Source of the DNA: Entophlyctis helioformis
Taxonomy: Eukaryota > Chytridiomycota > Chytridiomycetes > Chytridiales > Chytriomycetaceae
Length of the DNA stretch: 64,000 nt
Direction of reading: 5' to 3'
NCBI GenBank assembly: GCA_025526915.1
Contig: JAHLKH010000007.1
Span: 124,001-188,000, forward strand
The position numbers and the translations under genes are program-made. Below are positions 1 through 64,000 of this stretch, piece after piece (position 1 is the first letter of the stretch; every line of letters starts with the position of its first letter). Under the pieces are notes generated by a model that was not told the DNA's origin, made no database searches, and saw only the letters and a list, made by a program, of their open reading frames with translations.

Positions 1-1643
1 CTTTCTGCTCCGCATGGGTCTGCACCCCAGCGAGCTGATCCAGGGCTACGATGTCGCTGCCAAGAAGGCGCTCGAGATCCTCGAGACGCTCGAGGTGGAC
101 AAGATCGCCGACTGCCACAGCGTGTCTGAGCTCACCAAGGTCGTCCGCAGCTCGATTGCTGCCAAGCAGGTGAGTGACTCTGGCGCTGCTCAAAGACCTG
201 ATCCGCGTCGCATGCGATCTCCCCTTTCTCTGACACGCGTGCATGCTCCATGATACGCGCAGTACGGCTACGAGGACCTTCTCTCGTCGCTTGTTGTCAA
301 GGCTGCCCTCGAGGTGATGCCCAAGACCCCTGCCGCCTTCAACGTCGACAGCGTCCGTGTCGTCAAGGTTCTGGGTGCCAGCATCCACGAGTCGACGGTG
401 GTCCGCGGCATGGTCTTTGGCCGCGAGCCCGAGAGTGTGATCAAGTCTGCCACCAAGGCCAAGGTGGCCATCTTCACGTCTGGCATCGACATTGCGCTGA
501 CCGAGACCAAGGGCACGGTTCTCATCAAGAACGCCAATGACATGCTCAACTTCTCCAAGGAGGAGGAGAAGAGACTCGAGGCCGCCATCAAGCAGCTTGC
601 TGATGCCGGTGTCAAGGTCGTTGTTGCCGGCAGCGCCATTGGCGAGCTTGCTCTGCACTTTATCAACCGCTTCAACATGGTGGCCGTCAAGATCCTGTCC
701 AAGTTTGATCTCCGCCGCCTGTGCCGCGTGACTGGCGCCACAGCCCTGTCCCGCTTTGTGAGTGTCTGCGCTGTGGTCTAGGCGGATTGCGTGGGTCAGA
801 TGCTGACACGTGCGATCCATGGTCTGCTCCAGGGTGTCCCCATGGCCGAGGAGATGGGCTTCTGTGATGTTGTCGAGGCCGTCGAGATTGGCAGTGACCG
901 CTGCACCGTCTTCCGCCAAGGTCTGTCTCTTTGGATGCCTGCTTACCTCGTTTGAGGAGGGCCAGGAGAACTGACAGGTGCTGGCTGGCATGCGCATCAG
1001 ATGACGAGACGACCAAGACTGCCACGATTGTGCTCCGTGGCGCCACGCAGAACTCGCTCGACGACCTTGAGCGTGCGATTGACGATGGAGTCAATGTCAT
1101 CAAGGCAGTGACGCGCGACCCGCGTCTGATTGCCGGTGCCGGTGCCGCCGAGATTGAGCTTGCGCGCGCATTGCAGACGCTTGCCGAGAAGACGCCCGGA
1201 CTCAACCAGTACGCCATTCAGAAGTTTGCGCAGGCCCTCGAGGTCATTCCCCGCACGCTCTCGGACAATGCCGGTCTGGACGTGAGTCTCATGGCTCTGC
1301 TGTGAGCAGTCTGCTGCTGTACGCGTGCTGATCATCTGCCATCCACCGACCGACGTGCTGCGTGATGTGGGGCTTGCAGAGCACCGAGGTGATTTCGAAC
1401 CTGTACGCTGCCCACCAGCAGGGCAAGACGGCGATGGGCGTGGACATTGAGAGCGAGAAGGACGGGATCCTGGACGCCAAGGAGAGCGGCATCCTGGACA
1501 TTCTGTCGGTCAAGCGCTACGGCATCAAGCAGGCGGCGCACGTGGCCATGACGATCCTGAGCATTGACCAGATCATCATGAGCAAGCCGGCCGGCGGCCC
1601 CAAGGTCAAGGAGAGCGGCAACCAGGACTGGGACGAGGACTAG
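1..1643 (+). CDS. CCT8: T-complex protein 1 subunit theta (CCT8), 5'-truncated by window edge
   Basis: Subunit of the cytosolic TRiC/CCT chaperonin, which folds actin, tubulin and other proteins with ATP. The reading frame is already open at base 2 (FLLRMGLHPSELIQGY), so the gene begins upstream of the window. Five exons are visible: 2-169, 263-757, 833-920, 1001-1281 and 1380-1643, all joined in frame with GT-AG introns of 75-98 nt; the third donor is GTCTGT. About 431 residues are present, covering part of the equatorial, the intermediate and apical domains and the complete C-terminal equatorial domain. Theta-type stretches are recognisable: TATIVLRGATQNSLDDLERA, AGAGAAEIELARAL and SILDILSVKRYGIKQAA-like text near the end. 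It ends in an acidic NQDWDED tail, as is common in this subunit. No frameshift is seen. Assignment to theta rather than another CCT subunit rests on remembered family similarity. Confidence 0.93.
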
Positions 1644-1954
1644 GCGTGCTGGCTTGCCTGGCCTGCGATGACGATGATGATGATGACGATGATGATGCAC
1701 ACATTGGCAGTGCATTCTGGTACTGGATGAATGAAGTGGATGAATGAGACGGGCCGGTGCAAGAGCGATCTGCTGGCCAGCGAGCCATTGGGCCGATCCA
1801 AAATCACCTGAAGTCGAACATAGCCAGATGGAACCCGTATCACGTGGATACACGTGACTGTGTGGCGGGCCAATCAGAGCGCCTGCACCAAGGGCCACGG
1901 CTTGGACGGCGAACACGCCGCAGCCACTTTGCGAGCGACCGGCAACAGGCTGCG

Positions 1955-3773
1955 ATGCTTGCGCAACCGCCGACGATGAGCGAGCTGCCGACACCGCTGC
2001 TGCGCCCGGCCAGAGACGCTGCCTCGGATGCTGCCTCGCATGCTGCCGGTGCGGTGCCGCTGCCGGCGCCGTCGGTGCGCGACGAAGCGCGGGCCATCGT
2101 GCCCGACGGCGGCATCATGAAGATCCCCATCCGGCCCCCGCCCGCTGCGAGCGACCGGCCCATCCCCTGGTCCCGTGGCGCCAACGCCCGCATTCACTAC
2201 ACCGTCCACGCCTACGTGCGTGGCGACGAGGACGAGCAGCTGCGGCGTCTCGAGGCCGAGCAGAAGGCCAAGGAGCGTGCCGAGCAGGAGGCGCTCGAGG
2301 CCCGCGAGGCGCAGGAGGCCCTGGCTCGCAGCAAGGACGCCTGCTGCGACAGCGACAGCGACTGCGACTCGGACTGCAGCCACTCGCAGTCTCGCAAGCA
2401 CTCGCATTCCACTCGCACTCGCACAACGGCCATGCGTGCAGCCACGACCACTCGCACGCTGGCAGAACGGCCAAGCTCAACGCCAAGGCAGAGATGTTCC
2501 GCAAGATCCTCGACACTGCCAAGGCGTCAAAGACGGCTGCTGCAACCAAGACGCCGCCCTCGGCTGCCGAGACCGAGCAACGCCACAGGGACGCCGAACG
2601 CCAGAAGCAGCAGCAACAAGACGCGGTGATGGCCGCCTACGAGGGCAAGGCGCCGATCCGACAAAAGATCTCCGACTCGCGCGAGAACGACCCAAACGAG
2701 CCGTTTGAGCTGCGCATCGGCTACGACTTTTCCGTCAAGGCGATGGAGATTTGTGTCAAGAGCATGCGTGTCGGCGAGCGTGCCCGCTTCCTGTGCATGC
2801 CCGAGTACTGCGAGGTGGGGCTCTGTTGCGCGCAGCATGCATCTGTCCGTGTCCATGCCCAAGCGTCTCACTGCTTTGTCTGCAGGGATTCATCCAACTG
2901 GAAACTGTGCTGCGCCAAGAGAAACTCAACCGCGAGAACCTCGAAAAGGGGCTTCCGCCCGTGCGCGTCGGAGGCTGCTGTGCACATGCCTCTGCCTCGG
3001 AAATGGACGCCAACCGCGATCTCATGGCCATCTACGGCGTGCCGCTTGAATTCGACATTGAGCTGGTCCAGGTGCAGCTGCCCAACTCGTTCCTCAAGCA
3101 GGCGTGGGAAATGGAGCCGTACGAAAAGTACCGCGAAGTGCCCGTGCGCAAGGACGAGGGTGCGGCGCTGTACAAAAAGGGCGACTATGCGGGTGCTCTG
3201 GCCAAGTACGAGCGTGCGCTTGTGCTGCTCGAGAGTCTGGCCGGCTCCGGCGTGGTGCTCGAGTTGAAGCGCGAAAAGATGGAAAAGGAGCGCATCGCCA
3301 GAGAGCAGCGCCGCAAGGCCGGCTCTGCACAACCGGCCCATCCTGCTGAAACTCTGGAGGCGGCTGCAAAGCCCACAACACCGCTGCCGCCCTCGCCTAA
3401 CGACGAGATCCAGCTCGACGTTGTCGAGTCTCTCACGCAGGCGTGTCGCCTCAACTACGCGGCGTGCAAGCTCAAGCTGGGCGATCTCCCTGCCGTCGTG
3501 ACGCAGACGACCGAGGTCCTCAAACACGATCCTCGGAACATCAAGGCGCTGTTTCGGCGATCGCAGGCGTACACGCGCATCGGCCGCGACCTCGACATGG
3601 CCTCGGCCGACTTGGATGCTCTCAAGAGCATTCTGGAGACGTCTGATCCGAGTGCTGTGCGGCCCAACGGCCCTGAATGGACAGAGTACTTCCGTGAGCG
3701 TGCGGCGCTGGACGTCAAGATCAAGGCACACGCGGACAAGGAGAAGCGCATGTACGGCGGCATGTTTGGCTGA
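1955..3773 (+). CDS. AIP/FKBP-like TPR co-chaperone, apparent 1-nt frameshift or short intron in linker
   Basis: Resembles the AH-receptor-interacting protein (AIP) family of Hsp90 co-chaperones: a degenerate FKBP-type domain followed by C-terminal TPRs. Start is ATG 1955 or 1976. The first exon runs in one frame to a Cys/Asp/Ser/His-rich linker near 2400, then continues in the -1 frame (MFRKILDTAKASK). Either one base is missing near 2409 or a 53-nt GT-AG intron (2389-2441) is spliced; both restore the frame. A clear intron at 2815-2885 follows. FKBP-like text includes KAMEICVKSMRVGERARFLC. The TPR region begins at about VPVRKDEGAALYKKGDYAGA, and the protein ends MYGGMFG, much like AIP's C-terminus. 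Length is about 582 residues, longer than the ~330 usual for AIP because of the N-terminal and linker low-complexity sequence. AATAAA lies at 3887-3892. Confidence 0.78.
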
Positions 3774-3886
3774 CCGTCAAGTCGGTTGTGGATACCATCT
3801 ATAGATCTCGTTTCGTGTTATCTTTTCTCCCTTTTCTCCTCCTTCTCCTCTTATCGATGCTATGCTCTCTTTGGGGGGCAGCGACT

Positions 3887-3892
3887 AATAAA
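3887..3892 (+). promoter_or_regulatory. Putative AATAAA polyadenylation signal
   Basis: A canonical AATAAA hexamer lies 114 nt after the stop codon of the AIP-like gene, in a T/C-rich 3' region. The assignment is by sequence and position only. Confidence 0.5.
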
Positions 3893-4025
3893 CACCAGCC
3901 AACCGAGTGACTTTCAGATCCTTTTAATGACGTGTAAAACAGGCTTGCATGCTTCAAGTCGTGTGTCCGAGAGCGTCCAGCGTGCACTCTGGCCCAAGTA
4001 CGCGCGCGGCACGAGGCAGAGCAGA

Positions 4026-5072
4026 TCAGACGGCCGCCAGCCACGTCTTGACGACACTCGTCAGCTCCGCACCCTTCTTGCCCTGGCGCTCATAGACGGC
4101 AGCCAACCGCTCGCCCGCCAGCTCATGCAGCATCACGAGCGTGTCTTTCGGGATCGGCTCAATGTCCTGGCTGCGCTCGGCCAGCTTGTCGACAGCCATG
4201 GCACCCGTAGCGCCGGCGCTCTCGGCCGCCTCGTACTGCTTCAGCAGCATGGCCGTGACAGCGCGCAGACCGTAGAGCGCGCGCACATGGTCCTCGAGCA
4301 GCTCGAGCGCCGACGAGTAGTACTTGACCGCAGTGTGGAGGCGACCGAGGCTGGCCACGACCTCGGCGTAGCGCACCTGGTGCAGGGGCGACGACGGCCG
4401 GAGGACGAGCACCTCCTCGAGACAAAAGGCCGCCTGCTGGAAGCGGCAGGCGTCGGCATACAGCTTGGCGAGCATCATCCAGCCCTCGGCGTCCTGCATG
4501 AAGCGGTCGACGTAGCCGACGAGCGCCTCGATGGCGCGCTCGCGGTCGCCCATCGAGATGAAGCGGGCGATGCAGCGCTTCCACAGCGCGCCGTTGGCCT
4601 CGTCGGCGTCGAGCGCCGCCTGGTACAGGTCAAACGCCCGCTCGTGGTCGCCGAGCGTCTCGAGGTACTGGCCGTTGAGCCGCTGCGAGCGGATGGACTT
4701 TGCGGGCGGGAACGCGGCCGTGATGGTGTCGAGCATGCGCTTGGCCAGCTGCGTGTCGCCCGTGTCCAGTGCGGCCACAAACACCTGCTCGGTGATGGCG
4801 AAGCGCTCAATGGCCGGCAGCGACGAGGCGTGGCGGGCGAGCAGCGTCGTGCCCAGCTCGAGCACGATGGACGGGTCGTAGAAGAGCGGCCCGTGCGGGC
4901 GGCCCGACGGCGGCTGGATGGCCCCGCCGCTCGACGGGGCGGCGCCGTCTTGCACGGGCGGCGCTGGCGGCAGCAGGTCGGCGTGCGCCTCCAGGAAGAG
5001 CGAGCCGCCACAGCTGCCCGAGCGCAGCTCAGCCAGGCGAGCGCGGGCAACAGCGAGACTGAACGGTGCCAT
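4026..5072 (-). CDS. EMC2: ER membrane protein complex subunit 2 (EMC2)
   Basis: TPR scaffold subunit on the cytosolic face of the ER membrane protein complex, the insertase for tail-anchored and multipass proteins. Single exon of 348 residues, starting at ATG 5072 (MAPFSLAVARARLAEL). An in-frame upstream ATG at 5165 would add a Thr-Pro repeat encoded by a (GGTGTT)n microsatellite and is judged non-coding. Tandem TPR helices are evident: RLNGQYLETLGDHERAFDLY, EGWMMLAKLYADACRFQQAA and RYAEVVASLGRLHTAVKYYS. This run is the signature by which I recognise EMC2 (human protein ~297 residues). It faces the AIP-like gene, so the two 3' ends converge within ~250 bp. The N-terminal 60-80 residues include a Pro/Gly-rich insertion not typical of the family. 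Confidence 0.85.
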   Translation of the reverse strand: MAPFSLAVARARLAELRSGSCGGSLFLEAHADLLPPAPPVQDGAAPSSGGAIQPPSGRPHGPLFYDPSIVLELGTTLLARHASSLPAIERFAITEQVFVAALDTGDTQLAKRMLDTITAAFPPAKSIRSQRLNGQYLETLGDHERAFDLYQAALDADEANGALWKRCIARFISMGDRERAIEALVGYVDRFMQDAEGWMMLAKLYADACRFQQAAFCLEEVLVLRPSSPLHQVRYAEVVASLGRLHTAVKYYSSALELLEDHVRALYGLRAVTAMLLKQYEAAESAGATGAMAVDKLAERSQDIEPIPKDTLVMLHELAGERLAAVYERQGKKGAELTSVVKTWLAAV

Positions 5073-5084
5073 GCGGGCTGTGGT

Positions 5085-5113
5085 TGGTGTTGGTGTTGGT
5101 GTTGGTGTTGGTA
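5085..5113 (+). repeat. (GGTGTT)n microsatellite
   Basis: About five copies of a TTGGTG/GGTGTT hexamer lie immediately upstream of the EMC2 start codon, on the + strand reading. It falls in the presumed 5' leader of EMC2. Confidence 0.8.
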
Positions 5114-5228
5114 ACGACGGGTAAGATCTACACAAGCGTGGCTGGCAACAAAGGGATGGCAACAAGGGGTACGCTTTGGTTTGGTTTACAGGCGGTGTGA
5201 TTGCTTAAAGACACAGGCAGGACAGGCG

Positions 5229-5978
5229 CTACGGCTTGCCAGACAGCAGCCGCTTGGCCACCTCGGACACCAGCTTGCGCGGCGCAACTGCAGCATCGAT
5301 CTCGGCATTCAGCGCCTTCATGAGGCGGCCCAGGTCGGCCGGCCCCTTGGCACCCTCGCGCTCCATGACGGCCCGCACGGCGTCGGCGATCTCGGCCTCG
5401 CTCATCTGCGCCGGCAGCAGCTGCTCCAGCACGCGGATCTCGGCCTCCTCGGCCTCGGCCAGATCCGCACGGCCGCCGTCGCGGTACGCTGCTGCAGACT
5501 CCTGGCGCCGCTTGATGCCGCGCCGGATGATGGCCGTGACCGTGATGAACTTGTCCTGGTTGCCGCTCTTCTCGGCGTTGAGAATGTCGGCAAGCACCGA
5601 CTTGATGACCGTCGTCGTGAACTTGTCCTTGGCTACCATGGACGCCTTGAGACGGTCCTTGAGCGCCTGCTTGAGTCCGGCATCTGGTGCGTCCCATCCG
5701 CAGGCAGGTTTGTCAGTCAGTCGCCAGGCCATCCCTCCATCAGTTGGCTGAGCCAGGAGTGAATGCAGGCGGCAGCTGGCGGGCTTACCAGCATCGGACG
5801 GCGGCGTGGAGAAGAAGCGCTGGCCGATGGTGCGGGCGGCACGGGCGCTGAGTGCACTGGATGTCCTGCAGACAGCGGCCACAGAGGCGACGGTCGTCCA
5901 TGCGTTTGTGCGCTCGACGGCAGCAACAGCAACCGCCGCCGTGCGTCTCAGCAGTGCAAGCGACCGCACTTTTTGCAT
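5229..5978 (-). CDS. AIM41: Mitochondrial GatB/YqeY-domain protein, AIM41-like
   Basis: Member of the YqeY family, related to the tail domain of GatB; in fungi the mitochondrial member is Aim41, whose function is not established. Two exons, 5978-5789 and 5683-5229, are separated by a GT-AG intron (donor GTAAG) and give 214 residues. Residues 1-55 form an Arg/Ala/Ser-rich presequence (MQKVRSLALLRR...) typical of mitochondrial import. The YqeY core starts at LKQALKDRLKASMVAKDK and contains NAEKSGNQDKFITV, IIRRGIKRRQESA and the ILEQLLP-like RVLEQLLPAQMSEAEI. The C-terminus ALNAEIDAAVAPRKLVSEVA corresponds to the family's conserved G-rich end. No frame problem is seen. It is tail-to-head with the b5 reductase gene on the same strand, with a very short gap (5979-6020). 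Confidence 0.85.
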   Translation of the reverse strand: MQKVRSLALLRRTAAVAVAAVERTNAWTTVASVAAVCRTSSALSARAARTIGQRFFSTPPSDAGKPASCRLHSLLAQPTDGGMAWRLTDKPACGWDAPDAGLKQALKDRLKASMVAKDKFTTTVIKSVLADILNAEKSGNQDKFITVTAIIRRGIKRRQESAAAYRDGGRADLAEAEEAEIRVLEQLLPAQMSEAEIADAVRAVMEREGAKGPADLGRLMKALNAEIDAAVAPRKLVSEVAKRLLSGKP

Positions 5979-6020
5979 GTTGAAGTGTGACGGAAACCGA
6001 ACTGTATGTATTTTTGGCCG

Positions 6021-7436
6021 TCACAGCTTGACAACCTGCTGCTCGGTGAAGCCGAGATCCTTGAGCATGCCGCCGAGTGGGCCGGGGCGATCGTCGCCTG
6101 CCTTGGGTCCAGCGATAGCAGCGAGCATTCTGCCATCGCGCCATGGCAGACAGTCAGTACGCCAGTCGTTCGTGCCATCCAAGCAGCACGATCGGCGAAT
6201 GCACATCAACTCACCCAGGAGGACCACAGACAATCACAGAGTGATGCCCGGCGCTGGCAGGGCCAGGCAGTGCCTTGGCCAGGTGCTCCTTTCCGATAAA
6301 ACCGACGCGGTAGTCCACGGGCACAGTCGATGCAGGCGCGGCCGCAGGTGCCGCCGCTGATTTGGCAGAGCCGGCATCGTTTGTTGACGGAGCCGCAGCC
6401 ACCGTTGCCGCAAAGACAGAGTTGGCGGCCTTGGCTGCTGCCGCCTTTTCGCGGCTGCTGATCGGTGCTGGCCCGTTCTCGTCCACAAAGTACGACACGT
6501 GGACGCGGCCAGGATGCAGCTGCACCAGCTCATCAATTCGCGACTTGAGCAGAATATCCCGCGGCGACCGGTTGGCGTACACCAGGCTGATCGTCGTCGT
6601 GTCGGCTGGGTTCTCGAGTATCCGTCTCATGAGTTGGTACATGGGTGCAATGCCCGTGCCTCCAGCAATCTGCCCATCTCGCCAACCCAAAGCATCAGCG
6701 CATTCAACACTCGGCGAGATCAGACCGGGCCAGTCCACCACACAACACGCGCAGAGACCCACCAAGGGGCAAGAGCGGCACTCACCATGCCGATATGCGC
6801 ATTCTCATTCGGAGTGTACTTGAGCGTGCGCAGCGGCCCACGCATAAACACCATATCGCCACGCGCAAGCGAGTGCAGCATGCGGCTCACAGTGCCATAG
6901 TCGTAGCGCTTGACCAGGATATCCATGTACCGCGCATTGATCTCGATGGGCGTGTAGGGCCGGGCAATCTGGCACGAGTCGTCCTTGACAATGACGTGCA
7001 CCACGCCAGCGTCGGGCGGCATGTCGGTGGTTGCATTGGCCGCCACGCGCAGAATGACCGAGTCGGCCGACTCGGCAAACACCTGGGCGACCGGCGCCTC
7101 CACAAAGTCGAGCGGCGTCAGGATATCCGACTTGCCGTACGTCATGTACAGGTTGACGTTGACGGCCACAAACGTGCCAATGAAGGCGAGCATGACGATA
7201 GTGAGCGGCAGGTGGTGCGATTCGATCTCGGGCAGCTTGAGCGTCTCGGCGTGGACTAGACGCACGGCGGCCAGCTGCACGGCGGGGTGGCGAGACAGCC
7301 GGGTGCGGTGCTGCTGCAAAGAGTGGTGCGGCAGGAAGGGCAGCCGCGGGCGAGCTGTGCTGTGGGTGGCGAATGCCGGCAGGGCCGTCGTGCGGGACCA
7401 CAGCCGTGCAGCAGCGCTGCGGATCATGGTCGACAT
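6021..7436 (-). CDS. MCR1: NADH-cytochrome b5 reductase, mitochondrial type (MCR1-like)
   Basis: Flavoprotein moving electrons from NADH to cytochrome b5 or related acceptors. Three exons, 7436-6786, 6669-6215 and 6129-6021, give 404 residues. The start MSTMIRSAAARLW gives an Arg/Ala-rich mitochondrial presequence, followed by one TM segment at about 77-98 (LTIVMLAFIGTFVAVNVNLY), as in outer-membrane/IMS Mcr1. The FAD motif ARPYTP is at 158-163, the NADH-binding start GGTGIAPM opens exon 2 at ~220, and CGPPG spans the second intron. The C-terminus GGMLKDLGFTEQQVVKL matches the family's usual ending. Oddity: about 60 Ala/Pro/Ser-rich residues (EKAAAAKAANSVFAATV onward) are inserted in the NADH domain, making the protein longer than the ~300 typical of the family. 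An upstream in-frame ATG at 7496 is less likely. Confidence 0.9.
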
Positions 7437-7502
7437 GGCCAGGCTGCCGTTCAACTGTCGAAATCGATGCAGAAAACCGGGCAAACATACTGCCATTTGA
7501 CC

Positions 7503-7508
7503 TTTATT
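7503..7508 (-). promoter_or_regulatory. Putative AATAAA polyadenylation signal of RPB5
   Basis: AATAAA on the minus strand, starting 10 nt after the RPB5 stop codon; position and sequence only. Confidence 0.5.
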
Positions 7509-7517
7509 GGGATGGCT

Positions 7518-8663
7518 TCAGAAGCAGAAGCGGTACGTGACGTACTTGCCGGCCGTCTCACTGGGACGGATGATCTTGACCACCTGGCCGCGCTTGAGCC
7601 CGTAGTAGCGCGCAACCGGATCCGACGGTGTAATGCGGGGCAGCTGTGTTTCCTTGAGACGGCTGTCCAATGCGTCGTGAAGCGTCAGCATCCATGCTCG
7701 CGAACGATGCAGATCTGGGAAACACCGACAGCACCGACAGCACGGCAGCTAGAGAGTGCAGACGTACTATCTGGCGAGCAATGTCTTCTTCTCTTCGTTT
7801 GTGAGCACCTCGTGGACGGGCACAAGTGTGTGTGCTGTGATGTTGACGAGCAGCTCGGACTCTTGGAACAGCTCAAGCTGGTACTTTGGTGCCATTTCTT
7901 GAACAACCTGTCGCAGCAGCCAGCAGCAGCGGGTCTGGATCAGCATGCCAAGACGCATGCAGCTACAATAGCGCAGGCATGCGTGATCGCACCTTGTTGG
8001 CCGAGGTGTGAGGCTCTTCTTGTAGATGAGGATGCCCTTCATGATGCTTTGCGACATCATGCGCTCGCAGATCCTGTCCGTCCATTCAGCGCAAGGCGGC
8101 GCTGCCTGTCAGTTGCGAGACACGCAGCCAGGCACGCAGCCCGAGACGCAGCCATGCATCATGCATGGCTCTGCAAGGCACCCGTTGGACTCACTTCTTG
8201 ATGGGCTTGATGCCGACCGTCTCGTCGTCTGTGAAGAACACAAGCAGCTGGTCGTCGCGCGACGCCGAGTTTTGGACCAAGAATGTCAGGCCCTGGCGGC
8301 TGCAGAGGAGGCGCACAGCCCAGCGGTTGACATGGCCGCATGTTAGCCATCCACCCGCCCGCACACACGCCGGCCGTCCATGCCGCCGCCTGCCGCTGTC
8401 CAGTCGCTCGCCAGCGGCCTGCTGCCGGAAGCCGAAGAAAATGGGCAGCGGTAGCGGCCAGGGACGCAGAGTGCAGGGCGACAAGCAGCGCCATGCCGAG
8501 CGACTCACTCCACTGTGGAGCCGTTCCTGAAGTAGGTGTCACGGAAGACGTCGAGCGGCATCTCCAGCTCGTCGCGGGTGACCTCGTAGCCTCTGTGGTG
8601 GACCATCTCGTGGACGGTTCTGTACACTCTCCACAGCCGAGACACTTCACGATCCTCGTCCAT
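7518..8663 (-). CDS. RPB5: RNA polymerase I/II/III shared subunit RPB5 (RPABC1), with one missing base
   Basis: Shared subunit of all three nuclear RNA polymerases; its jaw domain contacts downstream DNA. Five exons: 8663-8509, 8299-8195, 8073-7993, 7907-7768 and 7662-7518. The N-terminus [17 protein letters not shown] and the highly conserved C-terminal assembly domain [39 protein letters not shown] are unambiguous. Exon 3 ends ...SLT then needs PSANK, but the DNA reads CACC-TCG with one base too few (near 8003), so the frame breaks exactly inside a conserved segment and is right again in the next exon. Adding one base gives 208 residues, a normal RPB5 length. Since the gene is essential and otherwise perfect, I treat this as an assembly deletion, not a pseudogene. 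The last donor is GTACGT. Confidence 0.93.
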
Positions 8664-8927
8664 CGTTCCTGTGTTTGCGTTTGCGTTTGGCAAACAGCAA
8701 TTTCAAAATTTGTAATTCTGAAAATTGCCAATCGTCAAAATCTGAAGGACGCGACACGCGAATCTGGAAGACGCGTCAGCGAGAGAGGAAGGCGGAGGGC
8801 GGAGGGCGGAAGGCGGAGGACGGAGGACGGAGTCTGGCCCGTGCACAGCACTCGCGCAACAGAGCAAGACACTTGGGCATTCAGACTGCGCTTCCCCCAT
8901 CTTCGAGACGAGCAACAGCAGCAGCCG
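8664..8927. promoter_or_regulatory. Divergent intergenic region with GGAGGGC-type heptamer repeat
   Basis: Separates RPB5 (minus) from the orphan coiled-coil gene A (plus). At about 8787-8832 a purine-rich heptamer (CGGAGGG/CGGAGGA) is repeated roughly six times. The last ~90 nt before the gene A start (CTTCGAGACGAGCAACAGC and neighbours) are clearly homologous to the sequence just upstream of paralogue B at 11160-11220, so promoter and leader were duplicated with the gene. Confidence 0.55.
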
Positions 8928-9950
8928 ATGCTACCTCTGTGTTTTCTGGCTGTTCTGCTCTTGGCATGGATGCAGACCTCTGCGCCGCCTCCAACTCGCC
9001 GCCAGCTGTCCATCAGCTCGGGCTCGTCCGTCTCCCGCCAGTGGCAGCCGTCTCCTGACGCCTCGCCCTTCAGCAACAACTTCAGTAACAACGACTCCAT
9101 CAACGCCGACGTCGCCATCGATGCCAACACGGCCGTGAACGTTCCGCCGCCCAGTGCGCTCGACAGCAGCACGGTTATGGAGGTCGTTCCGGTCTGCGCG
9201 CTCAAGAGCACCACTATCGTCGAGGTCCTTCCGGTCTGTGAACTCGAAAGCAGCAACGACGACGACGACGAGGTCGCAACAACGGCCAGTATCCACCCCG
9301 TCATTCTCCCGACATGCTCGAAGCATGAGTCGCCAGACACGCACTCAGACAACTACGACGGCTACAACGTCAGCCTGTCTCTCCCAACTGTAAGTCTTCC
9401 GTTGTTGGCTTTCGCTTGTCGCTCTGCCTGCCTGCCGTCCGCTGCTCGCTGCTGCTCGCTGCTGAGACGCAGCATGCATCCTTGCCAGATGTGCCCCTTG
9501 AACGACTTCCGACGCCCTGTGCCACCAACGGCTTCCGCCTCCGACGCAACCGTGGTTGCTGTGAAGACACTGTCAGAACGCCGCGTGCGCTGGAAGGAGC
9601 TCGATGATTTGCTTGACGCGCTCCGCAAACTCCGCCTTGCCTTGGCTCGAATGCGACCAGAGTCGTGGGTTGTTGTCTGGTGCATTGCAATTGCCCTCTG
9701 GTGCATCTGGAGAGGCGGCGCATCAGACAGCATCAACGCCGCCACCGTCAAGGCCCTCCAGCAGCAAATCGATGTGCTCCAGCAGTCGCTCGACGCACTC
9801 GATGCCGCTCGCTTGAACGACTTGGCCATCCAAGCTATCCGGCTCCAAGACATGAACAACACCATCAACATCCTCTACGACCGTGTGAAGAACATGCAAG
9901 AGTCTCGACGCCACCAAGACGAACAGATCAAGAATGCTCGTGAAGAATGA
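8928..9950 (+). CDS. Orphan family member A: signal peptide, Ser/Asn/Asp-rich region, TM and coiled coil
   Basis: Not recognised from any known family. The frame from ATG 8928 to 9950 codes 340 residues if read straight through. It starts with a hydrophobic signal/anchor (MLPLCFLAVLLLAWMQTSA), then the motif PPPTRRQLSISSGSSVSRQW shared with paralogues B and B', a Ser/Asn/Asp-rich low-complexity stretch, a TM segment WVVVWCIAIALWCIW at about 245-259, and a C-terminal coiled coil (ATVKALQQQIDVLQQSLDAL ... MQESRRHQDEQIKNAREE). A plausible 83-nt intron (9390-9472, GTAAGT...CGCAG) matches the B paralogue's intron position, but removing it breaks the frame, while leaving it in keeps the frame open. 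Either the intron is retained or the assembly has an indel. Topology suggests a secretory-pathway membrane protein with an exposed coiled coil; function unknown. Confidence 0.55.
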   Translation: MLPLCFLAVLLLAWMQTSAPPPTRRQLSISSGSSVSRQWQPSPDASPFSNNFSNNDSINADVAIDANTAVNVPPPSALDSSTVMEVVPVCALKSTTIVEVLPVCELESSNDDDDEVATTASIHPVILPTCSKHESPDTHSDNYDGYNVSLSLPTVSLPLLAFACRSACLPSAARCCSLLRRSMHPCQMCPLNDFRRPVPPTASASDATVVAVKTLSERRVRWKELDDLLDALRKLRLALARMRPESWVVVWCIAIALWCIWRGGASDSINAATVKALQQQIDVLQQSLDALDAARLNDLAIQAIRLQDMNNTINILYDRVKNMQESRRHQDEQIKNAREE

Positions 9951-11221
9951 GTGGACAGATTGACGAGCACCTGATCGCCTCTTTCGAGACGCAGATCGCT
10001 GCTGGTCAATCTGTCCCAATCGTCGTCTATGGTCTCCTTTCTCTTTTGTTTCCTTTTGTGTGCCGATCAGCTTGGCTTGCATTGAAATCTCTGCCGTGCT
10101 TAATGCCAAGAATACGAAAGCATGTTGGCTCGCCAGATCTGACTGGCAGTTGGTCGTCGAGGTGGACATGGCTGGTGCCGATGGCTTGCTTGACTGAGAT
10201 GGAGGAGCACCGCTCACGCTGGCTGCATTGCGAGTACCACGCAGCATCTGCAGAGCATCGAGATGGCTGCGGATAGCGGCCGGATCCGTCACTCGCACAT
10301 TGTCCATCCTGCTGCATGATGTGCGATCACTGCCACATTGAGCAATGGGCTGCTCGAGAAGGGCCGAGTGGACATGGCAGATGGCAATCCAACCAACAGC
10401 GATGGGATGCAGCAGGCTGGCGAGACTGAGCCAGCGATTGCGCATGGTGATCTGGCACAGGCAAACGCATGATCAGGAACACATGCTGCTGCTTGCATGC
10501 ATCTCAATGCCGCGAAGCAGATGCAGGCTGCCATGTCAGCTCAGCTTGCAGGAACCGATCCAGATGGATCGGCTTACTGGCTATGCTGTCTACTTGGTCG
10601 TCACAGCCGAGCTCCTCTCTTCTGCCAAGCCGCCTGGCATGTATAGTGCGTGAGAGGACGGGCAAGCGGCACGATGCTGCACTGGATCTCAATGGGATCG
10701 TGCCACATCAGCTTGCGTTTGCATCAATGCCAATGTGAATGAGAACGGCTACAACGGCACTCTGTCCACCTGGCTCTGCTCACGAGACACTCGCTGTTGA
10801 ATGGAGCGATGGTAGCATCTGCGGACAGAGACGCAGCTGATGTGCATCGGTGTCTGCCCAGCCACAAAGCCAGCCGCGCTCAGCATCGACCAATGAGTCA
10901 TGCCGCATGCCATGCGCTGCTCCACTGCTGCGCTTGCATCAGCCAAGCATCGCAGCAGCCTGCATGCCGCCACTCGCAGATGCGCCAATGCACGGCGGCT
11001 GGGATCATCCACACATCGGCGGCACTCTCTCATCTGCGAGACGCGTCGCATCTATCAAAGGCAGCCGACTGTGTATCATCAAAGCGTGATCAGATCATCT
11101 GGCGAGTCCCGACTCAGACAACAAACAGGCACAGCACTTGCTCTGCAGCAAAAGGCGCTTGAGCATTCAGACTGGGTTCTCCCCATCTTCGAGACGAGCA
11201 ACAGCACCGACACCGACTACT
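9951..11221. other. Long intergenic region between orphan genes A and B; start of duplicated block
   Basis: No convincing gene. From about 10127 rightwards it is the outer part of the inverted duplication and has a diverged partner at 41088-42205. A minus-strand frame (start 10445, MRNRWLSLASLLHPIAVGWI) is also open in the partner copy at 41879, but neither its end nor its downstream sequence is conserved. The last 70 nt resemble the leader of gene A. Confidence 0.5.
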
Positions 11222-12934
11222 ATGCTCTCATTTCTCGTCTGCTCGCCGCCGTGCTCCTGGCGTGGGTGCCAACAACGGAGCCACCACCAACTCGTCGCAC
11301 GCTGTCCATCAGCTCGGGCACGGTCGTCTCCCGCGAGTGGCAGCCCTCGCTTGGCACTTCGGCCGTCGACTTCAACAACAACGTCGTCGTCGATGCCGAC
11401 AGCAGCACGGCCGTGACTGTCTTTCCGCCCAGTGCGCTTGAAAGCATCGACAACGACGACAACAACGACGACGACGCGGTCGCCGCTCTGCAACACTCGC
11501 GGACCAACAGTCGGCCAGCACGCCTCCACACGAACAGGAAGGCATCAGCGTCAGCCTGTCCCTCGCAACTGTAGGTCTCGTGCTTCATGCTTTCGCTCGT
11601 CACTCTGTCTGCTGCTGTCTGTTGTTCTGACGCAGCATCATCAGATGCATCCGATGATTGTGCGTCCATGCATTCTGCCTGCCGTTGATGGCGTCGAGAT
11701 CTTTGTCGGGACAAGCGGGTCGACACATGCGCGGGGACCGACGGACGCGTGGGATTATTGGATCGACACGCTCGCGGCCGCCGCCCTTCTCATCGAACGC
11801 GTTGTGATCGAACACTTCGAATCATTGATTATCATCGCGGTCATGATCATCGGCTTCAGCTATCTGGCGATGCAGACCAACTCCGACCGACTCGCCGCCG
11901 CTGCCGTCGCCGCCAAACACAAGGCCGAAATCAATCTGATCAAGCAGTCGCTCGTCCGACAACGTGAAGAACTCGCCGCTGAACACAAGCGCGAGGTCGA
12001 CCTACTCAAGCTCGAACTAGTCGAACACACCGAACACCTCGCCGCCCTTCGAACATCATGGGCCGACAACCAACATGAACACGAGAAGGAGCTCGGCATC
12101 GCCCGCCACTCGTGCGCGAAAGGCCACCTCTCCCTCAAGCAAGCCTTCAACCAGCTCCGCACGGAGTGGTCCAACGACCGGGACGTCCTCATCAAGGGTC
12201 TCGGCGTCGTGGCAGACGGCATCGTCAGCCTGCGCGAGGCCCAGGAGACCGGGTTCGATTCGTTGCGCGACGCGGCATTGGCCGACAAGACAGCGGTCCT
12301 TCGCGACCTCAAGGAAGCCGACAGCATCCTCGCCAAGATGCTCAAGATCCAGCTGCTCGACCGCGAGTCGCTTGCGTCGGCCATCGCCAGACAGTCCGAG
12401 GACAAGGTCAAGTTCGAACACGAACTCAAGGAGCTTCGGGCCCAAGTCGACTCTGTCGTTGGCTTGGTTGAAGACGTATGGACCGACGTGGTCGCGTCGA
12501 TGCCGATCGAAGCCGCCGCCACCTCGCCACCGCCACTCGCCACCTCGGACGTCGCCAAGTCGCCGGTTCCTCCCAAGGGCAGCGCCGCTTCTTTGGACGT
12601 GTCTGCTCATGGAGCACGGTCCTCGATCGCCCACTCTAAGAGTGTCGTAGATCAGGACTGGTGCCCTCGAGCGGACCGCACCCAAAGAGTCAAAGCCCCT
12701 CGCTGCACCATTGCAGTGGCACGGAGGTTCCCGGGCAGGTCAGGCGACGACCTCAAGGTCCACAAGATCCTGAAGCTCAAGCTGAAGAAGAACGTGTTTG
12801 TGGTCGAGTGGGTGACGGGTGGGCGGGATGAGGTGGATCCGAAGAGTTTCCCGCGTGCAGTGGTCAAGAAGTTGCTGACCGAGCACATGAGTCCATGGCT
12901 CACACCATGGGAGGTGGATGCGATCTACACATGA
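11222..12934 (+). CDS. Orphan family member B: signal peptide, TM and long coiled coil (frameshifted as assembled)
   Basis: Second member of the orphan family. ATG 11222 (MLSFLV) is followed after 16 nt by a one-base deletion relative to the right copy; the frame then reads LLAAVLLAWVPTTEPPPTRR, LSISSGTVVSREWQPS and an Asn/Asp-rich stretch. Another one-base loss near 11490 precedes exon 1's end. A 65-nt intron (11571-11635, GTAGGT...CGCAG) joins in frame to exon 2 (11636-12934), which is fully open. Exon 2 codes a TM segment (FESLIIIAVMIIGFSYLA), then ~200 residues of Ala/Glu/Lys/Leu-rich coiled coil (AAKHKAEINLIKQSLVRQRE ... ELKELRAQVDSVVGLVEDV), a Ser/Pro linker and a basic globular end (KILKLKLKKNVFVVEWVTGG ... 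PWLTPWEVDAIYT). Function unknown. Exon 2 is nearly identical to that of copy B'. Confidence 0.6.
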
Positions 12935-13050
12935 CCTTCCGCCGGTATTAAAGCGATGTTTCCCTCTTACTGTTGGTTCACTTGCATGCCAGAGATGCAG
13001 CCGAGTGGAAGTTGGCACACAGTTACGCAGTTGCCGAGCAGTTGGCACAC

Positions 13051-13878
13051 ATGGAAGCACATCAGAGGACACACACGATCGTGGTTGTGGTGATGGGCGT
13101 GGCCGGCTGCGGCAAGACGAGCGTTGGCCAGCGACTGGCACGCTGCATGGCTGGCGGCTCGCAGTTCATCGATGCAGACGACCACCACCCGCCGTCCAAC
13201 ATTGCCAAGATGCGCAGCGGGCAGGTGTGTGCCTGCAGCGTCTGTGCTTGTGCTGGTGGGTCTGGCTGACCGTCCATGCTGCGGTTGCAGCCGCTGAGCG
13301 ACGCAGACCGCATGCCATGGCTGCAGCGGCTGTGCGATGCTGTCAACGACGCATTGACGGCCCCCAAGCCGCCAGCGGACGCCACCACCAGCAGCACCAC
13401 CACAACCAGCAGCAGCATCGCCAGCAACAGCAATGCAGTTGTGCTCGCCTGCTCGTGCCTGCGCAAGATCTACCGCGACACGCTGCGCAGCGGGATCGTG
13501 TGCGACGTGCTGCGGTTCGTCTTCCTGGCCGTCCCTCGCGACGTTGCTCTGCTGCGGGTCGCCAGCCGTGCGGGCCACTTTATGCCGGCAGCCTTGGTGC
13601 ACAGCCAGTTTGCGACGCTCGAGGTGCCTGCGTCTGTCTGTCCGTCGCAGTGCACACCGACGGCAGCACACACAGCGGCAGATCTGCCCGTCGGTAGCAG
13701 CAGCCGTGCCACCAGCGGCAACGACGAAGAAGCAGATGTGGTTGCAGTCGACGCATCGCTGCCCATCGACGCTCTCTGCGACGCAGCCGCAGCCTCCCTC
13801 GCAGCCTCCATCGCAGCAACTCCATGGGCACCTCGCCCGTCTGCGATCGCAGCCAGCCGCACAGCACCAGCGCCATGA
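13051..13878 (+). CDS. Gluconokinase (GntK-type, shikimate-kinase-like P-loop kinase)
   Basis: Phosphorylates D-gluconate to 6-phosphogluconate with ATP, feeding the pentose phosphate pathway; cytosolic. Two exons, 13051-13224 and 13291-13878, give 253 residues. The Walker A loop GVAGCGKT is at 16-23, followed by the gluconokinase substrate motif DADDHHPPSNIAKM and, across the intron, PLSDADRMPWLQRL, which together distinguish it from shikimate kinase. Later CSCLRKIYRDTLR corresponds to the family's CSALKRxYRDxLR. Odd features: a Thr/Ser-rich insertion (~residues 92-105) and a long low-complexity C-terminal part (after ATLEVPASVCPSQ) replacing the usual short end. An upstream in-frame ATG at 12973 is less likely. 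The gene is duplicated, in degenerate form, on the right arm. Confidence 0.85.
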
Positions 13879-13987
13879 ACGGTTTGTGTGCTCATCGTGC
13901 AGCGTCTTCCAGCGTCTTCCAGCCATTTTCCACTTCCCGCACTCTTCCAAAACCCCGCCACCGCACAGCCCGCCGCTCACGCACACA

Positions 13988-14949
13988 ATGCTCGCACCTC
14001 TCGCCACCATCGCAGCCGCCGCCTCGCTTGCTCTGGGTGCCCACGCACAGCTGCTCGTCCCCGACGTCGTCAACGAAGTGCCGCAGGAGTGCTTTGTCGA
14101 CGCCGCGGCCCCCGTCTGCTCGGACAAGCCGGTGTTCATGTTCGATGCCATCCGCTCCATGTGCCGCCTGGTGGCGCCTGCGCAGCCGATGACGCTGGAC
14201 GCTCGCTGCGAATCGTACCGCGGCGCTCTGCCCTTCTTCGAGGTGTGTGTGTGTGTGTGTGTGCGTGTGTGTGTGTGTGTGTCTGCGTATCTGCCAGCCA
14301 GCCAGCCCACCTCCTGTCCTGGCCGATCTGCCTGCCTGCCTGCCTGCCTGCCTGTGCTCGCTCTTCCGATCTCCTGCCAGCGCCTTCATGACACACACGA
14401 GCACACGCTGACACATTTTCTTTCATCGCATCAATCCGTGTGGCTCTTCGCATGATTTTCCATTGATACTCGGGCCATGTGACACATCTGTGCGTGCACC
14501 GCCTCCGTCACAATCCATCTCGCGGCGGCGCTCTGTCCATGCACCAATGCCAACCACCAACCACCAACACACACCGCACAGAGCATCGAGCAGTGCCGCT
14601 CGACCTGCCTGCCTGCACGCAACGTCAACGACGGCAACGGCCGCACGCACACGGACCTGTCCGAGGGCATCACGTGCGCACAGGGTCCGTGTGCTCCTGG
14701 CGAGATCTGCCTTGACGTGAAGCGATCGTGCTTCATGAGCCCTGTAAGTCGGTGCTGGCATGTTGCCTGTCGCTCATCCAGACTCTCTGTGGCACTCTCT
14801 GTCGCACACTCTGATGACCGCCTGGCTGACTCGGGTGACACCGCTTGCAGTGCCCGCAGTTCACCTGCTACGCTCCCGTGCCAGACATGTCTGCCAAGCG
14901 TCTCGGCCGCATCCGTCTGAGCAAGAACCGCCAGTCGACTGGCAACTAA
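13988..14949 (+). CDS. Small secreted Cys-rich protein, unrecognised
   Basis: 171 residues from three exons: 13988-14242, 14582-14743 and 14851-14949. A clear signal peptide (MLAPLATIAAAASLALGAHA, cleavage likely after AHA) precedes a Cys-rich mature part with about ten cysteines (ECFVDAAAPVCSDK, CRLVAP, CESYRG, EQCRSTCLPAR, ITCAQGPCAPGEICLDVKRS, SCFMSPCPQFTCYAP). The protein ends in a basic tail. The spacing does not match a family I know; an apoplastic or cell-wall protein is plausible. Intron 1 is 339 nt and contains a (GT)n run followed by (CTGC)n and CCAACCAC repeats; intron 2 is 107 nt. AATAAA at 15071-15076. A degenerate copy lies on the right arm. Confidence 0.7.
14243..14360 (+). repeat. 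(GT)n and (CTGC)n microsatellites inside intron 1 of the Cys-rich gene
   Basis: About 40 nt of near-perfect GT dinucleotides start at the splice donor itself, followed by CCAG and CTGC tetranucleotide runs near 14292-14352. The right-arm copy has a shorter, interrupted version, so the tract is length-variable. Confidence 0.85.
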
Positions 14950-15283
14950 CTTATGCAACTCGCACGCACTCTCTTTGCTCTGCCGTCTCTGGCCGCCATC
15001 ATCCCGCACGCCGTATTCTATCTCATGCGACCACTCTCTGTTCCGCTCGAGTGCGTCTGCCACACTGCCCAATAAACGCATCCATCGCATTGCTGACAGC
15101 AAGGTGGACAGCTTGAGGAACAGCACCAAGAGCACCAAGAGCACCAAGAGCACCTTGAACAGCTTGAACAGCAGGAAGACAAGAAGATGATATCAATTCA
15201 CAAGAAAGAACAACAGCGGGAAACATGAAAGGGACAGTCGCGCATGCCGGTCTGGGACTGCTCTGGTGAGACGCAGCCGCAGA
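14950..15283. other. Intergenic region with poly(A) signal and GAGCACCAA tandem repeat
   Basis: 3' region between the Cys-rich gene (plus) and the patatin gene (minus), which converge here. AATAAA at 15071-15076 is followed at about 15118-15170 by four to five copies of a 9-mer (GAGCACCAA) and then TTGAACAGC repeats. The right-arm copy has a contracted repeat. No gene seen. Confidence 0.6.
15071..15076 (+). promoter_or_regulatory. Putative AATAAA polyadenylation signal
   Basis: AATAAA 122 nt after the stop of the Cys-rich secreted gene; preserved in the right-arm copy at 37256-37261 (minus strand). Confidence 0.5.
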
Positions 15284-17752
15284 TCACGGACGCTTGTTGA
15301 ACAGCAGAGCCGTGAGGTTGCCCTCGGACACGTGCTCGCGCAGCCAGCAACGGGCATCGCAGTAGCCGTCTTCAAACAGGCGGTCCATGGCAGCAGCATC
15401 GTGCGATGGCAGCAGTTGCTGTGCACCCGGGTGCCGCGCACCATCTTTGGAGTCGGGCTGGACTGACGGGCAGATGTTGGTTGCATTGGGGCGTGTGCCA
15501 ATGGTGACGGTGAGGGAATCGAGCACAGGCGTGTTGTTGGAGAGACCGCCGTCCATGTACACGCGGCCCTGCAGCTTGACGGGTGTCTCGTAAACAAGGG
15601 GGACAAAGCACGTCGCAAGCAGATGATCGACAAGGTCCTGTTGCACATTGCAGTTCTCATTAGTTCCTGGTCGACAGACGGTTGTCATCATGCTAGTCAA
15701 CCCAGGCTCACCTCGCGAGAATCGTAATGGCTTGCGATGCGGTTCGTCATACTGGGAAACTCGGTCAGCGAGATGCACAGCCGGCTTTGTGCCATGGACA
15801 CATCGCTTGGCAGGAGCGCCTCGATCATTCCACGGAGCATCTCGGACATGACCGAAAAGGGGCCAAGGAGCCTGGTGGAAGTAACCATGGACACGTCCTT
15901 GAGGGCATCCTTGAGACGCATCAGGTCCATGTCGAGAGCAAGAGCAGTCGCGACGAGAGCACCAGTAGACGCGCCGAGGAACAGGCATTCGTCCATGAGA
16001 TGCGGCTTGATGTACTCCTTGAGACAGCGTGCAACACCGAGTTCGTAGAACACGAGCCACGAGCAGCCAGAGAACGAGAACGAGAGCTTGGTAGGCGGCG
16101 GTGGAGACAAGAAGGACAGCGACGAGACGGATCGTCTGCTGCTGGATGCGCTGTTGAAGCCTCCGCCAAGGCTGCTGACGCTGTTCATGCTGCTGAAGCT
16201 GCTGTACGTGCCGTACCCAATGCCCGTGGAGACGTTGCTGAAGCTGGGACGGAATCCTTGCAGAGCGTCCTTGGATGCACCGACAAAGGGAACGGCGGCG
16301 GGGACCTCGGTCGACTTGGTAAACGAGTCTGCAAGGCTCGATGCAAACGGCAGACGCGAAACAATGCTCGCTGCCGCAGCCGATGCAGCCGACAAGAGCC
16401 CGTCGCGGTATTCGTACAGGTGCTGGTACTGGCGGTTGGCTGGCTGGGGCTGAGGCTGACGCTTTGCGCGGCGGCCTCTGCTGGATGTCGACGACGAGGC
16501 ATACGACGCACGCGACGACGGCCTGGACGGCATCTCATCGGCAACCGTCGACGGCGACCCGGGGCTGGACGCTGGCGACAGCAAGACTGGCGTGGCAGCG
16601 CGTGTGGGCAGGTCATTGGCAGTGTGGGAATCGGCCAGAGTGTCGGAGGATGCAGACGAGATGGGGGGCTGCGCAGGCTGTTGTGCGGGCTTGCTGCCGC
16701 TGAAGCCGAGGTATCGCGAGAAGCGGCCAACGATGGGGATCTTGTCGACACGCGCGGGCAGCGCATGCAGGAAGTGCACCGCCGACGGCTCGACCGAGTC
16801 TGAGATGGACTGCGTGATGTTGGACGCGGTGTTGAGGGCAGATCCCGCCAGGCAGGCGGACATGAACAGCGCCTTTGAGCCCAGGCCGGCAAGGGCAGAG
16901 TCCTGCGTCTGCGACGAGTCTGTCGGGACGGCATTCCCAGCGCGCGTGTTGTGTTAGTGGGCGTGCGTGTATGTGCTAGCGGGCATCGCATGCGAGAAAG
17001 TGCCCTGGCGCAGCTGCACCGTTACGTCATCACGTGCGGATGGCGGCCAAGGCGTGAATCTCAATGCACGTGAGAGCGGAGGGCAACTCACAGGTCAGCG
17101 GACGGCCGAGCACGATCGAGCGCTGCGACTGCAGCGACGCCTGCGTGGACGCCGACGACAGGAACGGCAGCGCAAAGAGCGGCGTGCGGCTGGCCAGGGC
17201 CGCGGTCGCAGCGGTCGCAGCCGACACCGCCGACACCGCCGACGCAGCCGACGCAGCCGACGCAGCCGACGCAGCGGCCGACGAGGCGATGCTGACGTCG
17301 CTCAGCTGGGTGCCAACGGATGATGCGCGGGGTCGGAGCGGGCGAGGCGGCGATGCAGCAGGTGCCGATGAGACCGAGCCCGAGCCCGAGCCGGGGGCGG
17401 CGAGTGCGAACGCCTCGGCGGCGGGTGGGACGGCGGGCTGCTGCATCACGGCGTCGATGAAGGCGGCGGCGTCGGCAGTCGAGACGGCCACGACCGAGGG
17501 CGGCACGGCTGCAAGGACATCTGCTGCTGCTGCTGACGATGCTGCTGCTGCAGAAGCTGCCAGCAGATCGACATCGTCAAAGCCGTCGCTGGTGCTGGTG
17601 CGAGTGCTGGTGCTGGTGCTGGTGCCTGCGCTCGTGCGCGTGCTGGCGATGCTGCTGCGGCTGCCTGCCACCGACGCCACGAGCGTGAGCGTCGATGCCT
17701 CTGAGCCGATGGCCGCCAGCTGCTGCTGCTTTGTCGGTTCCTTCAGATGCAT
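15284..17752 (-). CDS. Patatin-like phospholipase / triacylglycerol lipase
   Basis: Patatin-fold Ser-Asp dyad lipase. Three exons, 17752-17092, 16919-15712 and 15655-15284, give 746 residues. The N-terminal ~480 residues are low complexity: polyGln, Ser/Thr repeats, polyAla/Ser-Ala runs and a Ser/Pro region. The patatin domain begins about LSFSFSGCSWLVFYELGVAR, with nucleophile elbow GASTG (Ser ~538) and the catalytic Asp in DGG (~658, YMDGGLSNN). The oxyanion loop is SGCSW rather than the common GGGxRG, which resembles the SFSGCGFL loop of ATGL/PNPLA2-type lipases. That points to an acylglycerol lipase, possibly lipid-droplet associated (inference). The start is only 22 bp from the presumed start of the divergent CTL gene. 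The final ~48 nt of the CDS are included in the duplication. Confidence 0.85.
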
Positions 17753-17774
17753 GTCGGTTAATTGAAGACGCGCG

Positions 17775-20406
17775 ATGTTGGAAAAACGGCCTCTCTCCAC
17801 AATAAGAGAGCCGACGGCAAAGTGGCGGACCACATCTACCTTGCTCCGAACCAGCAGCCAAGCCACTCGCGCCAGCCAAGCCAGCAGCAGCAGCAGCAAC
17901 AGCAAGCACCGCAGGGCCACTCTCGCAACCCATCCGCAGTCTCCAACGCCAGCCACTCCAAGGCAGCCAGCAGCAGCCACAAGCGCGGAAAGAGCGCGTC
18001 GAGCAGCACAAGTAACAACATGGGACGCCGAGACAAGGTCCAACCTGCCAACGATGGCGAGATTGAGGGTATGGCTGCTGCCGGTGGCCGGCCCGTGGGC
18101 ATCGTCAAGAAACGCAAGTGCCGCGATGTCATCTTCCTTGTCATCTTCATCGTCTACTGGGTCGGCATGTTCATCATTGCTGCTTCTGCCGTCGCCTCTG
18201 GAGATCCCCGTCGCCTCATGTGAGTAGGTTGTGTCTTTTGTGTTGTTGCCTGACGCGTTCTCCCCCATGTCGCACCTCCTCTGCTCGTTCATGTGTTGCT
18301 TGGCTGCCCGCCTGCTGTTGATGCTGTCTGTCAACGACCCTGTGCCTCGCAGCGCACGTGATGCCTGCGAGAGCATCGGCGGCTGTCCAGACTGCCGTCT
18401 CCATGCGAGCCGTCTCTCCCTACTTCCCATGTCATGCAACCAACCAGCTGGCCGGCTGAGCCCCCAACGACCCGTCTTGCCTTGCTTACACAACACGCGT
18501 CTGGCTGTCGTCCTTGACGCGTTCTCCAGTTCTCCCCTCGACTACAACAACCAGTACTGCGGCTTCAACAACACGGCGACAAACAGCTCTCAGCTGGACC
18601 TGAGCAAGAAACCCTACCTCTACTTCCTCGATCCAATCAGCTTGGCCGTCGGTGTCTGTGTCACTGAATGCCCAACCGCCACTGCCCTGACCACCACCTC
18701 CACATCCGTCATCTGCAAGTACAGTGCCGCACCGACATCAAGCAACGTTGCGTCGCTCATCGCAGCCGGCACATGCAGCACTTATGTCTACAAGTCGTCA
18801 CCGGTCCTCAACCGCTGCACGCCGCTTGATGCGATTCCGACAAGCTTGATTGACCAGACGAGCTCGGCCGGCAACACGACTGTCAGCAACGACAACATCC
18901 TCACCTCTGGCCGCAGCTATGCCATGCAAGTGCTCACCGATCTCACCACAACATGGCCGGTTCTCGCAACGTTTGCCGCCATATCGCTCGTCATCTGCCT
19001 CATCTGGATGTTCCTCCTGCAGTGGCTCGCTGGCTTGTTTGTGTGGTTCACTCTGATAGCTACCAACGCCGTGCTCATTGGCACGAGCATCTGGCTCTAC
19101 TTTTACTGGCAGACCAAAAACACAGCGTACACCACATCCGGAGCCACAAGCGCAACGCCCGGCTCGGTGACCATCCTGGCGCAAACAACCTCGGCGCAAA
19201 ACGAGGTCACGGCTGCGCTGGTTGCGTTTATTGTCTGCGCCATCATTGCACTCGTGATGCTGCTCGTCACGATTGCCCTCCTCAACCGCATCCGTATCGC
19301 CGTGCAGATCATCAAAGAGTCGAGCCGCGCGCTCATCTCCATGCCCCTGATTGGTAAGCCGCTTTCCCTTGCCGCTCATTCATGCATTTCGTGCAGGTGC
19401 ACGGCTAACGCTGGACATTGCAACGCGGCCAGTGCTGTTCCCGATGTGGATCTACGCATTTATCGCTGGCCTCATGGTGTACTTTGTCATCATCCTGCTC
19501 TATATCATCACGCCGTCAGGTCCAGTGTCGATCTCGGTCATCAACCAAGTCTACACCGACCCCAACATCAGCCAGCAGATGCTTTGGTACCATCTCGCCG
19601 GCTTCATCTGGGGTTTCACCTTCCTCGTGGCCATCAACCAAATCACGATTGCCGGCGCAGTGGCCGAATGGTACTGGCTCCGCGACAAGTCCACTCGCAA
19701 GCGGTTCCCCGTGCTGCGGTCGTTTGCGCGCGTGTGCCGCTACCACCTCGGCTCGGTGGCGCTCGGATCGCTGCTGCTCACCATTGTCGAGCTGATCCGC
19801 GTGGTTCTGTGGCAGCTCCAGCGCTATGCCAAACGCACGCACAACAAGACCATGCAGTATTTCGTCGCGTGTCTGCAGTGCTGCCTGAAGTGCTTCGAAG
19901 TCATTCTCAAGTTCATCAACAAGAACGCGTACATTTACATTGCCATCACGGGAAAAGCCTTCTTCAAGGCCGCCTCGGAGGCATCGTCGCTGCTCATCCG
20001 CAACGCACTGCGCCTTGCAACAGTCGACTTTGTGGCAGACTTTGTGCTCTTCCTGTCCAAGCTGTTTGTCACGGTGCTGTCGGCGTTTCTGTCGTACCTG
20101 TGGCTGACGTACCGCACAGATCTCTACGGCAGCGTCAAGTTTCCGTTCATCACGGTGCTGCTGGTCGGCGTGGAGGCGTACATGGTGTCGACGGCCTTCT
20201 TTTCCGTGTTCAATCTGGCCATTGACACCATCTTCCTGTCGTTCTTGGAGGACTCTGAGAAGAACGACGGCTCGGCCGAGCGTCCGTTCTACATGAGCGA
20301 CAACCTTCGACGCATTATCGGCAAGACAGAGGCCAGCGAGCCCAATCAGTCCAAGCGCGGCAAAGGCAACGGCAACAACAAGGCCGTCGTGGTCAACGAG
20401 TTTTAA
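17775..20406 (+). CDS. CTL/SLC44-type choline-transporter-like protein (PNS1 family)
   Basis: Multi-pass plasma-membrane protein of the choline transporter-like family. Exons ~17775-18219, 18530-19353 and 19397-20406 give ~759 residues. After a Gln/Ser-rich cytosolic N-terminus come KKRKCRDVIFLVIFIVYWVG (TM1), a Cys/Asn-rich extracellular loop with N-glycosylation sequons (FNNTATNSS), and about nine further TM segments, with conserved FINKNAYIYIAITGKAFFKA and FVADFVLFLSKLFVTVLSAF. The latter two stretches are diagnostic. ATG 17775 (MLEK) joins the polyQ frame only if one A is missing from the A-run at ~17783; otherwise the first ATG in frame is 18020. Intron 1 is unusually long (310 nt). Head-to-head with the patatin gene. 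Confidence 0.88.
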
Positions 20407-20517
20407 ATCTGTCCCGCAGTCTCTGGTCGTGATTTCCAACCGTCCCAACCCATCATCATCCGTCGTGCTTCGCAACAATGCAGGGGAATTCCAAACAGTG
20501 CCATGTATTGCCCCTGT

Positions 20518-22770
20518 TCATTTGGGTGCCTGCAGGTTCGGCAAAGCAGTTGCCTTACCAGGAATGTGCACATCTTTGATGGCTTGCTCGGCCTGCTCAA
20601 ACACAGACGCGAGAAGCGGCACATCCATGACAGTCTGCTCGACATCTTCAGGCGGCACAACCAGCGTGATGTTTAGGTTGATGGGGTCATGCTTGGACAG
20701 TCCAGTTCCGCCGCTCTTGATAGCACCCGTGCCGGCAGACAGGTGTATCAGACCCTGGGTCTCGAGGGCCGAGATGAGGTCTTTGAATTCTGAGCGCTGA
20801 ACAGGGGCTGATCGGTTACGGTAGCGACTCAGCGCGCCGTATACCTCGAACGCCTGCCGTGCCGTGTCATGCCGTGTCATGCAAACCAGTCAGCAGCAGA
20901 AACAACGCAGCAGGTGGAGGCCAGACCCCACAAGCACGCACCTTGCCAACGCGAAAGTCGGAGCACGAGACGCGCTTCATGACAACAAGCGTGCACAATG
21001 CAAACTTGAGTTGCATGTTGAGTGCCTTGATACGCGCCGATGCCTCGGCCACCTTCAGGATAGACGATGCAGAAATGACATGGCGCATGGTGACGGTATG
21101 CGCAGTCTTTGTCGCAGGGGCCGGCAATGACGGTGTCGCCGATGTGTGCTGCTGCTGACGCCTTGGCTGACTGCTGCTTCTCTTCGCCCTCTGCAATCTC
21201 AAATGCTCGCCTGTCCGGCCGGATGCATTAGCGGCAGTGCGCAGATGAAGATGCGAGCACGAGCGCATGTACCTGCACACATCGAGTGCTTTGCGGAGAT
21301 CGCCTGTATCGGCAATCTTGCGTGCAGCAAACTCGATTGCTCTCGGATGCATGATCGGTTCGACGGCTGGCTGCACATGCGCAGTGGCATTGGGTGTGTC
21401 TTGGTTTGCTGGGGTATCGCCTGCCGGAACTGGAGGCTCTGTCTTGCCAGACTGCACGTGCAACAGCCGTGCCTTGATGATATCGGAGATTTCTGGCACG
21501 GTGTATGGATTAAAGTTGAGCAGCTGCGGCTCGCCTGGTGACGCAAATGTGGGCGTCAGTCCCAATCCATGCTCACATCATACACAGCGACGGCGATCGT
21601 ACAGTTTTTGGTCTTGAGACGCGGAAGGAACCGCGATGTGAGGTCGATGGCGTTGGCAATGCCGATGAGCACAAGACGGGTATTCGGCTGTGCTGCCCAC
21701 GCAAACAGCTGATACAGCACCTCCTGGTCTTTGCTGATCAGCTGGTCAATCTCGTCTAGGACCACAAGCCTGCATAACAGTCAGCTACAAGCCGTCCGAC
21801 GACCAGAGACGATCTGTGGGCGACTTACATGATCTGCTGCTTTCTCTTGCTGGCACTTGGCACGATCAGACCCTCAAACACCTTGAGGGCGTCTTTGGCA
21901 GCGACACCCATATGGCCAGCAACAGCCAGCAGCTTTACGAATATAGCCTTGGGATCCGCGATCGACATGCAGTTGACCTTGGCCACAACAACCCCGTCCT
22001 GGATCTACAGCAGGGATGTCAGTTTCCCAGCACCAGCACCGATCCAAGCAGAACGTGCGCACCTTGGCCATCTCTCCCGCAAGGTCACGACAGACTTCGT
22101 CAACGAGAGCCGTCTTGCCCGTGCCGGGACACCCAGACACGTACAGAGCGCCGGGCTTGCCGCCGTTGTCGAGGACGTGATCCTGGATGAACGAGTGGAT
22201 GACGGACCGCTCGCTCGTGCGGCCAACAAGGCGGCCGGGTGCAGCCGACCGCAGAAAGGCAGCCTTGGCTTCCTGGAGCAGACTTGTCTGGCGCTGGGGC
22301 CTGGCGGCCGAGCTTGCGGGTGTGCTGCCGGATGGTGCATCTGGTTGCATGGCATGCCGTCAGTGTTGATTCGGACATGCCGTCCATCAGCAAGGACACG
22401 AACCGGACGAGCCACCAGACTCAGGCAGCGAGCTGGGCTGGGCAGGCTGGACAGGCTGGGCACTGGCATGCTTTGGCTGATGCTTGCTAGCTGCATGTGC
22501 CAGCTGCCCCCGAGCCCCGTTCTCCTTGTCCTCCTCGCCGTCCGCTGTATCTGCGTTGCTGTTCTCCTTGCCGGCACTGTCGCTCACGGCCGAGTGCTCG
22601 CTCTTTGCGAGCCGTGTGCGCTTGGCGGGTTGTGCATCCAGAGCATCGGCGGTGTTGGCAACAGCAAGTGCCCGCTTCGAGGCATTCTGTGCCGTCCTGG
22701 TGCCTGCGACTGCCTTGCCTGCGACTGCCTTGGCAGGATCCGCCGTCCGTCTGCCGCTTCTCGTTTGCAT
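20518..22770 (-). CDS. CDC6: Cell division control protein 6 (CDC6), replication licensing ATPase
   Basis: AAA+ ATPase that works with ORC to load MCM helicases in G1. Seven exons: 22770-22404, 22340-22063, 22004-21829, 21769-21603, 21534-21273, 21197-20942 and 20853-20518, all phase-consistent, giving ~613 residues. The N-terminus (MQTRSGRRTADPAKAV, PAKRTRLAKSE) is basic, with possible nuclear localisation and CDK-type sites. Walker A GCPGTGKT is at 192-199, Walker B VLDEID at ~277-282, then sensor 1 region LVLIGIANAIDLTSRFLPRL and sensor 2 region TGDLRKALDVCR. A C-terminal winged helix carries AFEVYGALSRY and LISALETQGLIHLS, the conserved Cdc6 ending. CDC6 rather than ORC1 is chosen because there is no BAH domain and because of the winged-helix text. 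No frameshift is seen. Confidence 0.9.
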
Positions 22771-22858
22771 TCGTTCTGGTTGCCGAAAGCCGGACAAGAT
22801 CTGGGCTGGTCAACTTCGGACACACCGTTCATTCGCAAACAGGACACGATGGGAGGGA

Positions 22859-24156
22859 TCAGTGGCTGTTGGGACGCACAATCTCGCCCACATTCGTAAT
22901 CACAATGTCAACCTGCGGCCGCTCAAACCGCGTGGGAACAGCCTCCATCATGGCCAGCGTCTCGTCGCCGTCAATCACCTGCCCGATGGCCACGTACTTG
23001 CGGTCAAAGTACGGCATTGGCTTCAGCGTCACCATGAACGCCGAGTAGTTGGTGTTGGGACCCGAGTTGACCATGGACACAATGCCGCGCCGATCGTGCT
23101 TGACTATAAAGTTCTCGTCGGGCATAACCTCTTCCTTGAACACGGTGCCCTGGGGCAGCACGATGTCGCCCGTCTGGATCCAGCCGCCCGGGAGCAGCCG
23201 GCTAAAGGAACAGCCTTTGTAGGTGATCTCTGTGTCGTGCGGCCCTTGCCGACCACCCACCACAAAGCTCATGAAATGCGCGACAAGATGCGGGCAGACT
23301 TTCGAGAACAGCTGCACGATCGAGCAAAGAGTGTCAGTGCTTGCGTCCCGGCTGACTGTCTGGCACAGCGATATGTGGACTTGCATGGAGAGTGAGTCGG
23401 CCGGCCGGCTTGTCGTCGATGCTGATGTCCAGAAACACGACACGATCCTGGCCACACAGTCACGGGTTGATCAGCACCGCCCATCCCACACCTGCGCGCT
23501 CATGGATGCAAGTGACGGCCCCATAGCAGACCTTGATGTCATTGATATAGTCTTGGAACGCCGTCTTGCCGAGCGCAGCATACAGACCCGCTGGCCGGCT
23601 GTCGCGGACATCATACTTATCGGCAACCATCGCGGCGAAATCTGGCGGGGACAACACTTTCCGCCCATCGATTTCGACGCTGCATCCGGCATGGAGGGAA
23701 TCGATCATATTGACGTACTTCTACATGCGTAGTACTGTGAGCGTGCAGCTGGGCAAAGACGAGAAGACGATGGAGAAGAAGACGGGCACTTGCATGCTTG
23801 ATTTGTGTCAAGTGGAGGGAGTAGTCAAGAGGGTTGACGCCATTCACTTCGACCTTGATGAGATCCGGATGCTTCTGGGCGACCGCCTTTTGACCGCCAC
23901 CATGTCAGTTGGCTGTCTTGCTGCGGCCAGTTGCAGATGCAGACAATCAGACGCGACAGACGCGACAGACGCGACAGACGAGGCAGATGCGGCAGCCGCG
24001 ATACAGGCGACGCACCATAGCAATGACACGGGTTTGCTGGAACCGTGGGTCCTTGATATTGCCAGTCAGCACAAACGTCGCTGGCTTGAGATCGCCATGC
24101 CGGTGGTGGCTGTTTTGCTTTGGCACAAAGCGGATTGTGGAAGCCGTTGGCGCCAT
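22859..24156 (-). CDS. PPIL6: Cyclophilin-type peptidyl-prolyl isomerase-like 6 (PPIL6), cilium-associated
   Basis: PPIL6 is a divergent cyclophilin with an extra N-terminal domain, found in organisms with motile cilia. Five exons, 24156-24016, 23886-23794, 23720-23532, 23447-23385 and 23311-22859, give 312 residues (human 311). The N-terminal domain carries KAVAQKHPDLIKVEVNGVNP and DKYDVRDSRPAGLYAALGK. The cyclophilin part begins DRVVFLDISIDDKPAGRL and has GGWIQTGDIV, DENFIVKHDRRGIVSMVNSG and FDRKYVAIGQVIDG. The usual isomerase Arg (FHR) position reads FSR, and the Gln of QFFI is replaced (SAFMVT), so catalysis may be altered. Introns 2 and 4 are GC-AG (GCAAGT donor). Intron 1 contains CGACAGACG repeats. 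Compactly placed between CDC6 (88 bp) and the large helical protein (101 bp) on the same strand. Confidence 0.88.
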
Positions 24157-24257
24157 GCTGCGTGACTGTCTGCGGGTCTAGCGTGTCGTCTTCAGAGCGC
24201 GTTGTGCAGTTGGGCAAAAACACATTTCATTCGTTTCGAAGATGGCAGTGGCAGCTG

Positions 24258-27200
24258 TTACTCCCACATGGCGTGCTTGGGCTTCTGGAGCGGTGGGAGT
24301 GTGGCGATCCTGCGCCTGATGTCGCCGCAGTTGGGACCACGCATAAACTCTTGCACAAGATCGTCCCACGCTGCCTTGGCTGCATCAAACTCTTGGCGCG
24401 TGTGGGCGGCAATGGGCCACGAGGTCGCATGGTTGGCGTTGGCATTGAACACGCTGTTGGTCCACCACTGGAACACGGACATGGCAAGAGATGCCGCAAG
24501 CTTTGCGCGCTTCTGTGCCATGGCTGCTGTGTCGCCTGCCTTTGCAACGCCGAGATCGAGACAGAACCGCACATACTCCAGGGCGAGGCTACTCGGCGGA
24601 ACCCATTCGTCCTTGATGGGTGTCAAGGCCGCGCTAATGTTGCAATGGATGGCCATCACGGACTGGTGATACGACAGCACGGCACGATCCATCCAAGTGC
24701 CAAAGATGCGACGGAGAGCCGTGGGCAGAATGAGTGGCAGAGACGAGAACATGCCCACGAGCTGGTCGACAAGCTCATTGTGATCAATCCATGGCACAGC
24801 CTCGAGTGCACTGCTGCTGCGCGCATCCTGTGAGGCCCTGATGGCCAGAGTACGGTCACGGATCGGCTTGAGGTCCTTGGACATGGCTTGCTGGTCAAAC
24901 AACGCCTCGATCTTGGCGAGCGTATCCTTGGTCTGGCGATCATCGGCGTTCTGTTGGATCAGCTCCATGGACTTGGCTGCGTCTTCGCTCCTGGTTGACG
25001 ATGGAAGGTGGACATGGAACGTGGCTGGGAAAGCGACCTTGGACAGACCCGTAAACTCGTCCAGGTTCGTCTGAGTGAGCCCGCCTGCGATGATGCGCTC
25101 AATGAGTAGACATGTGGCGATGGTCGGCAAAGTCGGTTTGGGCTGGGCGATCAATGTGTGTGACGAGACGAGGTTGACCCACTCGACATGGATCGCACAA
25201 CTCGAACGGCATCTCCGAGTTGTCCATGGTGTGGTCCAGGCTTCCTGGCTGGCATCAACTCCACGGCAGTCAGTACGCATGCACAAAGTCGACGATAAAC
25301 GGCGCGTGGTGCGTCATGACGATGTTCACACTGGCCACGTCGCGAAGCAGCAGCCAAAAGATATGGTGATCCGGCCCAATGTTGCCCAGCCCTGCTGCCT
25401 TGATGCGGCTGACGATTGGCTCGGTCAGCTTGGTGTGGCGGTTCCAGAACGCGTAGAGCTGCTCAAAATGCGCACTGTCCACGACCGGCTTTGGCACATT
25501 CTGGATCATGCCCACAATCGAGGCGCTGTAGTGCTCGTACAGGCTCTTGTCCGCAGCGAGCCTTTCGATCATGGCAGCGACCTTGTCGGCGTATCCGGCG
25601 ATCGACGGCGCAAGGCTGCTGCATAGAATGCTGATCTCCATGTCGATGCACCACGGTGCCTGTGCAAACACCTTCTTGTCGAGGGCAGCGGCCAAGAGCA
25701 GCTTCTGGTCGTCATTGCTCAACTTTCGAAGGACAGAGTTCCACACCGGCTCAAAGTGGCTCAGATCCAGATCCAGACGCAGGACGCTCTGCATCATGTC
25801 GCGCACCATGTCCATAGCGGCCTCTGGAGCAGTCGTCATGGCCGTCTTGTGATACGGGTGAAGCAGCACAGCTGGCGAGCAAAGACGTCGCTCCAAAACA
25901 GCATCTCGCGAGACAGAGTGGAGCGCATGGGCTCGATGAGCTGGCTGTGCTTGAACGACACGGCGAAATCCGTGCGATACGAGTGGGTTTGGAGTGCCAT
26001 CGACGAAAGACAGGCAAGGGCGTTGGTGCGCTCCTCGTACGTTGACCGAGAGTTGTCCACCATCGCAACCAGATGCTCCACCACGGACAAAAGCTGCTGC
26101 CAAGGGCTGTCTGCGTCGCTGCCTCCGTCAATAACAGCACAACGAGCCAGGCCGATGTATGACTGCAGGAACAACACCCGCCAGCGGTCCGACAGAGCCG
26201 TGTCCTTGATGATCCCTGACGCACCGTACGCGTCGTCATGATGAATGCCTGCCATGACACCGTTCAAAAACAGCGGCGCCAGAGAGCGAGCCACGGTCGG
26301 CGATATCCAGTAGCCATTGGTGACGGTGTAAAAGTTTCCGGGACTATCGCCGCGGTTCTGCACTTGGAAGGGTGCAGCTGTGTACATGAGGGCAAGCGCG
26401 CGCAGATCGCACAGCAAGAGGTTGAGCTTGGGATCTGCTGACGTGAACCGGCTCTGCATCATGGGCTATCAAGGCAAGGATGGTGTGAGTTTCCATACTG
26501 CATCACCATCAACTCCAACCGCAAGCGGGCAGCATTCTTTGGATCAACTTACAATCAGAATCGCTTCAAGATACTTGTCGCGATTCTTCCTGGAGATGGG
26601 AAACTGGGACAGGTCCGAGAGCTGTGTGACCAACTCGGTATTGAATGAGGGCTTGGCCAGATTCAGTTCGTAGCTGCGCTCGTTGGAGGAGCCTGGCTGG
26701 ACAGCAAGCAAGGCCAAAGCCGCCGCGCTTTCATGATGACGCTGGTTGATGGCAGCATCCGTCAGCAGCTCCCAGGCAAGATTGGCAACGGCCGGTTTCT
26801 TGCTATCCAGGACTTGGATGAGCGACTGGATCAGCGCAACGCGCACATCGCGATGCAGCTTCTTGCGGTCCCAGAGGCCGCGCATCACATCAGCAAGCCC
26901 TGGTAGGTCCACGTAGTCTGTGAGGATTCGGACGAGCTCCTTGAACACTGTGATCTTGAGCATCGCGCTCTTGGGTGCGTCCTCGGGCGGGAATGCAGAC
27001 GACAGCAGACGGCACACATCAGCGACTGGCGCGTGCGAAAGAGCCCTCTTGATGGCATGGACAGCCGTGCGCGCAAGGTCCGACTTGAGGTACACGGGAG
27101 AAAACAGGAACTGGATGCCTGCCATGGGCTCATCCAGCGACGGAAGAAACATGAGCACGGCCTCGGTCATGCGCGTTTCTGTGGCTGGGTTGGCAAGCAC

Positions 27201-30200
27201 ATCGGCCAGGTCGTAGATGGTTGTCGTGGGGAGACGCGTGAACTGCTCAATGGCTTGCACTTTGGCATATGCGCTTGACTTGTCTGAGAACGCGGTCGCC
27301 AAAAGGCACTTTCCAATCAGCTTGCACTGACGCGGCCAGAGACGCTCAGGGTGCTCGGGCAGCATCTTGGGGGCAGGGGCAGGCGAGTCGCTGTTCGGAT
27401 CAGGGAGATTGAGGACGCCGTAGAAGCCGTGTGCGCCATCAAGGAAGTCGTCCAGCAGCAGCTCTTGACGCTCGTTCATGAGGTGGTTTGCAACGTCAGG
27501 CAGATGAATGGCCGACCTGGAAAGCGACAACAGGCGGACATAATGTGCGTCGTATCGATCCTTGATGGCGCTTGTTGTGAAAAACTCATCGGCCTTGTCC
27601 TTTGCGATATCAGCGCACAGTCGGGACGCCTCAGATTTGGAGCTCGTGGACTGCAGCGCCAGATCCGAGAACTTTGTGTACCACACAGGCGGCTGGGTGT
27701 AGAGGTACTTGCTGAAGAAAAGCGGGATGACGTGATCAAACATGGTGTGCGCAGCAGCCGCCAGATTGGCAGGCTCGGTCACGCGCCAGTCAAGCACGGC
27801 CTCCTCCAGACGAGGGTGCGATACGAGAGGCGCACTGGCAAGCATCGCAATCTGGCTGTCAACAAACTGAGCCAGACGAGGCACGCGGGTCCAGCGCGAT
27901 CCGACGATTGGGAACAGCGCGCGGATCTTGGCCGTGTAATGATCAGAGTCCTCGAAAGTGCCCGTGTTGGCGACAGCATACTTTTGAGCATAGATGCGCA
28001 TGCACGCCTCGACCATGTCATCCTCCTTGCCAAAGGGAACAAGCTCAAGGCCCGACGTGCCAGCTTGGTTGTCTTTGGCGTCTCTGGCAAAGCAGCGGCG
28101 GCGAACCTCTGCGTCTTCGTTGGGCTCGCGATCTGCTCCAAAGAATGGAAGGTTGAATGCTGCAAACGCGTTGTCGCGGCCATTCGAGTGAACTGCCTGG
28201 TTCCACATGAGATCGGCTGCAACTTGGATGAGCGGGTGGTGCGGATCGTGGATGCAGCTCAGAAAAGCCTGATTGGCAAATGAATTGACAAAGCCCGTGA
28301 TGCCTGGGACCTCTGTCACGGCGGAGAAGTTCTGCAAGCACAGACGGTCGTTGGAGTTGGTTAGCACGGCGTGATCGTAATGAAAGCGAGCTCATGATGC
28401 CAGCGTACCTGTTGCTGGATCGTTGCCATGATGCGCGCAACTTCTGGAGCAAGATCAAGAGGCAGCTTCTCGATGAGGAGGGGCGACACGAGCCTCCTGT
28501 AGCCCACCGGCTTGTACAAAACGTTGGATGCAAAGGACAGGAGGTTCAGATACATTTCGTTTCGGATGCGCGACGCGATGAAGCGCAGCGTCTTGACGAG
28601 TTCCGTGGGCGACTCGAGGCGGTTGGTCGCAGTCATGAGCGTCTGGAAGTGGGCCAGACGCTCGTCCCAAGTCGGCTTGGAGACAGCCGCTTCGAGAGTT
28701 GACCGCACGCTTGGAATGGAAACGTCAAGAAACGCTTGCAGGTTGCGAATGACTACAGATGAAAGCTCGTCACTCTTGGCATCAAGAATGCGCGATACGA
28801 CGGCATGGGCGGTGTTGGGTGCAATGGCAAGCTTCTCGAGCAACGCAAGCAGCGGGACCGTCCTGCCCACGAGCGTCTGCGGGTCGGCATGGTCAAAGAG
28901 CCGAATGATCTTGGAATGCTGATCTTGCGACAGGAATGGGGCAATGTTGGTCCATGAGCCCATGTGGTGGACGGGCGGAAGGGACGCGATGGCCGTTTCA
29001 AACAGCTCGTCGTTGGACCATGGAGGGCAAGTGGACGTGTATGGCAGCTCGAGAGCGTCGCCAGGGATGCCAAAGACGCCTGTCGTCATTTGTGCCAAAG
29101 CCTTGCAGAACGCGAGCGCAATGTTGCTGAGCTCGGCGTCGTTCTGGTCATGGGACATGCCAAAAATGCCCTTGACGAGCACAAACAGCTCGTGCACCAG
29201 CGGTGGGTACAACGCTGCGTACTTGTTGCTTGTCGTCAGAGGCGCGATGACCTGGGTGTGGACCAAGCGCAAAAACTCAATGTCCGTCTTGGCCCTGGCC
29301 TTGAAGTGGCGGAAGACAGCAGGGACCAATCGAACGAGAACGGAGGTGGCAGTGTCCTGGAAGATGGCTTGGCAGTCGGCTTTGTTGGTGATTGATGTGC
29401 CGTGTGCGCGACGGAACAGCTCTCGTAAGCAGACGTTCAGGATCGCGAGGCAGTTGTCAGTGTTTGTGCCGTTCATGGCTGCGAGCGTGCGATCGATGAC
29501 AAGGCTGAGGTTGGGCAAGGTGCAGTTGTCGAGGATACCGCAGGTAACGATGGGGTTGTGGGTCTGCGGGAGCAAGACGCCGTCGGCGACGTCAAAGACA
29601 TGATCGATCAAGGGACGGAGGAGGCTGCTGTTGCTTGCACTGCGCACAAAGAACCGGTTGGACTTGCGCTTATTGAAGAAAGCGGTTGGGATCGAGAGGC
29701 TGTGGTGCGTGGGCGACTCTGAGAAGTAGCAGGTGCTGATGACCAGGCGTACAACGCGCTCCGCATCGACGCGCACAAGTTCCTGTAGGCGGCGGGCGAG
29801 ATAGGGCGGAATGAGCGGGAATGCTGTGTGCTCCTTGGTTGGCTTGATGCGCATCGGCGGATACTGCTCGGCAAGATCCAGTAGGTCCATCAGCAGCGTC
29901 TTGCCAGGCTCGACATACTTGGCGTCGTTCATGTTGCTCGTCTTCAAGGCTGGCAGCATACGACTGTGCACCATGTCAGACAATATTCAAGTATGACGAG
30001 CAAGGGCATGGCAGACGAACCTGTACTTGTCCCAAATGTCGGCACGCTCGGCAGGCTGAACCCACTCCAGCTCGGTGCGAAGCAGCACGGCCACGGGAGC
30101 ATCTACAGGCTTGCCAAGACCCGGTGCGTTGGGCAGCGGCCAGATCTTGCGGCCGCTCTTGATCAGAGCTGTATCCAACAGCGTCTGGATGGCAGGCACA

Positions 30201-30715
30201 CAGGCACCGTGCAGATGACGCAGCTGCTCATCGGACGCGAGCTCGGCGCAGACGCGGATGGCCTCTGCCTTGCCCGACGCCGACGGGCTCGTGACGATGG
30301 CCATGAGCGTCTCCACCTGCGACTTACCAGCCACCACAGCCATGGAGATGGCCAGGTTGCGCTCAAGGAGCCAGTCGACGGCGTTGGACTGCGGGTACGC
30401 CAGCTTGACTTGCTCGACAACGAGCGCTGGTGGCCCGGTGGCATCGGCGGCCGCAGGTGGGGCAGCGTCTGTTTCGGCGACAGGCGCAGCCACAAGGAAG
30501 GGCACAGTGGCGGGCAGGCCGTCGAACGAGGGCGTGCTGAGCACGGCACGCAGCAGGACGGTCAGCGCAGGGTTGTCGCGGTGGGCGTAGGCCAGCTTCG
30601 AGGCGAGCTGCTGGCGCTGGTTGTAGGGCAGCGGCGCGAACAGATCACGGAAGCCGCCAGCGTCTGCGGGCAGGTCGTGGACAGCGGGCGCCGTGGTGGG
30701 CGTGGCGGCGGTCAT
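24258..30715 (-). CDS. Large (~2,053-residue) alpha-helical protein of unknown function
   Basis: I do not recognise this family. Five exons, 30715-30021, 29963-28409, 28331-26553, ~26465-25277 and ~25200-24258, join in frame, apart from one base apparently missing near 25870 (frame shifts between DVFARQ and LLHPYHKTAMTTAP). The predicted protein is almost entirely soluble helix, without signal peptide or TM. It is Leu/Ala-rich with repeated ~35-45-residue helix pairs (RTVPLLALLEKLAIAPNTAH, ARTAVHAIKRALSHAP, VRVALIQSLIQVLDSKKP), suggesting a HEAT/ARM-like solenoid. The N-terminus is MTAATPTTAPAVHDLPADAG and the end PPLQKPKHAMWE. Nothing in the sequence shows an enzyme motif. The last intron (25276-25201) has alternative acceptors, so a few residues are uncertain. 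Its neighbours PPIL6 and IFT52 are ciliary, which hints at but does not establish a ciliary role. Confidence 0.75.
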
Positions 30716-30848
30716 TGTCGCCGTCTGGTCGGTGCCTTGTTGGTGTGTGGCCAAAGCCCGCGTCTTATAATGGCGGCCTGTGGCATTGTGGGCGTGAACG
30801 GTCGCCATCACATCCCTTGCACGTCGCATTGCGTATCGCGTCTTTGCA

Positions 30849-30943
30849 GGCACTCGACTGATCCACTCGACTGATCCACTCGACTGATCCACTCGACTGA
30901 TCCACTTGACTGATCCACTCGACTCATCCACTTGACTGATCCA
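30849..30943 (+). repeat. 13-bp tandem repeat (ACTCGACTGATCC)n
   Basis: About seven head-to-tail copies with a few transitions (CTCG to CTTG, CTGA to CTCA), immediately upstream of the 2,053-residue gene. Confidence 0.88.
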
Positions 30944-30963
30944 CCCGAGTGCGACTCACTCTG

Positions 30964-30969
30964 TTTATT
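30964..30969 (-). promoter_or_regulatory. Putative AATAAA polyadenylation signal of IFT52
   Basis: AATAAA on the minus strand about 55 nt after the IFT52 stop codon. Confidence 0.5.
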
Positions 30970-31024
30970 CCAGCTCGCATCTCGCCCGCCAACTCACTCC
31001 TTCCGCCACAACAGCCCGGGCGGC

Positions 31025-33099
31025 TTACGTCTGGTTGAGGTTCTTCCACTGCACAATGCTCCGGAACACGTACTCGAGGATATGCTTGGCGTCTCGCTGC
31101 GGCGCCTCCAGCTTGTCCATTACCCCCAGGATCTCGCCACACTCGCGGATGTAGTACTCCAGGTCGTCGTCGTTGCACTTGTTGGTGAGCTGTGCCAGAC
31201 GTGCCTTTTCGCTGGCAAACTGCTCGTCCAGATCAAACAGGTCCAGCGATGGCGGCGGCAGGTCGCGCAGAATAGGCGGGAAGATGGCTGGCTCGAGTGG
31301 TGGCAGCGGCGTCTCAAACTGTCCAGTGTTTGCCATTGCACTGTCAGTCGGGATCTAGATCCGTGCCAGCTGGCTGCGATGCTGATGCTCATGGCTGCAT
31401 ACCTGTGGTTGGATGAGCGTCAACGGCTCGTGCTTGAGATGCATTTGCTGTGCGGTTCAACCAACATCGCGTCAGTATCGCTTGCTGGCGAGCAGACTGC
31501 TCATTCAATCCCATCTCACTTGGTAGAGCCGCACGGCTGTGGGGATCAGGCTCGTGTCAAACTTGAACAGCTTCATGTCAAACATGGTCGTAAAGTCCTT
31601 GGGCAGCTCTTCGCTTTCCTGTCCATGCCGGAAACAGCAAGCCGCATCTGCCATCAGCTGCCCCCAATTCTCTGGCTGGCTGAAGAATGGCTTACCTGCA
31701 GACAAGACCTGAGAGTTTCGGAGAGCTTGGCCGTCTCAGGTAAGTAGTGGTAGTCGGAGATCTGGCGCGCAGAAGCAGTCAGCAAAGTCCACCAAAGCCG
31801 GCATCCAATGTGTGCATCTTACGTCCGGCTCATTGGCATCAATACTGTTGAGCACAATCTTGTCTGTTGCAGCGCGAGCCGCGTCAGTAAAGGACCACGC
31901 AGATCCACCGACGAACACCAGGCAGCTTACCAGACGTCAAGAACTGAATGAGCACATCAAACAGCTTGCCGTTCTCTTCCTTTTCGATGTACGCATCAGA
32001 GAACATTTGTGCAGACCCAAGCGTGATCAGCTTGCCGCCCTTGTTCGAGATCTGGTAAACGGCTCCCACTGGACGGTTGAGCGGATACGACACTGTGCCG
32101 GACGACAGAATGGGGACTGCTGGCTTTTGCACGTTTAGCGTGGCTCCAAAGGGATACACAAACGTCAGTGCACTGCATGGCACGCTGTCAGTTCTATCGC
32201 CGATGCGGCCATCACAATGTGGACTGCATGCCAATGCCACCTTGGATTGAAGCGTCCTGATTCCTGCGGGCCGGCCTCGGCAGCAACACCTGTGCGCTTT
32301 CCAGCAGCACGATTCAACTCGCGGTTGAGCACGCCGTTGGTCACGTAGACCTCCTTGGGATGGTAGTACTTGAAGTACACGGTGCGAGTGACCGCGTCGG
32401 GATTCACCATCATGCCATACTCTTCAAGCAGATAGTTGAAGTTGGTGTTGGATGTTGACTCGCCGCCTTCGCCTGCAAGGTACAGAACGGATCCGCCACG
32501 CTCCAAGAACGCCTTGAGAGCGCCAAACTGTGTCGCCAGCGCGGTGTGGGCCGAGCAGTGGACGAGCCCATGTACAGGCGAGCGTGTCAAACTGTGAGCA
32601 GCAGCGATGGACATGGACGCGGATGAACCGTCACGCAGTCAGACGAGCGGACGGACGGGCGAACGTACCTCGGACGTGGAGAACTTTTCACGGGGAGCGC
32701 CAAAGATGATAAGGCTCGCGTCCGCCAGCTTGGGCAGGTTCATGTCCTCCTTGAACCTATCCCACAGTCATGCAGTCACGCCAGTCGGACAGCGCATCAG
32801 TGCGGCTCCACGACCGCTGCAAAGCCGAGACTGCGAGCAGTAGCAACACAGCACAGCACAGCACAACGCAGCACAAAAGGGCAACGCGACGCGACTCACA
32901 GGCCAATCTTGAATCCTGAGCGCATGCGACGCTGTAGAGTCTTGAAGCCATTGCTGGGCGTGTAGAGCTCCTTCTTGGAGATGTTGAACAGCACGGTGGG
33001 CAGGTTGCGGTTGGTGCTGTTGGGCCCGCTGTCCATGTCCGGGATAGGCTGGCGCGACACTGTCGACAGCCGTGGCTGGTTGTAGTCGGTCGAAAGCAT
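31025..33099 (-). CDS. IFT52: Intraflagellar transport protein IFT52 (IFT-B complex)
   Basis: Core IFT-B subunit needed to build cilia and flagella. Nine exons: 33099-32900, 32756-32669, 32527-32241, 32172-31931, 31863-31823, 31761-31696, 31618-31520, 31447-31403 and 31318-31025. All join in frame, giving 453 residues (human 437). The N-terminal GIFT domain is clear: TVLFNISKKELYTPSNGFK, LADASLIIFGAPREKF, YLAGEGGESTSNTNFNYLLE, YYHPKEVYVTNGVLNRELNR, LTFVYPFGATLNVQKPAVP and LGSAQMFSDAYIEKEENGK. The C-terminus has PPPSLDLFDLDEQFASEKAR and CNDDDLEYYIRECGEILGV, as in animal and algal IFT52. About 20 extra residues precede the domain. Its presence argues strongly for a flagellated life stage. No frame problem is seen despite nine exons, so this gene supports the hand-made splice model. 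Confidence 0.95.
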
Positions 33100-33611
33100 G
33101 GGAGCTTTGGGCCAGCGTATCGCACCATGGCCAAAGCGTCAGCAGGCTGCGTGAACGACGAGTGGACGACACACATCTGCGAGCATGCCACCAACCTTGA
33201 CTGTTGTGTGACCCGCTGGATGGAGGATGGATGGCGAGGTTCTCTTTTAATGATGTTGGACGTGGATGGATGGCATCTAGTCACGTGCCATATCACGTGA
33301 CCAGTTTTCCATCCGGCAACTTCCAACTTTTTTTTCGAATTGGAGATCCGATCAACGGCCAAGAATCGCATTCGTGTGGGTTGCATTGATCGCACATGTG
33401 CGTCGGCTGGCCGTCCGCGCAAGCGGCTGGCTCTTTGGGCCTGACATGGCATGGCATGGCACGCTGACTCTTCTGCCTTGGGCAGCACAGTATCGATGAG
33501 CTGCTCAAGGAGACTCGTTGCACAGCTGGCCCGCTCGCTTGGTGCATCGCCCGCACTGGCCGCACCAGCCATGCCTTGTGCGCACACCCCCATGTACACT
33601 CTGGCCGCATC
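33100..33611. other. Divergent intergenic region IFT52 / PPR gene
   Basis: About 510 bp between the two start codons. Contains CACGTG-like cores (CACGTGCCATATCACGTG at ~33282-33299), i.e. two E-box-like hexamers close together, and a T8 run near 33330. No gene seen; the start of the PPR gene may lie in this region if it has another upstream exon. Confidence 0.4.
33282..33299. promoter_or_regulatory. Paired TCACGTG-type motifs in divergent promoter
   Basis: Two CACGTG/TCACGTGA-like palindromic cores, about 12 bp apart centre to centre, between IFT52 and the PPR gene. CACGTG is a known binding core of bHLH factors in fungi (established knowledge); use here is inference. Confidence 0.3.
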
Positions 33612-36052
33612 ATGTCTGGCGCTGGCAGCATCACCATCCCGCCGCATCCAAGGCAGAAACTCCAGCTCGGCATCGCAGCCGGGCGATGGCGGCAACAGAA
33701 GCAAGCCGGCAGCCACCAAGACCGGCCGCTCCAGACGCAAGGTGATGCTGATGCTGCCGTTTGTCGCAAAGGGCCAAGACAGCAGCCAAGGCCTGCCTCG
33801 GACCATGCCGATTCCAACGACGACTCGAACGCTGGCCTCAACCAGTTCATCCGATCGCGCAGACAACGGCAAGACGACAGCCAGTACTCGGCACCCAAGC
33901 AGCGGTCGCTCGAAGTCCGAGAGCCCGACCTGGACGGCTTCTTTGCAGCGATCGAGTCCCAGGACCGAGTGCCTGCCTGGCTCAAGTTCCGCGACATCGC
34001 CTACGATGCCAACGCTCGCGCCAGCCTCACGACAACGCATCTCGTCGACCTGATGAAGCTGCTTGGCAAGCACAAGCCGCCGCTCTTCTCGTCGATGCGC
34101 GAGGTCATTGACACTGCGCAGCAGATGGGCATGCCCCGCACGCTGGACATGTACACCACGCTGATGCGTGCGCACGGCCGTATGGGCGATATGGATGGCG
34201 CGACCCGTGTGCTTGCCGATCTCAAGGCGGCGGGACTGCCTGTGACGATTGCCATCCACAACGAGTTTATTCGGATAGCTGCCAAGCAGGTCAACCTGGC
34301 GACTGCCGAGCGCATGGCCGAGGATGTGGTGGGGCAGGGGATCTCGCTGGACGCGGACACGTACACGACACTCGTGTCCGCGTGTGTGGATGCCGGGCTG
34401 TTTGACAAGGCGCAGATGTATCTGGATCGGTGCGCGAACGAGGGCGTGGCCTGGAGCTCAGATCTGCGGCGGCAGGTGCTGCGCATGAACTTCAAGCAAG
34501 GGAATCTGGAGGCTGCGCGGAAGGCATGGCTCGATATGCAGGATCTGCGAGCCGAGCCGGATCGTGCGCTTTGCTCGGTGTTTATTGACGGGTTCTCGAG
34601 CACGGGCGATGTCGCAACGGCTCAGCAGGTTGTGCAGTGGATGACGGCAAACGGCGTGGTGCCAGAGCCTGGTGCTTTTTTGCCGCTTGTCAAGGCTCTG
34701 GCGACGACGGGTGATGTGCATGGCGCCATGAAGTTCATCTCGACCATGGAGACGCTCCAGGGCCGCTTGGACATGTCGCTCTACTACGGCATCATCAACG
34801 GCGCGTGCCAGGCGGGCCACATTGACGACGCACTGGACATTGTCGAAGGCCTCAAGTCGCGCAGTGTCCGGCCGCCACTCACCATGCTGCGCTCGATCTT
34901 CGCTGGTCTGGTCGAGGCTAAGCGTGCCAACGAGGCGTACGCACTCTTTGACGAGATCCAAGCCGATGGCTACGAGGTTTCGCTGGATGTCTACAACGTC
35001 ATGCTCAAGGCTGCCAGCCAGCTGCATGATCTGGACATGATCCGCAACATCTGGAAGCTCATGCGGATGAACGACAAGCGCATCACGCCCGACGCTGCGG
35101 CGTACATGACAACCTTCAAGGCGTATGTAGCCGCGCACGACGTCGAGGCAGCATTCAAGATGTGCGAGGAGATGATTGCCAGCAGTTTCGAGCCCGACGT
35201 CAACTCGCTGCTTCTGCTCATTCACGCATGTGTGCGTGCCCGCAAGTACGCAAGCGCCATCCAGGCGTTGTGTGGATGCGGCGGTCACATGCTGCTCGCG
35301 ATGCCGATCTGCGCGCGGTCATGGAACAGTATCGCAAAGAGTTTGAGGACCTCATCTTTGCGCTGGCCAAGGAGAGCCAGGCCGCGGCTGCAGCGGCTGC
35401 AGCAGAAGCACAGAGTAGCGAAACAGTCCAGCTGGATGGACGCGGAAGGGCTATCCTTGTGGCTGCACCGGCCGAGCAGAACCAGGCTATCGGCGATGCA
35501 GGCAAGCGCAACAGCCTGATCATCGACCTGTACAAGGAGCTTGTTAACGCCGGGATCACGCCCAGCGAGAAGGCGCTCCAGGAGGTCATGCGCGTGCACT
35601 GCCAGCTGCGCGATCTGGTTGGTGTCGTCAAGGTGTGGACCACGCTCCACAAGTCGTACCCACAGCCGTCGGCCGAGTCGGTCACTGTTCTGCTGAATGC
35701 GACGAGCGAGCTCGGCCTGCAGAAGACGGCACAGGCTGTCAAGACGATGGTCGAGAAGGAGTCGCTGCCGCTTAATGCAGACGGCCACGAGGCCCTGATT
35801 GTCATGTACGCGCGGTGTGGCATGTCTGAGCTCGTCATTCACGCCATGGTCGATATGGTCGAGGCTGGATTCCCGCTGACGACGGCGCTGTACCGCCGCG
35901 TCAAGCATGCTGTTGACCAGCAACGGCCACGCAAGCCGGCCGTCCGCAAGGCGATCCAGGATTTCGTCGAGGAGCAGTTCCCCGAGATTGTGACCGAAGA
36001 CGAGAGCATCGAGATGGCAGACCAGAAGTTCCGGCTGTCGCTCATCCCCTAA
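33612..36052 (+). CDS. Pentatricopeptide-repeat (PPR) protein, probably mitochondrial; one base missing
   Basis: Long helical-repeat RNA-binding protein. Reads from ATG 33612 (MSGAGSITIPPHPRQKLQLG, possible targeting region rich in Arg/Gln/Ser) through about 13 PPR-like ~35-residue units: TLDMYTTLMRAHGRMGDMDG, DADTYTTLVSACVDAGLFDK, MSLYYGIINGACQAGHIDDA, SLDVYNVMLKAASQLHDLDM and AAYMTTFKAYVAAHDVEAAF. Near 35270 the frame slips by one (ASAIQAL then WMRRSHAARDADLRAVMEQY) and continues to the stop at 36052, so one base is missing. The total is ~813 residues. Fungal PPR proteins act in mitochondrial RNA processing, stability or translation; which transcript is targeted cannot be told. The first ~60 residues overlap an alternative frame starting at 33593 that looks more like a presequence, so the true N-terminus is uncertain. 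Confidence 0.8.
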
Positions 36053-36160
36053 TCTGGTTTCCAGTGATGCGGCCTGTGGCTGAATGAATTGGAGAGAACG
36101 CTGCGCTATGTACAGGCTGACGGCTGTTCAATGGGAAGTGTTCAGGGATCTACGGCCGCA

Positions 36161-36869
36161 TCATGCCCACACGAGCTTTGTGGACTTTGCGGCAGCGTCG
36201 ATGGCGTTGGCCAGCTGGATGTCGCGCACTGAGAGACCGCCGCAGTCGTGCGTCGACAGCGTGATCTCGACGCGGTTGTAGACGTTGAACCACTGCCAGC
36301 CAGCCAGCGAGACAGTCAGCCCGTCAGAGCATCACAGCCACGGCATGATCGGTGTAGGCGTTAGTTCGTCCGTCCGTCCGTCCGTCTGTTCTCTGCCAGA
36401 CTGTTCAAGCATACCTCTGGGTGGTGGTTCATCTACCGTGCAGCGATCGTTCCAGACCAAAGCGAGAGTGAGCTTTGGATAAGATGGACAGGCAGGCAGA
36501 CAGACGGCTCTGCAGACGCACCTTCTCGGCAACGATGGCCACGTGAGACATGAAGCCAAAGGCGGCGGGAAAGTCCTGGAACTGGAACTGCTTGCAGATG
36601 GCGTCGCGGCCCTCGACAAGCTCCCAGTCGCCGCTGCCGTCCACGAGCGGCTTGAGCAGCGTCTCGCGCTGCTCGGGCGTCAGCGCCTTGGGTGTCTTGG
36701 ACGTCGTGTAGCTGCGGCTAGTGGCCGCTGCTGAGGTGCCGAGCACCGTTGCTGCCAGGGAAGTTGGCATGGTGGTGGCCGTGAGCAGCGGCATGCGAGG
36801 CAGCTGTGAACGCAGCTGCAGGCCGGCTCTTGCCGCACTTGCTCGCACCAACAGAGCAGACCGAAGCAT
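36161..36869 (-). CDS. Pterin-4a-carbinolamine dehydratase (PCD/DCoH), mitochondrial-targeted, with 18-nt microexon
   Basis: Dehydrates 4a-hydroxytetrahydrobiopterin and recycles pterin cofactor. Exons 36869-36522, 36432-36415 and 36292-36161 give 165 residues. An Arg/Ser/Ala-rich N-terminus ([20 protein letters not shown]) suggests mitochondrial import. The PCD domain reads [50 protein letters not shown], then MNHHPE from the 18-nt exon, and [20 protein letters not shown]. The catalytic His pair HHPEW is thus split over the microexon and exon 3. Without the microexon the enzyme would lose its active site. The frame is intact. The start lies ~160 bp from the right edge of the inverted duplication, which appears to have been inserted into this gene's upstream region. 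Confidence 0.88.
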
Positions 36870-37029
36870 TCTGGCCAGCACATCATGCCATGACCAACGA
36901 GTCAGCAGCCAGCCTGGACAGCCGGTGAACGACGCACATCAACGAGCTTGCAACCAAACAGACCCAGATTAGTTTGTGACTGGCAGGTCAATCTGATGTA
37001 CCAGATGGAGAACATAGCCAGGTGGCAGC

Positions 37030-37077
37030 CGTGTCCGAGGGCAACCTCACGGCTCTGCTGTTCAACAAGCGTCCGTG
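37030..37077 (-). pseudogene. Truncated 3' fragment of the patatin gene
   Basis: Reproduces only the last ~15 codons and stop of the patatin-like lipase at 15284-15332 (ending NLTALLFNKRP), on the minus strand. Upstream sequence is unrelated. It is a passenger of the duplication and cannot encode a lipase. Confidence 0.88.
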
Positions 37078-37255
37078 ATCTGCGGCTGCGTCTCACCAGA
37101 GCAGTTCCAGACCGGCATGCGCGACTATCCCTTTCATGTTTCCCGTTGTTGTTCTTTCTTGTGAATTGATATCATCTTCTTGTCTTCCTGCTGTTCAAGC
37201 TGTTCAAGGTGCTCTTGGTGCTGTCCACCTTGCCGTCGGCGATGCAATGGATGCG

Positions 37256-37261
37256 TTTATT
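37256..37261 (-). promoter_or_regulatory. Duplicated AATAAA polyadenylation signal
   Basis: Minus-strand AATAAA, the copy of 15071-15076 downstream of the Cys-rich gene. Confidence 0.45.
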
Positions 37262-37382
37262 GGGCAGTGTGGCAGACGCACTCGAGCGGAACAGAGAGTG
37301 GTCGCATGAGATAGAATACGGCGTGCGGGATGATGGCGGCCAAAGACTGCAGAGCAAAGAGAGTGCGTGCGAGTTGCATAAG

Positions 37383-38325
37383 TTAGTTGCCAGTCGACTG
37401 GCGGTTCTTGCTCAGACGGATGCGGCCGAGACGCTTGGCAGACATGTCTGGCACGGGAGCGTAGCAGGTGAACTGCGGGCACTGCAAGCGGTGTCACCCG
37501 AGTCAGCCAGGTGGTCATCAGAGTGTGCGACAGAGGGCCAGAGGTCTGGATGAGCGACAGGCAACATGCCAGCACCGACTTACAGGGCTCATGAAGCACG
37601 ATCGCTTCACGTCAAGGCAGATCTCGCCAGGAGCACACGGACCCTGTGCGCACGTGATGCCCTCGGACAGGTCCGTGTGCGTGCGGCCGTTGCCGTCGTT
37701 GACGTTGCGTGCAGGCAGGCAGGTCGAGCGGCACTGCTCGATGCTCTGTGCGGTGTGTGTTGGTGGTTGGTGGTTGGCATTGGTGCATGGACAGAGCGCC
37801 GCCGCGAGATGGATTGTGACGGAGGCGGTGCACCACAGATGTGTCACATGGCCCGAGTATCAATGGAAAATCATGCGAAGAGCCACACGGATTGATGCGA
37901 TGAAAGAAAATGTGTCAGCGTGTGCTCGTGTGTGTCATGAAGGCGCTGGCAGGAGATCGGAAGAGCGAGCACAGGCAGGCAGGCAGGCAGGCAGGCAGAT
38001 CGGCCCAGAAGGTGGGGCTGGCTGGCTGGCAGATACGCAGACACACCACACACCACCACACACACACACACCTCGAAGAAGGGCAGAGCGCCGCGGTACG
38101 ATTCGCAGCGAGCGTCCAGCGTCATCGGCTGCGCAGGCGCCACCAGGCGGCACATGGAGCGGATGGCATCGAACATGAACACCGGCTTGTCCGAGCAGAC
38201 GGGGGCCGCGGCGTCGACAAAGCACTCCTGCGGCACTTCGTTGACGACGTCGGGGACGAGCAGCTGGCGTGGGCACCCAGAGCAAGCGAGGCGGCGGCTG
38301 CGATGGCGGCGAGAGGTGCGAGCAT
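37383..38325 (-). pseudogene. Right-arm copy of the Cys-rich secreted gene, frameshifted in signal peptide
   Basis: Exons 38325-38072, 37745-37584 and 37481-37383 keep the splice sites and the exon 2 and 3 lengths of the left copy, and the protein text is nearly the same (MLAPLAAIAAAASLALGAHA, CRLVAPAQPMTLDARCESYR). Exon 1 is 254 nt instead of 255: one base is missing after GAHA, so the mature part is out of frame. The intron 1 microsatellite is shorter and interrupted. It may be a true pseudogene or an assembly indel; conserved exons 2 and 3 favour recent inactivation or error. Confidence 0.7.
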
Positions 38326-38434
38326 TGTGTGCGTGAGCGGCGGGCTGTGCGGTGGCGGGGTTTTGGAAGAGTGCGGGAAGTGGAAAATGGCTGGAAGACG
38401 CTGGAAGACGCTGCACGATGAGCACACAAACCGT

Positions 38435-39257
38435 TCATGGCGCTGGTGCTGTGCGGCTGGCTGCGATCGCAGACGGGCGAGGTGCCCATGGAGTTGCTGC
38501 GATGGAGCGGCGAGGGAGGCTGCGGCTGCGTCGCAGAGAGCGTCGATGGGCAGCGATGCGTCGACTGCAACCACATCTGCTTCTTCGTCGTTGCCGCTGG
38601 TGGCACGGCTGCTGCTGACTGGCAGATCTGCCGCTGTGCGTGCTGCTGTCGGTGTGCACTGCGACGGACAGACAGACGCAGGCACCTCGAGCGTCGCAAA
38701 CTGGCTGTGCACCAAGGCTGCCGGCATAAAGTGGCCCGCACGGCTGGTGACCCGCAGCAGAGCAACGTCGCGAGGGACGGCCAGGAAGACGAACCGCAGC
38801 ACGTCGCACGCGATCCCGCTGCGCAGCGTGTCGCGGTAGATCTTGCGCAGGCACGAGCAGGCGAGCACGACTGCATTGCTGTTGCTGGCGTCGTTGTCGT
38901 TCTTGTCGTTGTCGTTGCTGGTGGTGGCGTCCGCTGGCGGCTTGGGGGCCGTCAATGCGTCGTTGACAGCATCGCACAGCCGCTGCAGCCATGGCATGCG
39001 GTCGGCGTCGCTCAGCGGCTGCAACCGCAGCATGGACGGTCAGCCAGATGCACCAGCACAAGCACAGACGCTGCAGGCACACACCTGCCCGCCGCGCATC
39101 TTGGCAATGTTGGACGGCGGGTGGTGGTCGTCTGCATCGATGAACTGCGAGCCGCCGGCCATGCGGCGTGCCAGTCGCTGGCCAACGCTCGTCTTGCCGC
39201 AGCCGGCCACGCCCATCACCACAACCACGATCGTGGTGTCCTCTGATGCGCTTCCAT
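38435..39257 (-). pseudogene. Right-arm copy of gluconokinase, two frameshifts
   Basis: Exons 39257-39085 and 39018-38435 parallel the left copy. One base is lost just after the start (AGGACACCACG instead of AGGACACACACG). Translation could still begin at the internal ATG of VVVVMGVAGCGKTS, leaving the P-loop intact. A second one-base loss near 38505 replaces the C-terminus. The Thr/Ser insertion of the left copy has become Asn/Asp-rich (ATTSNDNDKNDNDASNSN). Kinase core residues (DADDHHPPSNIAKM, PLSDADRMPWL, SCLRKIYRDTLR) are kept. Classed as a probable pseudogene, with the caveat about single-base assembly errors. Confidence 0.65.
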
Positions 39258-39355
39258 GTGTGCCAACTGCTCGGCAACTGCGTAACTGTGTGCCAACTTC
39301 CACTCGGCTGCATCTCTGGCATGCAAGTGAACCAACAATAAGAGGGAAACATCGC

Positions 39356-39361
39356 TTTATT
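39356..39361 (-). promoter_or_regulatory. AATAAA overlapping the stop codon of orphan gene B'
   Basis: Minus-strand AATAAA that overlaps the TAA stop of copy B' (CGGCAATAAAGC). The left copy has TATTAAAGC here, so the signal is specific to the right arm. Confidence 0.4.
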
Positions 39362-41087
39362 GCCGACGGAAAGTCTTGTTGTAGATCGCATCCACCTCCC
39401 ATGGTGTGAGCCATGGACTCATGTGCTCGGTCAGCAACTTCTTGACCACTGCACGCGGGAAACTCTTCGGATCCACCTCATCCCGCCCACCCGTCACCCA
39501 CTCGACCACAAACACGTTCTTCTTCAGCTTGAGCTTCAGGATCTTGTGGACCTTGAGGTCGTCGCCTGACCTGCCCGGGAACCTCCGTGCCACTGCAATG
39601 GTGCAGCGAGGGGCTTTGACTCTTTGGGTGCGGTCCGCTCGAGGGCACCAGTCCTGATCTACGACACTCTTAGAGTGGGCGATCGAGGACCGTGCTCCAT
39701 GAGCAGACACGTCCAAAGAAGCGGCGCTGCCCTTGGGAGGAACCGGCGACTTGGCGACGTCCGAGGTGGCGAGTGGCGGTGGCGAGGTGGCGGCGGCTTC
39801 GATCGGCATCGACGCGACCACGTCGGTCCATACGTCTTCAACCAAGCCAACGACAGAGTCGACTTGGGCCCGAAGCTCCTTGAGTTCGTGTTCGAACTTG
39901 ACCTTGTCCTCGGACTGTCTGGCGATGGCCGACGCAAGCGACTCGCGGTCGAGCAGCTGGATCTTGAGCATCTTGGCGAGGATGCTGTCGGCTTCCTTGA
40001 GGTCGCGAAGGACCGCTGTCTTGTCGGCCAATGCCGCGTCGCGCAACGAATCGAACCCGGTCTCCTGGGCCTCGCGCAGGCTGACGATGCCGTCTGCCAC
40101 GACGCCGAGACCCTTGATGAGGACGTCCCGGTCGTTGGACCACTCCGTGCGGAGCTGGTTGAAGGCTTGCTTGAGGGAGAGGTGGCCTTTCGCGCACGAG
40201 TGGCGGGCGATGCCGAGCTCCTTCTCGTGTTCATGTTGGTTGTCGGCCCATGATGTTCGAAGGGCGGCGAGGTGTTCGGTGTGTTCGACTAGTTCGAGCT
40301 TGAGTAGGTCGACCTCGCGCTTGTGTTCAGCGGCGAGTTCTTCACGTTGTCGGACGAGCGACTGCTTGATCAGATTGATTTCGGCCTTGTGTTTGGCGGC
40401 GACGGCAGCGGCGGCGAGTCGGTCGGAGTTGGTCTGCATCGCCAGATAGCTGAAGCCGATGATCATGACCGCGATGATAATCAATGATTCGAAGTGTTCG
40501 ATCACAACGCGTTCGATGAGAAGGGCGGCGGCCGCGAGCGTGTCGATCCAATAATCCCACGCGTCCGTCGGTCCCCGCGCATGTGTCGACCCGCTTGTCC
40601 CGACAAAGATCTCGACGCCATCAACGGCAGGCAGAATGCATGGACGCACGATCATCGGATGCATCTGATGATGCTGCGTCAGAACAACAGACAGCAGCAG
40701 ACAGAGTGACGAGCGAAAGCCTAAGCACGAGGACCTACGTTGCGAGGGACAGGCTGTCGCTGAAGCCTTCCTGTTCATGGGAGGCGTGCGGGCCGACTGT
40801 TGGTCCGCGAGTGTTTGCAGAGCGGCGACCGCGTCGTCGTCGTTGTTGTCGTCGTTGTCGATGGTTTCAAGCGCACTGGGCGGAAAGACAGTCACGGCCG
40901 TGCTGCTGTCAGCATCGACGACGGTGTTGTTGCTAAAGTTGACGGCCGAAGTGCCAGGCGAGGGCTGCCACTCGCGGGAGACGACCGTGCCCGAGCTGAT
41001 GGACAGCGTGCGACGAGTTGGTGGTGGCTCCGTTGTTGGCACCCACGCCAGGAGCACGGCGGCGAGCAGGACGAGAAACGAGAGCAT
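39357..41087 (-). CDS. Orphan family member B' (right-arm copy): signal peptide, TM and long coiled coil
   Basis: From ATG 41087 the frame is open to the stop at 39357 (576 residues read straight through). It has signal peptide MLSFLVLLAAVLLAWVPTT, motif PPPTRRTLSISSGTVVSREW, an Asn/Asp-rich stretch, TM FESLIIIAVMIIGFSYLA, a ~200-residue coiled coil and a basic end. The last residues are IYNKTFRRQ instead of IYT in copy B. The ~65-nt intron inferred in B is here also open in frame, so retention or splicing both give a product, but the frame just before it (NRKASATACPSQRR) differs from that expected by comparison with gene A, so a one-base loss is likely. Exon 2 differs from B by about one base in 1.3 kb. 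Unknown function. Confidence 0.6.
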   Translation of the reverse strand: MLSFLVLLAAVLLAWVPTTEPPPTRRTLSISSGTVVSREWQPSPGTSAVNFSNNTVVDADSSTAVTVFPPSALETIDNDDNNDDDAVAALQTLADQQSARTPPMNRKASATACPSQRRSSCLGFRSSLCLLLSVVLTQHHQMHPMIVRPCILPAVDGVEIFVGTSGSTHARGPTDAWDYWIDTLAAAALLIERVVIEHFESLIIIAVMIIGFSYLAMQTNSDRLAAAAVAAKHKAEINLIKQSLVRQREELAAEHKREVDLLKLELVEHTEHLAALRTSWADNQHEHEKELGIARHSCAKGHLSLKQAFNQLRTEWSNDRDVLIKGLGVVADGIVSLREAQETGFDSLRDAALADKTAVLRDLKEADSILAKMLKIQLLDRESLASAIARQSEDKVKFEHELKELRAQVDSVVGLVEDVWTDVVASMPIEAAATSPPPLATSDVAKSPVPPKGSAASLDVSAHGARSSIAHSKSVVDQDWCPRADRTQRVKAPRCTIAVARRFPGRSGDDLKVHKILKLKLKKNVFVVEWVTGGRDEVDPKSFPRAVVKKLLTEHMSPWLTPWEVDAIYNKTFRRQ

Positions 41088-42280
41088 AGTAGTCGGTGTC
41101 GGTGCTGTTGCTCGTCTCGAAGATGGTGGGAAGCCCAGCCTGAATGCTCGAACGCCTTTTGCTGCAGTGCGAGTGCTGTGCCTGTTTGTTGTCTGTGAAC
41201 GGGTCTCGCCAGATGATCTGATCACGCTTTGATGATGCACAGTCGCGTTGCCTTTGATAGATGCCGACGCGTCTCGCAGATGAGAGAGTGCCGCCGATGT
41301 GTGGATGATCCCAGCCGCCGTGCATTGGCGCATCTGCGAGTGGCGGCATGCAGGCTGCTGCGATGCTTGGCTGATGCAAGCGCAGCAGTGGAGCAGCGCA
41401 TGGCATGCGGCATGGCTCATTGGTCGATGCTGAGTGCGGCTGGCTTTGTGGCTGGGCAGACACCGATGCGCATCAGCTGCGTCTCTGTCCACAGACGCTG
41501 CTGTCGCTCCATTCAACAGCGAGTGTCTCGTGAGCAGAGCCAGGTGGACAGAGTGCCGTTGGATGTCCGTCGTCACATTCTCATTCACATTGGCATCGAT
41601 GCAAACGCAAGCTGATGTGGCACGATCGCATTGAGACCCAGTGCAGCATCGTGCCGCTTGCCCGTCCTCTTACGCACTTTACATGCCAGGCGGCTTGGCA
41701 GAAGAGAGGAGCCCAGATGAGACGACCAAGTGGCCATCATCGCCAGTAAGCCGATCCATCTGGGGCGGTGCCTGCAAGCTGAGCTGGCAAGGCAGCCTGC
41801 ATCTGCTTCGCGGCATTGAGATGCGTGCAAGCAGCAGGCATGTGTTCCTGATCGTGCGTTTGCCTGTGCCAGATAACCATGCGCAATCGCTGGCTCAGTC
41901 TCGCCAGCCTGCTGCATCCCATCGCTGTTGGCTGGATTGCCATCTGCCATGCCCACTCGGCCCTTCTCGAGCAGCCCATCGCTCAATATGGCAGTGATCG
42001 CACACCATGCAGCAGGATGGACAATGTGCGAGTGACGGATCCGGCCGCTATCCGCAACCATCTCGATGCTCTGCAGATGCTGCGTGGTACTTGCAATGCA
42101 GCCAGCGTGAGCGGTGCTCCTCCATCTCAATCAAGCAAGCCATCGGCACTAGCCATGTCCACCTCGACGACCAGCTGCGAGCCTCTTGGCCAGATCTGGC
42201 GGGCCAGTTGCAATTTTCCCCAAAACCAACCTTCGGCACGCGCTCGGCGGTTCAACGACTCCCCAACCTCATTAGTACAT
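41088..42280. other. Upstream region of B' and junction with verprolin
   Basis: Diverged copy of 9951-11221 up to ~42205; beyond that ~75 bp of unique sequence precedes the verprolin start. A plus-strand frame opening at 41879 (MRNRWLSLASLLHPIAVGWI) runs in frame into the verprolin start at 42281 and could add 134 residues if transcribed. No other gene seen. Confidence 0.45.
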
Positions 42281-42749
42281 ATGGCTGGGCCTCCACCCCC
42301 GCCTCCTCCCGGCCCGCCGCCGCCGCCGCCGCCGCCCGCCTCCGGTGGTGGTGCTGGCGCGGTGACTCCGCCTGCCAACAACGCTCTGCTCAAGTCTATC
42401 CAGAAGGGCACCAAGCTCAAGAAAGCCACGACCAACGACCGAAGCACTCCTATTATCGATGGTATGCCAGCCAGCTTCCCAGCTTCCCAGCTTGCCAGCC
42501 TGCCTGTCTGTGACTGTGTGACTGTGTGACTGTGTGACTGTGTGACTGTGTGCCAGTGTGCCAGTGTGCCAGGCTGCTTGGCATAGAGCCGGCTGGCATC
42601 CACCAACTGCCACCCACGGCCGCCCACGGCCGCCCACCGACCTGTCCAGCTGGCATGGTGGCCCAGGTGCCCCTGTCCGCTGGCCACGTTTGCGGGCCAG
42701 ACCTTGCCACCACCAAGTGCTTTGCTGCGGTTTCGGTCGCCCCTTTCAG

Positions 42750-42785
<36 letters not shown>

Positions 42786-44208
42786 GCATCCATGCAAGTG
42801 GCTTGGACCGCACGGCCCAGCCTGCAGCAACGGATGCCAGCGGACTCCATGTCTTGCAGCCAGTCGCACACAGTCACAATCGGTCGTCTTGCCCTTGTTC
42901 CAGGCTCCACGCAGTCAACTAACGCAATCCACGTCGGCCGTCGTCGCAGCACCGAAAGGAGGCGGCAGCGGTGGTGGCGGTGGGCCAATGGGCATGCGGC
43001 CGCCAGTGCCGATGCCTGGAGGTGCCCGCTCCCCACCCACGTCTCGCGCCAACGCTGCGTCGTCCGGATCTGGTGGATCCGAATCAGCCGCGGCTCCCCA
43101 GATGATGGGCAGCCTGTTTGCAGGCGGCATGCCCAAACTCAAGCCTGCTGGAGGTGCCCGCCCGGGCGGCGGCAGCAGCCCTGCCCCACCCATGCCGGCA
43201 GGTACGTCTGCCTGCGCTGCGCTGCGACGCTCGCGCTCTGCGTTCAACTGACCGGCGATCGATCGCCTGGCTGTCATGGAACGGCGTGAGCGACGACAGG
43301 CCCTCCTGCCCCTGCGCCACGCCAGTTTGGGCACAATCCGTCGGCGTCGGCTGCGTCCACGTCGTCCACCAACGGCCCTCCCACGCCAAGCAGGTTTGGC
43401 AATGGATCTGCGCCTGCGCCTCCCGACCCGCCTCAGCCGCCACCGCGCAGCAGTGCAACCAACCCGCCCCAGCCGCCGCCAACAGCGCCTAGAGCAGCTC
43501 CGCCGCCACCTGCGCGCACATCTCCTCCATCGCAGGTACCGTCTGCCCCGCGGCTCTGGCCCATTCACGTCCATGCACGGCCATGCACGGCCATGCACGG
43601 CCATGCACAGTCCACCTTCTGACGCTTTCTGTTGATGCCTCCCACAGCGCGCAGCAGATCAACCACCGGCACCAGCGGCGCGTCCGTTTGGATTGTCGTC
43701 GCAGCCGCCTCCCACAGCACCGCGCGCGACACCCGCGCCGCCAGCACCTGCGACCGCCCCCCGATTTCCGCCACAGCCGTCACCAGCACCGCCTGTGCCT
43801 CCCATGCGTGCAGGCCCGCCCACACCCTCGGCCAGCAGCACCAGCAATAACATCTCGCCGCGCTCGTCGGCCGGCGACGTCAACGGCGGCTTCCGTCCAC
43901 AGCCGCCCGTCGCGTTTGGCTCGGCCGCGTCGACGGCGACGGGCTACGGATCCCTCCGGCCGCCTGCCCAGGACATGTCCAGACGATCGTCAGACACGGC
44001 CGGCCCATCCACCGAGACGGACGGCAGATGGACGTTCCGCACGGACCTGCCTGCGCCGCGATTGTATCCGTCGGGCGATCCGGCACCTGCCTTTGCATCT
44101 GCGTCTGGACCGGGCAGCCTCAGAGCAAGCCGCGGCCGGCCGCCACCGCCGCCGCCGTCTCGGCCGTCGTCCAGCAAACGCCCGCCGCCGCCACCGCCGC
44201 CCAGATAG
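42281..44208 (+). CDS. Verprolin / WIP-type WH2 proline-rich actin regulator
   Basis: Binds G-actin through a WH2 motif and WASP through its C-terminus, regulating Arp2/3-driven actin patches. Exons: 42281-~42505, 42904-43201, 43300-43535 and 43648-44208, about 439 residues. It opens MAGPPPPPPPGPPPPPPPP, then WH2-like ALLKSIQKGTKLKKATTNDR at about 35-55, then long Pro/Ala/Gly-rich stretches, and near the C-terminus GRWTFRTDLPAPRLYPSG, which resembles the WASP-binding region of WIP/verprolin. It ends in polyPro (SKRPPPPPPPR). The exon 1 donor is uncertain: GTATGC at 42462 leaves the wrong phase, while GTCTGT at 42506 keeps the frame. Intron 1 holds an 8-mer TGTGTGAC repeat and (CCAG)n. The start codon lies ~75 bp from the inserted duplication, so its promoter may have been replaced. 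Confidence 0.8.
42507..42560 (+). repeat. (TGTGTGAC)n minisatellite in verprolin intron 1
   Basis: About five copies of the octamer GACTGTGT followed by GTGTGCCA variants. Confidence 0.85.
42751..42786 (+). repeat. (CCAG)n microsatellite in verprolin intron 1
   Basis: Eight or more CCAG tetranucleotides in tandem. CCAG/GGCA runs recur in other introns of the window (PEX3 intron 1, Cys-rich gene intron 1). Confidence 0.9.
43569..43612 (+). repeat. 10-bp tandem repeat CATGCACGGC in verprolin intron 3
   Basis: Four consecutive copies of CATGCACGGC, the last ending in CATGCACAG. Confidence 0.9.
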
Positions 44209-44435
44209 ACGCGGAGAGCAGCGAGTGCGCGTGTCTGCTGTTCTCGCTGTCTCTCGCTGTCTCTCGGTCACTCGCTCGCTCCCACGCCTGACCTCTTGCG
44301 TTGATTGTCTCTTCCCACCCGCTGCCACAATGAACCCCATCATCGTCATCGTCATTGAGTGGCATCTACAGCGCATCATCCATAATTAATTACACAAGTG
44401 TCTCATCGCATCCCGTCTCATCCCATCCCATCGCA

Positions 44436-46668
44436 TCACATCTCGGCAAGCGCCCGCATGTCCCGCTCGTACTCGCCGTCCTTGGGCATCCACGACATGA
44501 CCACGCGCTGCGTCTTGCCGTTGCGCAGCCGCTGCTCCATGACCGTCAACATGTTGACCTTGACGGCCGCCTCGAAGCGGAACAGGTTGCGCACCTTGCG
44601 CACCGTGTGGTGCCCGCGGATCTCGCTCAGCTCGCCGTCAAAGCGCGTGCGCGGCTTGGTGCGGTCGGCCTCGCGCCGCACCGCAAACGTGCCGTTGATG
44701 TTGATGTAGTGGTCCTCGCAGTAGAGCAGCGACTCGATCTCGATAAAGTTGTCGACGCCAATGGGCCGTGCGCACTCGGCGCAGCGCGAGTGGTCGCGGT
44801 GCCAGTGGCGGCCCAGAAGGAACACGGGCCGGCCGTCGGTGATGGGGTCCTCGCAGAAGGCGCAGTTGAACACGGGGGGCTGTTCCTTGGTCTGCAGCTC
44901 GGTCAGTGCCTCGTGGTGGCCGTGGTGGCCGTGGTGGCCGTGGTGGCCGTCCTGCGTCACATCGATCTTGCTGTCGACGGCGTGCATGGCCTTGGTCTGT
45001 GCAGCAGCTTGCTTCTCGCCCATGGACAGCTCAGACGCTCGCTGGCGGTCGACAAGCGTCGTGTTGGAGTCTGCGACCGACGAGCTTGGACGCGACAACG
45101 ACAAGTCGCTCTGCAAAGCCGAAAAGTCAAGAAGGTACTGCGAGTCGCGGAACGTGAGCGCATCGATCGTCTTGGCGGTCACGCTGTCGGCTGCGTCTGT
45201 GTCTGTGTCTGGCAGAGCAGCGACATCCTGCGACTCGCTGGCAATGGGCTCGACGGATCCAGGCGTGATGTAGTCAATGTCGGGTGATGCCGACTCGCCA
45301 GAGAGTGGCGATGGCGCGAGAGCACTCTTGGGCAGAACGCTGTGGCGAAGGGGAGAGCCAATGGGGCCGCTGGCGTGTGTGCTGCCTGCCGACAACTGCC
45401 GACGGCGAGCCGCAATCTCCTGCATCTTGTTGACAAGCGATGCCTTGGCGATCGTGGCGCTGTCTGCGGGGTCGACTGGGCCGGCAAGCTCGCCGTAGAA
45501 CGAGACAACGCGGCTGCGACGCATGCTGTTGTCTTTGCTGGGCTGGCGAGAGCGGCGACGAGACAAGGACGGCGATGTTGGCGTCGTGGCTTGCTCGTCA
45601 AACGCACTTGCGTTCCTGCTGGGGCTGCTGGCGACGGGCTGGCTGTCGCCGGGTGCATCGTGCTCCGTGGCGTCACTGTCGCCGCTGTCTGTGGCGTTCT
45701 CGTCGTTGCCGTCACTGTCATTGACCCACTCCTCTTCAAAGACCTCGATCTCGGTGACAACCGACATGCGCGGGCTGAGAATGGAGATGGTGCGCGACGA
45801 CCGAAGCTCGCTCAGCAGGTTGTCGAGGTTCATGAGCGTCGCACCTCGGCTGGACAGCGGCTCAGGGGTTGCAGCTGGAGACGGCCTGTTGATGGCAATC
45901 TCGGGCGGCGGCTGCGACACGGCCAGGGGTGCTTGTGCATGAGGAGGCGCAGTGCGTGCGCGAGATGCAGCGAGCGCCGTGACTGAAGGGACGGGGGAGG
46001 ACGAGGCACTCTGTGTCGCCTGCGGTGCGGCGTTGAGCAGGCCAGTCAAGAACGTGGGTTCTGGCTGGACGGGCACGGGCTGGACGGGCAGAGTGGCCTT
46101 GGGCGGTCTCTGATGTTGCTGCTGCTGCTGGTATTGTGGTTGTGGCTGCTGCTGGGGCTGCTGCTGCTGGGGCTGGGGCTGGACCCGGTATGGGTCCAAC
46201 GTGCGCATCGGCGGTTGCTGAGATGCATGTGCGGCTGACGGTGCGGCTGTCGGTGCCGGTGCAGATGGCTGCTGTGCAAGCGCAGGACGTGACTGTGCAG
46301 ATGAAGGCGCAGATGAAGGCGCAGATGAGGGTGCCGCAGCGCCTGGGCCAAGACGCGTCGATTGCGGGGGTTGGCGGGCATGGTGGCCCGGCTGGGCAGC
46401 GTGTGAAGGTGCATGCGTTGACGGCTGAGGCGTAGAGGGGCGGGCTGTGCTACTGTTGCTGTTGCTGTTGCTGTTTGTGTTGCTGGCGTAGGCGGCGGCG
46501 TAGGCACTGGGCTCTGGAGCAGGAGGCTTCTGGGCTCGTGCGGCATCGACGCCACCTCTCGAGCTGCTCGAGCTGCTGGAGTAGCTGGAGTAGCTGGAGC
46601 TGCTCATGTGGGCACTGCTGCTGTTGACACTGTTGATGTGGGCGGGCGGCGGCGGGCGGCGGTCTGTG

Positions 46669-46704
<36 letters not shown>

Positions 46705-47350
46705 GCAGAGGGCATCGCACGGTAGTCTTGCTGGGGACTGAACGGCGTCCGCCCTGCACCACGCCAGTGTTAGTCACCGACACGGCATCGCCGCAATGGA
46801 ACCTGAAACAGCCGTGAGGCGTTCACTTGCCTGCGGCAGACTGCGGCGACGGTGCAATCGGCGGCAGCGGCGAGGCGGCCGGCGGCCGATTGAACGGCTT
46901 CTGCTGCGGCGACGCCGTCGGCTGCGGGGGCAGCTGCTTGTCTTGCGCCGGCTGGCTGTAGGCACCCGCTGGAGCTGGAGCCGCATAGTACGACGACGGC
47001 TGGATGGCGCTGTTGCTCTGCGGCGGCTGCTGCTGTCTGTGGTCGTTGTATCTGCCCCTGTTGTTGTCGTTGAAACCAGCTGGTGGCGGCCGTTGCAGGA
47101 GCGGCGGCTGCTGAGAGGACAGAGGTGCCATGGCCATGGCTGGCTGCTGCGGCACGGCTGCAAGCGGCTGGCGCAGTTGCTGCAGCTGGCGCTGCACTTC
47201 GCTCATGTGGCTGTCGCTGTTGCCGCCGTCGACCTTGAACTCGTATTGCGGCGTCTGCATGCGCTGCTGCTGCTGCAATTGCTGCACAGACGGCGGCGGC
47301 GGGCGGCTCTTGATGGCTGCTTGGCCCTGACCGCCAGGCGCTTCGGCCAT
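44436..47350 (-). CDS. Single-LIM-domain protein with long Gln/Ser/Pro-rich N-terminus
   Basis: Two exons, 47350-46831 and 46753-44436, joined by a GC-AG intron (donor GCAAGT), give 945 residues. Residues 1-~800 are low complexity: polyQ (11-15 Gln near the start of exon 2), Ser/Pro/Ala runs, an acidic Asp/Ser stretch (NDSDGNDENATDSGDSDATE) and four HHG units encoded by (GGCCGTGGT)n. The LIM domain lies near the C-terminus, about 804-855: CAFC, then HSRC, CAEC and YCEDH supply the expected zinc ligands. It is followed by ~90 conserved-looking residues (GHHTVRKVRNLFRFEAAVKV, RVVMSWMPKDGEYERDM). LIM proteins of this layout link actin or Rho signalling (family knowledge); placement beside verprolin fits but does not prove an actin role. 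Confidence 0.75.
44913..44952 (+). repeat. (GGCCGTGGT)n coding repeat, HHG tandem in LIM protein
   Basis: Four 9-bp units on the + strand, coding His-His-Gly repeats on the minus strand. Confidence 0.9.
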
Positions 47351-47498
47351 GCGCAGAGCTGATTGTCGTGCACGGCAGTAGCTGGCTGTGTGAGTCTCTG
47401 TCGGCCACGGCACAGTCCACCGCTTCAACTCACTGGAACTCGAGCAGCCCATGTGGTATTCGTATTTTTGGGAAACGTTGCCGTACAATTTTGCAACA

Positions 47499-50400
47499 AT
47501 GACGCGCACGGTGCTTCTTGTCATCGCACACACGGTCGTTGCGTTTGCGGCATCTGCCCAAGCCCAAACATCATCCAGCAGCAGCAGCAGCGGCAGCAGC
47601 AGCAGCATCAGAAGCAGCAGCGCTACAAGCACCGTCGCGTCTTCGACACTCACAGCACCGCTGTCCGCGTCAAGTGTCTCGTCCATCAGCAACTATCCAT
47701 TTTCCACGGTCAATGTAGCTACATCGGTCGCTGCCCAGAATGTGACAACAGCTACGCGAGCGACTATAACGGGGCCACCTTTGACTGTCTTTTCTACAGC
47801 CGCAACAACTATTGCTTTCACCGCTGCGACCACTCGGACGACTTCTGCAGCGGTGGCAACGAGTACTGTGCTTGCTACGGCGACGGCGAGCGCGAGCGCG
47901 TTGCCATCCGCTTCGAATGCAGCAACCACTGCGAGCGCGTCAACAACGCGTTCTTCCTCGATTTCGACTTCAGCAGCACTGACTGTCGCTCCATCTCCAT
48001 CGCCGACGGCCGTGCCCTCAAACTGCACTATTCCGGGCCAGTTCTACCAGTGCGGAACCTGCACGTTTGTCACCTTGGCAGACTGCCGTGGCACTTGCCC
48101 CTCGTCCTCAACAACGTCATCGTCATGGTACGTCAGGGACTGCTCCGGAGCGTGCGTTCCCCAGAGCGTGGCGGCCGTCATCGACCAATGCGGCATCTGC
48201 GGCGGGACTGGATCGTCGTGCCTCGATTGCAACGGCGTTGCCAACGGCACCAGTGTGCGCGACGGCTGTGGCGTCTGCGGCGGGGCTGGAGAATGCAACT
48301 TTTCGTTCAAGGCTATGGCGCCGCTGGTTGTGCCCAATACGGGTGCAGCCATGGTCGATGTCTTTGGCACTGGCTTTGATATTCTGACGGCTGCCGTGTA
48401 CACATCCGCTGAATCGACGCTCCAAGTACTCGTCAATGGAGCGCTTGTGCCATTCTCGCGAATCGTGTCGTCGACCACGTCGGGCATCAGGTTCATCATG
48501 CCCGCCGTCAGCATCCCAGCATCGGCCACCAGCACTGCCGCTGTCGTGTCGCTGTACCTGCCGCTGTCGCGCACCACAATCAACGACACTCTCACTGTCT
48601 ATGCATCACAAGTAGCCAACAGCACAACATCAACACGCCTGTATCGCAACAGAGATTCCGACCTGTACATGCAGATCTCTCGTCTCCTTGCATGGCCCCT
48701 TCCAGTGACTGTGGCTCCGATCCGTCCGCCCGTGTGCCAGTTTGGCACGATTTCAGGCATCTTGACATCGTCGGTCTCGCTCTTTGGCAACAGCACTCTT
48801 GTGTGTCGCGTGCCATCGTTCCCAACAAGCCAGCCTGTCACGTGGGGCATGATTCTCGAACAACCTGTCCAGGACGGTTACTCGAACAAGACATCACTGC
48901 TCTATCGCCAAGACCTCTTTGTCCCATATGCATCCAGCGTCTCGGCAGTCGGCCAGATTGATGTTTATGCCCCTGCACCGTCTGTGTCATATGCGCGATT
49001 CGATAACACAGGCGACAGTATCCTGGTGGCGTTCGCTGTTCCCATCGCTGCTCGTGTGCAGGGCAGTGCGCTAGCAACGGGCACATCGGTATCGGTCGGC
49101 CTATCGTCGTTTGCCACGGTCAACTTGTGGATCCCGCAGCCATGCTCAGTCGTCTTTGTCACCAACAGCGCCACAAGCGGTGCAGCCAACTTGACGCGGG
49201 CAGGCGTCGCTTCGGACTGCTCGCTCATCTTGACAGACGCTTCAACGCTCAAGATATCAGTCTCGTCTGCAGCGACACTGTCGACGGTTGGCGACGCGTA
49301 CTCGCTTCCCATCACTCTGCCGCGTATTGGGTCGACGCTCGCCGTGCTTCCAAACACGCTGTATGCGGCGTCCGAGGCTTACGCCGATCCATTCCAGGGC
49401 AGCATTGTGATCGGCCCGCCTCTGTCGCCTCTCAGGCCCACACTCGTTGTCCGAGCTCCGCCTTCAATCGGCAACTGCGACAACCTCGTGTTTGATCTGT
49501 CGCAAGTATCCAATGCAGGCGGCCGGCCGTTTGCTGCCATTTCGGTGGCATTCACATCAACAGTCACGACGCTGCGCGACCCCATTCTGACCGCCAACTT
49601 ACAGACGCTTGCACAGACGCTCCTGACTGGCCAGTACTTGCTCACTGTCCCGGCATCCTGGCTCACTGCCCGCACATACACGTTCACGTTCACGCTGTCC
49701 AACTTTCTTGGCGGCTCGGCGACCAAGACTGTGCAGGTGATCAAGACGAGCACGAGCGACACCCCGCTCTTGTCGCTGAGCGGTCCATCTGGGCCGTCAT
49801 CTGCAGGTCGCGCCATTGATCTGTCGGCGCAGGTCGTGCTGCCAGCATCGTGCAATGCCAGTTTGCAGACCGGAAGCTCCCGCACAAACTCGTCGTGGTT
49901 CTACGCTTGGCGGTATGTGTCGGGTGGCCCACTGGGATTCAACGGCACGGCTTCGCTCTCGTCCATCTTGTCGTCGGCCAGACTGGTGCTCTCTATTCCG
50001 CCGTTCTCACTGTCGCCTGGCATCAGCAACTACACATTCGCGTTTTCGGCCTCCAACCCATCGCCAGGTGGTGGCCTGGGCCCAGTGATGACCAGCGGCA
50101 CGATTGTGATTGCAACTGCGGCAGACGTGCTGTGGGTGTCGGCCGGGCCAAACTTTGCTGCATCGGCCGATCGATCGCTGGTGCTGTCGGCCAGCTTTGG
50201 CAGCGATAGCTATGCGGTCCCGCTATCTGCGAGCGTGCCGCTGTCGTTCCAGTGGGCATGCCTACAGGCTGTGTCTCTGGATCCGTGTGTTGACCGCCGC
50301 ACAAACCGGACGCTTGTGCTGGCGTCCACAGCAGCCGTCAATGTGACCGGCCAGCTATCTCCTGGCGTGTACGCATTCACTGCAACGGTCATCAACACGG

Positions 50401-53400
50401 CCACTGATCCTATGCAGTGTCCAATCCAAGTAAGCGCACACGTGGCTTGCCGTGCATGCTGGCCAAGCCGGAACACTGACATGCGCAATCAACAGCGACC
50501 GTCACGGTTCAGGCGGCTGTGGTCCCACGCGTGTTCATGCACGCAAGCACGCTGTCGCCATCCGCCTACCAGCCAGAGTTCTACATCCAGGCATCCTACG
50601 ACCCTGCGACCGTCACGCCGTCTCTCACGCCACTCGCCAACATCCTCTTCTACTTTAGCTCCATCGCCCTCTGTGGCAGCTCCGGCATCGCATACTCGAC
50701 CATCGATCTTGCCAGCCCGGCCAACGTCCTCACGTCGTACGAGTCGTCCACGCTCAAGTTTGCGCCAGGCGTGCTGGTCCCTGGCGCGCGCTACTGCATC
50801 CAATCAACGGTTGTGGACAACGGTGCCAGGGCGATCGGATCTGCGCAACTGGCGTTTACTGTGCGCCAAGGACCGCGCGCCGGCCAGTGTGCGCTGACAT
50901 CTGGGTCGTCGTCCGGCACCGAGCTGTCGACGCTCTTTGCCGTGTCTTGCCAGGGGTGGATCACAGAGTCGGACGCGTACCCAATCCTCTATGAATTCCA
51001 GATCCAGAGCGCGGACGGCTCGTGGTCGGCGCTGGCACCTGCATCCACATCGCCTTTACTGCAGACGGTGTTTCTTGCAGGAACATACGCCATGCGTGTC
51101 GTGCTGAGCGATGCCAAGCTGTCGCGACAGACATGGACACAAGTGCCGTCAATCTCCGTCTCGGCCGCAGCTGCACCAAGCAAGCGGTCAGTGCAGAGAC
51201 TGGCCCAGCGGCTGTGGAAACGCCAGTCAGCCTCGGCGATATCGACTGCACAGGCGTATTTTGACACGGTGGTGACGGGGTACCTGGTGACGGACGGCGA
51301 TGCGCGGCGTGCTCTGACATCATCGGCTTTGCTGCTGGATATCTTGTACGCAGTCTTGCCGGCCCAGTCGGCAGCACTGCGATCCAGCCTGCTTGGGCTG
51401 GTGACGACCGTGTTGCAGTCTGGATCTATTCCTCTTGACACGGTGTCTTGGGGTCCATTTGTCGCCAACTACCTGTTCCGTCTCATCCATGCTGCGCCAG
51501 GCGGGTTCGCGTCACCAGCTGACCAGACACGTGTGGTGAATGCCTTGGACGCGTTTGTGAGTCGATCGACGTTTGGGTCAGGGTGCCTGATTCCTCGGTC
51601 AACAGCTGCGTCGCTCTATGCCGTGCTCAGCCATGGCGCATTAGCAAGCTCGCGTGCGGCTGGAACGGTGAACGCGTCGCCATTGCTCACGCCGTCATTC
51701 GTGGCAGCACTTCTAGGACGTATCGACTCGTGTTTGTTTGCGACCATGGTTTGCGGCGAGTCGCCACTTCTCGTCAGAAGCACCGACTTGAACCGCACTA
51801 TTGGCACAACCGAAGCCGATGCCGAGCCGCCGTCCGTGTATTGCGCTGCAGATGACTATGGTGGGTTCAATGTCCCTTGGCCGCTCGACTCGACCGGCGG
51901 TCGGTACTCGACGTACACGACGACGTCTGGGTCTGTCGCATCTGCGAGCGGGTGTTTCCAGTACACATGCGGATCCATGACGAGTGTCCAGACATCTGCG
52001 CTGGTGCCTTCGAGCGGCGATATCGGGACGACGGACACGCTCCAAGTGTCTGGCACAGCGTTCTTTGAGCTCGCCTTTCGCGACGCCAGCACGGGCGGCG
52101 TGCTTGCCGTCAACACGTCGCTCGTCAATCGCGGACCGATCCCCGCCCTCAATGACATCACGTTCACCATGCCGTTCGACCCGTCGTTCAAGGCAGCTGT
52201 AGTGTCACGGTCGCTCGATCCGCGATGCGCGTACATTGATCCAGCGACCGCCAAACTGTCGTCACTCGGCTGCTCGTTTGTGTCGTCGACATCCACGAGC
52301 ATCTCGTGCCGGTGCACGTCTCTCAAGAGCTTTGTGCCTGCAGGCGTGCCAGTCAACGCGACACCGTCGGATATCCCTGACCCAACCGTCAACGTCCAGC
52401 CCGCGGGCCAAGCGTTCACGCAAACAGTCGGATTCATCGCACTCATTGCCGTGGTATGCGTGGTGGCGGTTCTCGGCGCAGGGACCCTTGCTGTGCTTCG
52501 CATTCGTCGCAAGAAACGGGTCGACTACATCACCAATCTGCGGAAAATGGACGAGATTATCCAGCGGACGGACCTCGAGGTCGCTGGCCCAGGCCGTGCG
52601 TCTCGAGCTGTCCAAAATCCAGAGACTTCGGAGGATACGTACGATCAGGACGGCCGCGACATGTATGGCGACGAAGCGGGCGATGAGATTCCGCCGCTTG
52701 CCGCTGTTGAGCAGGACGAGGTTGTGAGAATGTCTCGCAGCGGGCGGCTGGTGCCTGCCTCGGGCGCTGGACGCGACGCTGTGCGTAGATGCCTCGAAGA
52801 CCTGGTGGTTGCATTTGACAATCCAAGCAACATTGCTGGTGTTGGACGTGCCAGCATTGCTGGCGATCCAGGGCTGCGGTTGTCCAAGCAGCAAGTTCTC
52901 TCGCATCTGTCATACGCCATCTCACGGGTGGAGCGGGTAAGCTGATGCCTGCCATGCATCGTGGCATGTATCGGTGAGATCGTGTGCAGAGGCTGACACT
53001 GGCGAGGATGCACAATCCCTGTAGGGCGAGGACACGCTTGAGATTGATCGCAACATGGCACTGCTAGGCAACCTTGGGCCGCTGCAAATGGCTGACTGCA
53101 TCGGACTGGACGTGTGCTACCTGAACATGCTGTCCATGCTCGAGGCCACCAACGATCCAAAGTACACGCCACCGCGCACACTAGCCCAGTTTGTGCAGGA
53201 AGGGCAGCTCGGTGCGTCGTCAAAACTCATTGCAGATTGGTCATGCCCAAACTGACCCATACAACCCTGCATGATTGCGTGCGCAGGCGTCAAGAGCAAG
53301 CTTGGATTCTACGACTACACGTCCATGGATATAGACGTGCACAACGGATTCACCACGCAACAGATTGTCGACAATCTGATGCTCGCGTATGACGGGGCAG

Positions 53401-53821
53401 TGCCGCAGACGGACATGGGTCCTGGATCTCCTGCCATCGTCTACTTTTCAGATTCACCGGACCAGCAGCAGCAACAGCAGCAGCAGCAACAGCAAGATCA
53501 GCCGCAAGGGATTCGATCAACTCTCAACAGCCGCAACAGCCACGGCAGTCGATTGCCCAGCCGCGTCAATCTGTCAGACGGTTGCCAGCGACACCAATAG
53601 GGTCATCGCCAGTCCGATCGTCGGTCGCGCAGAATGCACAGCAACAGCGGCAGCCAGTGCACCATCCAGGAGTCTCGGTCGGCAGCGTCATGGCCTCTGC
53701 AGCAGCAGCATCGTTGCCAACAGGCACCGTCACCATCACGCAGGCCGATATCGATGAGATGGCGCTGTTGCTGGATCGGCAGGCAGCAGCACTTGATCGC
53801 GAGCGCCAATGGCGGATGTGA
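47499..53821 (+). CDS. REJ/GPS-like single-pass membrane protein with 3-hydroxyacyl-CoA-dehydrogenase-like cytosolic tail
   Basis: Exons 47499-50429, 50496-52936, 53025-53211 and 53287-53821, ~2,030 residues. Signal peptide MTRTVLLVIAHTVVAFAASA, a Ser/Thr-rich mucin-like stretch, CGxCGG repeats (DQCGICGGTGSSCLDCNG), an IPT-like part, and REJ-like extracellular sequence with many N-glycosylation sequons. A GPS-like motif (SCRCTSLKSF) sits ahead of one TM (FIALIAVVCVVAVLGAGTLA) and a basic stop (RIRRKKR). The cytosolic tail carries a region matching the C-terminal domain of hydroxyacyl-CoA dehydrogenases (GPLQMADCIGLDVCYLNML, FVQEGQLG, KLGFYDY), then polyQ. One base is missing at the exon 2 start (CGACC for GCGACC) and another in the CAG repeat (~53480), after which the frame ends ERQWRM at 53821. 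Cleavage at the GPS is doubtful, because the HL-T core is absent. Confidence 0.72.
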
Positions 53822-53925
53822 TCGGACAGTGGCCCATGCAGGCCGTCCAGATGCCGTCGAGCATTGGCTGATTAATGAACGTTATCTCACCTTGACGTCA
53901 ACCATCGCGATCGTCCATCTCCGCA

Positions 53926-55320
<1,395 letters not shown>

Positions 55321-55365
55321 ATGAATGGATGTGGCGCCCTGCCTTTCCCACGAATCCACCAAACG

Positions 55366-56723
55366 ATGCTTGCAGCCTGCCCCCGTCTTCTCGCCACGTC
55401 TGCCGTCCGTCGCTCGGCCCTGTCGGCCATGAGCGTGCGCACGTTTGCCGCCTCTGCCGCAGCTGCCCGCAGCGCCAGCGACATCAAGACCATTGGAGTC
55501 ATTGGCGCCGGCCAGATGGGCATTGGCATTGCGCACGTTGCTGCGCACGTTGCCAAGACGCAGGTCATTGTTCTCGACTCGAACCAGCAGCAGGTCGAGA
55601 AGGGCCTCAAGTTCATTGGTGAGCAGCATGCGGCATGCGGCATGCTAGCTGGCGTGCAGGAGCAGACGGCTTGCCTGCCAGCTGGAACAGCCGCAACAGG
55701 GCAGGTGGCAGAGAAGAGAGCGCCGGCTGACGCTTGTCCAACCGACAGACTTGCTGCTGCAGAAGGACGTCCTCAAGGGCAAGATCACCGAGGAGGAGCG
55801 CGCGCAGACCAAGAGCCGTGTGCGCTCGACGTCGTCCATCAAGGACTTTGGCGACGTTGACTTTGTCATTGAGGTGCGCTTGTCTGTGTGATGGTGTCTG
55901 CACGGCTGTCTGCCTGTCTGCCTGCATGCCTGTCTGCATGCCATCAGGCGATGCGTGAATGGCCCGGCTGGTCACGCTCGGCCAAGGCATCGTCAGCTGA
56001 CATGCGCTGCCGCACCGCATTCTTCCGATGCAACGAACATCCACGCCAACAGGCGGTCAGCGAGAACCCGAGCCTCAAGCGCGAGCTGTTCATGAACCTG
56101 GACGAGATCACGCCCAAGCATGCGATCCTTGCGTCCAACACATCGTCCATCTCGATCACCAAGATTGCTGCTGCCACCAGCCGTCCTGAAAAGGTCAGCC
56201 AGTCTGTTGTTGCCGCGACCAAGAAACACGATCTGATCTGTCCCTGTGCATGCATGCATGCATGCGACAGGTCATTGGCATGCACTTTATGAACCCGGTG
56301 CCCGTGATGAAGCTGGTCGAGATCATCCCCGGCCTGGCCACGTCGCCCGAGACGCTGGCTCTCACGCTGGCGCTGTCGGCGCAGATGGGCAAGACCACGA
56401 CGCAGTCGGCCGATGTCCCGGGTTTCATTGCCAACCGCATTCTCATGCCGTACATCAACGAGGCCATCTACGTGCTGCAGGAGGGCATCGCGACGCGCGA
56501 GGACATTGACACCACCATGAAGCTCGGCACCAACACGCCCATGGGCCCGCTGACGCTCGGCGACTTTATCGGTCTGGACACGTGTCTGGCCATCATGAGA
56601 GTGCTGCACACCCAGCTGGGCGACGACAAGTACCGCCCGGCGCCCCTGCTCATCAAGTATGTCGACGCCGGCTGGCTCGGCAAGAAGTCTGGCCGTGGCT
56701 TCTACGAGTACGCCAAGAAATGA
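55366..56723 (+). CDS. Mitochondrial 3-hydroxyacyl-/3-hydroxybutyryl-CoA dehydrogenase
   Basis: NAD-dependent oxidation of 3-hydroxyacyl-CoA in beta-oxidation. Four exons, 55366-55618, 55749-55873, 56053-56193 and 56271-56723, give 323 residues. The presequence [20 protein letters not shown] indicates mitochondrial import. The Rossmann loop is [18 protein letters not shown], then [36 protein letters not shown] (Ser-Asn-Thr-Ser substrate motif), [20 protein letters not shown] (catalytic His-Asn-Pro) and C-terminal [52 protein letters not shown]. Intron 3 ends in a (GCAT)n run just before the acceptor, and its donor is GTCAGC. AATAAA at 56737-56742. The C-terminal domain is the closest match in the window to the tail of the REJ-like protein. 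Confidence 0.93.
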
Positions 56724-56736
56724 GACCGGCGGGTGG

Positions 56737-56742
56737 AATAAA
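56737..56742 (+). promoter_or_regulatory. Putative AATAAA polyadenylation signal
   Basis: AATAAA 14 nt after the hydroxyacyl-CoA dehydrogenase stop codon. Confidence 0.55.
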
Positions 56743-57033
56743 GGGCCCGCCGTGTATCTGCAGATGGCTAGTCTCTTGGCTCCTTGGCATGCAGGCCGCG
56801 AGACGGAACGATCGCCGGTGCTCATCGAGTAGCATAGTCGAACAGAGAGTTCATTCCAGCGGCAGCAGCAAGCAGTCCGCCACGAATGAGATCATCAGAG
56901 ACGATGTTGGTGCTGTGTGGATGAATGGTGTGCTCGTTGCTGCTGTGGTTTGGTTGTGTTTGGGGGACGAAGGTGGGATATGGTGGCGTGCTGCTGAACA
57001 GATGCGATTGCGACTGTGCGGCGGGCAGTCCGC
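56743..57033. other. Intergenic region between convergent HADH-type and QCR10 genes
   Basis: About 290 bp, 3' flank of both genes; no ORF with coding character, only weak GTTTGG/TGTTTGG repeats near 56940-56965. Confidence 0.5.
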
Positions 57034-57546
57034 TTAGTCGGCCTGCTGAGCGGCGTCGAGCTTCTTCTGCCAGAACGAGCCGACGACGGGCAGGTTGACA
57101 AAGATGTCACGGCGGGCCAGCGGCGTGGGTTCAAGGAAGTAGAGAGCAGCAACGCCGCCAAACACACCCCAGGTGGCAAGCGAGCGGACGCTGATGCCGT
57201 GCAGGTGTTGCGGGTTTGTGTGGTGGTTTGCAGGTGCAGCCAGACCGGACAGGCCGTCGTCGCACACCGCCGAGTGGACCAGTACAGGCCGTGCCGTGCA
57301 GTGGTTTGGAAATCGTTGTCAGTTGCTGATGATGACCAGCCGCACGCTCGCACGCACAGCGACCCCACAGAAAACACAGCAGAGCCAGCCAGCGGGCCAG
57401 ACAGCGTGCGTGCGTGCGTGCGAGTGTGCGGCCGAGAGAGGCATGGGCGAGGTGACGTACTAGTTGCCAAACTTTTGGCGGTGGAAGGCCGGGCGGACGT
57501 AGCGGATCCAGGGGGCAACAGTGACGAACGCTTGGTTAATGGCCAT
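57034..57546 (-). CDS. QCR10: Cytochrome b-c1 complex subunit 10 (QCR10-like)
   Basis: Small single-TM subunit of respiratory complex III. Two exons, 57546-57461 and 57190-57034, separated by a 270-nt GT-AG intron, give 80 residues. Text: MAINQAFVTVAPWIRYVRPA, FHRQKFGNYVRSLATWGVFG, GVAALYFLEPTPLARRDIFV, NLPVVGSFWQKKLDAAQQAD. The pattern of a short N-terminus, a TM centred on ATWGVFGGVAALYFL and a PxxRxDxxxxxPxxGxFW-like matrix/IMS end matches fungal Qcr10 as I remember it. Length agrees (yeast 77 residues). Identification of so short a protein carries some risk; another small inner-membrane subunit is the main alternative. The intron includes GTGC repeats near 57410-57425. Confidence 0.72.
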
Positions 57547-57815
57547 TCTGGTCTGTCGCATGCGGCCAAGCCGAGTTGGAGAGTCAGTTCAGACGGCAGG
57601 CCAATGGAGGCGAGCTAGTGGTTAAACGTACGTCTGGTTAGTGGCGGGTAGAAGCGGCCGGTTGTGCGAGGAGCAAGGGCGTCGTTGGAGTGCAGTGCAG
57701 GTGTGAGTGACTGCCGGCGTGCAGTGTGCTGGTATGAATCACTGACGCCTTACGATATGTTTTTGTTGCGAAATGAAAGTCGGTTTGGTCGAAATCGTTA
57801 ACAAAGCGGCACGAT

Positions 57816-59448
57816 TCATTCCCAGCCTGTGTAGACCACAACAGCAAGCGTCTTGAGCTTGGGGTTGGATGTGACAATCTGCAATCGCCTGGTCAGAGGG
57901 CAGCAAGCAGGCGGGCAGCAAGCGGGCAGCAGCCAAGACTTACATCAAGGAACAGGTTGGGCACGCCATTGACAATGTGGTGCACAGTGCGCGACACGAT
58001 CGGTAACACGCCAGCAAACGGCAGCGTCTTGTTTGGCACAGGCGATTCAGGACGCTCGTCGCCGTGGCCGCCATCGGCCTCGCCCGTCTTGGCGTGCTCA
58101 GCAGTGGCAGCAGTCGGCGATGCAGGCGATGTGGCCGTGGACTGTGTCATGCCGGCCTCAAACATGAGGCGGCCAGGACGGACACGCGCCACGGTGGAGT
58201 CGCTCATGACAAAGTTGGGCTTGAGCTGCGCGAGGAACAGGTCAAACGACTCGTCCAGACAAGCCTTGAGCACGACCTCAAAGTCGGGTCTGCCAGAGGG
58301 ACAAGAGCGTCAGAATGTCGGCACACACAAGACCGCAAGGCATGCCATCTAACCCCTCCATAAAGTCGCGCGTCTCGTCCAGTAGATGCTTGAGGTCTCT
58401 GTCAAGCAGGTACTCGACCTTGCTGCTGCCATCCTCGACCGAAATGCCGCCTTCTCTGAGCACCGTGTGCTCCTCGCCCTCGGCTGGAAGCAAGTATCCA
58501 TCCATTCTGCCCGTACGAGCGCCAACGACATCAGTACATGGCGTTCGATCGTCGAGACAACAACCGCATCTCACCTGTGCCACATGTCTTTGTGCTCGTC
58601 GTCATGCTCAAAGTCGCGGCGGATCTCGTCCACAAGCGCGACAATATCGTTGTAGCCAACGGCCTGCTTGAGTCCAACTCTGTCAGCAGACTCGCCCTTG
58701 TCAGTCTCTCTCCAAAAACGGTCAGCATGCACTGGCCTGGCAAGCCAAACTCACTTTGAAACGGCCTTCTCGACAGACCGTTGCACACGAGCCACACATT
58801 TTTCCCATCCAATGTTGAGCAAGTACCAGCTGAAAGTGAGGTATCGTCGCTCGGTATCCTCCGACACGTGGCGGGTCTCTGCATTCGGAGTGTCGCTGCT
58901 GACACTGCCTTCAGCAGCCACAGCAGATCCAAGAACGCCGTCGAAGAGACCGCCAGCAATGCCAACGTCCTTGGAGGAGTGGTCTCTGGCCATGTGCTCT
59001 TGCTGCTGCTGTCGAAAGGCAGCGACCGAGTCGAGGTAGAAGAACCGGCCAAGAATGTTGAGCTGGATCGTCGTGAAGACTGTGAGCAGGTTGACGAGAT
59101 ACAGCGCCGACAGTGTGCGCGTGAAGCTCATGAGCTTGACGTCTTCCCATAGCTCCATCCTGGTCTTTTGATCGGTGGCAGACGAGTCCGATGCAGCTGC
59201 CGCGTTGGCAGGCGATGCCGACGGGTCTGAGCCCATGCTCAACGACGATGCCTGGCGAGACTGTGCACGTGACTGCTGAAGCTTTGCTGTGATGTGCTCG
59301 ACGTTGAGCTCGTCAAAGAGGTGCTCGCTGAGCGTTGGCAGCAGCGATGCGACCACGAACGAGCAGTCCTGCAGGTTCTGCTCAAAGCGGCGCTTGATGC
59401 TGCAGCGTGCATCGGGCCAAGAGGGCCAAGAGGGCGAGGAGGGCCGGG

Positions 59449-59480
<32 letters not shown>

Positions 59481-59708
59481 CACCAGCAAAGTCAGTGTCG
59501 TCGTCAGCAGCCGATGGTGGCAGGCGGAGGCAGGCGGCGGCACCCACTTTGAGCGTGCGGCCTGCTCGGCCTCGTGGCGTGCCTGCGACTCTTCCCACTT
59601 GAGCTTGGCGTACTTGAACAGCATGTAGCCAGACCCGACGGTGCCCGTGACCCATGCCAGGCGGTTCTTGTTCCTCGACACAAAGCCAACGACTGACGAC
59701 CAGACCAT
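57816..59708 (-). CDS. PEX3: Peroxisomal biogenesis factor 3 (PEX3)
   Basis: Peroxisomal membrane anchor that docks PEX19 and inserts peroxisomal membrane proteins. Six exons, 59708-59548, 59399-58755, 58679-58575, 58506-58354, 58289-57944 and 57878-57816, give 490 residues (human 373). The N-terminus MVWSSVVGFVSRNKNRLAWV, TGTVGSGYMLFKYAKLKWEE is the TM anchor. Then NLQDCSFVVASLLPTLSEHL, ELWEDVKLMSFTRTLSALYL and TIQLNILGRFFYLDS, all PEX3 signatures. The C-terminal part has LLDETRDFMEGPDFEVVLKA, CLDESFDLFLAQL and PFAGVLPIVSRTVHHIVNGV. Extra length comes from Ser/Ala-rich insertions (residues ~95-125, 190-215, 400-440). Intron 1 contains a (GGCA)n run. Only 84 bp separate its start from the divergent LRR gene. 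Confidence 0.92.
59447..59482 (+). repeat. (GGCA)n microsatellite in PEX3 intron 1
   Basis: About eight GGCA tetranucleotides in tandem, near the middle of the 148-nt intron. Confidence 0.9.
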
Positions 59709-59792
59709 TATCGCTGAACTGTTGTGGTCAGATCGGGAAGGGCGATTCGATCGAACGAACCACGCACCGATCTCACCCAACGAATCCAAACG

Positions 59793-61661
59793 ATGGCCCA
59801 CGAGGCCCCAACACCTAGCAGGATGAGCGCGTCCGCCGACTGCTCAGCCCTCAGAGACGCATTCCCAGCCCTGTTTGGCCCGGTCGCAGACTGCTGCGCG
59901 TACAAAGGCGTCACCTGCGTCAACAGCCGCATATCCGAACTGTTCGTACTGCGCCAGCATCTGTTGCTCATCCTGCTGCCCTGGAACCAAATGACCCAAG
60001 GTGGCTGATCAATGTCACGCCTTGGCTGTGCCGACCTGGCTCGATTGCTGGCCCCCTCCCTTTTTCTGCAGGCGATTGCCGTTTGCTGGCCTCACGGGCC
60101 AAATTCCACAGACTCTTGCTAGCCTGACGGAGCTCACTTGGCTGTGAGTTGGTTTGCGTTGCTGGGATAAACTGCACTGGATTGGATGGCTGGCTGAAGC
60201 AATGCCATGTACAGCTCGCTCAGAAACAACCGGCTTGAAGGGCCCATCCCGCCTATATTCGACAACATGACCAAGCTGACATACCTGTAAGCAAGGCTCC
60301 GTTCATGCCAGCAAACATACTCCATGCTTCGCGTTTGGCTGGACGCGTGTTCCTTCAAGCATCAAACTCACATGGCGCCGCGGGTTGTTCATGCAGGCAT
60401 CTGTGGGAGAACGCCTTGACCGGGCCCATTCCGCCTTCGATCGGGCTGCTTCCCAGCCTGAAAGAACTTGCTGTCAACGACAACAGCTTGTCCGGCGGCA
60501 TCCCACCATCAATCGTCAGCAGCAAAAGCCTGATTTGGCTGTGAGTACATTGACCCCTTGTCTTGACGTCCAACGCTACATTGCTGCGTTGCTGACGCGC
60601 ACAGCAATCCATTTGGCAGCTTCTTTTACAACAACCCGCAAATGTCTGGCCAGCTGCCACGTGGGATCCAGTCACTCGTGTGCAACGGCGAGAATACAGC
60701 AATGTGTTTTCCAAGCAGCGTCCCGTCCGGGACTTGCCGCATCAGCAAGTCGTGTATGTGACATGCACGAAGCTCAGATGCACTGCCCGCTGCAGCTAAC
60801 TCACAGCAGGACACCTTCATGGCATGCAATGCGTCTTGCTTAGGCTCAGCCTCGCCAGGGCCGCGCTCACCAGACACATCGTCCAACTTTGGCGCATCGA
60901 CGGCTGCCATCATTGGCGGCTGTGTGGGCATCGGCGTACTTGTTCTCGTGGGCGGGCTGGTCATCTTTCATTTCACTATCGCGAAGCCACACGCGCGTCA
61001 TGCACAAAAACCGACACAACCTGCATCTAAACGTCTCATGCGGGCCAAGTCGGTGGGTGGCATTGATGAGGCAGCCAGTATGGCCAGCCAGCTAGGTCCC
61101 AGGGAGCATGCCAAAAGAAATGCCAGACCGGGCGACAAGGATCCACTCGAAGGATACGAAAGAGCGTCCACAGCCATTCCGTTGTCTAGGAGCATGGCGC
61201 GGGTGAATGAGCGGATATCGATGTGGTCGCAGGCAATGGAAAAGCCACGACGGACATCTACCGAACTTCACGAGCTCGCAAGACTGTCTGCAAACACCAT
61301 CGCTGGCTCAGGCGATGTCAATCAGGCTTCTGATCGTGCGGCGTCTGTCGACCTTGCTGCGACCCTTCAAAGCAGCTCCGAGTCGCCTGATAGTGCTTGG
61401 CCGACGACGTACTCGGACTCGTCCACACCAGGAAGCCCAACCGTGCTTCGGGAAAGTGCCGTAAATGATGACGACCGGATTGATGTCATCTACGATCCAG
61501 ACCTGACGACCGAACAGCGGTTTGGCGATGCACCACGGCCACCGAGACAACAAAGCCGTCGGCCATCCTTGTTCCAACGCCTTGTCACGCAACACATGCC
61601 AGTTGCAACCACGGACAGCGACCACATTTTCGACGATACCATGAATGACAACACTGTGTAA
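59793..61661 (+). CDS. Leucine-rich-repeat single-pass membrane protein, one LRR per exon
   Basis: Exons 59793-59941, 60072-60143, 60215-60286, 60397-60540, 60605-~60752 and 60810-61661. The first exon codes a plant/fungal-type LRR cap (CCAYKGVTCVNSRISEL). Exons 2 and 3 are each 72 nt and exon 4 is 144 nt, i.e. 24-residue LRRs of the xxLxxLxxNxLxGxIPxx class (LEGPIPPIFDNMTKLTYL, LTGPIPPSIGLLPSLKELAV), with every junction in phase 2 inside a Leu codon (CT|x). A Cys-rich cap (TCRISKSC) follows, then TM AAIIGGCVGIGVLVLVGGLV and a ~230-residue Ser/Arg-rich cytosolic tail with no kinase domain. The exon 5-6 joint does not keep frame with any visible site, so a base may be missing near 60750. No signal peptide is seen, so an upstream exon may be missing. 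Confidence 0.72.
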
Positions 61662-61791
61662 CCAGCCAGTTGACGAAGCAATAGTCTGATGTTTACTTTT
61701 TTGGCACCTGATCTGCTACGCTTCACAGTATCAGCGTAGACAACCACTGCCGAGATGGAAGCAACGCGCGTCGGTGGATACAGAGCAGGGA

Positions 61792-63308
61792 CTACGAGCT
61801 GCCAAACGCCTGCTTCAACAGCGTCTTCTGGTGCTCATTGACGCTCTTTGGAAACTTCATGCGGAACTTGATGATCAAGTCGCCGCGCGTGCCGGTATCC
61901 GTGCCGTTGGGTCCACGGATCGGCATGCCCTCGCCACTGACCCGCTTGACATAGTCCGGCGTGATGGTGTCGTTGAGCGGGATCTTGAGCACGCGGCCGT
62001 CAAGCGTCAGGATGTCCAGAGTCGAGCCTGTGAGTGCCTTGATCAGCGAGATGTCCACCTGATGCACAAGGTCGTTCTGCTGGCGCGTGAACCGCGGGTG
62101 CTTGTCTTCCTTGACAAAGAAGACCATGTCGGCTGTGCCATGCATGAACCATGTTTGAGATTCACGCCGTGGCTGGATGGTGCAATGGAGAGAATGGGGC
62201 GGACATACCTGGGATGCGGTTGGGTCCTTGGTCGCCCTCGCGAGGGAAAATGACCTTGGTGCCAGGCTTCCATCCGCGCTGCACTTCGACCGTCAGGATC
62301 TTGTCAACCGGAGTCGTCGTGATCCCGTCATCGTTCAGAACCTGCCACGCACAGCCGTCAGCCAGCACATACACAGCCAAGACACAATCCATCCTCGAGC
62401 CCAACCTTGCGAGTGATCTTGATCTTCTTGATGCATCCGAGGTACAGCTCTTCGAGCGTCAGGAGCAGGTCAAACTCGACCGGCGGGTCTTGATTGATCA
62501 GTTGCGGGTTGACGCCACGGTTCATACCATGCAGACCGCCAAACTTTGACCCAAAGATGGCGACTTCCGGCTCGGCGTGCATCGAAAAGAAGTCTGGCCA
62601 GGGCACGCCAGGTCAGGTCAACACAGAATCGCTTTCCGACGAATGGATGAACCCATACACGCATCCGGCTCACCCGAGAACGGATTCTTGCCGCCAAAGA
62701 ACTGGTTGAATATCTCGTCGGCGTTGTTGTGAAACTCGTAGCCGCCCTCGTAGCCATCAAAGTCTGCATACATCGGCATGTCAGCTCCCGGACCATGCAG
62801 GCAATGGATATCTTGAGCAGTCGCGTAGGTGCGACAGACATACCATGCTTGGCAGGGACTCCCTTGCGCAAACCGCCGAGGCCGTACTGGTCATAGATTG
62901 CCTTGCGTTTGGCTGTGGGCCGCGTATGGGTCGTGTCGCGCTGTCAGTAAAGTCGGCAGACACAGCACAACGGCGATGAGATGAGCATAGACACGACTTG
63001 CCGTCGCTCAGTACATGGTATGCTTCAGCCACCCGCACAAACTGCTCGCGAGCTTCGGGCGATGGATTACGCTCGGGATGCAGCTGGTCAAGAAAGCGTG
63101 CCAAAGCATCGAGTCGCGCTGGTCAGTCGTTGTGTTGATGAGCGCGTCGTTTCGCGCGTATGCTAAACAGCTTGCAGGCATGGCAGAACAGCAGCACCTT
63201 GAGAGCCATCTTGCGATATGCCCGTTTGATGCCGTCTTCCTCAGTCGCGCGGTCGATACCGAGGATCTTGTAAAAGTCCATCGCTCCAGGGGCAGCAACA
63301 GCAGCCAT
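61792..63308 (-). CDS. DNAJB13: DNAJB13-like type II J protein (radial-spoke Hsp40, RSP16-like)
   Basis: Seven exons, 63308-63198, 63083-63002, 62912-62844, 62763-62674, 62593-62406, 62341-62209 and 62132-61792, give 337 residues. The J domain (MDFYKILGIDRATEEDGIKR, AYRKMALKLHPERNP, FVRVAEAYHVLSDAKRKAIY) carries HPE where active J proteins have HPD, so Hsp70 stimulation is likely lost; animal DNAJB13 also lacks HPD. The rest has no Gly/Phe region and follows DNAJB13: YEFHNNADEIFNQFFGGKNP, FGSKFGGLHGMNRGV, DLLLTLEELYLGCIKKIKIT, VLNDDGITTTPVDKILTVEV and MVFFVKEDKHPRFTRQQNDL. DNAJB13 is part of axonemal radial spokes (established for algae and animals). Intron 2 is GC-AG (G|GCAAGT). It converges with the LRR gene, with 130 bp between stops. 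Confidence 0.88.
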
Positions 63309-63807
63309 GTCTCGAGCTTTTTAGGAAAGTAAGGTGTGCGGTTTTCAAATCTTTGGCCAGATCTATCCAACAAGTCCAGACGAGAGCAGTCCAACGCGCC
63401 GCTCAACGTGGCGTTCTTTGATGGAGAGACACCGGCGGTAAAGGGGGTGTCCCCGTTGGTCTGCTGTGATGCCTGTGTTGCATTCTGAAAAGTGCGCCGT
63501 GTAGAGGGAGACGAGAGGAGTCGAATGCACTTGTTTCCAGCCCCATTGGACCACATCTGACCCCACCCGCCGCCATCTTCCTCCACTTCCCAGTTCCCTG
63601 AGGACGCGCCGGCAGATCAGCTTGCAATTTCTGCTTCCGCTTGCTTCTCCACAGATCGCGAGCCCGCAGATCACGAGCAGTTGCTCCGCAGCAGCAGCAG
63701 CGTCCCTTGTGAGCTCTTGGTGCGTGTGCGGCTGCCTCCATCTGCACGCAGCCAGCTGACAACTCACTCTGTGCGGCACCAGGCCATCTCCACATCCTCG
63801 ACAGCAA
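63309..63807. other. Divergent intergenic region upstream of DNAJB13
   Basis: About 500 bp without a convincing gene between the DNAJB13 start and a possible start codon at 63808. GC-rich, with TTCTGCTTCCGCTTGCTTCTC-like pyrimidine tracts near 63630-63650; no recognisable element. Confidence 0.45.
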
Positions 63808-64000
63808 ATGCCGTCCAAGAAGCGTTCAAGGACGACTGAGGATAACCCGACTTCCATGGTGTGCGACTGCGGCTTCGTGTTCGCCCAGGCCAACCCGAGG
63901 AAGCCAACATCGCCATGCACGAGAACTCCCCGGCTCACCAGAGAAGGCTGAAGATGACAGCTGCCACGCCTCGCCCTGTCACCCTCTTCTTCCGTCCTTT
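63808..64000 (+). CDS. Possible start of a small zinc-finger-like ORF, incomplete
   Basis: ATG 63808 reads MPSKKRSRTTEDNPTSMVCD, then CGFVFAQANPR, before the frame closes at ~63951. In the next frame the DNA continues ANIAMHENSPAHQRRLKMTA and stays open to the window end. Joined across a one-base gap near 63897 this gives a CxC...HxxxxxH arrangement reminiscent of small U1-like/C2H2 zinc fingers. Given the one-base deletions elsewhere this is possible, but it is weak evidence and the gene would extend beyond the window. Confidence 0.25.

Follow-up and report, generated by a model that had tools for sequence, protein, structure and literature searches.

The window analysed here, 64,000 nucleotides corresponding to bases 124001-188000 of contig C7 (281334 bases) of Entophlyctis helioformis, includes two inverted copies of a three-gene block that probably arose by a DNA-level segmental duplication of the left arm (A) into the right arm (B), in opposite orientation, with subsequent ectopic gene conversion. 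The locus is best read as one of an already known kind, a segmental duplication whose copies gene conversion has kept partly alike. All comparisons were made within one assembly of one isolate (genome 29.57 Mb, 482 contigs); the portion of PMC11797018 cited here names JEL805 of E. helioformis, citing Amses et al. 2022. Positions without a prefix are those of the window.

Organization of the arms

Comparison of the window with itself by BLAST aligned 10146-15336 with 42178-37027 (96.355% identity over 5213 columns, 107 mismatches, 40 gap openings, E=0), which bears out the inverted homologous arms of the original prediction, with the limits given in Table 1. The next longest self-matches listed, of 219 and 247 bp at 76%, belong to the same coiled-coil family that is described below. 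The global MAFFT alignment of the arms has 5209 columns with 140 substitutions and 21 gap events; B is the reverse complement of A with an overall difference of about 4%, and the predicted distance of 21.7 kb between the arms was confirmed. Inversion of the DNA between them is possible in principle. Segmental duplications are stretches of at least 1 kb with an identity of at least 90%, and A and B, with 5213 columns at 96.36%, fall within this definition. The part from the gluconokinase to the lipase gave long matches only in A and B in a whole-genome DNA search, a simple-repeat stretch aside, and is therefore not a high-copy repeat.

At the base level, the string CGCCAGATCTG takes the common edge of A and B slightly past the end of the BLAST match, and the lipase-side edge of B is located 49 nt into the lipase gene. 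Since B ends in this tail of a gene that adjoins A, A is the probable source of B, as had been proposed from the shared sequence. The outer flanks of the arms differ, and B occupies a gap between divergent genes, one with a pterin-4a-carbinolamine dehydratase domain (− strand) and the other with a WH2 motif (+ strand). No second long copy of the flanks or interior was found in the assembly with the pieces 1-10100, 15400-25400, 25300-37000, 42210-52210, and 52200-64000, with two exceptions: the family matches of the tandem member in the piece 1-10100, and a multi-copy repeat at 63473-64000, where the window carries part of an element with 91-94% identity at four places and partial matches elsewhere.

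Table 1. Location of the features of arms A and B and of their surroundings in the window.
Feature	Position	Strand	Basis or remark
Tandem, more distant family member next to A	8928..9950	+	signal peptide, membrane segment, coiled coil by eye
Left arm A, probable source copy	10127..15336	+	self-BLAST, alignment, adjoining lipase gene
Shared left-edge string CGCCAGATCTG, arm A	10131..10141	+	11 bases; also in B and at C7:67790
Coiled-coil membrane gene, arm A	11222..12934	+	exon 1 from 11222, intron ~11571-11635, exon 2 11636-12931
Tract identical to arm B, arm A side	11660..12928	+	1269 bp; alignment
Gluconokinase gene, arm A	13051..13878	+	one intron; TIGR01313 2.7e-37; three PDB gluconokinase/gluconate kinase sequences
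Cys-rich secreted gene, arm A	13988..14949	+	three exons, set by eye
Patatin-like lipase gene beside arm A	15284..16863	-	limits approximate, from open frames
Pterin-4a-carbinolamine dehydratase domain, neighbour of B	36194..36686	-	domain scan
Degenerate copy of dispersed ~85-120-bp repeat	36866..36992		~35 bp from arm B inner edge
Right arm B, probable derived copy	37027..42201	-	self-BLAST, alignment; terminal 49 nt of lipase gene
Last 49 nt of lipase gene, end of arm B	37030..37078	+	alignment
Cys-rich gene, arm B	37383..38325	-	exon 1 has one-base gap vs A
Gluconokinase gene, arm B	38435..39257	-	lower end approximate; TIGR01313 1.3e-38
Coiled-coil membrane gene, arm B	39357..41087	-	exon 2 39360-40673
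Identical tract, arm B side	39381..40649	-	1269 bp; alignment
Shared edge string CGCCAGATCTG, arm B	42191..42201	-	overlaps palindrome GCCAGATCTGGC at 42189-42200
WH2 motif of gene on B's other side	42371..42448	+	domain scan

Several other elements were observed in the window and elsewhere in the assembly. The degenerate repeat near B and a second copy at 33110-33195 are 74% alike over 85 bp, and 38 of the 41 matches listed for the piece 25300-37000 fall on one of these two places, at 73-88% identity (39 of 76 candidates scored). An 808-aa open frame at 50519-52945 (+) includes a REJ domain (E 2.5e-14). The 64-kb window includes no tRNA or Rfam landmark. A 5-kb tandem array at C7:55515-60509 gives self-matches in a ladder, at spacings of mostly 39 bp. 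Loci L038-L041, on contig C472 and at the end of C150, form an inverted repeat about 8 kb apart; the repeat measures 636 bp (96%) in C150 and 920 bp (94%) in C472, and the two contigs are 99% identical over 840 bp.

Genes of the block

Both arms have the coiled-coil gene, the gluconokinase, the Cys-rich secreted gene and the lipase tail in the same order, and domain matches and alignment confirmed the order of the three genes that had been predicted. The gluconokinases of A and of B score above the TIGR01313 cut-off; in arm B the frame is broken near both ends by single-base differences and the core is open. The introns of the gluconokinase and the Cys-rich gene (GT..AG by eye) are kept in both arms, which excludes a retrocopy. 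The Patatin profile matches the lipase beside A in two stretches, one above the cut-off (positions 141-188 of 191, 2.3e-09) and one below it (positions 2-61, 6.3e-05).

The coiled-coil product of arm A appears to have a signal peptide and a membrane segment, as judged by eye and with a low-confidence structure model (the AlphaFold models have mean pLDDT of 57 and 52). In its exon 1 the frame is interrupted near 11240 and 11491 by single-base breaks, possibly errors of the consensus. Protein relatives were absent at E 0.001 among about 8000 candidates scored, both with the 500-aa frame of arm A as query and with a 3-row exon-2 alignment. A Chromo-like C-terminus, guessed from a sequence pattern, was dropped, as Pfam gave nothing similar up to E 5 and Foldseek with the models gave no match at E 0.001.

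Mosaic divergence of the arms

The original reading as a segmental duplication is supported, but it had missed the mosaic structure of the pair, together with the degenerate repeat near B and a gene family spread over contig C7. A run of 1269 identical base pairs, starting about 24 nt inside exon 2 of the coiled-coil gene and stopping 3 nt short of the end of the last sense codon in A, is flanked by DNA that differs by 3-5%. Such a run was reached in 0 of 20000 permutations, the largest being 499, or 830 when events within 10 columns were merged. The substitutions between A and B, counted by segment with gene borders approximate by a few nt, amount to 5.2 and 5.4% in two segments upstream of the coiled-coil gene and 5.1% in exon 1, and to 1 in 1290 positions of exon 2; the gluconokinase exons have 27/756, the Cys-rich exons 1/513, and introns and spacers 0 to 6.6%. 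Exon-2 dS is 0.003 for A/B, with one silent change in about 310 silent sites, and 0.142, 0.140 and 0.397 for A compared with three further family copies (A/C, A/D and A/E, defined below); values of this size imply that silent sites do change in the family. The marks of gene conversion, an overlong run of identity, diverged DNA on both sides of it and silent sites included in it, are all found here. The length of the run and the low silent divergence indicate a recent ectopic gene conversion between the arms, rather than the action of a mobile element, as the cause of the exon-2 identity.

That exon 2 is identical through strong selection after a plain duplication without conversion seems quite unlikely to us. 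The identical tract does follow the exon closely at both ends, and the Cys-rich exons are also nearly unchanged beside changed introns, an identity that purifying selection could give; selection on the protein, however, would leave silent sites unprotected, and it is at these sites that the arms have a single change while other copies differ from A by 0.14-0.40.

Between the arms, noncoding DNA has diverged more on the 5' than on the 3' side, with 40/1076 versus 16/1083 isolated substitutions (p 0.001), or 57 versus 34 when all substitutions are counted (p 0.014). This could reflect exchange with other copies rather than greater age. In the part shared by six family copies B has 4 private substitutions and A has 23, and B has none in 453 upstream columns, so that the upstream part of B could be a blend of other copies.

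The coiled-coil gene family

A duplicated pair had been predicted; the pair A/B stands, but it is not alone, since the coiled-coil part has further copies on contig C7. Besides A itself, long matches to this arm in the whole-genome DNA search were B, C7:274202-276582, C132:6727-9082, C7:67790-70422 and C347:12144-14788, and all 10 matches of a protein search with the coiled-coil gene fell in these six places, a number that is a lower bound. The family is spread over about 209 kb of C7. Contig C347 covers the same region as C7:56.6-74.0k, and C132:1-13855 the same as C7:267484-281333, where C7 ends, so that C347 and C132 appear to carry second versions of two family loci. We call the 274k copy of C7 and its C132 version C and D, and the 67.8k copy and its C347 version E and F. 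A, B and the 67.8k copy have the same left edge; the 274k copy begins at about 10755 (A coordinates). The homology to A ends on the right at about 12952 in E, at 13096 in C/D, which is 42-46 nt into the gluconokinase, and at 15332-15336 in arm B. Among the loci seen, the whole neighbourhood was found only at A.

Copy E has stops in exon 2 (177 codons are open) and differs from A at 98/1457 positions in its 5' part and 263/1195 in exon 2 (p 2e-30, from hand-summed counts), and by these counts is a chimera relative to A. Versions C and D differ at 81/970 positions in two adjacent 500-bp windows over the 5' half (9.1 and 7.6%), at 6/3492 in seven windows of 271484-274983 (0 to 1.2%), and by 0 to 3.4% in the other windows of the overlap. 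Exon-1 dS between these two versions of one locus (0.118) is near the level between loci (C/E 0.139). They have 27 (C) and 23 (D) private variants, and D is consequently not merely a blend of other copies. Within the gene, E and F also differ mainly in the 5' half (12/500 in one window); their largest difference lies outside it, 26/499 in an ankyrin-like frame, so this pattern of divergence is not limited to the coiled-coil gene. The ankyrin-like frame, at C7:70900-71899 and adjoining the 67.8k copy, is 2.8-5.2% different between C7 and C347, and C7:60400-67899 has 1 mismatch with C347 in 15 windows. Positive selection on exon 1 was unsupported: each of the six comparisons among C, D, E and F gave a dN lower than dS.

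Mobile elements and assembly as alternative explanations

The original prediction that the block is not an ordinary DNA transposon is supported. No TE domain was found in six frames of 9950-11451, 33000-37500 and 42000-46500, or on the + strand of 12935-15400. Target-site duplications or terminal inverted repeats were sought at both arms; B gave at most a direct flank match of 5 bp and an arm-end inverted match of 6 bp, and A gave 6 and 6 bp, lengths that shuffled sequences reach in 15-56% of trials. Each edge stretch of B, examined singly, has no internal repeats. An element with one fixed and one variable end (one-ended transposition) would account for the way in which A, B and the 67.8k copy share the left edge CGCCAGATCTG but vary at the right end, and the string is part of a 12-base palindrome in B and in the 67.8k copy. 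We nevertheless consider it very improbable, as the six-frame scan of the 5' part of the arm and of the surroundings of B revealed no transposase or replicase domain, the edge matches are at chance level, the 274k copy has a different left end, and the coiled-coil gene was found in only six places, this being a lower bound. The palindrome was rejected as a specific signature: of its 24 occurrences in the genome, 3 are at family edges.

An assembly artefact, with B as the misplaced other allele of A or as a chimeric join, appears unlikely. C7 ends, and C132 starts, at a family locus, which marks the family as difficult for the assembler, and the second versions of two family loci on C347 and C132 and the few private variants of B point the same way. 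Several 500-bp windows of C7 and C347 have 0 mismatches and 1-3 single-base gaps; the single-base frame breaks in exon 1 of A and B and in the gluconokinase and Cys-rich gene of B partly resemble such gaps and may be consensus errors. They are not taken as proof of decay, and an interpretation as reciprocal decay of the two arms was withdrawn. On the other hand, an artefact needs two independent false joins, one at each end of B; the outer edge of B coincides with that of the third copy at C7:67790, which would not be expected of a chance break; A and B differ over most of their length, the exon-2 tract excepted; and divergent genes with recognisable domains flank B on both sides.

Possible mechanism and related systems

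A replication-type duplication is the simplest frame for these observations. A block from locus A would have been copied, inverted, into the intergenic gap 21.7 kb away, and later ectopic conversion between the arms would have overwritten the 1.27-kb exon 2 of the coiled-coil gene; similar exchanges may shuffle the 5' half of this gene among the family loci. Copying by break-induced replication primed in family sequence already resident at B is a more tentative proposal, to which we give somewhat less than an even chance. It would account for the sharing of the left edge, for the variation of the right ends and for the higher 5' divergence, the last of which fits either such priming or exchange with other copies. 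The candidate priming end would be the left edge shared by A, B and the 67.8k copy, with no junction microhomology demonstrated. A further proposal, which we think unlikely, is a two-module surface-protein system in which a 5' module (promoter, signal peptide and Asn/Asp-rich outer part) is exchanged among loci or alleles, the membrane-coiled-coil body stays uniform within a locus or arm pair, and the inverted arms serve as a partner pair for exchange.

The replication-based segmental duplications of budding yeast (BIR and MMIR; PMC2518615) are, in the portion cited, similar in that segments are duplicated without need for a transposase and junctions may fall in genes, making fusion genes; there the mechanism was shown by genetics, whereas the chytrid locus presents end products alone. 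In the cited part of a description of ectopic gene conversion among Aspergillus paralogs (PMC12844118), paralogs of one chromosome region likewise exchange sequence and some gene copies are broken; the chytrid case differs as an inverted pair with one identical 1.27-kb tract. The foldback inverted duplications of yeast (PMC10622511) also give inverted copies on a single chromosome, but as described in the cited section a foldback at a break leads to dicentric chromosomes, while the chytrid arms are separated by ordinary genes. Of 20 papers on chytrids, gene conversion and paralogs, 10 were judged by titles and the beginnings of abstracts, and none of these 10 treats a comparable chytrid locus; the locus itself was searched by organism name only.

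The frame breaks carry a warning, as those near recent duplications in the E. helioformis assembly may be consensus errors. The locus provides a concrete chytrid case of duplication with probable ectopic gene conversion and leads to a gene family in which the two versions of one locus are distinguished mainly by a single module.
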